A stretch of DNA of 64,000 nucleotides from Paracoccus marcusii (GTDB lineage Bacteria > Pseudomonadota > Alphaproteobacteria > Rhodobacterales > Rhodobacteraceae): the NCBI RefSeq assembly GCF_028621715.1, contig NZ_CP117466.1, positions 816,501 through 880,500 on the forward strand. Direction: 5' to 3'. This document shows, piece after piece, positions 1 to 64,000 of the stretch. Position 1 is the stretch's first letter; every line of letters begins with the position of its first letter. The notes beneath the pieces are model-generated. The model was given only the letters and a program-made list of their open reading frames with translations. It was not told the DNA's origin and made no database searches. Both the position numbers and the translations under genes were made by a program.

Positions 1-182
1 TGACGACCGGTCATGCCGCGCCCAACACGGCCAGCGCAGGTCTGGCACGGACGCTGGGCTTCAAGCAGATCGCATGCCAGCCACTTGGGTACGAGATGCC
101 CGACGGCCTGCTGGTGGACGGCATCGCCTATGCCATCGAAGACATCGTCGTCCTGCCACCCCTGAAGGTCGCATGGGCCTGA
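1..182 (+). CDS. C-terminal end of an unidentified protein (partial)
   Basis: An open frame enters from the left edge (first full codon at base 3) and stops with TGA at 180-182, giving about 59 residues. Codon use is the G/C-ending style of the backbone, so it is likely the end of a real gene. The fragment contains a PNTASAGLARTLGF-like stretch and ends in VLPPLKVAWA. I do not recognise the family; most of the gene lies outside the window. It is followed by the convergent regulator gene ending at 230. Confidence 0.5.
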   Translation, partial: TTGHAAPNTASAGLARTLGFKQIACQPLGYEMPDGLLVDGIAYAIEDIVVLPPLKVAWA

Positions 183-229
183 CTGACACGACGGCTTTGC
201 CCCGCACGTGATCGGTCGCGCAGGGGCGG

Positions 230-1117
230 TCAGCCCGTCGCGGGCGGCTGATCCGCCACCTCCCGGCACAGCCACTCTCGAAAGCTGCGCATTCCGCTGG
301 TTTCCGGCCTGGATTGCAGGCGGGTCAGCCAATAGGCGCCTGCGGCAATGGAATGGTCGAACAGGGTCACAAGACGGCCGCGATCCGTCCAGTGGCCGAA
401 AAGCGCAGGTGGCAGCAGCGCGATCCCGTGCCCCTCCGCCGCCATGTCCGCCAGGGCGATGGAGCTGTCCAGCATCGGCCCTCGCAGGGGCGGGCAGGCA
501 AGGCCCAACCCTGCAAACCACCGTTCCCATTCGCCTGTCCGATAGGACCGCAGCAGCGGCTGCTCCAGCATCGCTTGGGGGCCGGACATGGTCCTGGCAC
601 GGTCCGGGGCGCACATGGGGGCCAGGGGCGCATCCATGATGCGGGTGGCCTGCAGCCCATGCCACGACCCGTCGCCAAAGCGGATGGCCAGGTCAAGCCC
701 TTCGCCCGGAATGCTGACGCGGTTGTTGTTGGCGAAGATGCGCAGGTCCACCTCGGGATGCGCCGCCTCGAACCTGGCCAGGCGCGGGATCAGCCAGCCC
801 GTCGCAAAGGTTCCGACCACGCCCACATGCAGCGCCTCGTGATAGCGCCCGCCCGAGAACCGGTCCAGCGTCGCGCCGATCAGGTCCAGCGATCCGGTCA
901 GGACCGGGGCCAGGGCCGCACCCTCTTCGGTCAGCACCAGCCCTCGGGGCACACGCCGGAACAGGGCCACGCCAAGGCGTTCCTCGAGGTTGCGGATCTG
1001 GTGGCTGAGCGCCGCCTGCGTCACGCACAGTTCGATCGCGGCCTTCGACAGCGTCAGGTGCCGGGCCGCGGCTTCGAAGGCCCGCAGCGCATTCAGGGGG
1101 ATATTGGGCCGATCCAT
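230..1117 (-). CDS. LysR-family regulator, AmpR/GcvA type
   Basis: A 295-residue LysR-type regulator. The N-terminus (PLNALRAFEAAARH, then an HTH with CVTQAALSHQIRNLEERLG and LFRR.PRGL.LT.EG) is the typical start of the AmpR/GcvA branch, followed by a periplasmic-binding-protein-like effector domain. I chose the ATG at 1117 because family members begin almost exactly there; a longer frame to 1174 adds an unlike 19 residues. It is transcribed divergently from a class C beta-lactamase gene 130 bp away, the classic ampR-ampC layout. AmpR controls ampC in response to peptidoglycan fragments; that role is inferred here from position and family. Confidence 0.85.
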   Translation of the reverse strand: MDRPNIPLNALRAFEAAARHLTLSKAAIELCVTQAALSHQIRNLEERLGVALFRRVPRGLVLTEEGAALAPVLTGSLDLIGATLDRFSGGRYHEALHVGVVGTFATGWLIPRLARFEAAHPEVDLRIFANNNRVSIPGEGLDLAIRFGDGSWHGLQATRIMDAPLAPMCAPDRARTMSGPQAMLEQPLLRSYRTGEWERWFAGLGLACPPLRGPMLDSSIALADMAAEGHGIALLPPALFGHWTDRGRLVTLFDHSIAAGAYWLTRLQSRPETSGMRSFREWLCREVADQPPATG

Positions 1118-1247
1118 CACGCATCCATTAGAATTTCTCAACGATAGGGCAAGAAACCATGATTTGATGCCCATGGAGGATCACAATAGCTCTGGCTGGC
1201 AAAATTAATTCATGTCGCGGCGCCGTCGCGACGCCAGAGGGAATCCC
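1118..1247. promoter_or_regulatory. Divergent control region of the ampR-like and ampC-like genes
   Basis: This 130-bp AT-richer gap separates the two divergent starts. It holds an imperfect LysR-type dyad around 1128-1160 (ATTAGAATTTCTCAA, with TTCT and AAGAA half-sites about 12 bases apart). LysR regulators of this branch bind such dyads between the divergent genes. The exact site and promoters are inferred. Confidence 0.4.
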
Positions 1248-2408
1248 ATGACCATCATCCGAACCGTGGCTGTCGCAGCTGCGCTGCTGACCACCCCCGC
1301 CCATGCCCAAGGGCTGACCGAGCAGGCATTCCAGCAGATCAGCGAAAGCGTCTTCCGCCCCGTCATCGAGGAGTTCGACATTCCCGGCATCGCCATCGGC
1401 GTGACGATGGACGGACAGCAGTTCTTCTTCACCGATGGATTGGCCGATCGCGCGGCATCGCGCGCTGTCGACCGCGACACGCTGTTCGAGCTGGGATCGA
1501 ACAGCAAGCTGTTCACCGTGGCCCTGGCGGCCCTTGCGGAACAGCGCGGCCTTTTGTCCCTGCAGGACCCGGTGTCATCCCGGATGCCTGCGCTGGCGGG
1601 CAGCGCCTTCGATGCGGTGACGCTGGCCGACCTTGCCGCCCATGCCACGGGTGGCCTGCCCCTGCAGGTGCCAGACGCGGTCACGGACATGGACGGCCTG
1701 ATGACCTATCTGAACGCCTGGACGCCGCAGGGCGGGGCCGGCACGCTGCGCGCCTATTCCAATGTCAGCATCGGCCTTTTGGGGCTGATCGCGGGAGAGC
1801 AGTTCGGGACGACCTACACGGATGCGCTGGCCCGTGACCTTCTTCCCGGACTGGGGCTGGACAGCACCTTCGTCGATGTCCCCGACGCCGAGATGGCGCG
1901 CTATGCTTTCGGTTATTCCAGAACGGACGACAGCCCGATCCGCGTCAATCCCGGCATGCTGGATGCCGAGGCCTATGGCATCAAGTCGTCGGTGACCGAC
2001 ATGACCCGTTTCATGGACGCCCATCTGGGCAATCTTACGTTGGAGGGTGAGATCACGGCAGCGCTGGCCCGGACGCGCCGGTCGGACTACGACACCGCCC
2101 ATTACGCGCAGGCCATGATCTGGGAAGGGTATCCCTGGCCCGTGGATGCCGCTGCGCTGGCGGCCGGAAATTCGCCGGACATGGCGATGTCGCCGCAACC
2201 CATGACCAAGGTCGACGCGCGCCAGTTGGAGGGGGACGTCTATCTGAACAAGACGGGGGCGACCAACGGCTTTGGCTCTTACGTCGCGATGGTGCCGTCC
2301 GAACGGATCGGCGTCGTGGTCCTGGCGAACCGCAACTATCCCAACCCAGTCCGGGCGGAAGCGACGCGGGAGCTGATCGTGCAACTGCTGGCGCGCGCCA
2401 GAGAGTGA
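1248..2408 (+). CDS. Class C beta-lactamase (AmpC-like serine hydrolase)
   Basis: The 386-residue precursor begins with a signal peptide ending near AHA-Q at residue 20, so the enzyme should be periplasmic. It has all three active-site motifs of class C beta-lactamases and related esterases: S-x-x-K at 84-87 (SNSK), Y-S-N at 170-172 and K-T-G at 335-337. Length fits AmpC. I chose ATG 1248 because the signal peptide starts there; an in-frame ATG at 1212 adds an Arg-rich tail. With an AmpR-like neighbour, hydrolysis of beta-lactams is likely. A penicillin-binding-like esterase or D-Ala-D-Ala peptidase of the same fold is the alternative. Confidence 0.85.
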   Translation: MTIIRTVAVAAALLTTPAHAQGLTEQAFQQISESVFRPVIEEFDIPGIAIGVTMDGQQFFFTDGLADRAASRAVDRDTLFELGSNSKLFTVALAALAEQRGLLSLQDPVSSRMPALAGSAFDAVTLADLAAHATGGLPLQVPDAVTDMDGLMTYLNAWTPQGGAGTLRAYSNVSIGLLGLIAGEQFGTTYTDALARDLLPGLGLDSTFVDVPDAEMARYAFGYSRTDDSPIRVNPGMLDAEAYGIKSSVTDMTRFMDAHLGNLTLEGEITAALARTRRSDYDTAHYAQAMIWEGYPWPVDAAALAAGNSPDMAMSPQPMTKVDARQLEGDVYLNKTGATNGFGSYVAMVPSERIGVVVLANRNYPNPVRAEATRELIVQLLARARE

Positions 2409-2448
2409 ACGGCAGTGCTGGATGCACAGGTGACCTGGCCACCATGAC

Positions 2449-2478
2449 GGCTGCGGCCCCGATCCGGGGGCCGCAGCC
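2449..2478. terminator. Strong hairpin between convergent ampC-like and TRAP permease genes
   Basis: A perfect 12-bp stem (GGCTGCGGCCCC at 2449-2460 with its complement at 2467-2478) and a 6-nt loop lie between two convergent gene ends. A short T-rich stretch follows on the plus strand. Probably a shared terminator. Confidence 0.65.
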
Positions 2479-2483
2479 TTGTT

Positions 2484-4664
2484 TCAGTCGGCGCGGCCAT
2501 GCGTCAGGGTTGCAGGCGTCACCATCCGGCGCTGCCAGAGAAACAGCGCGGCGGCCACGGACAGGCCGATGAGGTCGGTTACCCAGCCCACGGCGATCAT
2601 CGACAGCGCGGCCCCGATCAGCACCAGACGCACCACCATCGACGCGTGCCCGAAGTAGTAGCCGATCACCCCCGCCGACAGCAGGAACATGCCCAGCAGC
2701 GCGGTCGCGGTCGCATGGATGATGTCGATCCATTCGCCCTGCATCAGCAGCTCGTGAGAGCCGAAGAACATGAAGGGCACGATGAAGGCCGCAAGGCCAA
2801 GGCGGAAGGCCTCGACGCTGGTCTTCATCGGGTCGGACCCCGACAGGGCCGCGCCCGCATAGGCGGCCAAGGCCACCGGCGGCGTGATGGCCGACATCAC
2901 CGCATAGTAGAAGACGAAGAAATGCGCGACCAGCACCGGCACCCCAAGGGCGATCAGCCCCGGCGCCACCACGGCGGCGGCGACCGCATAGGCGGCGGTG
3001 GTGGGCATGCCCATCCCCAGGATGATCGAGATGCACATCGCGAAGAACATCGCCAGATACTGGTTCTGATCCGCGATCGACAGAAGCAGCGACGAGAAGC
3101 GCGCCCCAACCCCGGTCAGTGCGATGACGCCCACGATGATGCCCGCCGCGGCGCAGACCGCGACCATCTGGATGGTCATCTTGGCGCCCATGTCCAGCGC
3201 GTTGAAGATCTGGCGCGGGCCCATGCGGTGCGGCGTCAGCCAGCTGACCATCGCTGCCGATGCCATGCCCATCGCACCCGCCCGGATCACGGAATAGCCC
3301 GCGAACAGCGTATAGATCAGGATGATGATCGGCAGGAACAGATACACCTGGCGGATCAGCACCTTGAACTGCGGCAGCTCGGACCGTGGCAGGCCCTTCA
3401 TGTCCAGCTTGAGCGCCTGGAGGTCGACCATGAAGTAGACCGACACGAAATACAGCAACGCCGGGATGATCGCGGCGATGACGATGTCGGTATAGGGGAT
3501 GCCCGTGACCTCGGCCATGATGAAGGCGCCCGCGCCCATGATCGGCGGCAGGATCTGCCCGCCCGAGGAGGCCGTGGCCTCGATCGCGGCCGAGGATTTC
3601 GGCGAATAGCCGACCTTCTTCATCAGCGGGATGGTCAGCGAGCCGGTGGACACCACGTTGCCCGCCGAGGTGCCGTTGATCATGCCCATCAGGCCCGATG
3701 CAAAGACCGCGACCTTGGCCGGACCGCCCCGTGCCTGACCGGCGCAGGCAAAGGCGAAGTTCACGAAGTAATCGCCCACCTTCGACGCCTGCAGGAAGGC
3801 TGCGAAGACGATGAACAGGATTATATAGGTCGAACTGACCGCGATCGGGTCACCCAGGATGCCCTGGTCGGTGAAGATGTAGGTGAAGAACCGCGTCGCC
3901 GTATAGCCGCGATGGTTCAGAAAGCCCGGCAGCCACGGCCCCAGGAAGCTGTAGCCGATGAAGACCGCGACGATGATCACCAGCGCGAGGCCCGTCAGGC
4001 GGCGCGTCAGCTCCAGGATCAGCATGACCCCGGTGACCGCGGCCCACAGATCGCCCGGCTGCGCCATCGCCGTGCCCGCCCGCATGCGCAGCGCGCCCAC
4101 GACGAACAGGATGTAGCCCAGGACCGCGATCGAGGCCAGGCACAGGATCAGGTCGCCCGGATAGATCCGCCCCCGGTCCCGCGACGAATAGAGCCAGCCC
4201 GCGACGATGGCCGCCCCGGTGCCGATGGCCAGCGGCAGGCCATAGGTGCGGAACCCGAAGGCCGGCGGCATCGCCACCCCGGCCAGCCACCAGGCGCCCC
4301 AGGCATAGGCGATGACCGCCAGCCCATAGCCCACGCCCAGGGCCGCCACGCCCAGCAGGGCCAGTTCGGCCATGCCGCGGCGTGCGGGAGCGGTGGCGCT
4401 GTCGCTGCGCTGCGTCAGCGCGGAATAGGTCAGAAAGCCGATGATCAGGCCGCCGCAGACATGCATCATGCGGTAGGTCCAGGTCTCCAGCGGATAGACG
4501 ACCATGACGAACAGGTGGAACAACGTATAGGCGGCGCAGAGGACCGCGATCAGCACACCCGTTCCGGCGCGGGGGTCGCGCTGGTTGGGGGCCATCGGTT
4601 CGTCATCGACGCCCTGCGCGATGACGGGTCCGGTCCCTGCCGCAGATGCAGCATCAACTGACAT
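2484..4664 (-). CDS. TRAP transporter fused permease (small plus large membrane subunits)
   Basis: A 726-residue, very hydrophobic protein with the features of TRAP 4TM/12TM fusion permeases: an N-terminal DctQ-like helix bundle and a long DctM-like domain with the conserved stretches GMINGTSAGNVVSTGSLTIP and GMGMPTTAAYAVAA. It should move a small organic acid across the inner membrane using an ion gradient. The ATG at 4664 has GGAGA about 7 nt upstream. It follows the TAXI receptor gene, which supplies substrate from the periplasm; fused permeases of this kind typically pair with TAXI receptors. The substrate cannot be read from sequence. Confidence 0.9.
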   Translation of the reverse strand: MSVDAASAAGTGPVIAQGVDDEPMAPNQRDPRAGTGVLIAVLCAAYTLFHLFVMVVYPLETWTYRMMHVCGGLIIGFLTYSALTQRSDSATAPARRGMAELALLGVAALGVGYGLAVIAYAWGAWWLAGVAMPPAFGFRTYGLPLAIGTGAAIVAGWLYSSRDRGRIYPGDLILCLASIAVLGYILFVVGALRMRAGTAMAQPGDLWAAVTGVMLILELTRRLTGLALVIIVAVFIGYSFLGPWLPGFLNHRGYTATRFFTYIFTDQGILGDPIAVSSTYIILFIVFAAFLQASKVGDYFVNFAFACAGQARGGPAKVAVFASGLMGMINGTSAGNVVSTGSLTIPLMKKVGYSPKSSAAIEATASSGGQILPPIMGAGAFIMAEVTGIPYTDIVIAAIIPALLYFVSVYFMVDLQALKLDMKGLPRSELPQFKVLIRQVYLFLPIIILIYTLFAGYSVIRAGAMGMASAAMVSWLTPHRMGPRQIFNALDMGAKMTIQMVAVCAAAGIIVGVIALTGVGARFSSLLLSIADQNQYLAMFFAMCISIILGMGMPTTAAYAVAAAVVAPGLIALGVPVLVAHFFVFYYAVMSAITPPVALAAYAGAALSGSDPMKTSVEAFRLGLAAFIVPFMFFGSHELLMQGEWIDIIHATATALLGMFLLSAGVIGYYFGHASMVVRLVLIGAALSMIAVGWVTDLIGLSVAAALFLWQRRMVTPATLTHGRAD

Positions 4665-4740
4665 GAGGGGTCTCCGTCGGCAAGGACCGCGCGGACGGGG
4701 TCCGGGCAGTCGGTCCGATCATGGGGAAAAGGGAAAAGGG

Positions 4741-4762
4741 TCCGGGGGCCGCAGCCCCCGGA
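4741..4762 (-). terminator. Intercistronic hairpin between TAXI receptor and permease genes
   Basis: A perfect 9-bp GC stem (TCCGGGGGC at 4741-4749, complement at 4754-4762) with a 4-nt loop sits in the 106-bp gap. On the minus strand it is followed by CCCTTTTCCCTTTTCCCC. It probably lets part of the transcripts end here and stabilises receptor mRNA, giving more receptor than permease. Confidence 0.6.
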
Positions 4763-4770
4763 GAATGCGC

Positions 4771-5745
4771 TCAGCCGCGCAGTTCGGCCGGGATCTCGAC
4801 CCCGACCTCGTCGAAGTAACGCACGGCGCCCGGGTGGTAGGGCAGGAAGGTGTTCTTGTCGACGTTCTCGGGCAGGGTCTCGGCGGCGGTGGCATGGATC
4901 TGCATCATCGCCTCGTTGCCTTCCATCACCAGCTTGGTGATCTCATAGGCCAGGCTTTCGGGCATGTCCTGATGGGCGACGGCAAAGTTCCACATGGCGA
5001 CCGTGCCATGCCCCTCGGGGAAGCCCTGGTACATGCCGCCGGGCACCTCGAAGGCGGCCACTTCGGGCATCGCCTCGAGGATCTGCGCGCGCTGCTCCTC
5101 GGTGAAGCCGAAGATGTTGACCGGGTTCTCGGCCGCGATCTGGGCAAAGGCGCTGATCGGCACGCCGGCCGCAAAGGCGAAGGCGTCGATCAGGCCGTCC
5201 TTGACCTGGCTCGTGGCGTCGTTGGCCCCAGCATAGCTGATGGTCGCGTCGACGCCCAGCACCTCGAAGAAGCGCGGCCAATAGGTGGCGGCGGTGCCGC
5301 CCGCCGGTCCGACCGAGACGCGCTTGCCCGCCATGTCGGTGACATCCGCGATGCCCGACGACTGCAGCGCCACGGCTTCGAACGGGGTCTGATACATGGG
5401 GAACAGGGCGCGCAGGGCCTTGTGCTCGACCCCCGGCGCCAGTTCGCTGTTGCCTGTCCAGGCCTCATAGGCGGGGCCCATGGTGACCAGGCCGATCTGG
5501 TGGTCGCCGGTCTCGACCAGGGTGGCGTTCTGCACCGGGCCGCCGGTGACCTCGCCCGAGGCGTTCAGGTCCAGGTTCTGGCTGATCAGTCCGGCCAGAC
5601 CGGTGCCATAGATGAAATAGGTGCCGCCTTGGCTGGCGGTACCGATGGTCAGGCTGCTGGGCCAGTCGGCGCGGTCGTCCTGGGCAAAGGCGGGCGACAG
5701 GCTGAAGGTGGCCGCGACGGTCGCGGCGACGGTCATGAAACGCAT
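4771..5745 (-). CDS. TAXI-family TRAP transporter solute receptor
   Basis: A 324-residue periplasmic binding protein with a clear signal peptide (cleavage after AFA, about residue 21). The mature protein begins with SLTIGTASQGGTYFIYGTGL, the hallmark of the TAXI receptor family, and continues with KRVSVGPAGG and a C-terminal HPGAVRYF motif. A good ribosome site (GGGAGG) precedes the ATG. It is the first gene of a two-gene operon with the fused permease and would capture the substrate in the periplasm. Family members bind glutamate-like or other carboxylates; the ligand here is unknown. Confidence 0.92.
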   Translation of the reverse strand: MRFMTVAATVAATFSLSPAFAQDDRADWPSSLTIGTASQGGTYFIYGTGLAGLISQNLDLNASGEVTGGPVQNATLVETGDHQIGLVTMGPAYEAWTGNSELAPGVEHKALRALFPMYQTPFEAVALQSSGIADVTDMAGKRVSVGPAGGTAATYWPRFFEVLGVDATISYAGANDATSQVKDGLIDAFAFAAGVPISAFAQIAAENPVNIFGFTEEQRAQILEAMPEVAAFEVPGGMYQGFPEGHGTVAMWNFAVAHQDMPESLAYEITKLVMEGNEAMMQIHATAAETLPENVDKNTFLPYHPGAVRYFDEVGVEIPAELRG

Positions 5746-5938
5746 GAAAATCCTCCCAGATTTTTCCGGGGCCGCACGTCTTGCGCGTGGCGGCCCGACA
5801 AAGCCCGCTCAGCTAGACCACGCCATGCCCTGCACGCAATGCCGCCATGCGCCGGGCGCGCGGGAAAAGCGCCGCCAAGTCGCGGCGATGGGTGGATTCG
5901 GTAACATCGGCGTCATCGCGTGGGTGGAAATCCCCCCA

Positions 5939-7294
5939 TCACGGGTCCGGATCGTCGCCCGCATCGACATAATGCGTCTTGTCGATCATGTATTTCTGCA
6001 TCTTTTCGTAAAGCGACTTCCGCGACAGGCCAAGCGATTCATAGACCGGCTTCAGCCGCCCGCCATGCGCGGCCAGGGTCGCCACGATCACGTCGCGTTC
6101 GAAGGCCGCGACCCGGTGGGCCAGGCGCTGCTGTTCGGGGCTGCGATCCTCGGCCGGTTGCAGGGCGATGCCCAGAGCGTGACGGTCGGCGGCGTTGCGC
6201 AGTTCGCGGACATTGCCGGGCCAGGGCCGCTCGGCGATCTCGGCCAGCAGGGCGGGGGGCACGGCCACGGCGGCGCGGCGGTGGCGGGCGGCGGCCTCCT
6301 GCACCAGCTTGATGAACAGCAGCTGGATATCCTCGCGCCGCGCGGACAGCGGCGGCATGGTCAGCGTCACCACGTTCAGACGGTACAGCAGATCGGCGCG
6401 GAACCGCCCCGCCGCGACCTCCTCCTCCAGCGGCTGGCGCGAGGTCGCGATGAAGCGCACGTCCAGCGCCCGCCCCTCATCCGCGCCCAGGGGGAACATC
6501 ACCCGGTCCTGGACCACGCGCAGCAGCTTGCCCTGCACGTCCAGGGGCATCGAGCCGATCTCGTCCAGCAGGATGGTGCCACCGCGCGCATGTTCGAATT
6601 TTCCGTAACGCGGGCGCAGGGCGCCGGGAAAGGCGCCCGCCTCGTGGCCGAACAGTTCCGATTCGATCAGCGACGCGGGCAGCGCCGCGCAATCGATGGC
6701 GATGAAGGGCCGCCCCGCGCGCGGCGACAGGTCGTGCAGGGCACGCGCCACGACCTCCTTGCCGGTGCCGGTCTCTCCGACGATCAGCACGTCGGCCTCG
6801 GTCGGGCCGATGGTGCGCAGGCGGCGGCGCAGGTCGATCATCACGTTGGACCGCCCGACCAGCCGCGTCTCCAGGTCGTCGGCCTGTCCCGCCGCCGCCC
6901 GCAGGACGCGGTTCTCCAGCACAACCCGGCGGTAATCCATCGCGCGGGACGCGATCTCGGCCAGCTGCGCGCCGTCGAATGGCTTTTCGACGAAATCATA
7001 GGCCCCCTCGCGCATCGCCCGCACGGCCAGCTGGATGTCGCCATGCCCGGTCACCAGGATCACCGGGATGTCCACGTCGATCTCGCGGATGCGGCTCATC
7101 AGGGTCAGGCCGTCCATGCCCGGCATGCGGATGTCGGTCACCACAATGCCGCCGAAACCGAACCCCACGCGGTCCAGCGCGGATTGGGCATCGGAGGCCT
7201 CCTCGACCTCGAACCCCTCCAGCTCCAGGGCCTGGGCGGTCGACAGGCGCATGTCGGGCTCGTCATCAACCAGCAGGATGCGGCCCGCGATCAT
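5939..7294 (-). CDS. NtrC/DctD-type response regulator with altered GAFTGA loop
   Basis: A 451-residue three-domain activator. The receiver domain has acidic residues D10/D11, phosphoacceptor D54 and K104. The AAA+ domain has a Walker A GETGTGKE at 173-180 and Walker B LLDEIG near 243. A Fis-type HTH ends the protein. The sigma54-contacting loop reads GAFPGA (220-225) instead of GAFTGA, an unusual change of the key threonine. It overlaps the sensor gene by 4 bp (ATGA). Position next to a TRAP operon suggests DctD-like control of carboxylate uptake; this is inferred. I found no convincing -24/-12 promoter before the TAXI gene. Confidence 0.88.
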
Positions 7295-9138
7295 GGCGCG
7301 ATCTCGGGCAGGTCGATGCGGAAGGCCGCGCCGCGGTCGCTGGGAAGAATGCGCAATTCGCCTCCGAAATCCTTGATGATGTTGAAAGAGATCGACAGCC
7401 CCAGCCCCAGGCCGCTACCCACCCCCTTTGTCGAGAAGAACGGATCGAAGATGCGATCCTCCAACCCCTGTGCAATGCCGGGGCCATTGTCGCTGACGGT
7501 CAGCAGGACGCGCCCGTCCGTCCGCCGCCCCTCGATGCGGATCGCGCCGTCGGGGCGGCCGTCCAGCGCGTCCAGCGCATTGGCGACCAGGTTCACTACC
7601 ACCTGCTGGAACCGCACCGGCCCCGCCCGCACCCGCAACGGCCCCGGCGGCATGTCCACGACCAGCGCGACGGGCTGGCGGTCGATGCGCCAGGCGATCA
7701 CCTCCAGCGCGTCGCGCAGCACGTCATGAAGGTCCACGTCGGACAGCTGGGCATTGGGCTTGCGGGCAAAGTTGCGAAGGGTGCGGCCGATCTCGGTCAT
7801 GCGATTGGTCAGCGACAGGATGCGCGTCAGGTTCAGACGGGCATCGGCGGCCCGGTCGCGGTCCAGATAGGTCACCGCGTTGGCGGCAAAGTTGCGCACC
7901 GCGCCCAAAGGCTGGTTCAGCTCATGCGACAGGGCCGCCGACATCTGCCCTAGGGCGGCCAGCTTGGCCGATTGCACCAGATGACGCTGCGTGCGGCGCA
8001 GCTCGGCCTCGGTGGCGCGACGTTCCGTGACCTCGGCGCCAAGGCGGGCGTTCAGTTGCGCCAGTTCGGCCGTGCGGGCGGCGACGCGCTCTTCCAGCTG
8101 GGCCTGGGCCTCGGCCTGGATCGACAGGCGCTCGCGCAGGCGGGCCCGGCGCTGCGCCCAGGCGGTCAGCAGCGCGACCCCCACGCCCAGGATCATCAGC
8201 GCCGCCAGCGTCCCGATCAGCGCCTGCCGCCGGGCGGGCGCTGTGTCCAGCAGCACATGCACGGTCCAGTCGGCCTCGGGCATGGCCTCGGAGACGGTCA
8301 GGAACTCGCGCCGCGTCTCGGGCAGCTCCAGCCGTCGGATGTCATGACCTGCGGCCTCGCCCGCCACGCGCAGGGGCAGCATCAGCAGCGGTTCGTCATC
8401 ATAGCGCCGGGTGGCGGCGATGCGCGCCCGCGTCCGGGGCGTCAGCGGCGCGATCGAGCGGAACTGCCAGTCGCGGCGGCTGGCCAGAAAGACGATCCCC
8501 TCGCCGTCGGTCACGATCATCTCGTATTCGGCGGCACGCCATCTGTCCTCGATCGCATCCATGTCGACCTTCAGCACCAGCACGCCGACGATCCGCCCCC
8601 GGTCCCTGAGCGCCCGGCCAAAGTAATACCCCCGCTTGCCCGAGGTCGTCCCAAGCGCCGAGAACCGCCCCTGCCCCCCAGCCAACGCATCGGTGAAATA
8701 GGGACGATAGTCGAACCGTTCGCCCACGAAGCTGAACGCCTGATCGAAGTTGCTGGCGGCCACGGTCATGCCGTCAGGCGCCATGACATAGGCATCCGAC
8801 AGCCCCATCAGCCGTGCCAGATGGCGCAGATAGAGGTTCGCCGCGGCCAACCGCACCGGATCCGCATCAGGCGCCAGCGCGCGCACCAGGACGGGATTCC
8901 GGTCCATGAGGTCGGGCAGCCGCTCGTATCGCGCCAGCTCTCCGCGAAGGCCCGACACGGCAAGCCGCAGGATGTTCTCTCCCTGCGGCACCGTCGCGAC
9001 GATATAGTATCGCGCCAGAAGGGCGTTTCCGCCGATGGCCACGGCAAGACACAGCGTCATGACCACCAGCGCGACCCAGATGCGCCGTGCATTGCCAGAC
9101 CTGCCGATCACGGAGCGCGGTCCATCCTCCCGTCGCAT
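7291..9138 (-). CDS. DctB-type membrane sensor histidine kinase
   Basis: A 615-residue sensor kinase. One helix at about 20-42 and another at 307-327 enclose a roughly 265-residue periplasmic region with the double PDC-like fold features of DctB (YVMAPDGMTVAASN, FDYRPYF, GKRGYYFGRALRD). A coiled-coil linker (330-390) leads to the phosphoacceptor H405 in SHELNQPLGAVRNFA. The ATPase domain has an N box at about 516-520 and a glycine-rich G box near the end. It would phosphorylate the regulator encoded immediately downstream. Ligand unknown; C4-dicarboxylates are the known DctB ligands. Confidence 0.9.
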   Translation of the reverse strand: MRREDGPRSVIGRSGNARRIWVALVVMTLCLAVAIGGNALLARYYIVATVPQGENILRLAVSGLRGELARYERLPDLMDRNPVLVRALAPDADPVRLAAANLYLRHLARLMGLSDAYVMAPDGMTVAASNFDQAFSFVGERFDYRPYFTDALAGGQGRFSALGTTSGKRGYYFGRALRDRGRIVGVLVLKVDMDAIEDRWRAAEYEMIVTDGEGIVFLASRRDWQFRSIAPLTPRTRARIAATRRYDDEPLLMLPLRVAGEAAGHDIRRLELPETRREFLTVSEAMPEADWTVHVLLDTAPARRQALIGTLAALMILGVGVALLTAWAQRRARLRERLSIQAEAQAQLEERVAARTAELAQLNARLGAEVTERRATEAELRRTQRHLVQSAKLAALGQMSAALSHELNQPLGAVRNFAANAVTYLDRDRAADARLNLTRILSLTNRMTEIGRTLRNFARKPNAQLSDVDLHDVLRDALEVIAWRIDRQPVALVVDMPPGPLRVRAGPVRFQQVVVNLVANALDALDGRPDGAIRIEGRRTDGRVLLTVSDNGPGIAQGLEDRIFDPFFSTKGVGSGLGLGLSISFNIIKDFGGELRILPSDRGAAFRIDLPEIAP

Positions 9139-9199
9139 CGGATACCCGCCCCCTTGCCCCGACCGCCATCACATCATGAAATCAGCCCATGGTTCAACC

Positions 9200-9396
9200 G
9201 CTCAAGGACCTAAAGCAATGCTCTGCTGGCCGCTTGTTCCGCAGGAAATGGAAGAAGATGTCCATCGACCCTGTTACACAAATCGGCTTATGGTCGGAGT
9301 CCCTTTTCCCGGACGGACTTATCCTACGGCCTCGGTTATGGGTATGCCGAGCGCAGCGTCGCCGTTTATAACGGCGGTGCGGACCTGGACTTTTGA
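9200..9396 (+). pseudogene. Possible C-terminal remnant of an outer-membrane barrel protein
   Basis: The stretch between the kinase start and the IS fragment has no full gene. One plus frame ends at TGA 9394-9396 with alternating aromatic and small residues (DLSYGLGYGYAERSVAVYN) and a terminal phenylalanine, as in outer-membrane beta barrels. No start is present, so it would be a relic cut at its left side. The call is tentative. Confidence 0.25.
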
Positions 9397-9647
9397 GGTG
9401 CCCCGTGAAAGCTGGGCACTGACGTAAGCTCTGTTTTTGCTGTCTGCTGATCTTCATCACGAGGGAGATCGACGATGTCGAGACGAAAGCGGCACTTGAG
9501 GCGCTGAAAGGCGAGAGGACCGTGTCGGAACTGGCGAGCCGGTTCGGCATGCATCCGACGATGATCGATCAATGGAAACGCGCGTTGCTCGATGGCGCGT
9601 CCGGTGTCTTTGAACGCGGTGGCCGCAAGGCGCCGGTGATCGATGAC
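9394..9647 (+). mobile_element. Truncated IS3-family element (left end plus part of orfA)
   Basis: The segment starts with a terminal-repeat-like TGAGGTGCCCCGTGAAAGC and then encodes, from about 9456, the N-terminal part of an IS3-family OrfA with its HTH (ETKAALEALKGERTVSELA, GMHPTMIDQWKRALLDG). Homology stops near 9645, exactly where the TnsA-like gene ends. No OrfB or right end follows. It marks the left edge of the island or a later deletion. Confidence 0.75.
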
Positions 9648-9650
9648 GGG

Positions 9651-10343
9651 TCATTGCAGGGCCTCCGGAATGATGCGGGTTGTGGGAAGAATGTCGCCTG
9701 GTTCCAGGGCGCGCAGAACACCGGCGTAGATTGCCTTGAAGACAGCGCGGAAGGCCCGACCCCCGAGTCCCGACGCTTCCACCAACTCCGCAATAGTCGT
9801 CGGGCCGCTGAGGCACCGCACCAGGGTTTCGATGGAGCCGTCAGCCTCGGGGTCAGGAGTTCGCTTGAAGTCGTGCAGCTTCTGCGCATTTCGGGCGGCC
9901 GATGGGCAGTAGGACCTTTCAGTGATCAGCACGATCTCATTGGCGAAGCTGAGCGGAGCTGCTGCTCGGATGCGCTGCAGGGCTTCGCGAAAGCCTTGGC
10001 GCTCGGCAATCGCATCGGGCTTCACCGCGATGGCAATGCGCTTTCCACTGGTCAGGGTGATGAGGAAGTCGAAGGTGTGACTGCGCTTTCGGCCGTTGGC
10101 ATCGTGATAGAACACGGGTGGCGGCTGGTCCCAGATATCAACAACATCCGGGCGCGCCAGAAGCAGGTAGAGTACATCCTGCTCTCGCTTGCTTTCGTAA
10201 TACCGCAGGCGCGGCGGAGCTCCGGACGGTGACCCTCCACCAATAACATGTCCGCGGCTGCTGGACTTGGATCGGGCGGGCGGTTTGCGTGCCGCCTTGC
10301 TTGACAACGGTCGGATGAAGGAAGGCTCAAATGGGTAGCTCAT
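9651..10343 (-). CDS. TnsA-like endonuclease, orphan copy
   Basis: A 230-residue protein matching the second TnsA-like gene of this window by eye: both have a SxxEx(12)VxxIWDQP block, a FDFL.T.TxGxRxAxAxKP block (candidate catalytic Asp and Lys) and a VLIT.. strand. TnsA is the nuclease that cuts the 5' strands of Tn7-like transposons. This copy carries an extra C-terminal ~65-residue helical domain (LVRCLSGPTTIAELVEASGL), like the winged helix of classical TnsA. No tnsB follows; instead the gene abuts IS3 debris, so it is an orphan, perhaps cut from its operon. ATG 10343 is chosen; an in-frame start at 10379 is possible. Confidence 0.65.
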   Translation of the reverse strand: MSYPFEPSFIRPLSSKAARKPPARSKSSSRGHVIGGGSPSGAPPRLRYYESKREQDVLYLLLARPDVVDIWDQPPPVFYHDANGRKRSHTFDFLITLTSGKRIAIAVKPDAIAERQGFREALQRIRAAAPLSFANEIVLITERSYCPSAARNAQKLHDFKRTPDPEADGSIETLVRCLSGPTTIAELVEASGLGGRAFRAVFKAIYAGVLRALEPGDILPTTRIIPEALQ

Positions 10344-10554
10344 GGCTGGTTGGCCCGGCGAATGGTCAGGCGTGACCATTCGCCCGAGGGCGCTCCTCCT
10401 GTCTCAGGGCAAAAAGGGTTGCAGCACTGCCGGTGGCAGCGCTCGTGCTTGACTTTTTGAAGCTGGCGCGGGAGGATTACCTATCGACGACCAATCGATT
10501 AGCGATCTCGGGAGCGACAGCTTTCGAGGTCGCTTATTCTATCCAGTGCTCATG

Positions 10555-10797
10555 TCAGCGCTCCCTTTTTGTGTTGTACCGGTCAGGCCAGAGCGTCTCC
10601 GGCGTCTTGCCAAGCTTCTCGGCGATCAGACCTTCGACAACCTTGCTGGATCTGTATCCCTGCGACACCATCGAGGCCATGCTAAGGCTACAGCCCGCTT
10701 CTTCGGCAATGCTGCGCAGCGTGACCCTCTGTGCCCTGAGCGCACGTTTGATTTCATCGTGCAGCTCTAGGTTCACCTCTGGCGTCAATCGCAACAT
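10555..10797 (-). CDS. Ner-like HTH regulator (left copy)
   Basis: An 80-residue DNA-binding protein related to Mu Ner/Nlp: a VNLELHDEIKRALR opening, an HTH with LRSIAEEAGCSLSMASMVSQGYR, and an AEKLGKTPETLWPDRY ending. The same plan is seen in the protein at 37757-37999, and both sit upstream of a tnsA-like gene on the same strand. Ner proteins repress transposition promoters. It is divergent from an XRE regulator across a gap rich in TACGTC half-sites. Confidence 0.75.
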   Translation of the reverse strand: MLRLTPEVNLELHDEIKRALRAQRVTLRSIAEEAGCSLSMASMVSQGYRSSKVVEGLIAEKLGKTPETLWPDRYNTKRER

Positions 10798-10982
10798 GTT
10801 GGCACGAGCCCGACGAGTTGAGTGGATAGTTCACAAGAAAGCTAGCACTAGGAATACGTCTTTATCGACGTAATTATCTTGTAAGCTGGCATAATACGTC
10901 CGAAAGTACGTATGAACCGAGGATCTACGTCTTCACCACATGGCGCCGGATGCTCGTCGTTTCGTCTGCCTTGGAGACAGTT
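10798..10982. promoter_or_regulatory. Divergent operator region with TACGTC palindromes
   Basis: This AT-rich gap lies between the Ner-like and XRE genes. It contains a palindrome TACGTC-N6-GACGTA (10855-10872), a second ATACGT-N8-ACGTAT (10894-10913), and a single TACGTC at 10926-10931. Repeated palindromic half-sites between two divergent HTH genes suggest operators for one or both. The assignment is inferred. Confidence 0.55.
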
Positions 10983-11423
10983 GTGCCCAAACAGCCCTCA
11001 TCTATGTTGCCTGATCTCGATAGCGATGCGGCCATCGGCAAACGTCTGGCCCTGATCCGCGTGGGCCTTGGGATGACACAGGCAGGCTTCGCCGCCAGCC
11101 TTAACGTGTCGCCGCGCTCGTACCAGCATTACGAAAAAGGAACGCGGAGCATCTCTGCGGAGCTCTTGCGCCAGCTCCGGACAAGCCACGGACTTGCTCC
11201 GAACTGGGTCCTGCTGGGCCAAGGCCTGCCGCGCGAAGGTCAGGATGCAGAGGCCTTGGCTGCATTTGTCGAGGAGCTTGGGGCCCATCTGGCCGCGATA
11301 CAGGTGACGCTGCCGCCGAAGAACCAAGGTAAGATCATATCCGGGTGGTGGAAGGCCCTACGGGATGGAACTCGTGTCGGGATGCCGGATGTCAGGCATT
11401 GGGTCGACCTTTTAAAAGAATGA
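10983..11423 (+). CDS. XRE-family HTH regulator
   Basis: A 146-residue protein with an N-terminal Cro/C1-type HTH (AIGKRLALIRVGLGMTQAGF, then SYQHYEKGTRSISAELL). The C-terminal ~70 residues have no recognised domain. The GTG at 10983 has GGAG 8 nt upstream; an in-frame ATG at 10950 is an alternative. It starts a plus-strand cluster with a small membrane protein, the 64-residue protein and a recombinase, and probably regulates this cluster or the divergent Ner-like gene. Confidence 0.75.
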   Translation: MPKQPSSMLPDLDSDAAIGKRLALIRVGLGMTQAGFAASLNVSPRSYQHYEKGTRSISAELLRQLRTSHGLAPNWVLLGQGLPREGQDAEALAAFVEELGAHLAAIQVTLPPKNQGKIISGWWKALRDGTRVGMPDVRHWVDLLKE

Positions 11424-11431
11424 GGTGACGT

Positions 11432-11803
11432 GTGCTGCCATATTCAATCGACCGGGGACTTGCGCAGGTTGAACTAGAACAGGCTTGGACGCGGGCCATG
11501 ACAGACAGCAAGCGGGCCGGATCCATCTATACCACTAGCGCTATCGTGTTCGCTTTCGGCCAGATCAAGTTTTCTGCATTTGTCCCTGTCGCGGAGGCTT
11601 CCCTCTGGGAAGTAGTACTCTGGCAATCGTCCGCTGCGCTTCTCTTGCCAACGTTGCTTTGGTTTGGACATGCAGTTTGGAAGGAGTGGCACGCCTACAA
11701 GCGACTGGCAGCGCTGACGGGCCGTCCAGGTGCAGCTGTCAGCTCTACAATTCACGCGCGCCTGAACCTGTTCAACGAGTTCCGGCGGGTCGGACGCGGC
11801 TGA
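11432..11803 (+). CDS. Small putative membrane protein
   Basis: A 123-residue hypothetical with two hydrophobic segments (about 32-52 and 58-78: SAIVFAFGQIKFSAFVPV and VVLWQSSAALLLPTLLWFG) followed by a basic tail. The GTG start is preceded by GAGGTG and lies 8 bp after the XRE stop, so the two are probably cotranscribed. I do not recognise the family. Confidence 0.5.
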   Translation: MLPYSIDRGLAQVELEQAWTRAMTDSKRAGSIYTTSAIVFAFGQIKFSAFVPVAEASLWEVVLWQSSAALLLPTLLWFGHAVWKEWHAYKRLAALTGRPGAAVSSTIHARLNLFNEFRRVGRG

Positions 11804-11888
11804 CACTGGGAGGACTGATTCAATTGTCCGTTCAGTTACGAGGCATATTCTCCATAATTGGATGACATGAAGGAGCACTAGGGACACG

Positions 11889-12083
11889 ATGACACCTTGC
11901 CATCATCCTGACAATCGAGACCTTGATGACTGGGCCCTGTATGGGCCCAAAAATCCTGAGATCAGCCAGCTTGTGGATCAATTAGCCTTTGCTCATGGCC
12001 TGCGGGTGAAAGAGATCGAGGATTTCATTCTGCAGGCGCTGAAAAACCGCCTCGGTGAAGAAGAAGCGCGCCAGAAGGCCTAA
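11889..12083 (+). CDS. 64-residue protein, free form of the DUF429-tail domain
   Basis: A small acidic/basic helical protein with a clear ribosome site (AAGGAG upstream). Its sequence closely matches the last ~65 residues of the DUF429 protein encoded at 40744-41781: HHPD..xLDDWAxYGPK, EISxLVxxLAxxHGLRV and EIEDxILQxLKxRL are shared, roughly two thirds identical by eye. In both places a small tyrosine recombinase gene follows in the same orientation after an inverted-repeat site. I do not know this domain; an accessory role in recombination or regulation is inferred from the conserved order. Confidence 0.7.
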   Translation: MTPCHHPDNRDLDDWALYGPKNPEISQLVDQLAFAHGLRVKEIEDFILQALKNRLGEEEARQKA

Positions 12084-12089
12084 ATACTT

Positions 12090-12121
12090 ACTCTTTACAG
12101 AATACGCTTTTCGTAAAGAGT
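12090..12121. repeat. Inverted repeat between the 64-residue gene and the recombinase (candidate core site)
   Basis: Perfect 9-bp arms ACTCTTTAC (12090-12098) and GTAAAGAGT (12113-12121) are separated by 14 nt. The matching gap before the second recombinase has the same arms and the same spacer length (40703-40740). It may be a crossover or binding site for the recombinase or an operator. Confidence 0.7.
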
Positions 12122-12181
12122 TGGCGCAGACGGAATGAACCAGACCGCATGTTTCTTGAGCTAAGCGGATCCGCCAAACCA

Positions 12182-12769
12182 ATGTCCACACGGCGAAATG
12201 TCAAAAGTGATGCAGATGTGGCCGCCGATGCCCATGAGCGCGGTCGGGATTATCTAGGCCTTGCTCAGATCGATAAGCTCCTCGCGTGCGCCAAGGCTAG
12301 TCGGCACGGCGCACGGGATCATCTGCTAGTCTTGATGATGTTCCGGCACGGGTTGCGAGTTTCTGAAGCAATTGCCCTGCGCCGGGATCATGTCGATTTG
12401 GCGCAGTCCCGCCTTTGGGTGCCGCGGCTAAAACGGGGGCTGAGCGTCGAGCATCCCGTCGAGGGAGACGAACTACGGGCGATCCGACGCTGGCTCGGCC
12501 AACGAGACGACCTTCTGCCTTGGCTGTTCGTCTCGGAACGGCGGCAGCCGCTTACCCGGCAGGCCGTCAACTATATCCTCGCGGCGGCTGGAGAACGGGC
12601 CGGTCTCGGTCATATATATCCCCACATACTGCGCCATTCCTGCGGTTTCACGCTCGCCAATCGAGGATACGACCTACGACTGATTCAGGACTATCTCGGC
12701 CACCGTGATCCAAGGCACACAGCACGGTACACGCGAACAGCCGCAAGCCGGTTCGATGGGCTATGGTGA
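12182..12769 (+). CDS. Small tyrosine recombinase (left copy)
   Basis: A 195-residue integrase of the catalytic-domain-only type (like FimB/FimE or small resolvases). All catalytic residues are visible: Arg in RHGLRVSEAIAL, Lys in WVPRLKRG, His-x-x-Arg in HILRHSCG, the second His in YLGHRDP and the Tyr in ARYTRT. It is clearly paralogous to the protein at 40068-40700. I chose ATG 12182 since the alignment starts there; ATG 12149 is possible. It lacks the arm-binding domain of phage integrases, so it more likely resolves, inverts or flips nearby sites than integrates the island. Confidence 0.9.
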   Translation: MSTRRNVKSDADVAADAHERGRDYLGLAQIDKLLACAKASRHGARDHLLVLMMFRHGLRVSEAIALRRDHVDLAQSRLWVPRLKRGLSVEHPVEGDELRAIRRWLGQRDDLLPWLFVSERRQPLTRQAVNYILAAAGERAGLGHIYPHILRHSCGFTLANRGYDLRLIQDYLGHRDPRHTARYTRTAASRFDGLW

Positions 12770-12964
12770 GGGACAAACGACAGGGCCAAGGGAAGAATGG
12801 GCGGAATGCAGACTTACGGCGGTGCAGCATCGCGATTGCAGCGAACCCTGGACAAGCGGCCACTCGCGCGACGGAGCAACCACCCCGCCGCGATACCCGT
12901 TATTGGGGAGAAAGCAGCATGATGGCAGCGCCGTGTCGTGGGGGCGACAACGTGCTATCTATTG

Positions 12965-14818
12965 TCATAAGATCATCACACCCTCAATCCGTGGAACCGC
13001 ATTGCCCAGAAGATCCTCAAGCCATGTGATGCGACCACCACGCCTCAAACATGATGTGAAAAAGGCACGCTGTCGCGCTCGCGTGAACGCCACGAAGAAC
13101 GAGTTTTTCTCCTCATCTTTGTCGGGCGTAAGGCTCCACCAAGTTCGGCTATCAAAGCCAAAGAAGATCATGGTATGAAACTCCATGCCCTTACTCTTGT
13201 GTACGGTAAGCAACGGTATCTGATTTCGCCCCTCAAAGCGATCTAGGACTGCGCGCCAGTCGTCTGACTCATTCATCGCCTCTGCGAGAAGCAAATCAAA
13301 GCCCTGTTTTACCCTTAGATAGTCTGCGTCTCGCTGGTACGCAGGTGTAGAACGGCGAATCAACGCCTCATCGATCTCTTCAATAAGAAGATCACTGATT
13401 TGGTTTGGATTGGTGGCAGCTACGGCGTGCTCAGCTAAAAACGCCCGCAACCCCCGGACGATGCTTTGCATGCGATCATTCAAACGCTGAAGTTGATCAT
13501 CGTCATCCGGAGAGACAGCGTATAGTCTGCTAAAATTCTCAAGAGCCGTCGACCAGGCCTCAGGATGACGCTTGCTCGTCGCAAGGTGCAAAATAGGCAT
13601 AAGTATCTGGGTGAGTTCTTCAGATAGCACATCCTCAATCGAGATTTCACCAACATTCCTTGCCAGATTCCTTAGGATCAATCCCCGATCTGCAAGTGCG
13701 GGTCCCAGCTCATTTTCGACCCTATCAGCTCTTGCACGGACAAGGATGGCGATATCATGAGCGGGCGTACCGCTTGCTACCTGCCCCTCTATCCATTCAG
13801 AAATAACCGCAATCTCGGTTTCTTCATCGGCAAATTCCCAAATAGCCGAAACGTCACCTTCTACATTGCGCTGCCCGCGAGCCACGACAGGCTCAACATC
13901 CGGATTGATGTTGCTTGCAATGATGTGCTGTACCGCGACCAGTTCCGCGTGAGATCGCCAATTCAACAACAGCGAGATAGGGCGCGCACTATACTGATCT
14001 CGAAATGCCTGAAAAGCATTCGGCATCGCCCCTGCCCAGCCCATGATTTTCTGTTTGTCATCCCCGACCGCTGTGAGGACAGTACCCGCGCCATTAAATG
14101 CCCGCTGCAGAACCTCAAACTGTGATGCCTGCGTATCCTGAAACTCATCAAGAAAAACTACAGGATAGCTTAGGCGTATGGCCCGGCACACACGATGGTT
14201 CGTACGAATCAAGTACTCCGCAAGCCGGTTGATCATAGGAAAAGTCAAAACCGGCTCTTCATAGTATTCATATTGATCTCGCCAATACGCATCGCGCAGG
14301 GCTTCCGTTTCACCATTGACCTCCTGGTCACCGTCAAGCAGGCGACGCCGGATCAGTGCGTTTTGGAATTGGGTCGCGTTGACACCGTGCCGATTATGGC
14401 GCCGCAGGAAATCATTAACAGCGTCCGACGTTGGAAAGCCGATACGGTAATTGGCCGGGGGTCGGTAGGCATCAGGAAGCGCCTTGTGAAACTGATCTAT
14501 AAGTCCCTTTGAAAATGCATCAAAGGTCACTGAAGTGAAGCGGCGCGCCTGCTCAGGAGCGCAGCGCCGCTTGACGCGCTCAGCTAATGTAGCCGCAGCG
14601 TCCCTTTTGAAGCTTATCGCCAGAATACGTTTGGGTGCGGGGCAAAGCCCTGTCTGGAGAAGATACGCCGCCTTTTGGGCAAGGAACTCCGTCTTTCCCG
14701 CACCAGCGCCCGCCGTCACACAGACGCTTCGTTCCGTTTCCCGAAGCGCTTGCAAGGCGCGGTCTTCCAATTCGGCTACGCCTCGCGGTTGCCAGTCACC
14801 GGGTTTGACCAGCGTCAT
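12965..14818 (-). CDS. GajB-like UvrD/Rep-family helicase
   Basis: A 617-residue superfamily 1 helicase: Walker A TAGAGAGKT (36-43 region), motif II DEFQDT (224-229), motif III VGDDKQKIMGWAGA, and C-terminal motifs LLTVHKSKGMEF and VAFTRARQRAFF. It overlaps the upstream OLD nuclease gene by 4 bp (ATGA), so the two form one operon. An OLD nuclease next to a UvrD helicase is the layout of Gabija anti-phage defence, where GajB supports the nuclease GajA. It is longer than the well-studied GajB (about 500 residues). Confidence 0.82.
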   Translation of the reverse strand: MTLVKPGDWQPRGVAELEDRALQALRETERSVCVTAGAGAGKTEFLAQKAAYLLQTGLCPAPKRILAISFKRDAAATLAERVKRRCAPEQARRFTSVTFDAFSKGLIDQFHKALPDAYRPPANYRIGFPTSDAVNDFLRRHNRHGVNATQFQNALIRRRLLDGDQEVNGETEALRDAYWRDQYEYYEEPVLTFPMINRLAEYLIRTNHRVCRAIRLSYPVVFLDEFQDTQASQFEVLQRAFNGAGTVLTAVGDDKQKIMGWAGAMPNAFQAFRDQYSARPISLLLNWRSHAELVAVQHIIASNINPDVEPVVARGQRNVEGDVSAIWEFADEETEIAVISEWIEGQVASGTPAHDIAILVRARADRVENELGPALADRGLILRNLARNVGEISIEDVLSEELTQILMPILHLATSKRHPEAWSTALENFSRLYAVSPDDDDQLQRLNDRMQSIVRGLRAFLAEHAVAATNPNQISDLLIEEIDEALIRRSTPAYQRDADYLRVKQGFDLLLAEAMNESDDWRAVLDRFEGRNQIPLLTVHKSKGMEFHTMIFFGFDSRTWWSLTPDKDEEKNSFFVAFTRARQRAFFTSCLRRGGRITWLEDLLGNAVPRIEGVMIL

Positions 14819-16788
14819 ACACTGAGCTTTCTCTTCACGAGAGTAAGGAGACGCTTGAGCTCAACCGGTGCATCATCAGCCAGATCTTCGTCAGCGATAC
14901 GCGTCAATGCTTCAATATGGGTCCCCGGCTTGCTGTCACTGAGAAACAAGTATGGGTACCAAACAAACGCGTCACGCCATTCGGCGTCATCATATAAATC
15001 GGTGTTTCCACCGGTCTTCAGAGTGACCTTCTTCTTATCTTCAATTGCTTGCGCCGATCTGCGCGGACCCCGACCGCCAGCCCGCGCATGCTGGTACGCG
15101 TCGGGGAACGAACGGAGCATAGCAAAGTCAACGTCGATTGGTGACGAGAAATAGATCGCCTCTCTACGTAGCATCTTCAGCCACGGGTGGTCCTGCCCCT
15201 CCTCCAGCAATTCAGAGTCATCGAGATCTTCAATGTCAGCGAGATTCACGTCGCCGTTGACCACAAACCTGTTCGCTGCGAGATCACGCCCAATCAAGTT
15301 TAATTCGCCTATCGTCGTCGCGATTACTTTTGACCCGCCATGTTTGCGACCTAGATCGAGGTCGAGCAAAGTTGCATATGGAATTTGAAGTCCACTCAAT
15401 AGACGCCAGAAATGACGAACATATCGGCCGCCAAGCGGGACGATGGGGACAAAAGATCTATCCAACGGAAAGCCCATCGCCTCCGCAAGACGCGGCAGAA
15501 TAATCGCTTTGGATTCACCCTCTGCAAGGATGACAAACCTGCCGAAGTAAAGCTCAGGGTATGCTCTGACCGCCAGACGGATATATTTCTGCGCATCTTC
15601 GTCATCATCAGGCAATGACAGAGAACGAATGGAGGAAGATCTGCTTTCCTGGTCCAACCTGGAGTACCGAACCTCTTCGGGCTCCACGCGGCTCAAGATG
15701 CTGGCACTGTGGCTGGAGATCAGGATCTGTGCTGTGTCGAGTTCTCCAACCTCTCGTGCTTGCGTCATGATTCGTGACAAGAAAAACGGCGAAAGGCTGT
15801 TTTCCGGCTCTTCGATGGCAAGGATTGTTAGGTACGTCCGGCGAAGTTTTTCCTGGTCGAACATGCTCTCATCGGCGTCCAGAGCAAGCGCATCCTTCTC
15901 GATTTCAAGGACCGCAGCCGTCAAGGCAATATGAAAGAGGGACCGCTGACCATCGCTAAGGTCATCCAGCTTCCGTGCCTGACCCGCTTCATCAGGAAAG
16001 AAGACAAACTCTGCCCTGCGCACAAGCTCTTCCAGCGTAGTGTCGATCAAACGCAGCTTGGGCTTGCGGTCAGTGTCAGCCTGATGAAGCTGCGTCCATC
16101 GCTTTTCCAACCTGTCCAGGATGAATGCCGAAGGCTCTTCCTCGTCAAAGTCTTCCTGAAGTTCGCCAGCTGCCTCAGCTGCCGATCCGGCAAACTCTGT
16201 TGACCATTTCGCCGCACGCCACAGGCGGCCTTTAAGAAGAGCCGTGACCTGGTCGGCGGCATTCCTACTTGCCGGAACATAGACGAGCTGGATGAAATTT
16301 CGTTCAACGCTTTGTACGGGGCGACAGTCATCCCATTCAAATTCGTCATCTAGAGCCTGGACCCATCGCACAGATTCTTCAATAACGCCGTCAGGGGTGC
16401 CGTTATCAATCCATTTAGCCTGAAGCCGGATGCGGACCTTTAATGGTCCGTTTTCACCATCGGTTGCCATGTGGCTGAGTGCTTCAGGCACTGCGTCAGT
16501 ACCTTCATCATTGTCATCATCGAGTTCAGGAAAGCCGAAAACACAGTCAATCGCGAGCTCTGTCTCAGATGCGAGCGCGTCTTGGTCCCCTGCAATATGG
16601 AAGTCCGACTTGCGAAGGGCTCGCTGCGCGGCGGACGTCCCGAAAAGGCGGGCAAGCGCAATGAAGATAGCCGTTTTGCCAGAACCGTTGTTCCCCACAA
16701 ATGCAGTTAGGTTCTCCTCAAGGTTGATTGCGACAGGTTCAGTGGCAAAGCACCTAAAGTTGGACAGAGTAATTGTCTCGATCTTCAT
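14815..16788 (-). CDS. GajA-like OLD-family ATPase/TOPRIM nuclease
   Basis: A 657-residue protein with an N-terminal ABC-type ATPase (MKIETITLSNFRCF opening, Walker A GNNGSGKT at 32-39, a signature-like LSDGQRSLFHIAL, Walker B ILAIEEPENSL) and a C-terminal TOPRIM nuclease domain (FVILAEGESKAIILPRL at about 420, then LLDLDLG). This is the class 2 OLD architecture found beside UvrD helicases. GajA nicks phage DNA and is inhibited by nucleotides in the known system. ATG 16788 matches family starts; a TTG 18 bases upstream is also open. It is the first gene of the operon. Confidence 0.82.
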   Translation of the reverse strand: MKIETITLSNFRCFATEPVAINLEENLTAFVGNNGSGKTAIFIALARLFGTSAAQRALRKSDFHIAGDQDALASETELAIDCVFGFPELDDDNDEGTDAVPEALSHMATDGENGPLKVRIRLQAKWIDNGTPDGVIEESVRWVQALDDEFEWDDCRPVQSVERNFIQLVYVPASRNAADQVTALLKGRLWRAAKWSTEFAGSAAEAAGELQEDFDEEEPSAFILDRLEKRWTQLHQADTDRKPKLRLIDTTLEELVRRAEFVFFPDEAGQARKLDDLSDGQRSLFHIALTAAVLEIEKDALALDADESMFDQEKLRRTYLTILAIEEPENSLSPFFLSRIMTQAREVGELDTAQILISSHSASILSRVEPEEVRYSRLDQESRSSSIRSLSLPDDDEDAQKYIRLAVRAYPELYFGRFVILAEGESKAIILPRLAEAMGFPLDRSFVPIVPLGGRYVRHFWRLLSGLQIPYATLLDLDLGRKHGGSKVIATTIGELNLIGRDLAANRFVVNGDVNLADIEDLDDSELLEEGQDHPWLKMLRREAIYFSSPIDVDFAMLRSFPDAYQHARAGGRGPRRSAQAIEDKKKVTLKTGGNTDLYDDAEWRDAFVWYPYLFLSDSKPGTHIEALTRIADEDLADDAPVELKRLLTLVKRKLSV

Positions 16789-17165
16789 AAGGTAAACGCC
16801 CGCCAACTAAGGTTATGTAAAATTGGTCATTTATAGGTTATCTTTCGTGCGCCTAGCATCTCCTCTTTTCACGTCGCTGCGGTGGTCCTGAAGTCGACGC
16901 TTCAACTGTCGTTTTTCTGCAACACGCGTCTAAAGCCCCCCTCTGGAACTGACGCCGCGCAGCACTCTCTCCCGGCGAATGGCAGGTAACGGCCGAGTGC
17001 GCAGCTCAGAGGCTGCCGCGCCCCCCGCGCCCTCGCCAAGGGCGACAGATTGACGTGAAGAGCCCAAACCGGACGTTCGATCTGGGCAGCTGGAGTGGGC
17101 CAAGGAACCACGGTTTGCAGTTCACCGTTTAGCCCGAAGCCACGTTTGCGCAGCCGAGGGACGTC
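16789..17165. other. Gap without a supported gene (about 380 bp)
   Basis: The part next to the OLD gene is AT-rich (16800-16860) and probably holds its promoter. The rest is GC-rich and open in several frames, but none has a recognisable protein or ribosome site. I see no repeat or RNA here. Confidence 0.4.
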
Positions 17166-18251
17166 ATGAAGCCACCGATCCATTACTCGCCCGACCTTGA
17201 GACGATCCCCGATGATGAAGCCGATACGATCCAAAGCCTGAAGGCCACTCTCCTGGACATCATGGAGACCACCTCTGAGCATTATGGACACGCGGTGCGC
17301 TCGGTTCACGCCAAAAGCCACGGGATCCTCAAGGCGGAGCTGACGGTCCTGCCTGATCTCCCGCCGGAATTTGCGCAGGGGATGTTCGCGGTGCCGGGGG
17401 TCTATCAGGCAGTGCTGCGTATCTCGACCAATCCGGGAGATATCTTGTCGGACAGCATCTCCGTTCCACGGGGGCTTGCACTGAAGGTGATGGGAGTTGA
17501 AGGGGCGAGGCTAAGTGGCGCTGAAGGGAACTCACAGGACTTCGTGATGGTGAATGGTCCCGTCTTCACCGCGCCGAATGCGAAAGCCTTTCTGAAAAGT
17601 CTGAAGCTTTTGGCCAAGACGACCGACCGCGCAGAATGGGCAAAGAAGGCGCTGTCTGCGGTGTTGCGCGGCACTGAGAGGGTGCTAGAGGCCGTTGGGG
17701 GAGGGAGTGCCACTCTCCAGACGATGGGGGGAGCACCGAATGTCCATCCGTTGGGTGAGACCTACTACTCTCAGACAGCGTTCCGCCATGGCCATCATGT
17801 CGCAAAATTTTCTCTGGTTCCGGTATCCGAAACGCTAACCTGTCACACCGAGGAAATCATCGACACGAAGGGCCGCCCTGACGCACTGCGAGAGGCTGTC
17901 GCAGTCGCTGCGGAGGCTGGCGTCTGTGAATGGGAGCTGCGCGTGCAGCTATGCCGCGACGCTGAGGCAATGCCAGTTGAGAATCCCTCGGTCCTGTGGG
18001 ACGAGGAGGACAGCCCCTTCGTCACTGTGGCGCGTCTGCGCGCCAATCCGCAGCCAGGGTGGAGCGAGGCCCGCGCTCAGATCGTGGACGAGAAGCTGCG
18101 TTTTTCCGTGTGGACTGGTCTGGAGGCGCACCGTCCCTTGGGGTCAGTCAATCGGGTTCGCCGCGAAACTTACAAGATGTCGAGCGACTTCCGCAGTCAG
18201 TTCAATGGCTGCCCGATCCACGAACCTCAAGCGTTGGATCTGCCGGGCTGA
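17166..18251 (+). CDS. Catalase-family heme protein
   Basis: A 361-residue member of the catalase-related family, which is shorter than true catalases. It keeps the core strands (VLRISTNPGD, RGLALKVMGVEG, QDFVMVNGPVF with the distal Asn) and the proximal region NRVRRETYKMSSDFR, including the proximal Tyr. Related proteins act as peroxidases or hydroperoxide-converting heme enzymes. No neighbour explains its role; it lies between the Gabija-like operon and a Zn-ribbon gene and may be stress cargo of the island. Confidence 0.8.
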   Translation: MKPPIHYSPDLETIPDDEADTIQSLKATLLDIMETTSEHYGHAVRSVHAKSHGILKAELTVLPDLPPEFAQGMFAVPGVYQAVLRISTNPGDILSDSISVPRGLALKVMGVEGARLSGAEGNSQDFVMVNGPVFTAPNAKAFLKSLKLLAKTTDRAEWAKKALSAVLRGTERVLEAVGGGSATLQTMGGAPNVHPLGETYYSQTAFRHGHHVAKFSLVPVSETLTCHTEEIIDTKGRPDALREAVAVAAEAGVCEWELRVQLCRDAEAMPVENPSVLWDEEDSPFVTVARLRANPQPGWSEARAQIVDEKLRFSVWTGLEAHRPLGSVNRVRRETYKMSSDFRSQFNGCPIHEPQALDLPG

Positions 18252-18661
18252 CACCATGTGTCTGTTGCAGTGGCACCAACGCAGCTGCCCTCGTAGTCAT
18301 TTGAAACTGCGGGTTTGAATATCTTTCTGCTACGTAGCAAATTGCAGCTTCGTCCCTCAGAGCCGCCGCCAAGGCGGCGCTCGGGCATAGGCGCACTGAG
18401 CCCAAAGCTGCCCCTCGGATTGAGGCGTATTTCCATCATACAGCTAGCGCAACACCAACTTGGTCCGTTAGCCAAGTCACAGGAATGGTTTTGGGGGGAG
18501 CGAACCGAGGTGATAGACACACTCTGCTTTAGCGGAGAATCTCGAATGGGCTGCAACGCTTGGAACCACCCGTCGAATTGCGACTGCGGGTGGGGTGGGG
18601 TGGGGATACCGGATCATACAGTTCGGGGTCGTCTTCCGGATCAGTCAGGACCAACGGCTTC
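18252..18661. other. Gap without a supported gene (about 410 bp)
   Basis: No frame here has a credible start or family match. A GC palindrome lies near 18361-18376 (GAGCCGCCGCCAAGGCGGCGCTC) and could end the catalase-like transcript. A G-rich run is present near 18590-18605. The right part probably carries the promoter of the Zn-ribbon gene. Confidence 0.35.
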
Positions 18662-19294
18662 ATGTCCCCGAACGCAAAATGCCCCATTTGCGGCGCCGCT
18701 GTCTATTATTACCAGTCTCCAACCGGCGGACGCGTATGGTTCGATGAGTTTGGCGCGCCGTGGCCGAAGCACCCATGCACAGCGTCATTATCGACCAGCA
18801 CAAAGATATCTAGTTTTACGGATCTGTTCGCATTCACTGGTGCCGAAGTTAGGCCCGAGGTTGCGATGAGTATGGCCAAGGAACTGGTGGCACATGCTCT
18901 GACTGATTTCCGTGAGCCCAAGCGCCATTGGCCGGAGGGAGATTTGAAAGCCGCGAGGCTGGACGTTTTGGATTGGATGTTCCGGACACATTTAACCGGT
19001 GGCGATCATATGATCCCTATCGACGAGTTTATGTTCCTGATCGACCTAATTGAACTCCGAGCGAACAGAGTAATTTCCATAGCCAGACTGTCCGCAAGGA
19101 ATGCGAACTTGGTATCTCCCAACTCGATACAAGCGGCGTCCACAGCGGCGAGCCTCGCGAAGATGCAGGTGGCTGAGGAGAAGTCCAAGAGGACGCTGTC
19201 GCTGATTGCGATGATCAGGAAACACTATGACGGATCGGATGACAAAACTTCTGGAAACGTCGTCCAGCTCTGCTACCAGAAGGATCCAGACTGA
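18662..19294 (+). CDS. Hypothetical protein with an N-terminal Zn-ribbon-like motif
   Basis: A 210-residue protein. The first 35 residues hold CPICGAAVYYY and, about 20 residues later, a single Cys in WPKHPC, which resembles a zinc ribbon. The rest is mainly helical with no recognised family. The ATG at 18662 directly precedes this motif; the frame is open further left but unlike a protein. Codon use and lower GC suggest transfer. Function unknown. Confidence 0.55.
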   Translation: MSPNAKCPICGAAVYYYQSPTGGRVWFDEFGAPWPKHPCTASLSTSTKISSFTDLFAFTGAEVRPEVAMSMAKELVAHALTDFREPKRHWPEGDLKAARLDVLDWMFRTHLTGGDHMIPIDEFMFLIDLIELRANRVISIARLSARNANLVSPNSIQAASTAASLAKMQVAEEKSKRTLSLIAMIRKHYDGSDDKTSGNVVQLCYQKDPD

Positions 19295-19520
19295 TCAGCG
19301 AGTACAGCAGAGGAACCCAACGCGGGAAAAGGCGCCTGCAAAGAAAGTGGGAGTGACGGCCGCTGCGCGCAGCACCGGTGCCGTGATCCTGACGGCAAAG
19401 CGAATACATCAGCGGGACTATTGGAACGGCCGCAGCTTCAGCGCCCGGCCCCGCACCGGCTGTGCTGGCTGGCAGCGTAGTTGCTTTGGTGGATGTTGAC
19501 GGGGCAATGTACGTTTGCTC

Positions 19521-20384
19521 TGCCCCCTGAGAACTGGACCAGTTGAAACTGGAGTTTTCGGCTAATCTTCCCTTGCTGGGAGAGGAGTTGAGAACGGTGA
19601 AGGCATCGAAGTTTACGGAGGCGCCAAAGGCGTTCATCCTAAAGCAAGGTGAGGAAAGCACGCCAGTCGCCGAGATTTGACGCAAGGCGGGTATTGGACA
19701 GTCGACCTACTTTGCCCGGAAGAAAAGGTATGGTGGGCTGCTGCCCGACGAGATGCGCCGGCTGAAGCAACTCGAGGACGAGAATGCACGGCTGAAGCGG
19801 ATTGTGGCCGACCTGACGCTGGACCGTCAGATGTTGCAGGATGTCGTGCGGCGAAGGCTCTGAAGCCAGAACGGACGCGTGAACTCCTTCGCGGGATGTG
19901 TGCAGACTGGGCCGTCTCGATCCGTAGGGCATGTGGGGCCCTGAGGTTCGACTGCTCGAGCTACTACTACAAATCCCGCCGCACCGATCCGGCAGAGTTG
20001 AAATAGCGGATCCGGGAGATCTGCGAAACGCGCGTGCGCTATGGCTATCGCCGCGTTTAAGTCGTTCTCGACCGGGAAAGCTGGGAGGTCAGCATCAAGA
20101 TGTTCTATAATGTTCACAGGGCTTTAGGCTTGCAATTGCGGAGCAAAATGCCCAAGCGGCGTGTGAAAGCCAAGCTGCGTGCCTAAACGCACGTTGGTTC
20201 AAGAGCCTCGCGGACGCGATCAAAAAATTGGAGGATTGGCGTAGACACTATAATGACGATCGACCCCACAGCGGCATTGGATACAACGTCCCGAGCGCGT
20301 TACACTATCCCGGCAGCGTCACCAGCCCGGCGTCATGACCAAGGCCGGAAACTCCAGTGTCCGGCGGTCCAGAAAACGTAGGCA
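19521..20384 (+). mobile_element. Degenerate IS3-family (IS407-like) insertion sequence
   Basis: Inner terminal repeats match at both ends with the same spacing (CTGGACC-N7-ACTGGAGTTT at 19534 and its complement ending near 20372). Inside are remains of OrfA (KQLEDENARLKRIVADLTLD, typical leucine-zipper end) and OrfB (RYGYRRV and, after a deletion, the end YNDDRPHSGIGY). In-frame stops at about 19678, 20004 and 20057 and the internal deletion make it inactive. Confidence 0.85.
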
Positions 20385-20574
20385 AACCAGGAGGAGCCGG
20401 CCAAGTGCTGGTTTTTTACGGTCTAAAGGAACATTCGCGAGCAGATTTGCAACACACTCTCCAGAGGCAGGGGGGCTACTCACGCCGTCGTCTTAGAGGG
20501 CGGCGTCAAGTACTCCTTTGGTATGTTTAAGACTTTCCGAGCAGACTTGACGGAGCACAGGCTTCGGCATCCCA

Positions 20575-21138
20575 ATGCACCGATGGAGCTACGGCATGCA
20601 ACTTGTTTTCCAATGTAGGAAATCGATGTTTTTCAAGCAAGATAGGACCGAAGATCTACCTCCTTATGCCGGTGCTCTTGTGAAAAGAGGTGATCGGACT
20701 TGGTGGGTCTTTCACCGCGCGCGGATCTTAGCAGACCTCGACATCCGTCCGGAGCAGTTTCACCCTGAAGAGGTCCGGGTCCACAATGATTTACTCGCGT
20801 TTCGTGTTCCCATAGCATTCGGGATGGTGCTGCAATCCATTCTTCGTACGGGTGGTCGTTTCGACGGCTCCGACTCTGATCTCAGTATCCTAGTGAAGGA
20901 CGCTCATCCGGATATGTGGCTGAGTTGGGGGTCTGATCCAAAAGCGCCAGTTTCGGAACGAGACAGCTTCCGTAAGGAGATCAAGGAAAGGGAGCAAGCG
21001 GCTAATTCAGCCAACATGGCTCGACGGGAGAGACTGCAGTCAGCCTTCGTCAAGGCTTTCGTGATGCCAATAATTTACCTACTCTATACTGCCTTTCTTA
21101 TTGGCACCTTCATGTTTCTTGTTCGCGGCAATTACTGA
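20575..21138 (+). CDS. Hypothetical tail-anchored membrane protein
   Basis: A protein of up to 187 residues with a soluble N-terminal part and one hydrophobic helix at the C-terminus (VMPIIYLLYTAFLIGTFMFLV), so it may be tail-anchored in the inner membrane. A basic, coiled-coil-like stretch (RKEIKEREQAANSANMARRERL) precedes the helix. Starts at 20596 or 20626 are also possible. No family recognised; it lies between two IS3 remnants. Confidence 0.5.
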   Translation: MHRWSYGMQLVFQCRKSMFFKQDRTEDLPPYAGALVKRGDRTWWVFHRARILADLDIRPEQFHPEEVRVHNDLLAFRVPIAFGMVLQSILRTGGRFDGSDSDLSILVKDAHPDMWLSWGSDPKAPVSERDSFRKEIKEREQAANSANMARRERLQSAFVKAFVMPIIYLLYTAFLIGTFMFLVRGNY

Positions 21139-21209
21139 ACTTGTAAACTGGTGATGACCTGCCCCCCGATCGTCCCTCGTTCATAATGAGAGTCTGCCGG
21201 TTTGTGCGC

Positions 21210-21274
21210 AGCCAGCCCGTCGCCATGACCGAGCCGGAAAACTCCAGCATCCGGCGGTCCAAGGTTGGGGAGCA
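21210..21274 (+). mobile_element. Solo right end of an IS407-like element
   Basis: The stretch CATGACCGAGCCGGAAAACT and the following CCAGCATCCGGCGGTCC closely match the right end of the IS remnant at 20337-20384. No transposase is attached, so this is a second decayed copy or a deletion scar. Confidence 0.6.
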
Positions 21275-21423
21275 GCGCACGATGAGGCAAACTCTACATT
21301 AAACCGAGGGACGTTCCGGGGGCAGGTCACGTGTGTTGTACCTTTTTACAGCAAATTTAGACAGAATCTTCCACGATTTTTGAGTGATACCGCAAGAAAC
21401 AGCCCCCTAATTGACCGCGCATC

Positions 21424-22153
21424 CTATTCGCATGTGCGTTTATTAATAGCTAAATAAAGATCAGTAGGATTGTAAGCTCTCATCCACTGGCAATATCGAG
21501 TGTTAGATACGTAAGCATATTTCTGAGCGCTGCGATAAACCTCCATCCATATAAAGAATGCGCTGATAAGAATTATGCCGAGTGTGGTAAACCTAATCCA
21601 CCCTAGGTCTAAAATATTGTATGTTACATGAAATATGGCAAACCCTGTTAGTAGAATTCCTATTACATAAATGAATGCTGATATGGCGGCTGGCACGCTA
21701 ACCTCGAAAAGCAAAGCAGCAACGGGGATAATCAACAAAGCAAGAATGGTAAATATTGCCCCGGCATATATAATTTCATTACAAATTCCCAGAAGGAAAG
21801 GCACTTCTATTCGTCTATGGTTTTTATCGATTTGAAAAAGATAAGATCCATACAAAGATAAAGACGTCGCGAAAAATAAGGCGAAAAAGCAACAGGCTAA
21901 GTAAATCATTGCCGTTGCTAGGAAGTGCAGAAGTGATATATTATAAGCATGATTAGTGCCCATAAAATATGAAATATCAAAGGTCGGCCACCGGGGGATA
22001 AGGTTTAAGTAACTGCCGCTGCCCAAAGTTGTGAATAAAGTATAAGTTGCTGCTCCAATTATCGCCGTAAGACCTGAGCTATTGCTCGATTCAAAAGCAT
22101 CGAAGTATTTTTCTAACGATGTTTTTTATAACCAATTCTTCTTTATCAGTCAT
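21424..22153 (-). pseudogene. Low-GC multi-span membrane protein with a frameshift at an A6 run
   Basis: The downstream frame (21424-22026 and a further ~95 bp in frame to its left) encodes about 230 residues with four or five hydrophobic helices. A strong ribosome site (GGAGGAAAA) lies before an ATG at 22151-22153, which begins MTDKEELVIK. That frame joins the membrane protein frame if one A is removed from the A6 run (T6 at 22122-22127 on the plus strand), giving ...VIKTSLEKYFDAF. GC is far below the backbone. The gene may be broken, phase-variable or read by slippage; a sequencing error is also possible. Family unknown. Confidence 0.6.
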
Positions 22154-22239
22154 TTTTCCTCCAGTTTTTTTCACCTCTCCTGTTTCTCCTAACTTTTCAA
22201 CGAAAGCTATCATAATATAGCGCGTCCCGTCCTATGGCC

Positions 22240-22790
22240 GGGACCGCGCTCTAGGCTTGGCCGGCAAGAGCCGGCCTGCGCCCCGAGCCTATGCCCTTGC
22301 CCTTCCTTTGCGCCTGGTCCTGCCCGCTTCTCTCGTTCCGAGCCTGCCCGTGCAGGGGCGCAACAGTCAGGCCAACGGCATAGTCTCGGCCCTTTGGGTC
22401 ACAATCGCTCGCGCAAGGCCGGACCTTCCCACAGGGCGGCTCGCTTCCCTTCGCTCTGTGATGGCGCGTCCAGCTCGCCACCCCGCAAGGCCCGCCGCGA
22501 AGCGCGGCAGGCTGGATAGCTCCGGCCAAAGATAGAGGATTGAGAAAGCCCGGCTGGTCGCCGGGCTTGTGTTTGATCATGCGGACTGGCCGGGGGATCG
22601 ACGCGGGCCAAGGCCCGCGCTCACCCCCATCCAGACGATCTTTCATTTCATATCCGCCAACAGACCTGATCGGCCCTGTCAAAAGACAAGCGCCGCCTGC
22701 GGCGTCGTCTCCATCGGGGGCCGTGTCCTCGCCTTCGGCTGCGGGCCGCACCACCCCCCGGCTCCGATCCTTTGACAGAATGTAGATTCA
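22240..22790. other. GC-rich non-coding-like block in a low-GC setting
   Basis: About 550 bp, open in several frames on both strands but with no recognisable product. It has short palindromes (CTTGGCCGGC, GCCGGCC) and contains the 18-mer GACGATCTTTCATTTCAT at 22634-22651, which is also found in the repeat at 26100-26117. It looks like a modular intergenic repeat of mobile DNA. The remaining 100 bp to the next gene end hold nothing clear. Confidence 0.45.
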
Positions 22791-22892
22791 CGCACCGATT
22801 TGCCGCGCCGCAGGCAGAAATTCCAGCAATCCCGGTTCATGAACCAAGCAATTTGCCTCGTTTGCCAAGCAATTTTACCGCATTGTGGTCAG

Positions 22893-23912
22893 TCAATGCT
22901 TTTGCGAAACGGATTGAATTCCACAGATTCCTTTAAAGTGACCGCTGAACCTGATTACCGGTGTTCCATTTTCTTCGGAGTATTCGTAGGTAAAAAGTCG
23001 GACACCACATTCTTTAACTGCCTTGACCAAGGCTTGCTGAGGCAGGCTTGGTAGGAGCAAGACCAGCTGATGGCGTCCAAGCTGCGGCAAAAGCTTCGGA
23101 TAAAGCTGGAGTTGCCCCATGCCAGCATAGACGTCGGCAGCGGTTGCTCCCGACTTGATCTCAAGTAGAGTGGGCTCGATTGGTCCTGCAATAACCGCGT
23201 CCACTTCGTAACCACTAGCATGCTTAGGCTTATCGATAGCGATACCAGCTTCACGCAATATGATTGCTAAGCGTTGCCAAACCTCTCCTTGCTGCTTTCG
23301 AATATGCTTTGCATCCTGAGCATCCCGGGCGCCGATGACATAGGTTCCACCGGTTTCGTCGTTACCGAGTCCAACAACTGGCGTTGTGTCCGGCATCGTA
23401 CCGATCCCAGCTACCTCCCTTTCTCGAGCCCTTACGCAGATATCAACGAATTGACCTGTAGCGGACCGAATTTCATCCGAACTAACATCAAGTGGCGTTA
23501 CGACATACCATTCGCGCAGCTTACCCGATGTATTTCCGTTTTTGACAGGTTCGGGCGTGAGTCCAGTAAGCGTCCGAAACTCAGCTTCCAGAATGTGTTT
23601 ATTGCCCGCCACCGGGGGTGTTAGCCGCCCCTGCCGAAGCAGAAATGGTCGACCATCCTCGTCCAGCGCGATAGCGGAAGTGATGTTTGGATCACCTGCA
23701 TTTTCTGCCTCGTTGATTTGAACAGCCCAGTATTTTCCAGTAGGATCTGTACCAAGCGCGGTTCTGAGATCAAGTTTGTTGCTTCTATCGTCAGATTGAT
23801 TACGGAAGACTATGCGTTGCTCCGGCAAACGCCAGAGTTTTCCGTCGCGGATGCCCTCTTCTAGAAGAAGCCGAACGCCATATATCGAATGATCTTTTGA
23901 CAAAATCGGCAT
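22893..23912 (-). CDS. Putative PD-(D/E)XK nuclease
   Basis: A 339-residue protein whose C-terminal third carries a nuclease-like core: ASGYEVDAVIAGPIEPTLLEIKSG, with Asp, Glu and Lys spaced as in PD-(D/E)XK enzymes, followed by GQLQLYPKLL and a LVLLLPS strand. The N-terminal two thirds is unrecognised. The ATG at 23912 has no clear ribosome site. An overlapping frame (TTG at 23991) reads ADFVKRSFDI and would join this protein as FDIYGVRLLLEEG if two bases (AT) were added in the ATATAT run near 23879, so the 5' end may be frameshifted. A defence role is inferred from the island context. Confidence 0.55.
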   Translation of the reverse strand: MPILSKDHSIYGVRLLLEEGIRDGKLWRLPEQRIVFRNQSDDRSNKLDLRTALGTDPTGKYWAVQINEAENAGDPNITSAIALDEDGRPFLLRQGRLTPPVAGNKHILEAEFRTLTGLTPEPVKNGNTSGKLREWYVVTPLDVSSDEIRSATGQFVDICVRAREREVAGIGTMPDTTPVVGLGNDETGGTYVIGARDAQDAKHIRKQQGEVWQRLAIILREAGIAIDKPKHASGYEVDAVIAGPIEPTLLEIKSGATAADVYAGMGQLQLYPKLLPQLGRHQLVLLLPSLPQQALVKAVKECGVRLFTYEYSEENGTPVIRFSGHFKGICGIQSVSQKH

Positions 23913-24235
23913 CAGAACTAATTGTCAGCACGTCGGTGGTTCTCCAATTGAGCTTCAGGCTTGCGTCAGGATAGCGATATCGAATTGGCAATAAGCTGCA
24001 ATGTCTAAATCCCCATATCTATTTTCAAGCGTTGTTGGCAAGGAAAGCGCGAAGCTGGTCACTGGCCATTCCACAAGCGATTGTTTTCTATAGTTTACTG
24101 AGAATGAAATGCCGCAGCCTCGGTAGTGGCTATTCGACCTTCGGAACGATTATGGCACTGACCAAAATTGTTACTCTGCAACTTTATTAACCACCCTCTT
24201 GGTCACGCAAAGCAGTCTTACAGGAAAAGCGTCTA
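23913..24235. other. Gap without a firm gene
   Basis: AT-rich stretch upstream of the nuclease-like gene. Its first 80 bp may be coding in the alternative frame discussed for that gene. The rest contains no supported gene, repeat or RNA. Confidence 0.35.
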
Positions 24236-24424
24236 CTAGACTGGCCTACGCAGCACGAACATAACAAGAGCATGTGCGCTCCCCCGCTCAGCCGTCGCTT
24301 TTATTAGGGATCCCGTTTCAAGTAGCGGTCTACCAAGATCTTCGGGATCATGCAGATATCCCTGATATTGGCTAGCGTTTAGCTGTTTATTTTCAGCATG
24401 GCGCAAGATTAACACCGCCTGCAT
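24236..24424 (-). CDS. Possible small hypothetical protein
   Basis: A 62-residue frame starting MQAVLILRHAENKQL, with GGATCG before the ATG. The RHAE opening recalls a truncated histidine-phosphatase-like start, but nothing else supports that. Weak candidate only. Confidence 0.25.
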   Translation of the reverse strand: MQAVLILRHAENKQLNASQYQGYLHDPEDLGRPLLETGSLIKATAERGSAHALVMFVLRRPV

Positions 24425-24526
24425 GATCGATCCTTTACGTGGCAATCAACGCATTTTACTTCACCTTAAGGTTGCGTGGTCTACTGGCGGCATGACATGG
24501 ATAGGGAGATCAGTGTGGGGTGTCAT

Positions 24527-25018
24527 ATGCGAATGATAATTTTGGCTGCAGTGCTGGTAAGCGCTACGCCTGCATGGACCCAAGAGCTGCGGTCGATCAA
24601 CGAAACTATGCAGAGCATAGACGATGACCTGCACGTTTCGGCCTACACCTCTGTGCGTTGCGCCGGATTGTTCGATGGCATCTTGGCATACGGAGGCCAA
24701 AATATGCCAGCAGAGCTAGTTGAGCGGTATCAAAACGCCTCGACGACGCTGGTCATTGGCACGACGATAATCAGGGCGTATCAGACGCGCGACCGTGGAT
24801 TGCCCGCGAAGGACTTCGAGGTAGAGTTCCGAAACTCGGACGCAGAAGCGGTTCGTTTCCGCGACATCTATAGCGATCGTCTGCAGAACAACTATAACTT
24901 GACCGGTCAAATGCTTGAAGCCGACCCGCTGGCTAAAGCCGACCTCGCGCTATGCGGTGAAGTCGCCCCGCGGATTGAGAAGATCGTCGCACGGGAAATG
25001 GAGCGGGCTGCCGATTGA
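24527..25018 (+). CDS. Hypothetical periplasmic protein
   Basis: A 163-residue protein with an N-terminal signal peptide (MRMIILAAVLVSATPAWTQ, cleavage after about residue 18). The mature part is mostly helical and has two Cys (in SVRCAGLF and LALCGEV) that could form a disulfide. The frame is open from 24476, but the signal peptide sets the start. I do not recognise the family. Confidence 0.6.
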   Translation: MRMIILAAVLVSATPAWTQELRSINETMQSIDDDLHVSAYTSVRCAGLFDGILAYGGQNMPAELVERYQNASTTLVIGTTIIRAYQTRDRGLPAKDFEVEFRNSDAEAVRFRDIYSDRLQNNYNLTGQMLEADPLAKADLALCGEVAPRIEKIVAREMERAAD

Positions 25019-25114
25019 GCGGCAGAGTATAATGCTCCGCGCGTGATCTCCTTGTGCGACAGCTTGTCCCGCATAGTTGGGAGCTGACCGAAGCCAGTTG
25101 AGACAGGAGTCAAG

Positions 25115-25753
25115 GTGACCGAACCGAGGGTGGATCTTAAGGTTGTTGAAGAAGGGCAAATCAAACTCATCTTCCAATCTGGGGGTGAGAAGAAAGAGTT
25201 TGTACTTTCTCCCGAGGACGCCATCCGCATGGCTGCCTCATTTCGCGCAGGCAGTGACTACATCCATGAGGGAAAGGACGGCTTGATTGTTGAAGTAGTC
25301 TATCCCTCCAGAACGTCCATTGCAGTCTGGGTCCGCGACAACGAGCAAAAACGCGCTTTAATTCAGCGCGCAGAGCTTGAAGAAATTGTCCGAAAAGCGG
25401 ATGCGGTAGCTCACGAAGAAGTCCTATGTAGCACCCTGGGGATGTTCGTACGCGGGGAACTTTACTTGAGTTGCGCCTGCAATTTTTTTGAGAAGCGCCT
25501 GCATTGTGGTGATATCCAGCGCCGGGACTTCGATCGCGCCATCGAGCTCTGCACTACGGAAACCGTCGCTATGTGGCGCCAAGGCGCGAGCATATTATTG
25601 CAGATTGAGGACCCCGAAACTCGAGAATTTGATTGGTCCAAGGCCAAGCAGCGGATTGCGACGTACGAACGGAATGGCGTTTTTTGGCTGCTGAATTACT
25701 GCCCTTACACAGAACACCGAACAAAAGGCATTCCTAACGATCTCTACTGGTAA
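25115..25753 (+). CDS. Hypothetical protein
   Basis: A 212-residue soluble protein with a GTG start preceded by AGGAGT. The first ~70 residues look like a small beta-rich domain (KVVEEGQIKLIFQSGGEKKEFVL), and the remainder is mixed, with a Cys-rich stretch (LSCACNFFEKRLHCGDI). No family recognised. It lies 97 bp after the periplasmic protein gene on the same strand. Confidence 0.55.
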   Translation: MTEPRVDLKVVEEGQIKLIFQSGGEKKEFVLSPEDAIRMAASFRAGSDYIHEGKDGLIVEVVYPSRTSIAVWVRDNEQKRALIQRAELEEIVRKADAVAHEEVLCSTLGMFVRGELYLSCACNFFEKRLHCGDIQRRDFDRAIELCTTETVAMWRQGASILLQIEDPETREFDWSKAKQRIATYERNGVFWLLNYCPYTEHRTKGIPNDLYW

Positions 25754-26023
25754 GCAAACGACAAGTAATCATGCCAGCCCTCAGAAACAAAATAAGACGA
25801 TGCAATCAGCAATTACCAAGCGTCTGCTGCCCATATTAAAAATTAGAACGTTTACCTCTATCCAGTAAATCGCACGCAATAATAATAGGTAGCTAAGCTG
25901 GCTGTGCCCGACCCAGCTACCAGCCAGGTGTTATTGCTGCAATAGCATTCGCTGCAGCTAGCGTGAACGTCGGAGACGAGCTATTCGCCTCGATCCTACT
26001 AGGTCCTCGATAGGCTGTTTTTC

Positions 26024-26371
26024 AGAGATATGGTGATCGCGGGCACCGCGATCGCTGATCCAACGGACAGCCGCGCCTCCGCTTCGCTCTGGCATAGCTG
26101 ACGATCTTTCATTTCATTTTCCGCCTGCCATCCGGCCGGCGATCCGAACACGGGCTCTGGCGCCGCTGCGCGTCAGCCTCCACGGAGAAATCCGGTTCCT
26201 CCCACGCGCAAGCGCGCGGGTCCCTCCCAATTTCACCGCTCCGGCCCCGTGTGTCAGATCACCGTCCGGCCGCAGGTCGGGCTGCGCCCACCCTGCTTTG
26301 CCCTTCGGATGACATGAGGTCATCCAAAGTGAAAAGCAGCGATGGCTTCGCCACTGGCGGAACAGGAAGGA
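26024..26371. repeat. Long inverted repeat, left copy
   Basis: About 350 bp that recur almost unchanged, inverted, at 29721-30070. Matching begins at AGAGATATGGTGATCG and ends at GGAACAGGAAGGA. A partial third copy lies at 47712-47942. The two full copies enclose a 3.35-kb segment with five small genes. No protein is evident inside. The 270 bp to its left (25754-26023) are AT-rich and hold no gene I can support. Confidence 0.9.
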
Positions 26372-26729
26372 ACGGGCGGAGATGTTGGGTCACCTAAAAG
26401 GCAAAGCCGTGACGCAAACGGCAATTTTGCTTGGTGTTCACAAAAGGATGTAGATTCGCAGGCTGGCTTGCCGCTGCCGTGCTGGAAGTGCGGGCTCACG
26501 CCGCATCTTTCACCACACATTTTTACCTTGTTCGTCAGGCAATATTGCCGCTTTGAACCCTTGGTAGTCAGCTAGCTTTCGCAAAGGCGCAGCGGATGAC
26601 CGCCCCCAACCTAAGCCGATTAACAACCGAACCGCATCATGCAGTAGGCAGAGCTCAAACAGACTGTTTTTTTGGGGGCAGTGAAGTAGCTAGGTTGTGT
26701 TGGTCTTTTTAAACATCCGGGAGTTGAAT
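26372..26729. other. Gap without a gene (about 360 bp)
   Basis: Sequence between the left repeat and the next gene. It contains short motifs shared with 22780-22860 (ATGTAGATTC, and CAATTTTGC-type stretches) but no coding frame I can support. The AT-rich end (26650-26720) may hold the promoter of the next gene. Confidence 0.35.
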
Positions 26730-27092
26730 GTGTCTGATTTTGTAGCTTCTGTTCAATACAACGATTTCAAAGGGACTGTCGCCGCAGATAGATCCGACAC
26801 CGAGAGCATGGCGCAGTATCTTACTGATAAGGGCCTTGCCACAGATGGCGAAAGGGTCATTGGCTACCGCATTTCTTTCAACGGGAACCACGGAAAAGAA
26901 TACGAACCCGGCGTTCTGATCTACTTGCAGAAAGGCAGCTTCGACAATCCTGAAAAAGTTATCAGAGCGGTCGAGATTGAGATGAGCGCATCAAAATTAT
27001 TATCATTTTTCAAACGTTTCTCTCTTGTTTTGATGCAAGATGGGCTTGACTTGTCCAACGTTACGGTTGACGGCCCACACCACGGAGACTGA
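26730..27092 (+). CDS. Hypothetical protein
   Basis: A 120-residue soluble protein, MSDFVASVQYNDFKGTVAAD at its start. I chose the GTG at 26730 because a GGGAG ribosome site precedes it; the frame is open from 26697. It has alternating beta-like strands (ERVIGYRISF, PGVLIYLQKG) and a C-terminal helix. No family recognised. It is the first gene inside the inverted-repeat-bounded segment. Confidence 0.5.
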   Translation: MSDFVASVQYNDFKGTVAADRSDTESMAQYLTDKGLATDGERVIGYRISFNGNHGKEYEPGVLIYLQKGSFDNPEKVIRAVEIEMSASKLLSFFKRFSLVLMQDGLDLSNVTVDGPHHGD

Positions 27093-27190
27093 GACAAGAC
27101 GTAACCGCTGCGAGTAGCAGCATGTCCCGCAAAACAGACGGCCCAGGGTGACGGGCGAGCGTCTACTATGCGGGACCAAGCAGACAGTGG

Positions 27191-27817
27191 TCAGCGCGGT
27201 TGAAATGCAAGTCGGATACCCAGAGCGCAATACAGGGTGCCCACCACTTTTCCTTGCCAACGCTGTATGGCGGGGTTGCTGCGCAAGGCTGCTCCGATAG
27301 CGCCTGCGCCGACCGCCACCAATAGCGTGGCAGCAGTCCCCACCACGACGAACAGCAGGCCAAGCACCAGCAGTTGCAGGGCGACGTTTCCCTGATCTGG
27401 AGCGACGAACTGCGGCAGGAACGCCAGGAAGAACATGGCCGATTTCGGGTTCAGCACCTCAGCGAGACATGCCTGACGAAATGCTTTACGCGGAGTGATC
27501 AGCGGCAAATCAGGCTGGCCCTGAAGAGAAGTCCGCTCGAAGATGCTACGAAGACCGATGTAGATCAAATATCCAGCGCCCAGCAACTTTACTGCCAGAA
27601 AAGCATTGGCAGACGCCATGACGATGGCCGACACCCCTACGACGGCCAGCAGGGTGTGAATTACATCTCCCAAGCCAATACCGAGGCTCGTGGCTACTCC
27701 AGCCCGAGTTCCCGAGGTTGAGGCACGTGCCGAAGTCAGCAGGATCGACGGCCCCGGAAAGAAGACGAAGCCGACCAGCACTGCGAGGTAAGTCAGAAGC
27801 ACAGTCATTTCGGGCAT
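27191..27817 (-). CDS. LysE/RhtB-family amino acid exporter
   Basis: A 208-residue inner-membrane protein with six predicted helices and the family opening TYLAVLVGFVFFPGPSILLT, followed by GLGDVIHTLLAVVGVSAIV, the LLGAGYLIYIGLRSI helix and the NPKSAMFFLAFLPQFV motif. These proteins export amino acids or derivatives such as homoserine lactones. The ATG at 27817 has AAGGAG 6 nt upstream. The substrate is unknown; it is a cargo gene of the repeat-bounded segment. Confidence 0.88.
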   Translation of the reverse strand: MPEMTVLLTYLAVLVGFVFFPGPSILLTSARASTSGTRAGVATSLGIGLGDVIHTLLAVVGVSAIVMASANAFLAVKLLGAGYLIYIGLRSIFERTSLQGQPDLPLITPRKAFRQACLAEVLNPKSAMFFLAFLPQFVAPDQGNVALQLLVLGLLFVVVGTAATLLVAVGAGAIGAALRSNPAIQRWQGKVVGTLYCALGIRLAFQPR

Positions 27818-27995
27818 CGCCATCTCCTTTTCCACGCTTTGCAGATGCTAAGGACTAGGGCGACCGTCCGTAAAGGGCTGTTCATGCACCGGCCGTCGCG
27901 GCCCGGCGGCGGCAGCTGTGCGGGACGAAGCGGACTGTCGTGTTAATCACATTGGGTCAGGCAACTCAGTTTCTTGCTGTTCAAAGCGCGCGCAT

Positions 27996-28406
27996 TCAAT
28001 TACCCGTCAGACTCCGGACACGAATAGCGATTAGCTGTGCGATAGTGGCGCAGAGCATCCAGGTCACCGCCTTCTGCCACGATGTGATAATCTCTGCACC
28101 GTAAACAGCTCCCCCGACCGTCCCGATCCCAGGCAGAATGATCGAACCGGCGATTGCTCCTCCGATCACCGAACACAGATAGGCGGTCGCGAGCGACCTA
28201 AGCCAACCTGCAAACTCACCATGCCCAAAGCTGCGGGAGAGAAAGAGCCCAATCGACGCAGGCCCGAAACCCGCAATGCAGGCGAGGAGTATATATTCCG
28301 CCGTACTTAAGGGGGAAACAGGCCCTGCGGCTACGTAGACAACGATGCCTGAAACTGCGGACAAAGAGGCGATTATGGACCGAAACTTAAGAGAATCATG
28401 GCCCAC
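27996..28406 (-). CDS. Hypothetical four-helix membrane protein
   Basis: A 136-residue protein with four hydrophobic segments (about 9-29, 37-57, 71-92 and 112-130), rich in Gly, Ala and Ile. It resembles small inner-membrane proteins of phage and island cargo, but I cannot place it in a family. It is preceded by an AT-rich stretch (28430-28480). Confidence 0.5.
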   Translation of the reverse strand: MGHDSLKFRSIIASLSAVSGIVVYVAAGPVSPLSTAEYILLACIAGFGPASIGLFLSRSFGHGEFAGWLRSLATAYLCSVIGGAIAGSIILPGIGTVGGAVYGAEIITSWQKAVTWMLCATIAQLIAIRVRSLTGN

Positions 28407-28627
28407 GGCAGAATGGTCCTGTTTGACGTATGGAGACTGCCTTGATTGCGAAGTAACACTATTCTCTCAATTTTTCACGTCAGCCCCAGATAATTTACGT
28501 TGATGGCCCCGCGTCGCCTGCGGCTATGCGGGACGGAGCGGTCATTTAAGCAGGCGGGCTGTGCCGATGAAACGGTCTCACCAATGGCATCTTCGCAGCT
28601 TTATAATAAAATTGACAATGATAAATA

Positions 28628-28753
28628 CTATCGATTAAAGAATTGCGCAAAAAATACCCACCACGCCCCCCCAAATATGACTAGAATGATTAGCCACAGC
28701 CAAGGATGCCGTTGCGCTTTTTTTTCCAAATAGCTGAGAAAAATGCCTATCAT
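28628..28753 (-). CDS. Possible 41-residue single-span membrane peptide
   Basis: A short frame MIGIFLSYLEKKAQ followed by one hydrophobic helix (WLWLIILVIFGGAWWVFF). GGGAAAGAG precedes the ATG. The clean helix supports a real small membrane protein, but length makes it uncertain. Confidence 0.4.
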   Translation of the reverse strand: MIGIFLSYLEKKAQRHPWLWLIILVIFGGAWWVFFAQFFNR

Positions 28754-28890
28754 CACTCTTTCCCTGCCTCCGCTGATCGGCAGCGTCAAAGCCGAGCTGT
28801 AACATAAGCATGCTGCCTCGCAAGTTCTCTTCGCATCCATGCGTTTGCGCTGCATTGACAATGCTGCGGGACGAAGCGGTCATTCGTTCC

Positions 28891-29367
28891 TTACGGCGAT
28901 TGGATAAATATCGCTCCTTTACCCAAGTCACCGGAAAGAAGTACGATGACCACCTGCTGATCCGGTGACGAATAATATGTGCCGGGTGTATCCCCGAACA
29001 TGATTTCGTCCGCACCGGCAGTCATCTCTCTCAGGCAATCCTTTCCATCAAGCAGAGTTGCATTGATTCCCGCGATTTCGCGAGAGCGCACCTCCGCAAA
29101 TTCGACCATTGATCCGTGTTGAGACCACGAGGGGGTGTCGGCGAAGCGCCCTTTGAAACCCGCCGCTTCTCTCGCCGCTTCCGGCGAGACTTCGAAAATA
29201 CCTACTGCAGGGCCAAATCCGAGAAAGCTGGTGCAGCTATCCGTCAAGGTAGGTGATGCATCCGCAGGAAGCGCGTTACCAAGGACTTTCATGAGGTGGC
29301 TATCCTGGGTGCAGCCGACTGCAAAAAGCATGGTGGCGGACACTGCCAGCAGGCGATTAATTGGCAT
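28891..29367 (-). CDS. Putative lipoprotein
   Basis: A 158-residue protein with a lipoprotein signal (lipobox FAVGC, Cys at residue 19). The mature part has Cys in TDSCTSFLGFG and DGKDCLREM, likely a disulfide, and ends with a beta-rich tail. It would be anchored in the envelope. Function unknown. It lies just inside the right inverted repeat. Confidence 0.6.
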   Translation of the reverse strand: MPINRLLAVSATMLFAVGCTQDSHLMKVLGNALPADASPTLTDSCTSFLGFGPAVGIFEVSPEAAREAAGFKGRFADTPSWSQHGSMVEFAEVRSREIAGINATLLDGKDCLREMTAGADEIMFGDTPGTYYSSPDQQVVIVLLSGDLGKGAIFIQSP

Positions 29368-29418
29368 GTCTCCACCTCGAATTTACAGGCATATCAGGCA
29401 TAGCCGCCGCGCGAGGTC

Positions 29419-29547
29419 AATGACCGCAAACGGCTCTTCACGTCGATGCTGCGCCGACTGCTGACCGTCCGCTTTCGTCAAGCTGGCAAGCCCGAGAGGC
29501 AGGCTGCCTAATAGAAAAGGCAGAACTATGTGCCACAGAACATCGGG
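29419..29547. repeat. 129-bp imperfect direct repeat, internal copy
   Basis: Aligns without gaps to 50000-50128, which ends five bases before the 3' end of tRNA-Pro. Conserved cores are GCAAACGGCTCT, TGACCGTCCGCTTTCGT, GAGAGGCAG and the AGAAAAGGCA..ACTAT..TGCC block. No coding frame. It could be an old island boundary or a dispersed intergenic repeat. The rest of 29548-29720 shows nothing I can name. Confidence 0.7.
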
Positions 29548-29720
29548 TGGCAGGCGTCAGATAGTCCTGCCTTCAGGGGTGGGAAAAATTGCGTGAAATC
29601 AGTGGGGCCTGTTCGCGATGCGAAGGCGGGCCTGCCTTTCTTGTCACAAAGGTCTGCCTCTGATGGGCCGCAGCCCAATCTCTGGCCCGTGTTCCGCACT
29701 GGTCCGACATGTCGTGGCGC

Positions 29721-30070
29721 TCCTTCCTGTTCCGCCAGTGGCGAAGCCATCGCTGCTTTTCACTTTGGATGACCTCATGTCATCCGAAGGGCAAAGCAGG
29801 GTGGGCGCAGCCCGACCTGCGGCCGGACGGTGATCTGACACACGGGGCCGGAGCGGTGAAATTGGGAGGGACCCGCGCGCCCCGCGCGTGGGAGGAACCG
29901 GATTTTTCCGTGGAGGCTGACGCGCAGCGGCACCAGAGCCCGTGTTCGGATCGCCGGCCGGATGGCAGGCGGAAAAATGAAATGAAAGATCGTCAGCTGT
30001 GCCAGAGCGAAGCGGAGGCGCGGCTGTCTCCTGGATCAGCGATCGCGGTGCCCGCGATCACCATATCTCT
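29721..30070. repeat. Long inverted repeat, right copy
   Basis: Reverse complement of 26024-26371 with few differences over its full length. It ends at ACCATATCTCT, about 100 bp before the end of the next gene. The 30071-30168 stretch holds no gene. The GC-rich part is open in several frames, which is a composition effect. Confidence 0.9.
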
Positions 30071-30168
30071 TAAGAGGGGGCCCTGACGCTCGACAAAAAA
30101 TCATGATGCAATTCAGAGTCGTATGCCCAACAGAAGTGCCTCCACCCGCAGCAAGTACCCTCGCGATT

Positions 30169-31917
30169 TTACGTGAGCTGTGATAGGAACTGAGGTAGAG
30201 CCTCATCATTTGCCGCCTCGAGCTGCTCCTCCCAATCAGGGGGGAAATGCCTGAGGGTGCGAACCTCCGCGCGAACGATTTCGTTGAGCGGAAGCTTGTC
30301 GAGGAACGACATAGGAGGCAGCGCATCGGTTTCCTCCTCGCGCGCATAAGCAAGTGTGTCATCACCTACTGGCCAGAAATCGATCCGATACCGGCTTACC
30401 CAGAAGATTTTTTCAAGCTGCTCAATGCTCTCAGCGACAATGCGGGGCTTGCCTGCACAACGCTCAAACAGGTAGCGGAAAGTAGAAAAGTCACAGGCTG
30501 GAGTGAAATCACCACCGTCAAGTGAGGGATTGATATGGTCTCGCCACAGCAAGACGACGCGGTAAACGTTAGATGGATTCGCAGGAACGGTTTTCCCAAA
30601 TATATCCTTCAGTGACCACTGTCCGGATAGCAATGCGTTCCTCGCAGCATTCAGCTGCTGCACCGCCTTTCCAAAATTCACGCGATCGTCAGTGAAATTG
30701 GAAGCTTGGAATTCAGTTCGAAATCGATCGAAAACTGTTTTAACTTCACAGATGAGCAATTCGTTAGTGTCGTGGTCATAGATGCCTAAATCAATGTCGC
30801 CAATTCCGCTCTTCTTCTTCCGAGTAACGACAGTAATATTTTTAAACTGCTGGAGCTGATCGGCAATATAGTCCGCCGCACGGGCCAAATCACTACCGAA
30901 AGTGGTGCTCCAAATTTCGCCTCTCTTGCTTTGAACCTGCGCTATAAAAACTAGTTCGGGAAGCATCGCATGGTAGACGAACGGCCAAGCACGGTATTGC
31001 GAGCTTATTCTTAGGAATGGAACTGCCGATCCTGTTCGCCGTGCGGTTTCCGGGTCAGACGAGAGCAAATTCATCAATCGAATAAGCTCACGATTGTCGA
31101 TTGGATCGCGCTCATATGCTGAGGTAAAGGATCCGAGCAAGTCAAAAAGGGTATCTTCATCTAGCCAGCGGTACCCCATAGCGGGCAAAAGTGAAGCGAA
31201 CGCGAGCAAACTTAATAAGGATGCTTCTCTTACTTCCAGCGCTGTCAGCATCCGCTGCCAAGTTTCAGGTAGTCCCTTCCGTAGCACGTCGATCTCGCGC
31301 ATGTCGAGCAGCAGTGTCAACTTAGCACGGAGCGCGATGTCGGAGTCATGACCGCCGCCATTTTCCACCGCACCATTGATTATTTTGCGCTCTTCCTCAC
31401 TGTGTTCTAAGTAAAGGGCCTTGGTCCGCAGAAGCGTCAGCGCGCTCCGGCGGCGGGAGTCAGCTATAGCCGAAAGATAACGCTCGCCATCCTGCGATAC
31501 AATCCTCTTGCCACTTTCCACACTCACTCGCTCGTTTAAGGCAAGTATCTGGCCAAACTTAATGAGAAGGTATGTCTCAACGGCCGGATCTTCATCTCGG
31601 ACTACATTAATATAAAGTGGTATTGGAGAATCTGACATCGTTGGTGCTAGCTCGGCCAGAGTCTCTGCCAATATCCGAAAAGAAACAGAAAAGTCAGCGA
31701 ATCCCCAAGGAACAACATGGTCAACTGTTTCATTTGCACGTCGCTCTAGAACGTGCGCCGCCATTGGAACCGCATAGCCGGAGGGAGGCAAGGCCTGTCT
31801 TGCTCTAATGAGAAACTCGCTTTGCTCGGCCTCGAACTGCTTCAATCCTGCAACGTATTCTTCTGCGGCTTGGCTTAGGGCGATAGCGACCCGGCGCGGT
31901 GCTCTGCTTTTGGTCAT
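30169..31917 (-). CDS. Large protein with a C-terminal PD-(D/E)XK-like domain
   Basis: A 582-residue protein with AGGAG before its ATG. The N-terminal ~330 residues are helical and unrecognised. From about residue 370 it has GIGDIDLGIYDHDTNELLICEVKT, matching the Asp...Glu-x-Lys core of PD-(D/E)XK nucleases of the restriction type. It stands alone between the right inverted repeat and tniQ, where cargo of a Tn7-like element would sit. I infer a defence effector; no known system name fits. Confidence 0.6.
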   Translation of the reverse strand: MTKSRAPRRVAIALSQAAEEYVAGLKQFEAEQSEFLIRARQALPPSGYAVPMAAHVLERRANETVDHVVPWGFADFSVSFRILAETLAELAPTMSDSPIPLYINVVRDEDPAVETYLLIKFGQILALNERVSVESGKRIVSQDGERYLSAIADSRRRSALTLLRTKALYLEHSEEERKIINGAVENGGGHDSDIALRAKLTLLLDMREIDVLRKGLPETWQRMLTALEVREASLLSLLAFASLLPAMGYRWLDEDTLFDLLGSFTSAYERDPIDNRELIRLMNLLSSDPETARRTGSAVPFLRISSQYRAWPFVYHAMLPELVFIAQVQSKRGEIWSTTFGSDLARAADYIADQLQQFKNITVVTRKKKSGIGDIDLGIYDHDTNELLICEVKTVFDRFRTEFQASNFTDDRVNFGKAVQQLNAARNALLSGQWSLKDIFGKTVPANPSNVYRVVLLWRDHINPSLDGGDFTPACDFSTFRYLFERCAGKPRIVAESIEQLEKIFWVSRYRIDFWPVGDDTLAYAREEETDALPPMSFLDKLPLNEIVRAEVRTLRHFPPDWEEQLEAANDEALPQFLSQLT

Positions 31918-32160
31918 GGCCGCTCCTCATAAACTTCCTTAAGACAACTGCCCCTTTATTCTAAAGCGGGCAATCCGATCAGTAGCGCGGTCGAAGCTAG
32001 ATCATTGGCTCGGCGTCTTCGGTCCGCGGACCGACAACAGACGAATTAGTGCTGGCTCAACCAATTATATTGTGTACGCATCATTCAAATAGATGGTGTC
32101 TCTTGGACTAGTGGAGATGGTTTCAACGGCGAGTTCTGAACATGAGGAGCGCTTTGATCT

Positions 32161-33978
32161 TCATACAAAAAAGCTCGCTTCTGCAACCCAAATTAAGTCA
32201 CTCCGTCGGTATATCGTGTTGCAGCGGCTGTCCAAGGCGAGCGGCTGAATGCCACGATCGCTCTGCAGGATGGCCTCGGCGCCAGGCAGGCGACCAGACT
32301 GTGCAGCCAAAGTGGTGACCGTGATGTACTCGCCCGCGAATTTTTCAACCGATCGGGAGGAGACGTAGCGGCGGGTCCGGGCTGTCCGTCGTTCCTCAAC
32401 CACGCGAGGCTCCAAGATGCCTTGGTCGAGCAGGCCGCGCACCGTGCGGACGCTCACCTGCAAGCGTTTTGCAGCCTCGGTTGGCGTCACCGCTCCCTCT
32501 TGTTCAGCGCTGAACGCCTCCCGTAGTGCATCGAGCGACAAGCGGAAGTCGCGGAAGTGCGGTTGGGGTGCCCCGTTCGCGTATAACTTGATCCGGTTCT
32601 CGAGAATGACCTCGGTGACGCGATCCATCGGCACGCTGAGTCTTCTTGATGCCTCAGGAATATCGAGAGGATCTTGCGGGTCATCCTTGACCACGAGCCC
32701 GCTCAGCTTAGCCAGAAACGCCGCAAGGTCGCGAGGGTGGTAGAGCGGGGTGGTGTTATGCTCGGCATAGTATCTCGGGATCAGCCCCCGCGCCGTGAAC
32801 TTCGTCATCATGATGCGGTCGACGCCGACCCGCTCTGCTGCCTCCGTCGCGTTTAGGAGAGCGTCGACCTCCGTGACGATGCCGCGGACGACATCGGCCG
32901 GCGCATAATCACTCAGAATGAACCGCTTGCTGACGTTGCTGCGCTGAGCAAGGCCGCAAGCCGCCAGCCGCCTTCCGAGCTGCCAGCTTGAGATGCCGAA
33001 GGTACTTCGCGCCGTCGCGAACGAATGGACGTACTGCTCTGGACAAGGCTGCCCAAGCACCACCTGCCCTTCCGCGATTGGGAAGTTTCGGAACACGAAG
33101 TCCCGGACGATGTCCCGGATGGAATCAAAGTCCGGATCATCATCGCGATAGCGTAGCCATTCGAAGAACACCCGAAAGCGGGTTCGGTAGAGCGTGGCAT
33201 CGATCGGCTGCGCCATCTGAATGTCTTTAAGCTTGGCGCGAAAGGCGTCCGGGCCCTTGCACAGCACTCGAAACCCCGCCGTTCCAGCAGCTGCCCATTC
33301 AGCCGGCGCAACCAGATCGCGCTTGGTATCCGCCCCACGGGTGAGGAGGAGGCCGAACCCCTCGCATGTCTGCGCCGCGACATGATACGGTAAGCGGCCC
33401 AGCCAGCCGTCTCCTGCACCGGTCTTAACCCGCTGACGCAGGTATCGCTCCAGCTCCAGATCATCAGCCCTTGCAGGGGCCGGTTCGACCGGAACGTACT
33501 CCTCAAGCATCCGCATGATGTCAAAGGTATCATTGCCATTCTGACGTGGTGGCAGTGGAACGAGATAGCAGCCATGAACCGCGCAGGTCCGGACGGATGT
33601 CAGCTGCCACAGGCCATGATGGGCTGAATAATCTACATGCAGGCCGGCCGTCAGACAGGCCGGGCAGCTTCGCAGTGAGGTGCGGCTGAAAGCAGTGAAC
33701 TTGATCCGCTCCTCGCCAAGGCGGAACCATCCCGGCTCGATGAGCTGGGGGGTGTTCATCTGGAGGCATGCGCTATCAACGCCGGCAAGTGCAGCCAGAC
33801 GGCCCACCTCCTGAGGGTCGCCATTCGCAAGCGCGAAATAGTCGATCCCGACATCGGAGCAGAAGGTAATCAGCCTTTGCACGCCGTTCCTGCGGGCCAG
33901 ACGTGATCCGAGGGAGGTGGCGCACTCGCCGGGCACTAGATCTACTGTCAGGGGGAGCTGCTTAAGGCTGCTGAACAT
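32161..33978 (-). CDS. tniQ: TniQ/TnsD-family target-selection protein
   Basis: A 605-residue TniQ protein. The N-terminal domain has a zinc-finger layout: SCPACL at about 103-108, a YSAHHGLWQL stretch and TCAVHGCYLVPL. The C-terminal half carries several HTH segments, including a MerR-like one (PTEAAKRLQVSVRTVRGLLDQG). TniQ/TnsD proteins recruit TnsC and choose the insertion site. Its start overlaps the tnsC stop in TGATG, so translation is coupled. The long C-terminal DNA-binding part suggests sequence-specific targeting, as in TnsD, not guide RNA use; no Cas genes are nearby. Confidence 0.85.
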   Translation of the reverse strand: MFSSLKQLPLTVDLVPGECATSLGSRLARRNGVQRLITFCSDVGIDYFALANGDPQEVGRLAALAGVDSACLQMNTPQLIEPGWFRLGEERIKFTAFSRTSLRSCPACLTAGLHVDYSAHHGLWQLTSVRTCAVHGCYLVPLPPRQNGNDTFDIMRMLEEYVPVEPAPARADDLELERYLRQRVKTGAGDGWLGRLPYHVAAQTCEGFGLLLTRGADTKRDLVAPAEWAAAGTAGFRVLCKGPDAFRAKLKDIQMAQPIDATLYRTRFRVFFEWLRYRDDDPDFDSIRDIVRDFVFRNFPIAEGQVVLGQPCPEQYVHSFATARSTFGISSWQLGRRLAACGLAQRSNVSKRFILSDYAPADVVRGIVTEVDALLNATEAAERVGVDRIMMTKFTARGLIPRYYAEHNTTPLYHPRDLAAFLAKLSGLVVKDDPQDPLDIPEASRRLSVPMDRVTEVILENRIKLYANGAPQPHFRDFRLSLDALREAFSAEQEGAVTPTEAAKRLQVSVRTVRGLLDQGILEPRVVEERRTARTRRYVSSRSVEKFAGEYITVTTLAAQSGRLPGAEAILQSDRGIQPLALDSRCNTIYRRSDLIWVAEASFFV

Positions 33979-34931
33979 CAGCGTTTCTCCCGTGAGAAGA
34001 CCTGCCGCGCATCGATGCGGACAAAATCAGGGATGATGAAGGGATTGAACGTGTCGTCACAGGCCGTGCGCAGGTGATAAGCCAAGGCAAAATGAGCACG
34101 GGTCAGCCGGGGTGCACCGGCCAGATACGCCTGCTCGACAGCCGCGACGATCAACTCGATGACTAGGCCGAACTGGTTTGCAGCGGCGTGGATGAGCCGC
34201 TCCCCGTGCGCGAGCTCAAGAGTATCCGAGCCCGGCGCAAGCTCTGCCTTGCTGCAGTAGCTTTCGATGAGGTCAAGGACATCATTCCCGTGCGCCACCG
34301 GCGACAGGCTCTCGAAGTGGACCGTGTCCATGCGCCGGGCCAGCTGCGAATCATGGTTCAGAATGTCCTCGAGTTCTGGTGTGCCCGAGAGAATGATGCC
34401 AACCGGCCATTCCGAATCCGTCATCAGCGTTTTGAGCATGGAGGCAACCGAATCAAGCTCATGCCGTGTTCCGCGGGATGCCAGATCCTGGGCCTCGTCC
34501 AGATGGACAAAGAGGATTTTCCGCTCTTTCAGGTGATGCCGGACCAGGTCCCAGATGTACCAGGCCTGCCGTTCGGAACTGATCTGGTAGCCGAGGGCCC
34601 GCAGCAGGGTCTGTCCGACGAACTTCAACGTCGCAGGTGACGGCACCCTGATACTAACGATTGAAAAATCCTCATGACCGGAGCGCTCAAGCCATCCGCG
34701 GCTCCGCACCATGAGCTGAACCATCGCTGATGTCTTCCCTGCGCCGGATGGGCCCGAAAGGGCCAGTCCATGCGCTTCGCTCGTCCTTCCCGCCTCGCAA
34801 TCGGCCAGCCGCTTCTCGATCAGGAGGGAGAAGCGAGCCTCAAGCGGCTCAAAACGATCGTGGTGGATGAAGTGACCGCGCAGAAGCGCGATCCTCCGGG
34901 CAGTATATTTGATCCGGTCACTGCTCATCAT
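33978..34931 (-). CDS. tnsC: TnsC/TniB-type AAA+ transposition regulator
   Basis: A 317-residue AAA+ ATPase with Walker A GPSGAGKT (60-67), Walker B ILFVHLDEAQDL (about 139-150), and sensor region ILSGTPELEDIL. These are the features of TnsC/TniB proteins, which link target choice to the transposase. I chose the ATG at 34931, which overlaps the tnsB stop by 14 bp; the longer frame to 35039 lies inside tnsB and is unlike the family. It is the third gene of the operon. Confidence 0.88.
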   Translation of the reverse strand: MMSSDRIKYTARRIALLRGHFIHHDRFEPLEARFSLLIEKRLADCEAGRTSEAHGLALSGPSGAGKTSAMVQLMVRSRGWLERSGHEDFSIVSIRVPSPATLKFVGQTLLRALGYQISSERQAWYIWDLVRHHLKERKILFVHLDEAQDLASRGTRHELDSVASMLKTLMTDSEWPVGIILSGTPELEDILNHDSQLARRMDTVHFESLSPVAHGNDVLDLIESYCSKAELAPGSDTLELAHGERLIHAAANQFGLVIELIVAAVEQAYLAGAPRLTRAHFALAYHLRTACDDTFNPFIIPDFVRIDARQVFSREKR

Positions 34932-37053
34932 CGAACCTCCAACGGTTCTTGCGCGTGCGCTCCTGTGCCGGCGACTCGGAACTGTCTTTGGGCAGATCCG
35001 GCGGCATGAACGTTCGCGGCGTGATCTGAATGCCGTCAACCAGGGGATCGGCAGATGGGGTCATGCGCGCAAGCCGCTCCGCATCGGATCGGACGGGATA
35101 CTGCAGGGCGGCCTGATGGCGCTCCACATCCAGGTCGGTGACATGGAACGGGGTCAGCTCCCTCAGCGCGAACGCGCGGCGGTTGATGTCCGAAATCCGT
35201 TCGATGGCCCTGCGGACTTTCGGCGCGTCGAGTTCGGCATCTTTCCGATGCTTGCTGCGCAAGGTCCGGGTAGCTTCTTGCATCAGATCATAACTGACAC
35301 CATCGAAGCCGCTTTGATTCGCCGTAGCCGGGTGCCACGTAGCGCCCACCTTTACTGCGATCCATCCCATGTCCCGCAGATCCGCGCGTATCTCTACGTT
35401 TCGCTGCGGGGAGTGCAGGAACGCCTCCCGCAGCGCCTTGCAGCTGTAGGTCAGCCCCGAAAGCAAGATCCCGTCGCCCCGCAGCTTGCGCTCCAGAGGC
35501 CTGCCAAATGCGCGGCGCAGCGTCAGGCCGTCCGGGACCGGAGGTGTTCCATACCTGGCCACCAGTCGCGCCCAAGCCTCGTTGGGGGTTTCTCCCCCAA
35601 GTGAGCCGTGCCCTTGGTTGTGATAGATGTCGACGACATAGGTCAGCAGAATGGTGATCAGATCGTCGTCGCAGAGGCAGGCCAATTGCTCTGACGGATA
35701 ATCGCCACGCTGGATCGTGTCGAAGAAGGTCCTTCCGGCCAGCAAGGGCATCAGTTGGTGGCCATACGTCCGAAAGAACGTTTCGATATGGCCACGAAGC
35801 CATGGCTTCCCGGCAGGCGGCAGAAGCGTAGTAACGCCGAGGGACAAAACGGCGCCTTGGAAGTCATCGGACGTGAATGCCGTCCCCTGGTCGGTGACCA
35901 GTGCCTGCACCCCGCCATGATGATGCCATGTGCTTTCGCATCCGGCCGCACGCGCCATTGGCGTCTTGTCGATGAAGATGTCCCGCAGCGCCCTGACCGC
36001 ATCGCTGGAGTTCGGTGTCTCGGCCAGGCGCATGGAGAGGATGCATCTCGTTGCGCAGTCGATCGCGACATAGAGCCAACGCCGACCGGCCTCGAACCGC
36101 TCCTGCCGCTCGGGCGGAAGATGATCCCAGATGCCCGACAGCGTCAGGAGCGAGATCACATCGAGGCGGTTCTCGTCCATCTCGACACGCTCAAGCGGCT
36201 GCGTCACGTCCACCCCTGTCTCAAAAAGCGTGAACTTGGCGTTCGCGGCCGCCGTGCCATAGCGCTTGGCATGGACGTAATACGGATCCGCAAGACCCAA
36301 ACGCCGTCTGAGACTGGCCGCAGACGGGACGACAAGCGTGGGGGCTCCAGCAGCTGCCCTGCGCTCGCTCTCGCGGACGAACAGCTGCCGCGTGTCAGCC
36401 ACCGCCGCTGCCTTGGTGGGCCGTTGCGTATCGGCGTAGATCTCGATGACCTGGTTCATCAAAGCTTCCGAGTGAAGACACCATCGAGGGGCGCGGTTGC
36501 CGCAGCGATGAGTTTCCGGAATCAGGGCGAGGGCGGAGTACCCTGCCCGCTCGTAGCTGCGCACCCATTGGAATGCCGTGCGGCTGCCCGGAAGCTGGCG
36601 CGTGATGATTTCCGCGCCCGGCCGGGCCAGCTTTGCCGCCGCCATGCCCTCACCGACCCGCCGCTCCACCTCGCAGGAAAGCTTGGCACGGCCCTCAGCG
36701 TAGCCTGCATGAGTCCGATTGATTTCCCCGGCTGCCTCAAAGGCCAGAAAGGCATCACAGACCGCTTTGCGCCAGATGACCAGCCGCCGAACATCATGTG
36801 CAAGCCCATTGATGATATCGGTCGGCTTACGACCGCGCAGGTCCTGCTTGGCGCGATCAAAATAGCCGGCGATATAGGCGGTGTCGGGTTGTCGCAGCAG
36901 GTCCGCCAGTTCCTCATGCGTCAGGCGTTCTGTGATGCCCGGTTGGCCGAGCCGCTCGAAGAGGCCGCCCTTGTCGTCGATTTCCAACGGGCGCATGGCA
37001 ACGCCAGCGGCGGTGATCAGGTCAGACTTCGAGAACCGGAAACGGATTGTCAT
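34918..37053 (-). CDS. tnsB: TnsB-type DDE transposase
   Basis: A 711-residue transposase. The catalytic core is complete: Asp293 in VEMDENRLD, Asp388 in ALVTDQGTAF and Glu424 in RGHIETFFRTYG, with 35 residues between the last two (DDx35E). N-terminal HTH-like segments and a C-terminal Mu-type barrel region flank it. TnsB cuts and joins the transposon 3' ends. It overlaps tnsA by 4 bp (ATGA). Confidence 0.9.
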   Translation of the reverse strand: MTIRFRFSKSDLITAAGVAMRPLEIDDKGGLFERLGQPGITERLTHEELADLLRQPDTAYIAGYFDRAKQDLRGRKPTDIINGLAHDVRRLVIWRKAVCDAFLAFEAAGEINRTHAGYAEGRAKLSCEVERRVGEGMAAAKLARPGAEIITRQLPGSRTAFQWVRSYERAGYSALALIPETHRCGNRAPRWCLHSEALMNQVIEIYADTQRPTKAAAVADTRQLFVRESERRAAAGAPTLVVPSAASLRRRLGLADPYYVHAKRYGTAAANAKFTLFETGVDVTQPLERVEMDENRLDVISLLTLSGIWDHLPPERQERFEAGRRWLYVAIDCATRCILSMRLAETPNSSDAVRALRDIFIDKTPMARAAGCESTWHHHGGVQALVTDQGTAFTSDDFQGAVLSLGVTTLLPPAGKPWLRGHIETFFRTYGHQLMPLLAGRTFFDTIQRGDYPSEQLACLCDDDLITILLTYVVDIYHNQGHGSLGGETPNEAWARLVARYGTPPVPDGLTLRRAFGRPLERKLRGDGILLSGLTYSCKALREAFLHSPQRNVEIRADLRDMGWIAVKVGATWHPATANQSGFDGVSYDLMQEATRTLRSKHRKDAELDAPKVRRAIERISDINRRAFALRELTPFHVTDLDVERHQAALQYPVRSDAERLARMTPSADPLVDGIQITPRTFMPPDLPKDSSESPAQERTRKNRWRFDDEQ

Positions 37054-37550
37054 GCTGCCACCTCCGTAAAAGGTGGGCGCGACCGGGCCAGCTGGCGTGC
37101 GGCCTCGGCAGCTGCACGGCGATCGAGGTGCTGATCCGTGATCAGCATGACGCGGTCCGCAAATTGCTTCGGCGTTGCGGCGGCAACTCGCTCCAGCTCA
37201 GAGACGAAGTTCTGCTGGATTACCCGCTGCATCGGCTTGATAGCCACTGCAACACGTTCTCCCCCTGTCGTAGTGACCAGGAAGTCGAAGACGTGCTTCG
37301 CTGGCAGCCCGCTGGCGTCGGCGTATTGCACCGCCGTCGGCTGGTCCCAGATATGGTGGATGTCAGTGCGCACCAGCATCAGGCAGAGGAACGCGTATTC
37401 AAGCGCGCTCTCAAACTGGATGATGCGCGGACGCTCAAAGCCCGGCAGCTTTACGACAAGCGCCCCGCGTAGACTGGCCTTGGAACGGCGCGAGATGGCC
37501 CGCGTCGCGTGGCTTGGCTCAGGGCCGATGTAGATCAGGTTCTGTTTCAT
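37050..37550 (-). CDS. tnsA: TnsA-type endonuclease
   Basis: A 166-residue nuclease. Shared with the orphan copy at 9651 are FESALEYAFLCLMLV.TDIHHIWDQP, a VFDFLVTTTGGERVAVAIKP block with the likely catalytic Asp and Lys, and a strand VMLIT. It lacks the C-terminal winged-helix region of longer TnsA proteins. It is the first gene of the tnsA-tnsB-tnsC-tniQ operon, so transposition should be cut-and-paste. ATG 37550 opens MKQNLIYIGPEPSHATR, where related proteins begin; the frame is open to 37697. Confidence 0.8.
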   Translation of the reverse strand: MKQNLIYIGPEPSHATRAISRRSKASLRGALVVKLPGFERPRIIQFESALEYAFLCLMLVRTDIHHIWDQPTAVQYADASGLPAKHVFDFLVTTTGGERVAVAIKPMQRVIQQNFVSELERVAAATPKQFADRVMLITDQHLDRRAAAEAARQLARSRPPFTEVAA

Positions 37551-37710
37551 GATGTTCCGGTCACGCTGCCAGTCACACCGGATTGGGCAGTCATGATCCC
37601 CCTTTTCTGTGGATGTGTTGAACAGCCCTGCCGGACGACCGCCCGGCAGGTTGACTTTTTGTTCGCCTCGGGGGATGACTTTGGTGTCGGGTATCAATCG
37701 ACATCTAAGA

Positions 37711-37744
37711 GGGGCGATCCTGTTACCAGCAGGTGCCCCTTTTT
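37711..37744 (+). terminator. Intrinsic terminator in the ner-tnsA gap
   Basis: Hairpin GGGGC-gat-CCTG, loop, CAGG-t-GCCCC followed by five T on the plus strand. In this orientation it would stop plus-strand transcripts before they run antisense into the Ner-like gene. On the minus strand the hairpin lies between ner and tnsA. Confidence 0.6.
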
Positions 37745-37756
37745 CATGTCCCGTTG

Positions 37757-37999
37757 TCAGCTACTTTCGGCTGATCGACCCTCCTGTGAGATGTAGCGGT
37801 CCGGAAAGAGCTCCTCTGGGGTCGTGCCGAGCTGTTCCGCGATCTCTCGCTGCACGCGATGCGATCGTCGATATCCCTGGCTGACCACTGTGACGCTGCT
37901 TTGGGAAATGCCAAGTAGCCGGGCGATCTTCGCCATCGAAGATCCCGTCAGCCGAAGCCGACACTTGAGAAGCTCGTGGTGTTCAAGATTGACCTTCAT
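37757..37999 (-). CDS. Ner-like HTH regulator of the tns operon (right copy)
   Basis: An 80-residue Ner/Nlp-type DNA-binding protein: KVNLEHHELLKCRLRL, HTH MAKIARLLGISQSSVTVVSQGYRRS, and IAEQLGTTPEELFPDRY. It matches the protein at 10555-10797 in layout and motif. Both precede a tnsA-like gene. A repressor of the tns genes is the likely role. ATG 37999 chosen; TTG 38011 is open. Confidence 0.75.
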   Translation of the reverse strand: MKVNLEHHELLKCRLRLTGSSMAKIARLLGISQSSVTVVSQGYRRSHRVQREIAEQLGTTPEELFPDRYISQEGRSAESS

Positions 38000-38044
38000 G
38001 GGCTGCTGCAAGTCCTTGGTCCGCGTAGTTGCTCTCTCCTCAGA

Positions 38045-38150
38045 GATTCGAAAAACGAATCACATGGCAACCATTTCCGTCATTCGGCTTGCACTTCATT
38101 CACTTTGGCCCGTGCGGGACCGGGCCAAAGTGAGAGGCGGGGCCAAAGTC
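38045..38150. promoter_or_regulatory. Palindromic operators upstream of ner-tns
   Basis: Two perfect palindromes lie in the divergent gap: GATTCG-N5-CGAATC (38045-38061) and CACTTTGGCCC-N10-GGGCCAAAGTG (38101-38132), plus a third half-site GGGCCAAAGTC at 38140-38150. Likely binding sites for the Ner-like protein or for the transposase. Confidence 0.55.
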
Positions 38151-38221
38151 ACGAAAAATCTTGGCGTATGGGGAGAAGCAAGACACGATTGCGGAGCTGA
38201 CCAGCAGGATGGACCAACGAC

Positions 38222-38936
38222 GTGACCGCGGAGCAACCCCCCGAAAATGCTGCACCTGATCCGGTGACGGAAAATCGGGCCGAAGGCTCGTTAGCCGCAT
38301 TGTCGCGGCACTCCTCTACCGATGCAGTGATCGATGAGACACAGGCGACACGTTCGGACAAAAGCGACTGCGGCCAAGTTTCGCCGCTGCAAGACCTAAG
38401 ACGATGTCGGAGGGTTCTTTCAGCCGAAGAGCTGGCCAATATTGCATCCGATTTTGAGAATGCGTGGCAGCAGGTAAATTTCTCCAAGAGCTCGCCGTGG
38501 CTTCATAGCAGCTTAACTATGCAGCAAAGGGGCCACGTCTCACGAGAACTTCCTGAGGCAGAGGAAGTCCGCAAGCTTTACAATGATTCGGGATCACTGG
38601 TGCAATTTGCAAACCTTTTTATCCTTGACCGAAATGGGGCAATAAAGGCGCTTTCGGCTGCCGGAATCGATATTTATGAAGACGTAGGGCGTGACTGGGA
38701 CAGCCATCATTCATTCAGAGAACTCAGCAGACGGCATGGTGTAACGCGCGATACAATCTCGATGGATCAAAATAGCCGGCCGGGAGGTACCACCCCGGAA
38801 TAGCAAAAAGAAGTATAAAATCGATCTGATCGTCAAAGCTTACGGCGAGAAGTCAACAACCAATTACGCCGCAAAGGCAGCCGGTGTTCACTGGCAAACT
38901 GCGCAACGGGCCTTAAAGAAGCAACGGACTTGTTGA
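38222..38936 (+). pseudogene. Frameshifted protein with C-terminal HTH segments
   Basis: The first frame (GTG 38222, stop at 38803) encodes 193 residues that end in an HTH-like ELSRRHGVTRDTIS. A second frame continues directly: WIKIAGREVPPRNSK, then KIDLIVKAYGEKSTTNYAAKAAGVHWQTAQRALKK, stop at 38934-38936. Joining them at about 38760 gives a coherent pair of HTH units, so one base is extra or two are missing near TCGATGG. It is divergent from ner-tns and could be an accessory DNA-binding protein of the element. Sequencing error is possible. Confidence 0.6.
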
Positions 38937-39118
38937 TGGCCGCGTTTTGGACAAGATCCTTTTAAGGCATCGTTCTACACTAGTTGTGACGACGTTCGGT
39001 TAGGGCCACAGACAAATGGGTGTAAATAGGTCACGAGCCGTTCAGAATGTCGTAAACCATCGGCACAATCACCTGAACATCCTGATGACAGGCCCCTCGG
39101 CCGTAAGTGGACATTGGC

Positions 39119-40018
39119 ATGTCAAGCTCGCGAGCTAACTTCCTGATTGAGATTACTGGAGAGAAGATCCCGGTCAGGGAAGGCTCTCTATTGCATGAGG
39201 GCTTCATTGCTCTGCGATCGTGCCACGGGAAATCCTACCAGGAGTTTCGTGATCAAGCGGGCGGAGCAAAAGGCTCTAAATCCCGCCGATACTCCCCGTC
39301 CGCGGTACTGAACAAGGCAGAGCAAACAGGCTTCGCGCGACTTCTCTCTCACGGCGGAGCAACACGCACAGACAACCCTAACGCCTCTGCAGGTCGACTG
39401 CCCGCGGCACGGCTGCACGAAGTGACTGCCGAGCATGTGCGCCAAGCCGTTTTTGATACTATCGATCAGGGATGGTCGTCACCCTCTACGGACTCACGCT
39501 CGTTCGACCTGATAACGGATGACGGCGAACGCCTTCCGCCTAAGGTCGTTTTCGGGCGTGCCGCGACGCTAGCGCTAGGCTTTCCAGTATTGCCGAGCCA
39601 CTTCTCGGGTGGAGAAGGCACTCCCTGTTTCAGAGTTCTTCGAAGGGCCGGTTATGCCGTTGTTCCGAAGGATCAGGAACTGCCTGTTATCCCAGAATTC
39701 ACGGCTGACGATCTGACGTGGTCGGAGGGAAGTCAGCAGCTGGTCCATCACCTCCGCCGCGAGCGGGCACGGGGCGCGGCGCAGGCCAAACGTGACTCAT
39801 TCCGACAAGAGCACGGAAGGCTCTTCTGCGAAAAATGTAACTTCGATCCGATGGACCATTATGGCGGACCGGAGGGTGAGGCTTGCATTGAGGTTCACCA
39901 CAAGGCCACCGCCATTTCGGAAATGACAGCTGGCCATCGCACCAGTCTTGCAGACCTTCAGTGCCTCTGTGCGAACTGTCATCGTGTTGTTCATAAGCTC
40001 TTGAAGATGACGACCTGA
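39119..40018 (+). CDS. HNH endonuclease, McrA-like
   Basis: A 299-residue protein with a C-terminal HNH domain: FCEKCNF, IEVHHKATAISEM and LQCLCANCHRVVHKL, with two Cys pairs binding zinc and the catalytic His in EVHH. The middle part (SRSFDLITDDGERLPPKVVFGRA...) resembles the DNA-sensing domain found in McrA-like restriction enzymes for modified DNA. A role against phage DNA is inferred. ATG 39119 chosen; GTG 39107 is also open. It converges with the recombinase gene. Confidence 0.8.
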   Translation: MSSSRANFLIEITGEKIPVREGSLLHEGFIALRSCHGKSYQEFRDQAGGAKGSKSRRYSPSAVLNKAEQTGFARLLSHGGATRTDNPNASAGRLPAARLHEVTAEHVRQAVFDTIDQGWSSPSTDSRSFDLITDDGERLPPKVVFGRAATLALGFPVLPSHFSGGEGTPCFRVLRRAGYAVVPKDQELPVIPEFTADDLTWSEGSQQLVHHLRRERARGAAQAKRDSFRQEHGRLFCEKCNFDPMDHYGGPEGEACIEVHHKATAISEMTAGHRTSLADLQCLCANCHRVVHKLLKMTT

Positions 40019-40067
40019 CCGCATCGAACCAACGGCTTATCCTCAGCATCACGATCTGATTGGAATG

Positions 40068-40700
40068 CTACCAAAGCCCTTCGAAGCGCGTCGCTGCCGT
40101 TCTCGTATAGCGTACCGTGTGCCGGGGATCGCGATGGCCGAGATAATCTTGGATCAGGCGCAGGTCGCGCCCGGCATGGGCCAAGGCATGCCCGCAGGAA
40201 TGGCGCAGCATGTGCGGATGGACAGCCCCGAGACCGGCCCGTGCCGCAATGACCGTCACGAGATAGTTGACGGCCTGCCGCGTCATCGGCTGACCGCGCT
40301 CGGACAGGAACAGCCAGGGCAGGCCATCCTGCCGATCTGACAGAATACGCCGGATCGCGCGCAACTCATCGCCTGCAAGGGGGTGGCTGGTGGAGAGACC
40401 ACGCTTCAACCGATGAACCCAAAGATTTCCCGCTTTTAGATCAAGATCACTGCGGCGCAGCGCAATCAATTCGCTCACCCGCAGTCCGTGCCGATACATG
40501 AGGAGCAGCATGGCATGATCGCGCGGGCCGTGCCGCCCTGACCGGGCCGCGATCAGCAGCCGCCTCATCTCATCCGGCGTCAGGTAATCGCGCGGCCGCT
40601 GATGGGCATCGACGGGTGCAATCCCGTCACTCTTGACGAAACGCCGGTTGGCGCGCGGCCCAAACATGCGGTCCTCCCCTACGATTGCTGGCTCCGCCAT
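40068..40700 (-). CDS. Small tyrosine recombinase (right copy)
   Basis: A 210-residue catalytic-domain recombinase, clearly paralogous to the one at 12182-12769 (VKSD, DAH.R.RDYL, SRHG.RDH, YRHGLRVSELIALRR, GLS..HP..GDELRAIRR). Catalytic residues are all present: Arg in RHGLRVSE, Lys in WVHRLKRG, HMLRHSCG, GHRDPRH and the Tyr in VRYTRT. ATG 40700 directly follows the inverted-repeat site; an in-frame TTG lies inside that site. It may act on the site upstream of itself. Confidence 0.9.
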   Translation of the reverse strand: MAEPAIVGEDRMFGPRANRRFVKSDGIAPVDAHQRPRDYLTPDEMRRLLIAARSGRHGPRDHAMLLLMYRHGLRVSELIALRRSDLDLKAGNLWVHRLKRGLSTSHPLAGDELRAIRRILSDRQDGLPWLFLSERGQPMTRQAVNYLVTVIAARAGLGAVHPHMLRHSCGHALAHAGRDLRLIQDYLGHRDPRHTVRYTRTAATRFEGLW

Positions 40701-40702
40701 CC

Positions 40703-40740
40703 TCAACTCTTGACGATATGCTCATTCCGTAAAGAGTTGA
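40703..40740. repeat. Inverted repeat before the right recombinase (candidate core site)
   Basis: Arms TCAACTCTTGAC (40703-40714) and GTAAAGAGTTGA (40729-40740) pair over 12 bp with one mismatch, separated by 14 nt. The inner arms match the site at 12090-12121. Read along each recombinase gene, the spacers agree at about 9 of 14 positions. Confidence 0.7.
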
Positions 40741-40743
40741 GCG

Positions 40744-41781
40744 TCACGATTTCGGGCGTTTCTCTTTTAATGCAAGCCGGTCCTTCAGCGTCTGCAGGAT
40801 CAGATCCTCGATCTCGCGGACCCGCAGTCCATGTTCCAGAGCGAGGCAACTGACGAGCCGGCTAATCTCGGCGTCCTTGGGGCCGTAGGTCGCCCAATCA
40901 TCCAGTTCGTGACTGTCTGGATGATGAGCCACTGCAACAGCAGGCTGAGGATACTGGTGCGCAGGAGGACGATCGGAAATATGCGGATCGGCGATCCATC
41001 CTTCCAATGGGTCTACGACATCCGGCGCGCCAAACCTCGCATCACGCTGCCGCCAAGCCCAAGCAGCCTGAACGGCGCAGAGGAAAGCGTCGAGATGGTC
41101 GGCGCCGGGATCGTCGCACAGGTTATCGGGGGCGATGATGCCAAAGCCGTATCGGGCTGGCGCCTCCTCGCGCAGGGCATGAAGCAAGCTATGGCGAGCC
41201 TGCCGCTGATCTGCAGTTTGCTTGCTGCGCGCATCATTCTTGTAGCTACGGCGACCGATGAATTGACGGGCCAGAAGGCCAGGATAGGCCTCAACCACGA
41301 TACGCTGCGCATCACCGGCATGGAGGTGGGGGATGGTCACGCCTGAAGCAAGAAGACGGGGAGCACCCTCGAAGAACATCAGACCGACAGGCACCCCGTA
41401 AAGCTTCTGTGGACTAATCGAGCTCGCCTGCTTGTCGGTTGCACGACGATGCTCTTTATCACCCGCAGCCCGGTTTTCCTTGTACGCTTCCAATGCCTCG
41501 CGAAAGCCGTCGCGACCAAGCTGGCCCGCGTGTCGAACATATCCCTCCCAAGTCGATGGCCAGCCGGCAGTCTCGACAAATCGGCGGGCCTGACCGAAGG
41601 GAAAATCAATTCCCGCAATCCACGGCCCGGGCTGTACCAATGCTGAGTTGAACGCGCCAAAGTCGGACCACTCCTCAAGGGACCGCGTGAGCAGATGATC
41701 TCCCTCCAGTGTGCAGCAAAGACAAGTAATCGGCTTGCGCCGAGAGGGGCTGCTTGTGAAATCAATGCCGAGAATGTTCAT
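40744..41781 (-). CDS. DUF429 protein fused to the recombinase-associated 64-residue domain
   Basis: A 345-residue protein. Residues 1 to about 265 form a DUF429 domain with an RNase H-like fold start (MNILGIDFTSSPSRRKP) and the WIAGIDFPFGQARRF motif, an EAYPGLLAR stretch and a DHLDAFLCAVQAAWA helix. After a Pro-rich linker, the last ~65 residues (HHPDSHELDDWATYGPKDAEI...) match the free protein at 11889-12083. DUF429 function is poorly known; the fold hints at nucleic acid binding or nuclease activity. The recombinase gene follows 43 bp downstream in the same direction. Confidence 0.75.
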   Translation of the reverse strand: MNILGIDFTSSPSRRKPITCLCCTLEGDHLLTRSLEEWSDFGAFNSALVQPGPWIAGIDFPFGQARRFVETAGWPSTWEGYVRHAGQLGRDGFREALEAYKENRAAGDKEHRRATDKQASSISPQKLYGVPVGLMFFEGAPRLLASGVTIPHLHAGDAQRIVVEAYPGLLARQFIGRRSYKNDARSKQTADQRQARHSLLHALREEAPARYGFGIIAPDNLCDDPGADHLDAFLCAVQAAWAWRQRDARFGAPDVVDPLEGWIADPHISDRPPAHQYPQPAVAVAHHPDSHELDDWATYGPKDAEISRLVSCLALEHGLRVREIEDLILQTLKDRLALKEKRPKS

Positions 41782-41910
41782 GCAGAGACAGTAGCAAGGA
41801 CGTGTGCCAAGATCGAAGTTCCTCTATCGGGCAGACAGTCAGAATCATCCTGTAACGCGAGAAACAGCCCGTGGTCTTTCGGTCTGGAATACCCCACTCT
41901 GTGTAAAAGG

Positions 41911-44238
41911 CTAGTTTGAATAGAGCGATGCCTGCAGGTCTCGGAATGCGCCCCGTATTACGGGTAGCCCGCCAAGCTTTTCCTTGCCCTCGCTGACACT
42001 GCCGTAGCGCGCGGTGAGGAACGTTCCAAGCTTCTTGGTTGCCAACTCGCTTTCCCCTCGGACCTCATAGGCACCAAGAATGGCCCAAAGCAGGTCTTTC
42101 AGGTCACCGTCCGCATCGACGATCCCCGATGAGCGCACATCATTGGCACGCTCGCTTCGCGTCTTAGGCTGACTGGTGAAGAGGACGTAGCTGAGAACAT
42201 CAAAAAGATCGCTGTCAGGCGCATCAACCAGCTTTCGGATATCCTCCAGCCTATCGCGATCATACCCACGGTCAGATAGCTGCTCAAGCAGATGCTCGCG
42301 GTTGTCAGGATCGCTCCACATGCCCCGCAGATGATCTTCGCTGGTCACAATACCAGATAAATCACCAAACAGACGTTCAAGGAACTGGGCTGCTGACATC
42401 GGCTTGCCGTCCGGGCTCCAGTAGGTCGTCGTCGCGATATACTGGATTTTCCGAGCCGTGCCGTCCGACAACTTCACCAAAATTTTTTCACGTGGCGGTT
42501 CGGCAGTGCCTCCACCCTCGGGCTCCCCCGGCTCGTCAGGTCCCTGCCCGGGTCCAACCGGCGGCGTGGGGGGGCCACCGCGTGGTTCCGGTGCCAACGG
42601 TTCTCCATCCCACTCGGGGTCGCTGAAGTTCTGATGCGCTTTCACAAAATCCCATATCGTGAAAAAGTCCTTGCCCTCATACGTCCGCGTTCCCCGCCCG
42701 ATGATCTGCTTGAATTCGATCATGGATCGGATCGGGCGCATCAGGACAATGTTGCGAATGTTGCGAGCATCAACGCCGGTCGAAAGCTTTTGAGAGGTCG
42801 TTAGAACAGTCGGGACCGTTTTGTCATTGTCCTGAAAATCTCGCAGGTGCTGGTCACCGACTGCGCCATCGTCGGCAGTGACACGGTGGCAGTAGTTGGG
42901 ATTCGCACTATCCTTGACCTGATTGATCAGGTCTCGAACAAGCGCAGCATGATCCTGGGTGGCACAGAAGACCAAAGTCTTTTGCCGCTGATCAACCTGC
43001 CTCATGAACTCCTTGACACGGCTCAGTTCGCGCTCTTCGATGATAATCCGGGTGTTAAAGTCGCCTTCCGCGAACCTTTCGCCAGCTTCGACGTCGCCAG
43101 CCAGCACGTCGTCGCTGCCGTCATAGACATACTCGTCAATGGTGCTCGCCATCTGGCGGACCTTGAACGGCGTCAGGAAACCATCTTCGATCCCGTCGCG
43201 CAGCGCGTAGGTATAAACAGGCTCTCCGAAATAGGCATAAGTGTCCGCATTGTGTTTGCGCTTGGGCGTGGCCGTCAATCCAAGCTGAGCGGCGGGCTCG
43301 AAGTACTCAAGCAGCCGGCGCCATTCGCTTTCGTCTTTGGCTCCGCCCCGGTGGCATTCGTCGACGACGATGAAGTCAAAGAAGTCAGGCGGATACTGCG
43401 CGTAAACTGGCCCACCATCGCCGGTCATAAAGGTCTGAAAGATCGTAAAGAAAAGGCTGGCATTCTTGGGCGGCTGACCACGGTTCTTGCGGATCGTGTC
43501 TGGGTCGATCCGAGTCACGGCATCATTGGGGAAGGCACTGAACGAGTTATATGCCTGATCAGCAAGGATGTTGCGGTCGGCTAGGAAAAGGATGCGTGGA
43601 CGGCGAACCGGTTCACCCGACAGGTTCCATTCGGACTGAAACAACTTCCAGGCAATCTGGAATGCGATAGAGGTCTTGCCGGTACCAGTAGCCAGCGTTA
43701 GCAGAATGCGACGATCGCCTTTGGCCAGGGCCTCAAGTGCAGCATTGACGGCTTTGTGCTGATAATAGCGCAGCTCCCACTTGCCGCCGTCCGTTTCGAA
43801 GTCCACGGCTCCGAACCGCTCGCGCCACTCATTGTGGTCAGCAAAGGTTCGGTCCCACAGCTCATCGGGCGTAGGAAACGGCAAGGCCATGTTGGCCTCG
43901 GTCCCGGTGGTCATGTCGATCTGATACCAGCTTAGCCCGTTGGAGGCATAGGCAAAGCGCGACCCCAATCGTTCGGCATAATCCTTGGCCTGCCCCACTC
44001 CGCTGCGGTGGCTGACGCCGGCGCGCTTGGCCTCCAGCACGGCGAGCTTCTGGCCCTTGTGGATGAAGACGTAATCGGCCGACAGCCCTTTGCCGCGCGT
44101 GCCACCCGACTGGATGCGACCGGGGCAAATGACTTCACGACGAACCTTACTGCCGTTGAGCCCCCAGCCCGCCGCAGCGAGGATCGGGTCTATACGCTCG
44201 GCGCGGGTATCGGCTTCGGTTTCGTCGTGGATACTCAT
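41911..44238 (-). CDS. hsdR: Type I restriction enzyme R subunit
   Basis: A 775-residue HsdR of the EcoEI-like type. The N-terminal nuclease domain has SADYVFIHKGQKLAVLEAKRAG (Asp...Glu-x-Lys). The helicase has Walker A LATGTGKTSIAFQ, the DEAD-type FIVVDECHRGG, a GLTATPKR motif and QIIGRGTRTYEGKDFF near its end. It translocates and cuts unmodified DNA with the M and S subunits. ATG 44238 chosen. It is the last gene of the operon, separated from hsdS by two extra ORFs. Confidence 0.92.
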   Translation of the reverse strand: MSIHDETEADTRAERIDPILAAAGWGLNGSKVRREVICPGRIQSGGTRGKGLSADYVFIHKGQKLAVLEAKRAGVSHRSGVGQAKDYAERLGSRFAYASNGLSWYQIDMTTGTEANMALPFPTPDELWDRTFADHNEWRERFGAVDFETDGGKWELRYYQHKAVNAALEALAKGDRRILLTLATGTGKTSIAFQIAWKLFQSEWNLSGEPVRRPRILFLADRNILADQAYNSFSAFPNDAVTRIDPDTIRKNRGQPPKNASLFFTIFQTFMTGDGGPVYAQYPPDFFDFIVVDECHRGGAKDESEWRRLLEYFEPAAQLGLTATPKRKHNADTYAYFGEPVYTYALRDGIEDGFLTPFKVRQMASTIDEYVYDGSDDVLAGDVEAGERFAEGDFNTRIIIEERELSRVKEFMRQVDQRQKTLVFCATQDHAALVRDLINQVKDSANPNYCHRVTADDGAVGDQHLRDFQDNDKTVPTVLTTSQKLSTGVDARNIRNIVLMRPIRSMIEFKQIIGRGTRTYEGKDFFTIWDFVKAHQNFSDPEWDGEPLAPEPRGGPPTPPVGPGQGPDEPGEPEGGGTAEPPREKILVKLSDGTARKIQYIATTTYWSPDGKPMSAAQFLERLFGDLSGIVTSEDHLRGMWSDPDNREHLLEQLSDRGYDRDRLEDIRKLVDAPDSDLFDVLSYVLFTSQPKTRSERANDVRSSGIVDADGDLKDLLWAILGAYEVRGESELATKKLGTFLTARYGSVSEGKEKLGGLPVIRGAFRDLQASLYSN

Positions 44239-44267
44239 GCACGGCACATCCTAAAATCGTTTGGCTC

Positions 44268-44759
44268 TCAATGTTCATTTAGTTCCGAGAACAGGTCAGC
44301 AGTCTTTTCATGGGCGAGAGCTGTGTTGCCAAAGTCAGTGCCACCAAGCTTTCGAAGGTGGCCCAGAGGATACCAACGATCATCGCCACCCTGGTAGAAA
44401 ACTGTCTCGTAGATGCTGCCGGTATGAGCGGCGCGATGTATTTCATAGACCTCCGACAGGATCGTGAAGGCATGATTTAAAGATGAAGGCTTTTTCTCGC
44501 TTATCCCCTCTGGCAGCGTGATGGGCGAAATGTCCATTACCTTGATCGCCTTGCCTCGGATCTCGACCAGCAGACCACCTATGAAACCAGGGACTTTCTT
44601 TTTTTGCTTCTCGGTTGATGCGCCGAGTGCGATCTGGATGAAGTGCGCTTCCGTCGAGTGCCAGCCTTTTACGGAACCCCACTCAACTTTTCCACGCATG
44701 GCGTGCGGTGGTATCAGGTGCTTCAGAAGCGTCCCCGTCAGTGATTCATGCTGTCTCAC
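44268..44759 (-). CDS. Extra ORF in the type I RM operon (downstream part)
   Basis: A frame of at least 163 residues from a GTG at 44759, overlapping the stop of the preceding small ORF by 14 bp. It contains MRGKVEWGSVKGWHSTEAHFIQIALG and LGHLRKLGGTDFGNTALAHE. No family recognised. It could be a separate, translation-coupled protein or the continuation of the preceding ORF through a frameshift (C-to-F joint near AGAPLVF/ALQVRQH). Confidence 0.5.
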   Translation of the reverse strand: MRQHESLTGTLLKHLIPPHAMRGKVEWGSVKGWHSTEAHFIQIALGASTEKQKKKVPGFIGGLLVEIRGKAIKVMDISPITLPEGISEKKPSSLNHAFTILSEVYEIHRAAHTGSIYETVFYQGGDDRWYPLGHLRKLGGTDFGNTALAHEKTADLFSELNEH

Positions 44760-44982
44760 CTGAAGCGCAAAACACCAAAGGCGCACCTGCGGCGAGAAAC
44801 TGGCAGAGCTTACGCGCAGGCACCTCTCGTTGAGGCCAAAGTTTTGAGCTGGCCTCCGCGGGCAGAACAAGCTCTGCCGTGGTTCCTTCTAGCGCAGTCA
44901 GCTTTTGGCCTGTTGGGGTCACCCACTCGCCATTCTTGAAGCTGATAGGAATTCGCAAGAAGGTGTCAAACGTGTCAGTCAT
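44746..44982 (-). CDS. Extra small ORF in the type I RM operon (upstream part)
   Basis: A 78-residue frame starting MTDTFDTFLRIPISFKNG, 10 bp after the hsdS stop. Composition fits the operon. The frame ends ACASGETA-like at the point where the next frame takes over, so the pair may be one gene of about 240 residues that is frameshifted. Function unknown; possibly a regulator or phage-protein sensor for the restriction system. Confidence 0.5.
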   Translation of the reverse strand: MTDTFDTFLRIPISFKNGEWVTPTGQKLTALEGTTAELVLPAEASSKLWPQREVPARKLCQFLAAGAPLVFCASGETA

Positions 44983-44992
44983 AGATGTAGTC

Positions 44993-46192
44993 TCACGTCA
45001 ATTCTCCAGAAAATGCCTTATGCAAAAGGGTCTGGCGTAGGTCAGCGATATCCATAATCTGAGCCTTGTATTGTGCCAATGTTGTATCGATTTGGGCGCG
45101 AAGGCCAGAAAGCCGATTAACAATGTGTGTCTGTTTCGTCAGATCGTTTGGGACACGGACAGTGAGCTTGCTCCATTTACCCTTATTGATGATCGGCAAT
45201 GTTGCTTGACCAGAGCCATGCATGACGGCAGCCTGAAACTCAGGAGTTAGCATCTGATAGTAAAGGTATTCGCCACTAATATGGTCATTTGGAATAACTG
45301 CATTGATCTGCTGGTTCGTGGCTATGGGGCGATCACAATAGCCTGTCTTTCCGATGGTCGCACCAATACAAACCATCAATGCAGAACCAGTGGGAAGTAT
45401 ACGAGAAACTGAGGCTCCCTTCTCGCTTAAACCTCGGTTGTCATAAGCTAGCGAGCCATCTGGCAAAAAATCGCCGGGCGTCACGAAGGGCAAGTGATCC
45501 CCAAGGTTTCCCTGATCTGAGGTTTTTGGCGTTGACCCAGTGACGACTGAGCCAAGCGTAGCAAGCGCAGTGTTATTCCATGAGATGGTTTCATCCTTAA
45601 ACGCTACATGCAAAGCACTGCCAAACAACTCCCGCGCGTTTTGGAGGTTGGCTTCTGCGTGGGCGCGGGCGCGGGCCAGACCCTCGAATGCCTCGTCCAG
45701 AACCGCAACAATCCGCTGTTGTTCTTCAAGCGGTGGGAGGGGCAGCTTGATAGATTTAATGAGAGAAAGATTCAGGGACGGATAAGAATTCTCCGGCAGC
45801 AATTCCTGCGCGGCAATCCTGCTAAGAGCATATAACAGATAGCGAGGCTCAGCGAGTCCGCTCTTCGCGGTGATTGTAGCCAAGTGGCTTGACACATAAG
45901 CGTCTCGACGGGTGATAACACGATGGTTCAGAAAGGTTGAGGCGCCACTCTTCGGCATCAAAATCGTTCCGGCAGGAACAAGACGGAGTCCTACAACTCC
46001 TTTCTCGTTCAAAAGGTCTGATGTGCTCTCGATCTCGCCAAATCGAATTTGGCCAACGTCCGACGTTCTGATAAAAGGGTACCGCCCACCTTCGAACAGC
46101 TTCTTGTCCTGCGGTGCGGGATTACCCGCGCCCACGTCAGCAACTTCTTCTAGTTGCCGCTCATGCCACCCTTCCACGCCTAAGTCGTTCAC
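44993..46192 (-). CDS. hsdS: Type I RM specificity subunit
   Basis: A 399-residue HsdS with two target recognition domains, each followed by a conserved helix: LPLPPLEEQQRIVAVLDEAFEGLARARAH in the middle and NRLSGLRAQIDTTLAQYKAQIMDIADLRQTLLHKAFSGEL at the end. It sets the DNA sequence recognised by the complex. It overlaps hsdM by 4 bp (ATGA). Confidence 0.92.
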   Translation of the reverse strand: MNDLGVEGWHERQLEEVADVGAGNPAPQDKKLFEGGRYPFIRTSDVGQIRFGEIESTSDLLNEKGVVGLRLVPAGTILMPKSGASTFLNHRVITRRDAYVSSHLATITAKSGLAEPRYLLYALSRIAAQELLPENSYPSLNLSLIKSIKLPLPPLEEQQRIVAVLDEAFEGLARARAHAEANLQNARELFGSALHVAFKDETISWNNTALATLGSVVTGSTPKTSDQGNLGDHLPFVTPGDFLPDGSLAYDNRGLSEKGASVSRILPTGSALMVCIGATIGKTGYCDRPIATNQQINAVIPNDHISGEYLYYQMLTPEFQAAVMHGSGQATLPIINKGKWSKLTVRVPNDLTKQTHIVNRLSGLRAQIDTTLAQYKAQIMDIADLRQTLLHKAFSGELT

Positions 46193-47688
46193 AGCATCCC
46201 CCGAATATCTTCGAGGATTTGTGCCGTCTCAGCATCCCGCGCCAGCATGTCGGCGATGATCTCTTCGGGGCTTCGCAGCGCCTCGGCCTCGGGCGCGTTG
46301 GGGTTCTTGACCGACAAATCGTAGGTGTGCTCATCAAGATCAGCGCGTTTCATGATCCAGCTTTTCGGCCCGTTAGGCCGGGTGCGCTGCAACTCCATAA
46401 ACTCAGCCAGGTCAGTATCGTTCAGCGGCTTGGTCTTGCCCATGTTGCGGCCCGGATCGAGCTGGTAAAACCAGATGTCCCGCGTCGGTGCCCCCTTTTC
46501 GAAGAACAGCACGACAGTCTTGACCCCTGCCCCCTGAAACGTGCCTTGCGGGCAATCGAGGATGGTATGCAGCTCTGTCGCCTCTAGCAGTTCCTTGCGT
46601 AGGGCGACACTGGCGTTGTCGGTGTTGCTGAGGAAGGTGTTCTTAATCACGACAGCAGCACGCCCACCGGCCCGTAGCTTGCGGATGAAGTGTTGCAGGA
46701 ACAGATAGGCGGTCTCGCCGGTGCGAATTGGGAAGTTCTGCTGGACCTCGCGCCGCTCGCCGCCGCCGAAGGGCGGATTGGCGAGGATGATGTCGTGGCG
46801 GTCCTTTTCCTGAATATCCATCACGTTTTCATTGAGCGTGTTGGCGTGGATAAGGTTCGGAGCCTCGATCCCGTGCAGAACCATGTTCATGATCCCGATG
46901 ATGTAGGCGAGGCCCTTCTTCTCTTGACCGTAGAAGGTCTTGGTTTGCAGGGCTTCGTAATCGGATGCCGACAGCTTGTCGGTGCGCAGATAATCATAGG
47001 CTTCGCAGAGAAAGCCCGCCGAACCAACCGCGCCGTCATAGATCGTCTCGCCGATCTTGGGGTCCGTGACCTTGATCATGGCGCGGATCAGCGGGCGCGG
47101 CGTATAGTATTCACCCCCGTTGCGGCCCGCATTACCCATGCGCCGGATACGGGTTTCGTAAAGTTGGGACAGCTCGTGCCGTCCTGCCTGGGTGTTGAAG
47201 GACAGACCGTCTACGGCTTCGAGAACGTCACGCAGGATATAGCCTGAACGGAACTTGCTGCGCAGCTCGGTGAATACCTCGCCGATCTTGTATTGGATGG
47301 TCTGCGGGCTGGTGGCGGATTGGCGGAAGGAGGCGAGGTACGGGAATAATTCCTGATCTACGAACTTGATCAGGTCATCGCCGATGCGGGCGACATTGTG
47401 GTCAAGCTCACCGTTCTTCTTCGGAGCTGCCCATTTGTCCCAACGGAACCCGCCGTTGATGATCGGCGTGTAATCGTCGCCGTCCAGCTCAGCGCGGTCC
47501 TGACGCTCAGTTTCCAGATCGTGCAGGTATTTGAGGAACAAGACCCATGAGGTCTGCTCTACATAGTCCAGCTCATTAGCAATGCCCTCTTCAGCGCGAA
47601 GGTCTTTTTCAATCTTGTTGAATGCGTTGTCGTACAATGTATCGCCTGCCCGAGATGCGTGAGGTTGTGAAATTGTTATCAGGCGCAT
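46189..47688 (-). CDS. hsdM: Type I RM adenine methyltransferase subunit
   Basis: A 499-residue N6-adenine methyltransferase: the N-terminal helical domain (DNAFNKIEKDLR...YVEQTSWVLFLKYL), the SAM-binding GGEYYTPRPLIRAMI and DGAVGSAGF region, and the catalytic motif ILANPPFGG. It makes the HsdM2S methylase and, with HsdR, the restriction complex. ATG 47688 is chosen. The stretch immediately upstream (47712-47942) is a copy of the island repeat, so the native promoter region may have been replaced. Confidence 0.92.
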   Translation of the reverse strand: MRLITISQPHASRAGDTLYDNAFNKIEKDLRAEEGIANELDYVEQTSWVLFLKYLHDLETERQDRAELDGDDYTPIINGGFRWDKWAAPKKNGELDHNVARIGDDLIKFVDQELFPYLASFRQSATSPQTIQYKIGEVFTELRSKFRSGYILRDVLEAVDGLSFNTQAGRHELSQLYETRIRRMGNAGRNGGEYYTPRPLIRAMIKVTDPKIGETIYDGAVGSAGFLCEAYDYLRTDKLSASDYEALQTKTFYGQEKKGLAYIIGIMNMVLHGIEAPNLIHANTLNENVMDIQEKDRHDIILANPPFGGGERREVQQNFPIRTGETAYLFLQHFIRKLRAGGRAAVVIKNTFLSNTDNASVALRKELLEATELHTILDCPQGTFQGAGVKTVVLFFEKGAPTRDIWFYQLDPGRNMGKTKPLNDTDLAEFMELQRTRPNGPKSWIMKRADLDEHTYDLSVKNPNAPEAEALRSPEEIIADMLARDAETAQILEDIRGML

Positions 47689-47711
47689 CGACAATGCGCA
47701 CCTAGAAACCA

Positions 47712-47942
47712 GCGGCCGGAGGGAGATCTGACACACTGGGCCGGAACGGTGAAATTGGAGGGACACGCGCGCTTGTGCGAGGGGAGAACCGGATTTCTCC
47801 GTGGAGGCTGAGCGCAGCGGCACCAGAGCCCGCGTTCAGATTGCTGGCCGGATGGCAGGCGGACAAATAAATGAAGAGTCGTCAGCTGTGCCAGAGCGAA
47901 GCGGAGGCGCGGCTGTCTGCTGGATCAGCGATCGCGGTACCC
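47712..47942. repeat. Partial third copy of the 350-bp island repeat
   Basis: Matches the inner two thirds of 29721-30070 in the same orientation (GCGGCCGGA to ATCGCGGTACCC), but more diverged. It begins 24 bp before the hsdM start. The gap to the next gene (47943-48051) has nothing I can name. Confidence 0.8.
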
Positions 47943-48051
47943 CTCCACCCATCGATTGCTTCCTCAGCGTGGACGACGCTACGCTGAAGAAACCGGAGCA
48001 GAGCGCCAGAAGTAAAAATGGCTCTATCCATATAGGACGCTGTCAAACGAC

Positions 48052-49857
48052 TTACTTAAAGCGTTCGAAGAGAGTGCCCATTCGGTCGGGAGTTACGTCC
48101 TTCACCTGTGGGCCTTGGCGTTCCGGCCATTTCCCGCCGACATGGGATGGACCTTCCTGGCCAAGCACCTCGAAAACAAAAATTGTTTTGTCGAAATACT
48201 GGACGCACTTCACATGAGAATTCACGTAGGAGCGCAGAGGCTCCGACAGAGCAGATCGACTAATTCGGTCGGTGATATCTTGGAACATCTGGTCAAGGTT
48301 TTTTCCGGAGTGCTGAGCCTCGTGTTCCACTCCGGTCACGTAGAAGCCGCCATGGGTCAAAGGCTGAATTCCGAACAAATCATGCACTCTAGCCGCCGTC
48401 GCGGCATTCTCGGCAACGCCCACGAGGACATAGCCCTTATGCCCTTTGCCGATGTTTGCTATGGCAGCACAAGTTTCGATGATCTTGTCGAACGAACCCT
48501 CGTCAAACGAGGGGTTGGCATTGAGCGTGTAGAAGCCCTGCTTGAAGTCGTAAGCAGCCTGCTCAGTCTTCGAGTTCGTCAGGAGGTTCTGGAACTTGGT
48601 AACCCAATGAACCTTTGCTGGATCGGGGTTCTTGTCGTCTTCGAAATGACCTTGGATCCAGCCTACGACGGAGTTGACCGTCTTACCGCGGTTTTCCGCG
48701 CCCCATTTGCCACCGTCCTGGATCTCGACGTTCTTCCCGCAGTCGGTGAGGCACCTGATGAGGCCCGCGCTGTTGGACACGACCATGCCGCGCCTCACGA
48801 TCAGATCGTGAAAGGCGAGAAATACGGCTTGGAAGTAACGCGGCACTGGATTGCCGCCGTTCCCATTCGGGAAGATGAGCGTTGTGAACGTGGTCCGGGC
48901 TTGCCCAAGCAACAGGATAAGAGCGTCCTGTACACGCTGATAGTCAAGATCGACCAGTTCCGGGCTTCGCTTCCTGATCGCGTTATCTACAGCATCAAAC
49001 CTTGCCTTGCTTGTCGTGGTCACCGGGAATGTAGCGCCATAGTAGTCGTCGAACAGCTCCGTCCGGGATGGCAAAGGTTCGTCTGAGACCATGTATGCAA
49101 CCAGGTCAGCTACCATCTCCTCGTCTCGGCTCTGCCGAAGCTGGTCCTTTGTCAAAATTCCATGCGCCACCCAGAACACGCTGTCGGCACTGATGCCGTA
49201 ATCGAGTTCGCGATTGGTTATGCTGATCTTATTCATCTCGCCGAGCAGAAGCAGGTCTGAGTTCGAGGTGTCGCCCCGGACGCCTGCCGAGATCTGGCGA
49301 ACGCAGTCGGCAAAGGCGTCTGTGGCGCCTGCCGCCCGCAGTTCCTGCCGGGAGAGCTGTCGGCCACCGGAGTTGATACGCCGGAAGACTTCTTCCACGG
49401 ACTCGCCACGAGCCGCCTCGTAGATCGAGAGCGGCACCGGATAGGACGCAATCGCCAAACACTGATCGCGATCAAGGATCGGAGTCCTCTGTTCGATCAC
49501 CTTGCGATCGAGGAGATCTTTCGTCGTCGCAAAGGTGTTGAGGTCAAAGTATCCTCCGCCGACTGTATATTCGTTCCCGATAAATGACGTAATGGCGTTC
49601 ATCCGTTGCATCCCATCGATGATTTCCAGGGTGCCGTCCTGCCGTCCAAGCGGCTCGGCAAGCAGGATAATCGGAACCGGGAAGCCCCTGATGATAGAGT
49701 CGATGAAGTTCTGCTTCTCTTCAATCGTCCAGATCAGCTTTCGCTGATAGCGTCGGTTCACAACGTACTTGTTGTCCAGGTAGTTGATGAATACCCGTTC
49801 CACCTGTTCGCCACGAACGATGAGTTCCTGCTGTGCCCCTGCCAATTTCTCCGCCAT
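48052..49857 (-). CDS. DUF262 protein with a Schlafen/AlbA-like C-terminal region
   Basis: A 601-residue protein. The N-terminal DUF262 (GmrS/DndB-like fold) has YQRKLIWTIEEKQNFIDSII, GFPVPIILL, and the key IIDGMQRMNAI and RRINSGGRQLS motifs. Near residue 440 a second domain appears: FDKIIETCAAIANIGKGHKGYVLVGVAENAATAARV, which matches the AlbA_2/Schlafen fold (normally AxANTxGG.ILVGV). DUF262 proteins take part in defence against modified phage DNA and in nucleotide-dependent cleavage. A defence role is inferred; I know of no named system with this fusion. ATG 49857 chosen. Confidence 0.72.
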   Translation of the reverse strand: MAEKLAGAQQELIVRGEQVERVFINYLDNKYVVNRRYQRKLIWTIEEKQNFIDSIIRGFPVPIILLAEPLGRQDGTLEIIDGMQRMNAITSFIGNEYTVGGGYFDLNTFATTKDLLDRKVIEQRTPILDRDQCLAIASYPVPLSIYEAARGESVEEVFRRINSGGRQLSRQELRAAGATDAFADCVRQISAGVRGDTSNSDLLLLGEMNKISITNRELDYGISADSVFWVAHGILTKDQLRQSRDEEMVADLVAYMVSDEPLPSRTELFDDYYGATFPVTTTSKARFDAVDNAIRKRSPELVDLDYQRVQDALILLLGQARTTFTTLIFPNGNGGNPVPRYFQAVFLAFHDLIVRRGMVVSNSAGLIRCLTDCGKNVEIQDGGKWGAENRGKTVNSVVGWIQGHFEDDKNPDPAKVHWVTKFQNLLTNSKTEQAAYDFKQGFYTLNANPSFDEGSFDKIIETCAAIANIGKGHKGYVLVGVAENAATAARVHDLFGIQPLTHGGFYVTGVEHEAQHSGKNLDQMFQDITDRISRSALSEPLRSYVNSHVKCVQYFDKTIFVFEVLGQEGPSHVGGKWPERQGPQVKDVTPDRMGTLFERFK

Positions 49858-49999
49858 TCTTAACCGCCTATTGCCCGACAAACATACAAGTCGCATGGAA
49901 AGATTCCAGCGTACTTGTCAGGGTTTATGCTTCGGCCTTCCGTTGAGGGTCGTGCCCAACGCTGCGTCCGGAAAGCCCAAACAGTGCGCGGCGAACACG

Positions 50000-50128
50000 A
50001 ATGCCAGCAAACGGCTCTGCGCGTCGTTCACGCGCCGACCTGTGACCGTCCGCTTTCGTATATCTGAGATGCCTGAGAGGCAGACCGACTGACAGAAAAG
50101 GCAAAACTATCTGCCGCTAAACATCGGG
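50000..50128. repeat. 129-bp imperfect direct repeat, tRNA-proximal copy
   Basis: Gap-free match to 29419-29547 (about three quarters identical by eye). Ends 5 bp from the CCA end of tRNA-Pro. The 49858-49999 stretch has no gene; it contains the likely promoter of the DUF262 gene. Confidence 0.7.
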
Positions 50129-50132
50129 GAAA

Positions 50133-50209
50133 TGGTCGGAGCGAGAGGATTCGAACCTCCGACCCCCTGCTCCCGAAGCAGGTGCGCTACCAGGCTGCGC
50201 TACGCTCCG
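50133..50209 (-). tRNA. tRNA-Pro, anticodon CGG
   Basis: A complete cloverleaf of 77 nt including CCA. The acceptor stem CGGAGCG pairs with CGCTCCG; the anticodon arm reads CCTGC-TTCGGGA-GCAGG, giving anticodon CGG; the T loop is GGTTCGAATCC. The CCA is encoded. The island lies directly at its 3' side, the usual place for integration of mobile elements. Confidence 0.97.
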
Positions 50210-50258
50210 ACCGTAGGACGGGCAGGTAGCGCGACGATCCGGAGAATGCAAGCCCCCA

Positions 50259-51215
50259 TCAGCGACGGGGCGCCCACAATCTTTGCAGGATCGTCGATTT
50301 CGGCGCCGTCACCGTCTCGGCGCGCAGGCGGGCGCTGGTGGCGGGGCGATTGGCGCTGACGCCGCGGCCTTCGCGCCAGACGATGTAGATGCCCGAGGCG
50401 ATGATCACCCCCGCGCCCAGCAGGGTGGCGGGGTCGACGCCCTCTCCGAACAGGAACCAGCCATAGCCGGTCGCCCACAGGATCTGCGAATACTGCATGG
50501 GCGCCACGATCGCGGCCTCTCCGGTGCGATAGGCCATGATGACCAGGAACCCGCCCATCAGGCCAAGCCCCGCGATGATGCCGGTCATCGCCAGATGCAC
50601 CAGCTCCATCGGCTGATAGCTGACCGACAGCGCCGCGCCGGTCGCGAAGAAGTTGCCCAGCATCGGCCACATCATCAGCACCATCGGGCGTTCGGCCCGG
50701 CCAAGGCGGCGGATGATCACCGCGGCCAACGCGCTGGCCGTGGCGCCGGCCATCGCGGCGATGTGGCCCAGCTGGATCTCCTGCCCGCCCGGGCGCAGCA
50801 CGATCAGCACGCCGGTCAGGCCGACGATGACGGCGGCCCAGCGGTGCCAGCCGACCCTCTCGCCCAGAAGCGGGATCGACAGGATGGTGATCAGCAGGGG
50901 CGTCGTGAACAGGATCGCATAGACCTGCGTCAGCGGCAGGGTCGAGAAGGCGAAGAACCCCGCCATCCCCGCCACCACGGCGCACAACGTGCGCAGGATC
51001 ACCCAGCCCGGATTGGCCGGGCGCAGCGTGCCGGGCTGGGGGTCGCGCATCAGCACGATGCTGACCAGCGGGAACGACAGGAGCGATGCGAAGAACAGGA
51101 TCTGCATCGCCGGATAGATGGCACCCAGCGACTTGATCACCACGTCATGCGTGGCATAGAGGCCCATCGCCGCAAGCTGCAGCAATGCGCCTCTGACATT
51201 GGCGGTCAGGGCCAA
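50259..51215 (-). CDS. EamA/DMT-family transporter
   Basis: A 318-residue inner-membrane protein with ten hydrophobic helices in two EamA repeats, for example the ITILSIPLLGERVGWHRW and WATGYGWFLFGEGVDPATL stretches typical of RhaT/EamA exporters. It begins one base after the leuB stop, so the genes are probably cotranscribed. Substrate unknown; metabolite export is the family role. Confidence 0.88.
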   Translation of the reverse strand: MALTANVRGALLQLAAMGLYATHDVVIKSLGAIYPAMQILFFASLLSFPLVSIVLMRDPQPGTLRPANPGWVILRTLCAVVAGMAGFFAFSTLPLTQVYAILFTTPLLITILSIPLLGERVGWHRWAAVIVGLTGVLIVLRPGGQEIQLGHIAAMAGATASALAAVIIRRLGRAERPMVLMMWPMLGNFFATGAALSVSYQPMELVHLAMTGIIAGLGLMGGFLVIMAYRTGEAAIVAPMQYSQILWATGYGWFLFGEGVDPATLLGAGVIIASGIYIVWREGRGVSANRPATSARLRAETVTAPKSTILQRLWAPRR

Positions 51216-52337
51216 TCAGGCCTCCAGCGCGGCGACGATGGCATCGCCCATCTGCGCCGTGCTGATCGGGGTGCCGCCGTCGGGCCCCATCAGGTCGGCG
51301 GTGCGCAGGCCGTCGGCCAGCACACGCTCGACCGCGGCCTCCAGCGCGTCGGCCGCGGCACCCTCGCCGAAGGAATAGCGCAGGGCCATGGCGAAGGAGA
51401 GGATGCAGGCGATCGGGTTGGCCTTGCCCTGCCCCGCGATGTCGGGTGCCGATCCGTGGACCGGTTCGTACAGCGCCTTGGGCCGGCCGTTCGCCATCAC
51501 CGCGCCCAGCGACGCGGACGGCAGCATGCCCAGCGAGCCGGTCAGCATCGCCGCCGCGTCCGACAGCAGGTCGCCGAACAGGTTGTCGGTCACGATCACG
51601 TCGAACTGGCGCGGCGCGCGCACCAGCTGCATCGCGCCGTTATCGGCATACATGTGCGACAGGGCCACGTCGGGGTATTCGTTGTCATGCACCCACTGGA
51701 CCTCCTCGCGCCACAGGATGCCCGATTCCATCACGTTGGCCTTTTCCATCGAACAGACCTTGTTGCCGCGGGCGCGGGCCAGCTCGAAGGCGGACCGGGC
51801 GACGCGGCGGATCTCTCCGCTGGTGTAACGCTGGGTGTTGATGCCGACGCGGCCACCCTCGTTGTCGGGATTGTTGTCGTCGGAATGGATGCCGCGCGGT
51901 TCGCCGAAATAGACGCCTGAGGTCAGCTCGCGCACGATCAGGATGTCCAGGCCGGCCACGACCTCGCGCTTCAGGCTGCTGAAGTCGGCCAGCGCGTCAA
52001 AGCACTGCGCCGGACGCAGGTTGGCGAACAGGTCCATCTCCTTGCGCAGGCGCAGCAGGCCGCGTTCGGGTTTAACACTGAAATCCAGGACGTCGTATTT
52101 CGGGCCGCCGACCGCACCCAGCAGGACCGCATCCACCGCCTGAGCCTTGGCCATCGTCGCATCCGCCAAGGGCACGCCATGCACATCATAGGCAGCGCCG
52201 CCCACCAGGTCATGGGTCACGTCGAAGGTCATGCCGCGGTTCACCTGGAACCAGTCGATGACCTTGACCACCTCGCCCATGACTTCGGGGCCGATCCCGT
52301 CGCCGGGCAGGATGAGAAGCGAATAGCGGTCGGACAT
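51216..52337 (-). CDS. leuB: 3-isopropylmalate dehydrogenase
   Basis: A 373-residue enzyme of leucine biosynthesis that oxidises and decarboxylates 3-isopropylmalate with NAD. Clear family motifs: [45 protein letters not shown], the metal/substrate loop [15 protein letters not shown] and [22 protein letters not shown] 52337 has GGAGGGAT upstream. Its leuC/leuD partners are not in the window. Confidence 0.97.
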
Positions 52338-52509
52338 GATCCCTCCATCAGGTGCCAGCCGCGACAGCGCAGGCTGCGGCTTCGGGTTAGACGCCGCCCG
52401 CCCTAGGGTCAAGCGCGGCGGGGAACGGGCGCTCACGACAGTTTGCCTTGCGCCCGGGGGGCTGCTGGTCGACCCTGTCGCCCGACCAGCCCTGTGAATG
52501 AGGAATGCG

Positions 52510-53013
52510 ATGACCCGCTGGACTGTCCTGATGATCGCCGCCGCGGCGGCGCTGACGCAACCCGCCTTGGCGCAGACCTCGGACGGGGTGCCGGGCGACC
52601 GGGTCGTGGTACCGCTGCCGGACGTGTCTGGGCTGTCCGACGACGAGGCGCAGGCGCTGGCGCGCGACGTCGCGCAGATGACCGTGATCACCGCGGAATG
52701 CCCCGAACACGATGTCAGCGGTCCGGAATTTCAGCTGATGGCCGGCACCACTGATGCGCTGACCGAACGGCTGGGGCTGGACCCGGTCAGCTATGACCGT
52801 GACTATGTCCGCCCGGCCTTTGCCGTGGTCGAGGAGGCGGATGCCTGCGACCGGCTTGGCCCGCAGGTTCCCGAACTGATCGCCCGGCTGGAGGGGATGG
52901 GCGGCAGCACCCAGCCCGTGACGCCGGGCCTGGCCGAGGCCGCCGCCGCCAAGGCCGCCGCCGCGGGCGCCAGCGACACGGCCTCCGACGCGGAAGCCGT
53001 CCCCGCCGAATAA
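52510..53013 (+). CDS. Hypothetical secreted protein
   Basis: A 167-residue protein with a signal peptide ([22 protein letters not shown]). The mature part has two Cys (in TAECPEH and ADACDRL) and an Ala/Lys-rich tail. The ATG at 52510 has AGGA upstream; the frame also has an ATG at 52498. Function unknown; probably periplasmic. Confidence 0.7.
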
Positions 53014-53100
53014 CGCCCCGCCGCCCCGGCGTGATTTGCACGTCTTGCAGCTTCCGCGTCCTTGGCCCAGCGTGGCGCCGGGGAACGGAGGAACGAATTC

Positions 53101-54288
53101 ATGCTCAAGGCCGGATTGGTCAGCCTGGTGCTGGCCTATATGCTGTCGCAATTCTATCGGGCCTTTCTGGCCGTGCTGGCCCCGGTGCTGCAGGATCAGG
53201 TCGGCGCCGGCCCCGGCGATTTGGCCCTGTCATCGGGGCTGTGGTTCATCGCCTTCGCGCTGATGCAGCTGCCGGTGGGGGCGGCGCTGGACCGGTTCGG
53301 ACCGCGCCGCACGGTGGCGTGGCTGATGGCGGTGGGCGGGGCCGGAGGCGCGGTGATCTTTGCGATGGCAGACGCACCGTGGCACCTGCATCTGGCGATG
53401 ACCGCATTGGGCATCGGTTGCTCTCCGGCGCTGATGGGGCCGTATTTCATCTTCGCGCGCGAATACCCGCCCGCGTCCTTCGGGATGCTGGCCGGGGTGC
53501 TGGTGGGGTTCGGATCGCTGGGCAACATCCTGGGCGCCTCGCCCCTGGTCTGGGTGATCGAGGCCGCGGGGTGGCGCCAGACCCTGTGGGGGCTTGCGGC
53601 CGTGACACTGATGGTGGCCGCGCTGGTCCTGGCGGCGGTGCGCGACCCGGCGCGGCTGGGCGCGGGGCATCCGCAGGGCTCGATCGGTCAGATCCTGCGC
53701 CTGCGCGCGCTGTGGTTCATCGTGCCGCTGTTCGGCGTGAACTATGCGGTGACGGCGGCAATCCGCGGATTGTGGGCCGCCCCCTGGCTGGAGCAGGTGC
53801 ATGGCGCCGACGCGACCCAGATCGGCCGGGTCACGCTGGCGATGGGCCTGGCCATGGTCGCGGGCAGCTTTGCCGTCGGACCCGCCGCGCGCCTGGCCGG
53901 CAGCGCGCGCCGTGCGACGATGTTGTTTTCCGCGGTGATGATCGTCACGCTGGCGGTGATGTGGCAGGCCCCCGCCCTGCCCCTGCCCACAGTGACCGCG
54001 CTGCTGGTCGTGCTGGGGTTCTTCGGGTCGGCTTATCCCTTGCTGATGGCGCATGGACGATCGTTCCTGCCACCACATCTGGTGGGACGCGGGATGACCT
54101 TCCTCAACATGATCTCCATCGGTGGGGTCGGGGTGATGCAGTTCGCGTCGCGCCCGGTCTATGCCGCGGCACAGGGTGCCTATGCGCCCGCGCAGGCCTT
54201 CGCTATGCTGTGGCTGTTCTTCCTGATCCCGCTGGCGATCGGGTTCCTGCTGTATTTCCTGACGCCCGAGGCCGCCGCCCATGACTGA
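53101..54288 (+). CDS. MFS transporter
   Basis: A 395-residue protein with twelve hydrophobic helices and the MFS loop signature GAALDRFGPRRTVAWLM between helices 2 and 3. The closest resemblance is to nitrate/nitrite- or sugar-phosphate-type MFS carriers, but the substrate is open. The ATG at 53101 has GGAGG upstream. It overlaps the glycosyltransferase gene by 8 bp. Confidence 0.88.
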   Translation: MLKAGLVSLVLAYMLSQFYRAFLAVLAPVLQDQVGAGPGDLALSSGLWFIAFALMQLPVGAALDRFGPRRTVAWLMAVGGAGGAVIFAMADAPWHLHLAMTALGIGCSPALMGPYFIFAREYPPASFGMLAGVLVGFGSLGNILGASPLVWVIEAAGWRQTLWGLAAVTLMVAALVLAAVRDPARLGAGHPQGSIGQILRLRALWFIVPLFGVNYAVTAAIRGLWAAPWLEQVHGADATQIGRVTLAMGLAMVAGSFAVGPAARLAGSARRATMLFSAVMIVTLAVMWQAPALPLPTVTALLVVLGFFGSAYPLLMAHGRSFLPPHLVGRGMTFLNMISIGGVGVMQFASRPVYAAAQGAYAPAQAFAMLWLFFLIPLAIGFLLYFLTPEAAAHD

Positions 54289-55309
54289 CCCGCTGATCGT
54301 CGCACCGAACCTGAAACGTCGCCTTTCCGGGGTGACGGCCACGGTGGTGCGGCTGATCCCGGTCCAGGCGCGGATGATCGACATCCGCGCGACCGGCCCC
54401 GGCCTGCCCGCGGATGTCCCGCACATTCCCCTGGTGCGCGCGGCCACCCTGCCCCGCGACCGATGGCGGGTCTGGCACGCGCGCCGCAACACCGAGATGG
54501 CGCTGGGGCTGATCCTGCGTCGCCTGCTGCGGCGCCGGTACCGCCTGCTGTTCACGTCCGCCGCCCAGCGCCGGCACACCGGCTTCACCCGCTGGCTGAT
54601 CCGGCAACAGGACGCGCTGATCGCGACCTCGCCCCAGGCGGCCAGCTATCTGGAATGCCCCGCGACCGTGATCCTGCACGGGGTCGACACGGACGTGTTC
54701 CACCCCGCCCCGGACCGTGCCGCTTTGCGCGCGCGGCTGGGGCTGGACCCGGACGCGGTGCTGATCGGCTGCTTCGGCCGCATCCGCGCGCAGAAGGGCG
54801 TCGATCTGCTGGTGCAGGCCGGGCTGGAACTGCTGCCCTCGCGCCCGCGGGTGCAGATCATCTTCACCGGCCGCATCACCCCTGACAACCGCGCTTTTGC
54901 CGATGACCTGCAGGCGCGCATCAAGGCGGCCGGGCTGGACGGTCGCATCCGCTTCCTGGGCGAACTGCCGTGGGACCAGGTGATCGCACATTACCAGGCG
55001 CTGGATCTCTTTGCCGCCCCTGCCCGCTGGGAGGGCTTCGGCCTGACGCCACTGGAGGCCGCCGCCTGCGCCGTCCCCACCGTCGCCGCCCGCGTCGGTG
55101 CCTACGAGGCGCTGATCCGCGACGGCCAGACCGGCAGCCTGGTCCCGAAAGACGACGCCCCCGCCCTGACCGCCGCGCTGGCCCGCTGGCTGGACGACGA
55201 CGCAGGCCGCGCCGCGGCGGGTCAGGCCGCCCGCGCCCATGTCACCGCGAACCACGCCATCGAGGGCGAGGCGCGGGCCATCGTCGACGTCTATCGGTCG
55301 CTGCTGTGA
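54281..55309 (+). CDS. GT4-family glycosyltransferase
   Basis: A 342-residue GT-B glycosyltransferase: HGVDTDVFHPAPD before the domain switch, GCFGRIRAQKGVDLLVQAG, and the donor-site motif ARWEGFGLTPLEAAACAVP with the conserved E-x7-E. These enzymes transfer a nucleotide sugar; LPS core mannosyltransferases of alphaproteobacteria are close candidates. It overlaps the MFS gene and the next glycosyltransferase, so the three are one transcription unit. Confidence 0.87.
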   Translation: MTDPLIVAPNLKRRLSGVTATVVRLIPVQARMIDIRATGPGLPADVPHIPLVRAATLPRDRWRVWHARRNTEMALGLILRRLLRRRYRLLFTSAAQRRHTGFTRWLIRQQDALIATSPQAASYLECPATVILHGVDTDVFHPAPDRAALRARLGLDPDAVLIGCFGRIRAQKGVDLLVQAGLELLPSRPRVQIIFTGRITPDNRAFADDLQARIKAAGLDGRIRFLGELPWDQVIAHYQALDLFAAPARWEGFGLTPLEAAACAVPTVAARVGAYEALIRDGQTGSLVPKDDAPALTAALARWLDDDAGRAAAGQAARAHVTANHAIEGEARAIVDVYRSLL

Positions 55310-55923
55310 ACCGGCTGGCCTTTGCCACGGCGCGCCTGATGCGCCGCGACGCGCCCCTGGCCGCGCTGTCGGTCCCGCAATCCGCGCTGCTGGCCGACCT
55401 GTCGGGCCGCCATGTCGCGCTGATCGGCAATGCCCGCGCGCTTGCCGATCAGGCCCACGGGGCACGGATCGATGCCGCCGACAGGGTCGTCCGCATCAAC
55501 CGCGCGCCGATGCCCAGCCCTGCCAGCCACGGTACGCGCACCGACTGGCTGGGACTGGCCACGCGCCTGCCGGACGCGGACCGTGCGCGCCTGGACCCCG
55601 GCCGCATCCTGTGGATGTCGCCCAAACGCAAGCGGCTGGACTGGGACAGCGCGTCCAGCCCCGGCTTCTACCTGCACCCCCTGGCGGATATCGACATGCT
55701 GGCCGGGCGGCTGGGCGCGCCGCCCACGACAGGCGCGATGCTGATCGATCTGTGCCTGCGCAGCGATCTGGCATCGCTGACGCTCTATGGTTTCGACTTC
55801 TTCGCCAGCCTGTCGCTGTCGGGACGGCGCAATGCCGCGCAGGTGCCGCATGATTTCGCGGCCGAGGGTGCCTGGGTCGCCGATCTGTTGCGCCAGGACC
55901 ACCGTCTGACGCTGATCCGCTGA
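55306..55923 (+). CDS. GT29-like (sialyltransferase-type) glycosyltransferase
   Basis: A 205-residue protein, GTG start overlapping the previous stop (GTGA). It has HVALIGNARALAD, a RIDAADRVVRINRAP motif with a conserved Asn, TRTDWLGLATR, and PTTGAMLIDLCL. This is the sialyl-motif-like pattern of GT29-type enzymes of Rhodobacteraceae surface polysaccharides. Likely adds a sugar to LPS or capsule after the GT4 enzyme. Acceptor and donor unknown. Confidence 0.7.
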   Translation: MNRLAFATARLMRRDAPLAALSVPQSALLADLSGRHVALIGNARALADQAHGARIDAADRVVRINRAPMPSPASHGTRTDWLGLATRLPDADRARLDPGRILWMSPKRKRLDWDSASSPGFYLHPLADIDMLAGRLGAPPTTGAMLIDLCLRSDLASLTLYGFDFFASLSLSGRRNAAQVPHDFAAEGAWVADLLRQDHRLTLIR

Positions 55924-55930
55924 GGCGGCC

Positions 55931-55954
55931 TTGCACGCGCTGCGCGCTGTGCAA
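55931..55954 (+). terminator. Hairpin after the glycosyltransferase operon
   Basis: TTGCACGCGC pairs with GCGC-T-GTGCAA around a 3-nt loop, 8 bp after the stop. No clear T-run follows. Probable transcription end. Confidence 0.5.
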
Positions 55955-56007
55955 TCCTGTACGCTTCCCCCGCGCGGGGGACACCAAAAAGCAGGCAGGG
56001 AAACCCC

Positions 56008-57966
56008 ATGAGAACCATCAAGGCCGCCTTGGCCTCCACGGCGCTGATCTGCGCCACCCCGGCATTGGCGCAGGATTTCGGCGCCTATGGCTATGATACG
56101 ATGCGCGATTTGGCGCTGAATTATCCGGGCCGCTTCACGGGCGCGCCGGACAGCGGTACGACCTTCTTCAACGCGGCCCAATACATGCGCGACCGCCTGT
56201 CCTTCGGCGGCAATGCGGTCGTGCGTCAGGACTTCACCGCCACCAGCCGGTCTGGCGCCACGCTGGGCCCGTCGCAAAACCTGGTCGTGTCGATGCCCGG
56301 CGCCAGCGACCGCTTCATCGTGGTGGGGGCGCATTTCGACAGCGCCGGAACATCGCCCGACCTGCAGGGGGTCGACGACAATGCCTCGGGCGCGGGGGTG
56401 CTGACCGAACTGGCGGCGCACATGACCGGGCTGTCCACCGATGTCGGCCTGGAGTTCGTGGCCTTCGGCGCCGAGGAGGTCGGCCTGCAGGGGGCGGCCC
56501 ATTACGTCGACACCCTTGGCGGCCGCCGCGACGACATGGCCGGGATGATCAACATCGACAGCCTGATCACAGGCGACTTCATGTATGCCCATGCCGGGAC
56601 CGAATACCTGGAGAACCCGGCGCTGCTGTCGCTGTGGACCCGCGCGCACGCCATCGCGGACGAGCTTGGCATCGATCTGCGCAGCAACCCCGGACGGAAC
56701 CCGGACTATCCGATCAACACCGGCTGCTGTTCCGACGCCGCCGTGTTCGAAGGCTACAGCATCCCGATCCTGTGGCTGGAGGCGACGAACTGGGACCTGG
56801 GCGATCTGGACGGCTATACCCAGACCGACAATCCGCTGATCCCCGGCGGTTCGACCTGGCATGACCCGACCGAGGACAACTGGGCGTTCCTGCTGGCGGC
56901 CTTGGGCCCTGAACGGTTCGAACAGCGCATGCGCGACTATGCCCGCATCCTGACCCGCCTGCTGGTCGAGGAGACGGGCGCCGACCTGGTGGCGTCGTCC
57001 CAGGACGCGGCCCTGTCGGCGGCCCAGATCGCCGATCTGGCCACCCGACAGCAGGCTGACCTGGCCGCCCTGTCGCTGCGCGCGACGCGTGACCGCTTGG
57101 GCGCGGATGCGCCCTTTGGCCAGATCACGCCCTCGATCGCGGTGCAGGGCCTGGCCACGCCGGACAGCAGCGCGACCTTCGGGCGCGACGGCGGGGCTGC
57201 GCTGATGGCGCGGGCGGGCGCGTCGTACCAGGTGGCCCCCGGCCTGTCTTTGGGCGGCCAGCTGGCCTATGCACGCACCGGCGACGACCTGCGCAGCGGC
57301 GACGACCTGGAATCGACCGCCTATCAGCTGTCGCTGGACGCGGCCTATGCGATGAACGACGACTGGGTGATCGGCGCGGTCAGCTGGGGCAAGTCGGACC
57401 TTGAGGGCACGCGCGACTTCGTGCTGCGCTCGGGCCTGGGCGCGACCATCGTCGAACGGGATTTCGACTGGTCGACCAATGCCTATACCCTGGGCGCGCG
57501 AGTCCAGGCCGGGCGCGACTATGCGCTGGCATCGGGCGTGACCTATGGTCCGGTCGTGGGGCTGGATTACAGCCGCACCCGGATCGGCGGGTTTTCGGAA
57601 GGGTCGGGCGACCGCCGCGCGGTCACCTATGCCGGTCAGGCAATCGAAAGCCTGGAGGTCCAGCTGGGCGGCCGCGTCGGCACCGATCTGGCCGTCGCCG
57701 GGCGCGACGTGACGCTGTCGGCGCAAGGCACGCTGGTCCACGACCTGGCCGAAGGGGCGCCCTCGCGCATCCGCGTGACCGACAGCACCGGCAACGACCG
57801 CCGCGTGACGCTGGATGGACAGGACCGCAACTTTGCCCGCATCGGCCTGTCGGCCCAGACGGCCCTGTCCGACCAGGCCGATGCCTGGGTGACGCTGGAC
57901 AGCCGCATCGGCCATGACGCCGGATCGCAGGCGACCGTCGGTGCGGGCCTGGGCCTGCGGTTCTGA
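56008..57966 (+). CDS. M28-family peptidase with a C-terminal autotransporter barrel
   Basis: A 652-residue protein with signal peptide (cleavage after ALA, about residue 21). The M28 zinc peptidase domain (25-330) has the metal ligands in VVGAHFDSAG (H109, D111), GVDDNASGAG (D124), FGAEEVGL (E156/E157) and NIDSL. From about residue 385 to the end the sequence becomes alternating aromatic/polar strands and ends in Phe (GLGLRF), as in autotransporter barrels. It would display or release an aminopeptidase at the cell surface. The start ATG has AGGGAAA upstream. Confidence 0.85.
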   Translation: MRTIKAALASTALICATPALAQDFGAYGYDTMRDLALNYPGRFTGAPDSGTTFFNAAQYMRDRLSFGGNAVVRQDFTATSRSGATLGPSQNLVVSMPGASDRFIVVGAHFDSAGTSPDLQGVDDNASGAGVLTELAAHMTGLSTDVGLEFVAFGAEEVGLQGAAHYVDTLGGRRDDMAGMINIDSLITGDFMYAHAGTEYLENPALLSLWTRAHAIADELGIDLRSNPGRNPDYPINTGCCSDAAVFEGYSIPILWLEATNWDLGDLDGYTQTDNPLIPGGSTWHDPTEDNWAFLLAALGPERFEQRMRDYARILTRLLVEETGADLVASSQDAALSAAQIADLATRQQADLAALSLRATRDRLGADAPFGQITPSIAVQGLATPDSSATFGRDGGAALMARAGASYQVAPGLSLGGQLAYARTGDDLRSGDDLESTAYQLSLDAAYAMNDDWVIGAVSWGKSDLEGTRDFVLRSGLGATIVERDFDWSTNAYTLGARVQAGRDYALASGVTYGPVVGLDYSRTRIGGFSEGSGDRRAVTYAGQAIESLEVQLGGRVGTDLAVAGRDVTLSAQGTLVHDLAEGAPSRIRVTDSTGNDRRVTLDGQDRNFARIGLSAQTALSDQADAWVTLDSRIGHDAGSQATVGAGLGLRF

Positions 57967-57971
57967 AAACC

Positions 57972-58007
57972 GCTTGTGCGCGTCCGGTCAGCCGGGCGCG
58001 CACAAGC
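57972..58007. terminator. Hairpin after the autotransporter-peptidase gene
   Basis: A perfect 11-bp stem (GCTTGTGCGCG at 57972-57982 with 57997-58007) and a 14-nt loop start 5 bp after the stop codon. No T-run. Likely transcription end. Confidence 0.6.
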
Positions 58008-58155
58008 CGTCCCTGCGGCGTTTTGCGGCAGTCGCCGGGGCCGCCCGACCTGTTGCCGGAACCCCGCGACCGGGTGCGGACCTGCAACGCGCGCTGGCGT
58101 TGCGCGGCCGTTTGCGGTAAATGCCCCCGACCGCAGAAAAAGGAGCTCCCCCGAA

Positions 58156-59178
<1,023 letters not shown>

Positions 59179-59181
59179 TCC

Positions 59182-59781
59182 TTGTTCGAATGGATCACCG
59201 GCCTGCTGGAAAGCGGGGGGGCCTGGGCAATCTTTGCCCTGATGCTGCTGGAAAACATCTTTCCGCCGATTCCGTCGGAACTGATCATGCCGCTGGCGGG
59301 GTTCAACGCCGCCCGCGGCGGCACGCCCCTGTGGCTGGCGATCCTGGCGGGCGGGGTCGGATCGACCCTGGGCGCGTGGTTCTGGTACGTGATCGGGGTG
59401 GCCTACGGCCCGGCGCGGATGCGCCGCGTCGTGGTCCGCTATGGCCGCTGGCTGACGCTGACGCCCAACGAGCTGACCTCGGCCGAGGGCTGGTTCGCCC
59501 GGCATGGCGGGGCCGCGGTCTTCTTCGGCCGCTTCCTGCCCACGATCCGCACGCTGATCTCGGTCCCCGCGGGGCTGGCGCAGATGCCGGTGGGGCGGTT
59601 CCTGCTGTTCACCGCCATCGGCAGCTTCATCTGGACGGGCGGGCTGGCCATCGCCGGCTATGTCCTTGAAAACGGCTATGAGGCCGTCAGCCACCTGATC
59701 GATCCGCTGTCCACGGCGATCGTTCTGGGCTTTGTCGCGCTGTATGTCTGGCGGGTCATCCGCTGGCGGCCCGACGCCTGA
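59182..59781 (+). CDS. DedA-family membrane protein
   Basis: A 199-residue inner-membrane protein with the DedA/VTT features LLENIFPPIPSELIMPLAG, GSTLGAWFWY and FFGRFLPTIRTLISVPAGLAQMP. DedA proteins are linked to phospholipid flipping, proton motive force and envelope integrity. It starts with TTG 3 bp after the asd stop, so it is likely coupled to asd. Confidence 0.88.
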   Translation: MFEWITGLLESGGAWAIFALMLLENIFPPIPSELIMPLAGFNAARGGTPLWLAILAGGVGSTLGAWFWYVIGVAYGPARMRRVVVRYGRWLTLTPNELTSAEGWFARHGGAAVFFGRFLPTIRTLISVPAGLAQMPVGRFLLFTAIGSFIWTGGLAIAGYVLENGYEAVSHLIDPLSTAIVLGFVALYVWRVIRWRPDA

Positions 59782-59803
59782 AGACGCGCCGGGCGGGCGG
59801 GTG

Positions 59804-60451
59804 TCAGATCAACACCCACCGCCTGCCGCCGTCATCGGCCTGCAAAAGCGTGCCTTCGCTGATGTCGTGCAGCAGACCGTGCAGCGACATTTCCCCGGAC
59901 TCGACCGCCGCGCGGACGAAGGGGAAGGTCATCAGGTTCTCCAGCGACACCAGCACGGCCTCGCGCTCCAGCGCGTTGACCTGTTCGGCTTCGGGCAGGT
60001 CCTTCACGCGGTCATAGCCGGGGCGCAGGATGTCCATCCAGCGACCGACGAAGCTGGTCTTCTCCTCCAGTTCGGGCGCGGCGCCCGAACACATCGCGTG
60101 GCATCCCTTGACGCCGCCGCAATTGGTGTGGCCCACCACGATCAGATGCGCGACCTTCAGCGCCGTGACGGCATATTCGACCGCCGCCGAGGTGCCGTGC
60201 TGCAACCCGTCGGGCGCATAGGCCGGTACCAGGTTGGCAATGTTGCGGTGAATGAAGAACTCGCCCGAATCGGCGCCGAAGATGCTGGTCACGTGCACGC
60301 GGCTGTCGCAGCAGGAGATGACCATCGCGCGCGGGCGCTGTCCTTCGGTCGCCAGCCGGCGGAACCAGGCCGCGTTCTCGGCATAGGACGTCGCCTTCCA
60401 GCCGTGGAAACGCTTGACCAGATATTGCGGCAACGGAGACAGGTCGTTCAT
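59804..60451 (-). CDS. Beta-class carbonic anhydrase
   Basis: A 215-residue enzyme interconverting CO2 and bicarbonate. Zinc ligands and active-site residues are visible: C47-x-D49-x-R51 in ISCCDSRVH, H108 and C111 in GHTNCGGVKG. Family motifs FIHRNIANLVP and SAAVEYAV are present. It converges with the DedA gene. Confidence 0.95.
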   Translation of the reverse strand: MNDLSPLPQYLVKRFHGWKATSYAENAAWFRRLATEGQRPRAMVISCCDSRVHVTSIFGADSGEFFIHRNIANLVPAYAPDGLQHGTSAAVEYAVTALKVAHLIVVGHTNCGGVKGCHAMCSGAAPELEEKTSFVGRWMDILRPGYDRVKDLPEAEQVNALEREAVLVSLENLMTFPFVRAAVESGEMSLHGLLHDISEGTLLQADDGGRRWVLI

Positions 60452-60591
60452 CTGGCACCTCGCTTTCTGACAGGGGTGATAGGCCGGGATTGAGACAAAT
60501 TCGAGCCTTTTCTTGATCCCGCCTCAAGGCTTTCTTCACCGCTTGCCCCGCATGGTCGGCGCGTGCGGGGACAGATCCCCTGGAGGTGCGG

Positions 60592-60969
60592 ATGGCACAA
60601 ATTTCGGCTTTGGCCATATCAGAGGCGGTCCGCGTGGACAGCCGCCGCGTCGCGGAAATCGTGGCCGAGCTGGGCGAGACATCGGCCCAGCATGTCATCG
60701 GCCTGGCGCTGGAACAGCTGGCGGCGGCGCTGACGGCGGTGGACGGTGCGCTGGACGACGCGGACCTGGCACAGGCGGCGGCGCATGCCGAACGCATGTC
60801 GCGCCTGGCCTGGCAGATCGGCCTGCTGTCGCTGGCCGGCGTCGCGATGGACTTGGGCAGCACCGCCGAACGCGGCGACGTGCCGGCGCTGGCCGCGATC
60901 CGCGCGCGCCTGCTGCGGGTGGGCAACCGGTCGCTGACGGCGATCTGGGACCGGACGGCCCTGGCCTGA
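60592..60969 (+). CDS. Short helical hypothetical protein
   Basis: A 125-residue, Ala/Leu-rich, helical protein starting MAQISALAISEAV, with GGAGG upstream. The arrangement of one His in AAAHAERMSRLAW resembles a histidine phosphotransfer helix, but the match is weak. It lies between the divergent carbonic anhydrase and the aminopeptidase genes. Function unknown. Confidence 0.6.
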   Translation: MAQISALAISEAVRVDSRRVAEIVAELGETSAQHVIGLALEQLAAALTAVDGALDDADLAQAAAHAERMSRLAWQIGLLSLAGVAMDLGSTAERGDVPALAAIRARLLRVGNRSLTAIWDRTALA

Positions 60970-61026
60970 GGTTGCAGTCGGGGCGCGGTGCTGTAGGCTG
61001 TGCGCCGAACTGCCAAGGACCTGCCC

Positions 61027-62397
61027 ATGACCCCCGAATTTGCGCCCGCCTCTGATGCCACCCTGCCGCTGTGGCTGGTCTGGACCGGCGACCCCCTGCC
61101 CCAGGACGCGGGCGACTGGCCCCAGGCCTGCGGGTTCGCGGCCAAGGCGGGACAGCTGTGCCTGCTGCCCGATGCGTCGGGCGGGCTGCGCGGCGCGATC
61201 ATGGGCCTGGGCGAGCGGGCGCAGGCCGGCCGCGACCGGTTCCACCTGGCCCGCGCCCATGCCCTGCCCAAGGGCGACTGGCATCTGGCCGGCATCCCGC
61301 AGGGTCTGAATCCCGATCAGCTGGCGCTTGGCTGGCTGCTGGGCCAGTACCGGTTCACCCGCTACAAGGGCGCGCCGGTCCAGGGGCCGCGGCTGGTCTG
61401 CCCGGAAGGCGTGGACGCCGACCGCCTGCTGGCCATCGCCGCGGGCGAATTCCTGACCCGCGACCTGATCAACACCCCTGCCAGCGATCTGGGCCCCGAC
61501 AAGCTGGAGGCCGCCGCGCGCGGTCTTGCTAACGATCTGGGCGCGCGGGTCGAGGTGATCTGCGGCGGCCAGCTGCTGAAGCAGAACTTTCCCCTGATCC
61601 ACGCGGTCGGCCGCGCCGCCGCTTGCGAGCCGCGACTGATCGACATCCGGCTTGGCGATGCGGGGCCGATGCTGACCATCGTCGGCAAGGGCGTGTGCTT
61701 TGACACCGGCGGGCTGAACCTGAAACCCGGCGCCTCGATGGGGCTGATGAAGAAGGACATGGGCGGGGCCGCGACCGCGCTTGGCCTGCTCAAGATGCTG
61801 GCGCGCAGCGGCGCCGCATCGGGCCTGCGCCTGCGGGTGCTGATCCCGGCGGTCGAGAACAGCGTCGCGGGCAACGCCTTCCGCCCCGGCGACGTGCTGG
61901 CCAGCCGCAAGGGGCTGTCGGTCGAGGTGAACAACACCGATGCCGAGGGTCGCCTGGTGCTGGCCGACGCGCTGACCTATGCGGTCGAGGAAAGCCCCGA
62001 CCTGATGATCTCTCTGGCGACGCTGACGGGGGCGGCGCGGGTGGCGCTTGGTCCCGACCTGCCGCCGCTTTACTGCGACGACGACGCGACCGCGACCGCG
62101 ATCCAGGCCGCCGGGATGCAGGTCGGCGACCCGGTCTGGCGGATGCCCTTCTGGGACGCGTATGAATCGCTAATCGAACCCGGCATCGCCGATCTGGACA
62201 ACGCCCCCGCGGGCGGAATGGCCGGGTCGATCACCGCCGCCCTGTTCCTGCGCCGCTTTGCCGAGGGCGCGGGACGCTATGCGCATTTCGACATCTATGG
62301 CTGGCAGCCCACCGCCGCGCCGGGCCGCCCCAAGGGCGGCGTCGGGCAGGGCGCGCGCGCGATCCTTGCCGCGCTGCCGCAGATTTTGGCGCGCTGA
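61027..62397 (+). CDS. Leucyl aminopeptidase-family (M17) peptidase
   Basis: A 456-residue cytosolic metallopeptidase. The M17 catalytic region is intact: IVGKGVCFDTGGLNLKPG, MKKDMGGAA, NTDAEGRLVLADAL, and a final SITAALFLRRF. It removes N-terminal residues from peptides. The stop overlaps the ATG of the NlpC/P60 gene (TGATG), so the two are coupled and may work together in peptide or murein-peptide turnover. Confidence 0.92.
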   Translation: MTPEFAPASDATLPLWLVWTGDPLPQDAGDWPQACGFAAKAGQLCLLPDASGGLRGAIMGLGERAQAGRDRFHLARAHALPKGDWHLAGIPQGLNPDQLALGWLLGQYRFTRYKGAPVQGPRLVCPEGVDADRLLAIAAGEFLTRDLINTPASDLGPDKLEAAARGLANDLGARVEVICGGQLLKQNFPLIHAVGRAAACEPRLIDIRLGDAGPMLTIVGKGVCFDTGGLNLKPGASMGLMKKDMGGAATALGLLKMLARSGAASGLRLRVLIPAVENSVAGNAFRPGDVLASRKGLSVEVNNTDAEGRLVLADALTYAVEESPDLMISLATLTGAARVALGPDLPPLYCDDDATATAIQAAGMQVGDPVWRMPFWDAYESLIEPGIADLDNAPAGGMAGSITAALFLRRFAEGAGRYAHFDIYGWQPTAAPGRPKGGVGQGARAILAALPQILAR

Positions 62398-63221
62398 TGG
62401 ACCGCCGTCTGACGCCCGCCACCGACCGCGTGGCCCTGGACAGCCTGCGCGGCGTCCTGGACCGGCCGTCCTTCGTGCCGGGACAGCCCGCACGGGTGAT
62501 CATTCCGGTGGTCGACCTGCTGGACGCCCCCGAAGGCCGCCGCGACCGGCAGCTGAACTTCGGGGCCGACGTGACGGTGATCGACCGCGAGGCGGGGATG
62601 AGCTTCGTGCGCGCGGCGCTGGACGGCTATTGCGGCTGGATCGCCGACACCGCGCTGAGCGGCAGCCTGCCGCCCATCACCCACCGCGTCACCGCGCCGG
62701 CCACCCATGTCTATCTGGAACCCGACATGAAGCGGCCCGAGCGGTTTTCGCTGTCCCTGGGCGCGCGGGTGTCGGTCACCCAGGTCCAGGGGCGCTTTGC
62801 CACCTTGGCGACCGGCGGCCATGTCCCGGTCCAGCATCTGGCCGACGGCCCGGCCGGCGACCCCGTTCCGGTCGCGGAAAGCCTGCTGGGCACACCCTAT
62901 CTGTGGGGGGGAAACAGCCGGGCGGGGATCGATTGTTCTGGGCTGGTGCAGGCCGCGCTGACCGCCTGCGACATCGCCTGCCCCGGCGACAGCGACCTGC
63001 AGCGCGCGACGTTCGCGCCGACTGACACGATCGCGCGGGGCGATCTGCTGTTCTGGCCGGGCCACGTGGCGATGGCCGTGTCCGGGGATCTGATGATCCA
63101 CGCCACCGCCTGGACCATGTGCGTCACGTTCGAGCCGATCCGCGACGCCATCGCCCGCATCGACGCGGCGGGCGAGGGGCCCTTTCTGGGCGCCCACCGC
63201 CCCGGTGGCATCACAGGTTGA
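62397..63221 (+). CDS. NlpC/P60-family cysteine hydrolase
   Basis: A 274-residue protein with SH3-like N-terminal domains and a C-terminal NlpC/P60 domain (about 155-274). The catalytic Cys180 (in GIDCSGLVQ), His223 (PGHVAMAV) and His235 (MIHATA) are present. These enzymes cut peptide bonds in peptidoglycan stem peptides (D-Glu to diamino acid). No signal peptide, so a cytoplasmic recycling role with the upstream aminopeptidase is plausible. It overlaps truB by 11 bp at the 3' ends. Confidence 0.9.
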
Positions 63222-64000
63222 ACACCCGGTCGGGCTGAACCATGCCGCCCTGATAGCGGCCGATGCAGACCGGCCCCCTGGCGTCCTGGACCCAGACCAG
63301 CTCGCCCCATTCGGCGCCGCCGGTCACCTCTCCGGGATTGCCGTTGCGGATGCGGATGCCGCCTTCGGTCGTGGCGCGCAGCATGGGCAGGTCGGCCAGG
63401 CCCGTCTCCAACGGCAGGATCTGCGTCTCCAGCCAGTCCTGCGCGTCACGGTCGATGCGGTCGAAGGCCACCCCGGCGCTGGCCTCGAAGGGGCCTGACC
63501 AGGTGCGGCGCAGATGCGCGACATGGCCCAGACAGCCCAAGGCCCGGCCCAGGTCGCGCGCGATCGAGCGGACATAGCCGCCCTTGCCGCAGACCATTTC
63601 AAGGCGGGCGGTATCGGCCTGGGCCTCCAGAAAGGTCAAGCTGTCGACCCATAGCGGGCGCGCGGCCAGCTCCATCTCGACCCCCTCGCGGGCCAGGTCA
63701 TAGGCGCGCTCGCCCTCGACCATGACGGCGGAAAAGGCGGGCGGGACCTGCATGATGTCACCGGTAAAGCCCGCCAGCGCCGCCTCGACCTGCGCGGCGG
63801 TGGGGCGGTCGTCGCTGGTGCGGACCACGCTGCCGGACGCGTCGTCGGTGGTCGTCTCGGACCCCCAGTTCACCACGAAGTCATAGCATTTCAGCGCGTC
63901 GGTGACGATCGGCACGGTCTTGGTGGCCTCGCCCAGGGCGACGGCCAGGACGCCGGTCGCGTCGGGGTCCAGCGTGCCGGCATGACCGGCCTTCTTGGCG
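63211..64000 (-). CDS. truB: tRNA pseudouridine synthase B (partial)
   Basis: The gene runs off the right edge, missing its N-terminus. The visible part starts at [17 protein letters not shown], with the catalytic Asp in the GTLDP motif, continues through [21 protein letters not shown] and the [14 protein letters not shown] motif, and ends in FNL at 63211. It makes pseudouridine 55 in the tRNA T loop. Confidence 0.95.

Follow-up and report, generated by a model that had tools for sequence, protein, structure and literature searches.

Two small tyrosine recombinases, each with its own proposed recognition site, in two stacked mobile elements of Paracoccus marcusii

A preliminary description of the window (the whole 64,000-nucleotide stretch of Paracoccus marcusii DNA analysed here) proposed that a domain of 64 residues, an inverted-repeat site and a small tyrosine recombinase occur together twice as a working unit. 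The locus raises two questions: which of these parts belong together, and what they do. The features at the two places are:

11889..12083, forward strand: 64-residue domain 1 (weak PSK_trans_fac-like match, E 0.016, below the cut-off)
12090..12121, forward strand: core site 1 (arm ACTCTTTACAGAA, spacer TACGCT, arm TTTCGTAAAGAGT)
12182..12769, forward strand: recombinase 1 (195 aa, catalytic domain only)
12200..12208, forward strand: third arm 1 (GTCAAAAGT, codons V-K-S of the recombinase 1 gene, +110 from the site start)
40068..40667, reverse strand: recombinase 2 (199 aa)
40629..40637, reverse strand: third arm 2 (GTCAAGAGT, in the gene for recombinase 2, +100 from the site start)
40706..40737, reverse strand: core site 2 (arm ACTCTTTACGGAA, spacer TGAGCA, arm TATCGTCAAGAGT)
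40744..40938, reverse strand: domain 2 (forms the C-terminal region of the DUF429 protein 40744-41781)
40960..41781, reverse strand: DUF429 part of the fused protein

The dyad ACTCTT(T/G)AC-N14-GTAAAGAGT was indeed present at both places (12090-12121 and 40706-40737). No third copy with up to three mismatches was found elsewhere in the window, where 0.03 would be expected per shuffled window, or in the rest of the 3.18-Mb genome. The two recombinases are 65% identical and match the Phage_integrase profile over nearly their whole length. Inspection of the alignment bore out the claim that both keep the R, K, H, R, H and Y positions, which we take to have their usual catalytic roles, and both qualify on this basis as tyrosine recombinases. 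Alignments to XerA and XerD start at query residues 28 and 23 and chain residues 104 and 106, respectively, showing that the window proteins have no core-binding domain. In a tree of recombinase relatives (20 of 82 sequences were left out for stops or length), the two fall into separate clades, and modules 1 and 2 are therefore not a simple duplication.

Domain, site and recombinase do recur in the window, with the qualification that the second domain, 61% identical to the first, makes up the C-terminal region of a DUF429 protein. The idea that the domain always precedes a small tyrosine recombinase did not survive. By tblastn, just two of the 80 related recombinase loci had the domain nearby: L060, and L081, where it lies ≈2.8 kb away; some of the 80 loci hold little upstream DNA. 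Among 292 Rhodobacterales genomes, 11 contained the domain (E ≤ 1e-3), seven the recombinase (E ≤ 1e-40) and only three both; three of the seven recombinase genomes thus carry the domain. The preliminary description had itself named a domain occurring mainly without recombinases as the outcome that would overturn its proposal, and this is what was seen in eight of the 11 domain-bearing genomes. The domain was rejected as a general third part on these two counts. The linkage of domain, site and recombinase is nevertheless real locally in Paracoccus, where it is found in both window modules and in two P. nototheniae modules on one contig. The functional unit is the recombinase with its site, and the domain is only a local neighbour.

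The elements that carry the two modules could be delineated from their ends and transposition genes:

9651..10379, reverse strand: TnsA-like gene left in element A, the carrier of module 1
29419..29542: right end of element A (repeated at 50000-50123; identity 78% over a 129-nt repeat)
29543..29547: left copy of the target duplication flanking transposon B (TCGGG)
29548..50123: transposon B, Tn7-like, the carrier of module 2 (each end, read inward, is TG-N9-AGATAG)
32161..33978, reverse strand: TniQ
33978..35039, reverse strand: TnsC/TniB
34918..37053, reverse strand: TnsB (rve, just under the Pfam cut-off)
37050..37697, reverse strand: TnsA-like protein of transposon B (E 3.5e-4, below the Pfam threshold; has the E, D and K positions)
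50124..50128: right copy of the target duplication flanking transposon B (TCGGG), 4 bp from tRNA-Pro
50133..50209, reverse strand: tRNA-Pro(CGG), insertion hotspot

The left end of transposon B directly follows the right end of element A. Two Tn7-like elements have inserted successively beside tRNA-Pro, each with one module, and only transposon B is complete.

The window sites are convergent and lie 28.6 kb apart, and the closest named sequence family, that of the similarly short FimB/FimE invertases, suggests a fim-like switch in which the two sites flip the segment between them. Fim switches consist of inverted repeats around an invertible segment with a matching crossover sequence. Here, the only two cores in the genome have spacers that agree at 3 of 6 positions, a difference that makes inversion between them unlikely, and no invertible promoter segment was seen. 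Unlike FimB/FimE, the recombinases score 171 and 183.1 bits against NF007370, under the curated cut-off of 221. The sites also reside in separate elements, and exactly one core with up to two mismatches was found in 29 of 48 genomes searched (more in 14, none in five). Inversion of the 28.6 kb was rejected on the spacers and the arrangement of the elements, and we regard a switch of this kind as very improbable. Of the two roles offered in the preliminary description, resolution or inversion, the former is the best-supported job of the site and recombinase.

A core with up to five mismatches was found upstream of 68 of the 80 related recombinases, in most loci ≈80–95 bp from the gene; the repeat is thus conserved in other members, as the preliminary description had required, and this part of the working unit stands. 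(The 12 loci with no recognised core reach a contig edge or have at least six mismatches; the core of L051 is 2 bp shorter.) Together with the window modules, this gave 70 site loci, reduced to 63 by deduplication at 85% identity. Conserved across phyla, the core spans 32 bp, with two 13-bp arms and a 6-bp spacer, longer than the 9-14-9 dyad first noted. Information content in the 63 loci was 1.34 and 1.39 bits per base in the arms, 0.61 in the spacer, 0.01 in the left flank and 0.14 in the right flank.

A third arm, missed in the preliminary description, is located ≈77 bp downstream of the core within the first codons of the recombinase gene, in the same orientation as the core arms (a direct repeat). 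It was present with up to two mismatches in 62 of 63 loci, compared to 0–4 of 61–63 in six control windows. The serine codon at this position is AGT in 67 of 67 genes, versus 85 of 646 serine codons (13%) elsewhere in the same genes, and in 44 of 44 GC-rich genes, versus 7.1%; 13 of 82 recombinases without the V-K-S motif and two near-copies had been excluded beforehand. A recombinase arm concealed in the enzyme's own reading frame would be an uncommon case of coding DNA serving two purposes.

The carriers of the site differ. Compact Tn3-family transposons (L024–L026, L028, L029 and L071) have the order tnpA–site–recombinase and 38-bp terminal repeats. A 16.6-kb plasmid encodes rep, parA, mobQ and the recombinase and has one core; the 18 annotated features listed, of 19 in all, include no transposase. 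Transposases of the kinds searched were absent from 41 of the 80 loci, and no core was found beside the more distant plasmid recombinases L155–L158 (≈50% identity). Beside tnpA and on a small plasmid, the relatives are placed as a resolvase would be.

We consider it most probable, at roughly 0.7, that each module works as a site-specific recombination system in its own right, serving resolution where there is a single core and cassette exchange where cores are paired. Its enzyme, a tyrosine recombinase of the FimB/FimE branch consisting of the catalytic domain alone, would bind a composite site and catalyse cleavage and strand exchange at the 32-bp core, with the same-orientation arm in its first codons as a putative further contact. 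In one-core carriers (Tn3-family and Tn7-like transposons, the plasmid), the recombinase would resolve cointegrates or multimers, where two copies of the core stand in direct repeat. Where two convergent cores with unlike spacers surround cargo, as in Flavobacteriaceae islands, crossovers at like spacers between two molecules would swap the cargo, analogous to recombinase-mediated cassette exchange. In the window, each module would act on its own carrier, by resolution or exchange, and neither on the other. More generally, relatives of the recombinase–site pair in other bacteria seem to take apart fused mobile DNA and to permit the swapping of anti-virus gene blocks.

The preliminary description knew of no described system with this composition; close precedents do exist in TnpI/irs, predicted Tn7-like tyrosine resolvases and Acinetobacter dif modules, and the module is likened to the first for resolution and to the last for exchange. 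TnpI is a full-length enzyme with a core-binding domain, unlike the ≈195–200-aa recombinases here, which have the catalytic domain only. As described in the accessible text of PMC7157771, TnpI of Tn4430 and Tn5401 is a Tn3-family tyrosine recombinase whose site, an inverted-repeat core with direct-repeat accessory sites, adjoins the resolvase gene; that text names only three TnpI-bearing Tn3-family transposons. The six Tn3-family relatives, with their adjoining site, fit this description. The window copies, in Tn7-like elements, do not, and the carriers here also include a plasmid and islands. An irs site comprises core inverted repeats, DR1 and DR2; at the present site, a core and one direct-repeat arm, inside coding sequence, were observed.

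For the Tn7-like carriers, one observation counts against a resolution role. An alignment of 15 TnsA sequences shows the E, D and K positions kept in 14 (three of these from elements without recombinase), so that cut-and-paste movement would be expected and a resolvase unneeded. The roles of these positions in TnsA are our assumption, since no relative of solved structure was found by sequence. Module 2, inside a transposon with its TCGGG duplication (29548-50123), does resemble the tyrosine resolvases (tnsR) of Tn7-like transposons, which the accessible part of PMC8649781 predicts to resolve cointegrates; there tnsR goes with tnsA loss, unlike here, and section 11 of that article describes no recombination site for it. 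Our literature search, with subscription papers and preprints mostly beyond reach, found no published description of the core, and the matches listed for its two 9-mers in literature text all look unrelated.

In 69 of 97 pairs of relatives at ≥75% identity, homology begins at the core (−10 to +12), most commonly exactly at 0 (39 pairs); Tn3–Tn3 pairs were excluded, and the pairs are not independent because the loci are related. The other 28 start further right (15), at 11–60 bp left (seven) or extend further left (six). We considered whether the core might instead mark an end (att) of an element that the recombinase integrates, the DNA to the left of the core being that of differing hosts, as the exact joining of unrelated left flanks at the core in many pairs would suggest. 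However, the left flank may consist of transposon or backbone genes (tnpA; relaxase), no second core was found at the far end of three Maribacter elements at the scan threshold used, and the second cores in Flavobacteriaceae are inverted and have other spacers. An att role is therefore unlikely. Since right breakpoints show no common end beyond the recombinase stop among the relatives, we do not claim a fixed site–recombinase cassette with two sharp ends.

Paired cores are best seen in Flavobacteriaceae, where 13 of 13 close pairs are convergent, with two different spacer classes, and flank variable cargo, mostly defence (PADLOC on 20 proteins from 10 of 12 distinct cassettes, G552 and G442 being left out). 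The B cores are located 4–18 kb from core A. The recombinase is missing from eight of the 13 cassettes, and a search that included a control found none elsewhere in those genomes; all eight nevertheless retain the third arm with at most one mismatch. In one genome, the flanks resemble one relative (87–91% identity) and the cargo another (97% over 11.6 kb), identity rising stepwise from ≈84% to 97% at core A and falling again at core B. Judging from these steps, the mosaic is likely a natural cassette exchange. It is the only clear swap found, and its two cores now bear arm changes. Ordinary homologous recombination between conserved backbones, which are 80–91% identical, could also have replaced the cargo, leaving the cores as bystanders; such exchange would place breakpoints in the flanks, and with both steps at the cores we find it improbable. 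One relative, G328, has its cassette turned round with respect to the same backbone, an arrangement not accounted for by strict exchange between like spacers.

These cassettes also bear on the possibility that the dyad is merely an operator, bound together with the third arm by the recombinase or another protein to control the gene, with no strand exchange. The position of the core upstream and of the third arm at the coding start would suit an operator, and resolvases are known to repress at res sites, according to the accessible text of PMC7157771. An operator does not, however, predict recombinase-less cores, B cores at such distances, breakpoints at cores or the swap. As the whole explanation it seems quite unlikely; an operator role may exist in addition to recombination.

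If cargo is exchanged as proposed, two convergent cores with conserved, unlike spacers would label the cargo ends so that only like ends recombine, and the same three-arm site in Tn3-family and Tn7-like elements and the plasmid would make resolving and exchanging two uses of one module. We give even odds to the stronger proposal of a dedicated tyrosine recombinase family that exchanges whole anti-phage systems between mobile islands, the third arm marking the left end, while the same site resolves the transposons and plasmid. The accessible text of PMC13141974 describes Acinetobacter dif modules (pdif, XerC/XerD) with 6-bp spacers and inversely oriented flanking sites, which recombine when spacers match or nearly match, and proposes single-module exchange via a cointegrate and its resolution. 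The 13 Flavobacteriaceae pairs (the window pair is not counted) share the spacer length and inverse orientation. In that account, dif sites are 28 bp with distinct XerC and XerD halves and use host recombinases, whereas the cores here are 32-bp, near-symmetric 13-6-13 sites. Also particular to the present system are a dedicated recombinase in some cassettes, ends distinguished by spacer and third arm, and chromosomal islands with relaxase genes and mostly defence cargo.

Cassette exchange would offer a testable mechanism, with exact junctions and a named enzyme, by which defence systems could arrive with precise boundaries at the same positions in islands. The 32-bp core is a searchable mark that also flags defence cassette ends, and a small recombinase with spacer-coded cores could become a cassette-exchange tool.

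Cores without any nearby recombinase also exist. Two lone cores, with spacers GCTGCG (L133, third arm at two mismatches) and GGCATC (L134, five mismatches), were placed in neither spacer class. Outside Flavobacteriaceae, the close core pairs are direct in P. nototheniae, and at a looser threshold pairs are direct in L057, divergent in L036 and mixed in L073.

Two places in the window hold a module in which a dyad directly precedes the gene of a small tyrosine recombinase. This much of the preliminary description was borne out. One module is in a putative older element (element A), the other in a Tn7-like transposon (transposon B).

Features of the two modules
12090–12121: dyad 1 (the core of module 1), sequence match
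12182–12769, + strand: recombinase 1, small tyrosine recombinase, dyad 1 just upstream
12200–12208, + strand: third arm of module 1, at +110 from the site start
40706–40737: dyad 2 (the core of module 2), sequence match
40068–40667, − strand: recombinase 2, small tyrosine recombinase, dyad 2 just upstream
40637–40629, − strand: third arm of module 2, at +100 from the site start

The recombinases are 65% identical, and no further dyad within 3 mismatches was found in the window or in the 3.18-Mb genome. Both recombinases cover the Phage_integrase profile almost end to end. Their top-scoring family was the FimB/FimE-type invertases, yet at 171 and 183 bits they fell below the cut-off of 221, and the alignment of recombinase 2 to XerA and XerD starts only at the catalytic domain. 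(Tyrosine-recombinase classes are covered in PMC8138268.) We infer that the window copies are active. A Gabija-like pair (OLD-TOPRIM ATPase and UvrD helicase; 12965–16806) follows immediately downstream of recombinase 1, and a similar pair adjoins the recombinase of a related locus, L013. A 64-residue DDWAxYGPK-type domain is encoded upstream of both dyads, the second copy being the tail of a DUF429 protein (40744–41781); the same pair occurs in an open frame of equal length in P. nototheniae (L113).

A scan of genome contigs confirmed 107 recombinase-encoding loci, the best 80 of which, from Alpha- and Gammaproteobacteria, Myxococcota, Bacteroidota and others, served as relatives. A core with at most 5 mismatches lies upstream of the recombinase in 68 of these best 80, and the repeat is thus conserved beyond the window. 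The 64-residue domain had been proposed as one part of a three-part unit with site and recombinase, and this did not hold: it was nearby in 2 of the best 80 loci, and of the 292 genomes searched within the order, 11 carried the domain (E ≤ 1e-3), 7 the recombinase (E ≤ 1e-40) and 3 both, so that the domain does not always precede a small tyrosine recombinase. In L118, L119 and L122 it sits beside Tn7-like genes with no recombinase nearby. The three-part order does recur locally in Paracoccus, in both window modules and in two modules that share a contig in P. nototheniae, but it is not general. Because the domain is near so few of the loci and is also found without a recombinase, the unit consists of site and recombinase. 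Four recombinases that are ≈50% identical (L155–L158) are on small plasmids, some adjoining parA or toxin-antitoxin genes. No core of this type was found near them, and they probably represent related resolution systems that use other sites.

Site statistics were derived from 63 deduplicated loci. Information content per base is 1.34 and 1.39 bits in the arms, 0.61 in the 6-bp spacer, and 0.01 and 0.14 in the left and right flanks. A tyrosine-recombinase core is expected to have a 13-6-13 layout; judged by its sequence, the site, with conserved arms and a variable spacer, matches this layout, and the recombinase would bind and cut it. The right arm occurs once more, and in the same orientation, within the V-K-S codons of the recombinase gene. 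This third arm was present within 2 mismatches in 62/63 loci, compared to 2/61, 0/63, 4/63, 0/63, 0/63 and 3/63 in six control windows, and its start falls +98 to +111 from that of the site, most often at +101; the two window spacings differ by about one helical turn. The sole exception to this range is L061 (genome G326), where the recombinase frame begins inside the core and V-K-S is encoded by the right arm of the core, as if the DNA from right arm to third arm had been deleted. The V-K-S serine codon is AGT in 67/67 distinct genes vs. 85/646 serine codons further along (44/44 vs. 7.1% in GC-rich genes), while the motif is missing from 13/82 recombinases, some of them truncated. The third arm is kept (≤1 mismatch) in 8/8 cassettes without a recombinase gene, and is therefore not there for the protein alone; it may act as an accessory or regulatory arm.

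Homology between loci was compared pairwise at ≥75% identity. With Tn3–Tn3 pairs excluded, the point where homology starts falls at the core (−10 to +12) for 69 of the 97 pairs, exactly at 0 for 39, although the loci are related and the pairs not independent. Module 1 and L005, homologous from 12090, form one such pair. The rest start further right (15), start 11–60 bp left (7) or reach further left (6). When Tn3–Tn3 pairs are counted in, 69/114 start at the core and 23 extend left.

Among the best 80 of 107 loci, a Tn3-family transposase was found within 2 kb in 20, relatives of TnsA or TnsB no more than 8 kb away in 10, an rve+AAA pair in 4, another rve gene in 3 and a mixture in 2; the remaining 41 had none of the searched transposase kinds, many contigs ending nearby. 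Carrier labels resting on weak matches include those of L064 and L048 as well as the Tn7 label given to L031. In six loci (L024, L025, L026, L028, L029 and L071, of which L024–L026 are near-copies of each other), a compact element is bounded by 38-bp terminal repeats, identical at 38/38 positions in four and at 37/38 and 36/38 in the others, and carries the recombinase between tnpA and the right-hand repeat. In L024, ≈110 bp separate tnpA from the recombinase, and the core is within them. By eye, a 5-bp target duplication was seen in L026 (GATAT) and L028 (TTGTT), and none was visible in L029 and L071. No right repeat was found near the recombinase gene in four other Tn3-type loci examined. 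Besides replication, partition and mobilization genes, the 16.6-kb plasmid NZ_CP043623 carries the recombinase gene, a single core and its third arm, with no transposase among 18 of its 19 annotated features. The compact Tn3-family carriers and the plasmid fit the resolution of cointegrates and multimers.

The carriers in the window lie at a tRNA-Pro gene.

29548–50123: Tn7-like transposon B, holding module 2, with TnsA-, TnsB-, TnsC/TniB- and TniQ-like genes (TnsA and TnsB matches just below Pfam cut-offs)

Both ends of transposon B read TG-N9-AGATAG inward, and TCGGG flanks each side, 4 bp from tRNA-Pro. Its right-end sequence is repeated at 29419–29547 (78% identical), which we read as the putative right end of the older element carrying module 1 and a TnsA-like gene; the left end of that element was not found. 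The twin modules thus represent two elements stacked at one target. L005, L018, L023, L082 and L136 also have a match to the tRNA-Pro region next to their related recombinases. The two window recombinases fall in separate clades, and by well-supported branches of the tree the Tn7-like label changed at least four times and the Tn3 label at least six, indicating that the module moved between carriers. Tn7-like transposons with tyrosine resolvases have been predicted, mostly where tnsA was lost (PMC8649781). Here, the TnsA E, D and K positions are retained in 14/15 sequences, which speaks against a need for resolution in the Tn7-like carriers. A repeat of ≈235–370 bp occurs in both orientations at 26021–26388, 29704–30073 and 47708–47942 (88–98% identical in ungapped pieces), one copy being near the left end of transposon B. 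By eye, transposon B carries type I restriction genes and another cargo gene (41911–49896), and an IS3-like OrfA remnant (9459–9640) lies at the end of element A's run of tns genes.

In Flavobacteriaceae, a match within 2 mismatches was found in 50/397 genomes, many by chance judging by the spacer. Core pairs (≤2 mismatches, within 20 kb on one contig) numbered 13, 10 from the 397-genome scan and 3 from another, and all 13 were convergent, 4.4 to 18.3 kb apart. Core A, the member adjoining the recombinase where one is present, has the spacer AGCGGA in 11/13 (AGCGTA and AGTGGA in the other two), and core B has GGTGCR in 11/13 (otherwise GCTGCA and GGAGCG). The third arm is found at core A in 12/13 and at core B in 0/13. 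Lone cores of A type with no gene nearby kept it in 6/7, and lone cores of GGTGCR or GGTTCA type in 0/4; two lone cores lie outside both spacer classes, and one of these has a third arm with 2 mismatches. The recombinase frame on the inner side of core A is open in four cassettes (G322, G326, G328 and G329), broken in one (G332) and absent in eight, and no recombinase was found elsewhere in those eight genomes by a search that recovered it in 6/6 control genomes. A looser scan showed an extra core within the G326 cassette (L061), oriented like core A. Outside Flavobacteriaceae, a pair in P. nototheniae is direct and 15.5 kb apart, and the looser scan gave direct (L057), divergent (L036) and mixed (L073) arrangements.

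A single island backbone is common to genomes G418, G682 and G717, and on it the flanks of G418 are 87–91% identical to G682 and 80–84% to G717. In G418, the stretch that begins immediately right of core A and runs up to core B is instead 97.0% identical to G717 across 11,557 bp, and no match of the G418 cargo to that of G682 was found. Right of core B, G418 is again 87–91% identical to G682 and 84% to G717. At base level, the change in identity falls inside the cores; at core B, G418 agrees with G682 in the first base of the spacer, and all of the genomes compared have the same cargo-side arm. Read from these alignments, the pattern is that expected after two like-spacer crossovers. The same slot holds three different cargos, in G552, in G682 and in G717/G418. 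Against a swap, this is a single event, and the cores of G418 have been altered since. Furthermore, in G328 (contig 21, L213) the A–B cassette is reversed relative to the same relaxase-bearing backbone as in G682, G418, G717 and G552, which like-spacer exchange does not explain. We infer that resolution and exchange are the reactions.

In anatomy the module resembles TnpI/irs, described as a two-repeat core with direct-repeat accessory sites (PMC7157771). In use it resembles the Acinetobacter dif modules, whose sites are inversely oriented and follow matching-spacer rules, and for which exchange of a single module through a cointegrate has been proposed (PMC13141974). It differs from both in its enzyme, core, third arm and spacer-coded ends.

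Of ten distinct cassettes scanned with PADLOC, eight had proteins below 1e-20, while the G328 cassette gave a weak match only and the G322 cassette none. Matches included Avs2 and Ppl-like proteins, SIR2 (two cassettes), HamB, QatA/QatD with a DRT reverse transcriptase, an AriA/OLD-like ATPase, a PifA-like protein, and a methyltransferase, which alone is weak evidence of defence. A relaxase is among the neighbouring genes in the G418, G328 and G314 islands, with NikA/MobC beside that of G328; a conjugative coupling protein is encoded beside the G329 cassette, and an integrase beyond core B in G418.
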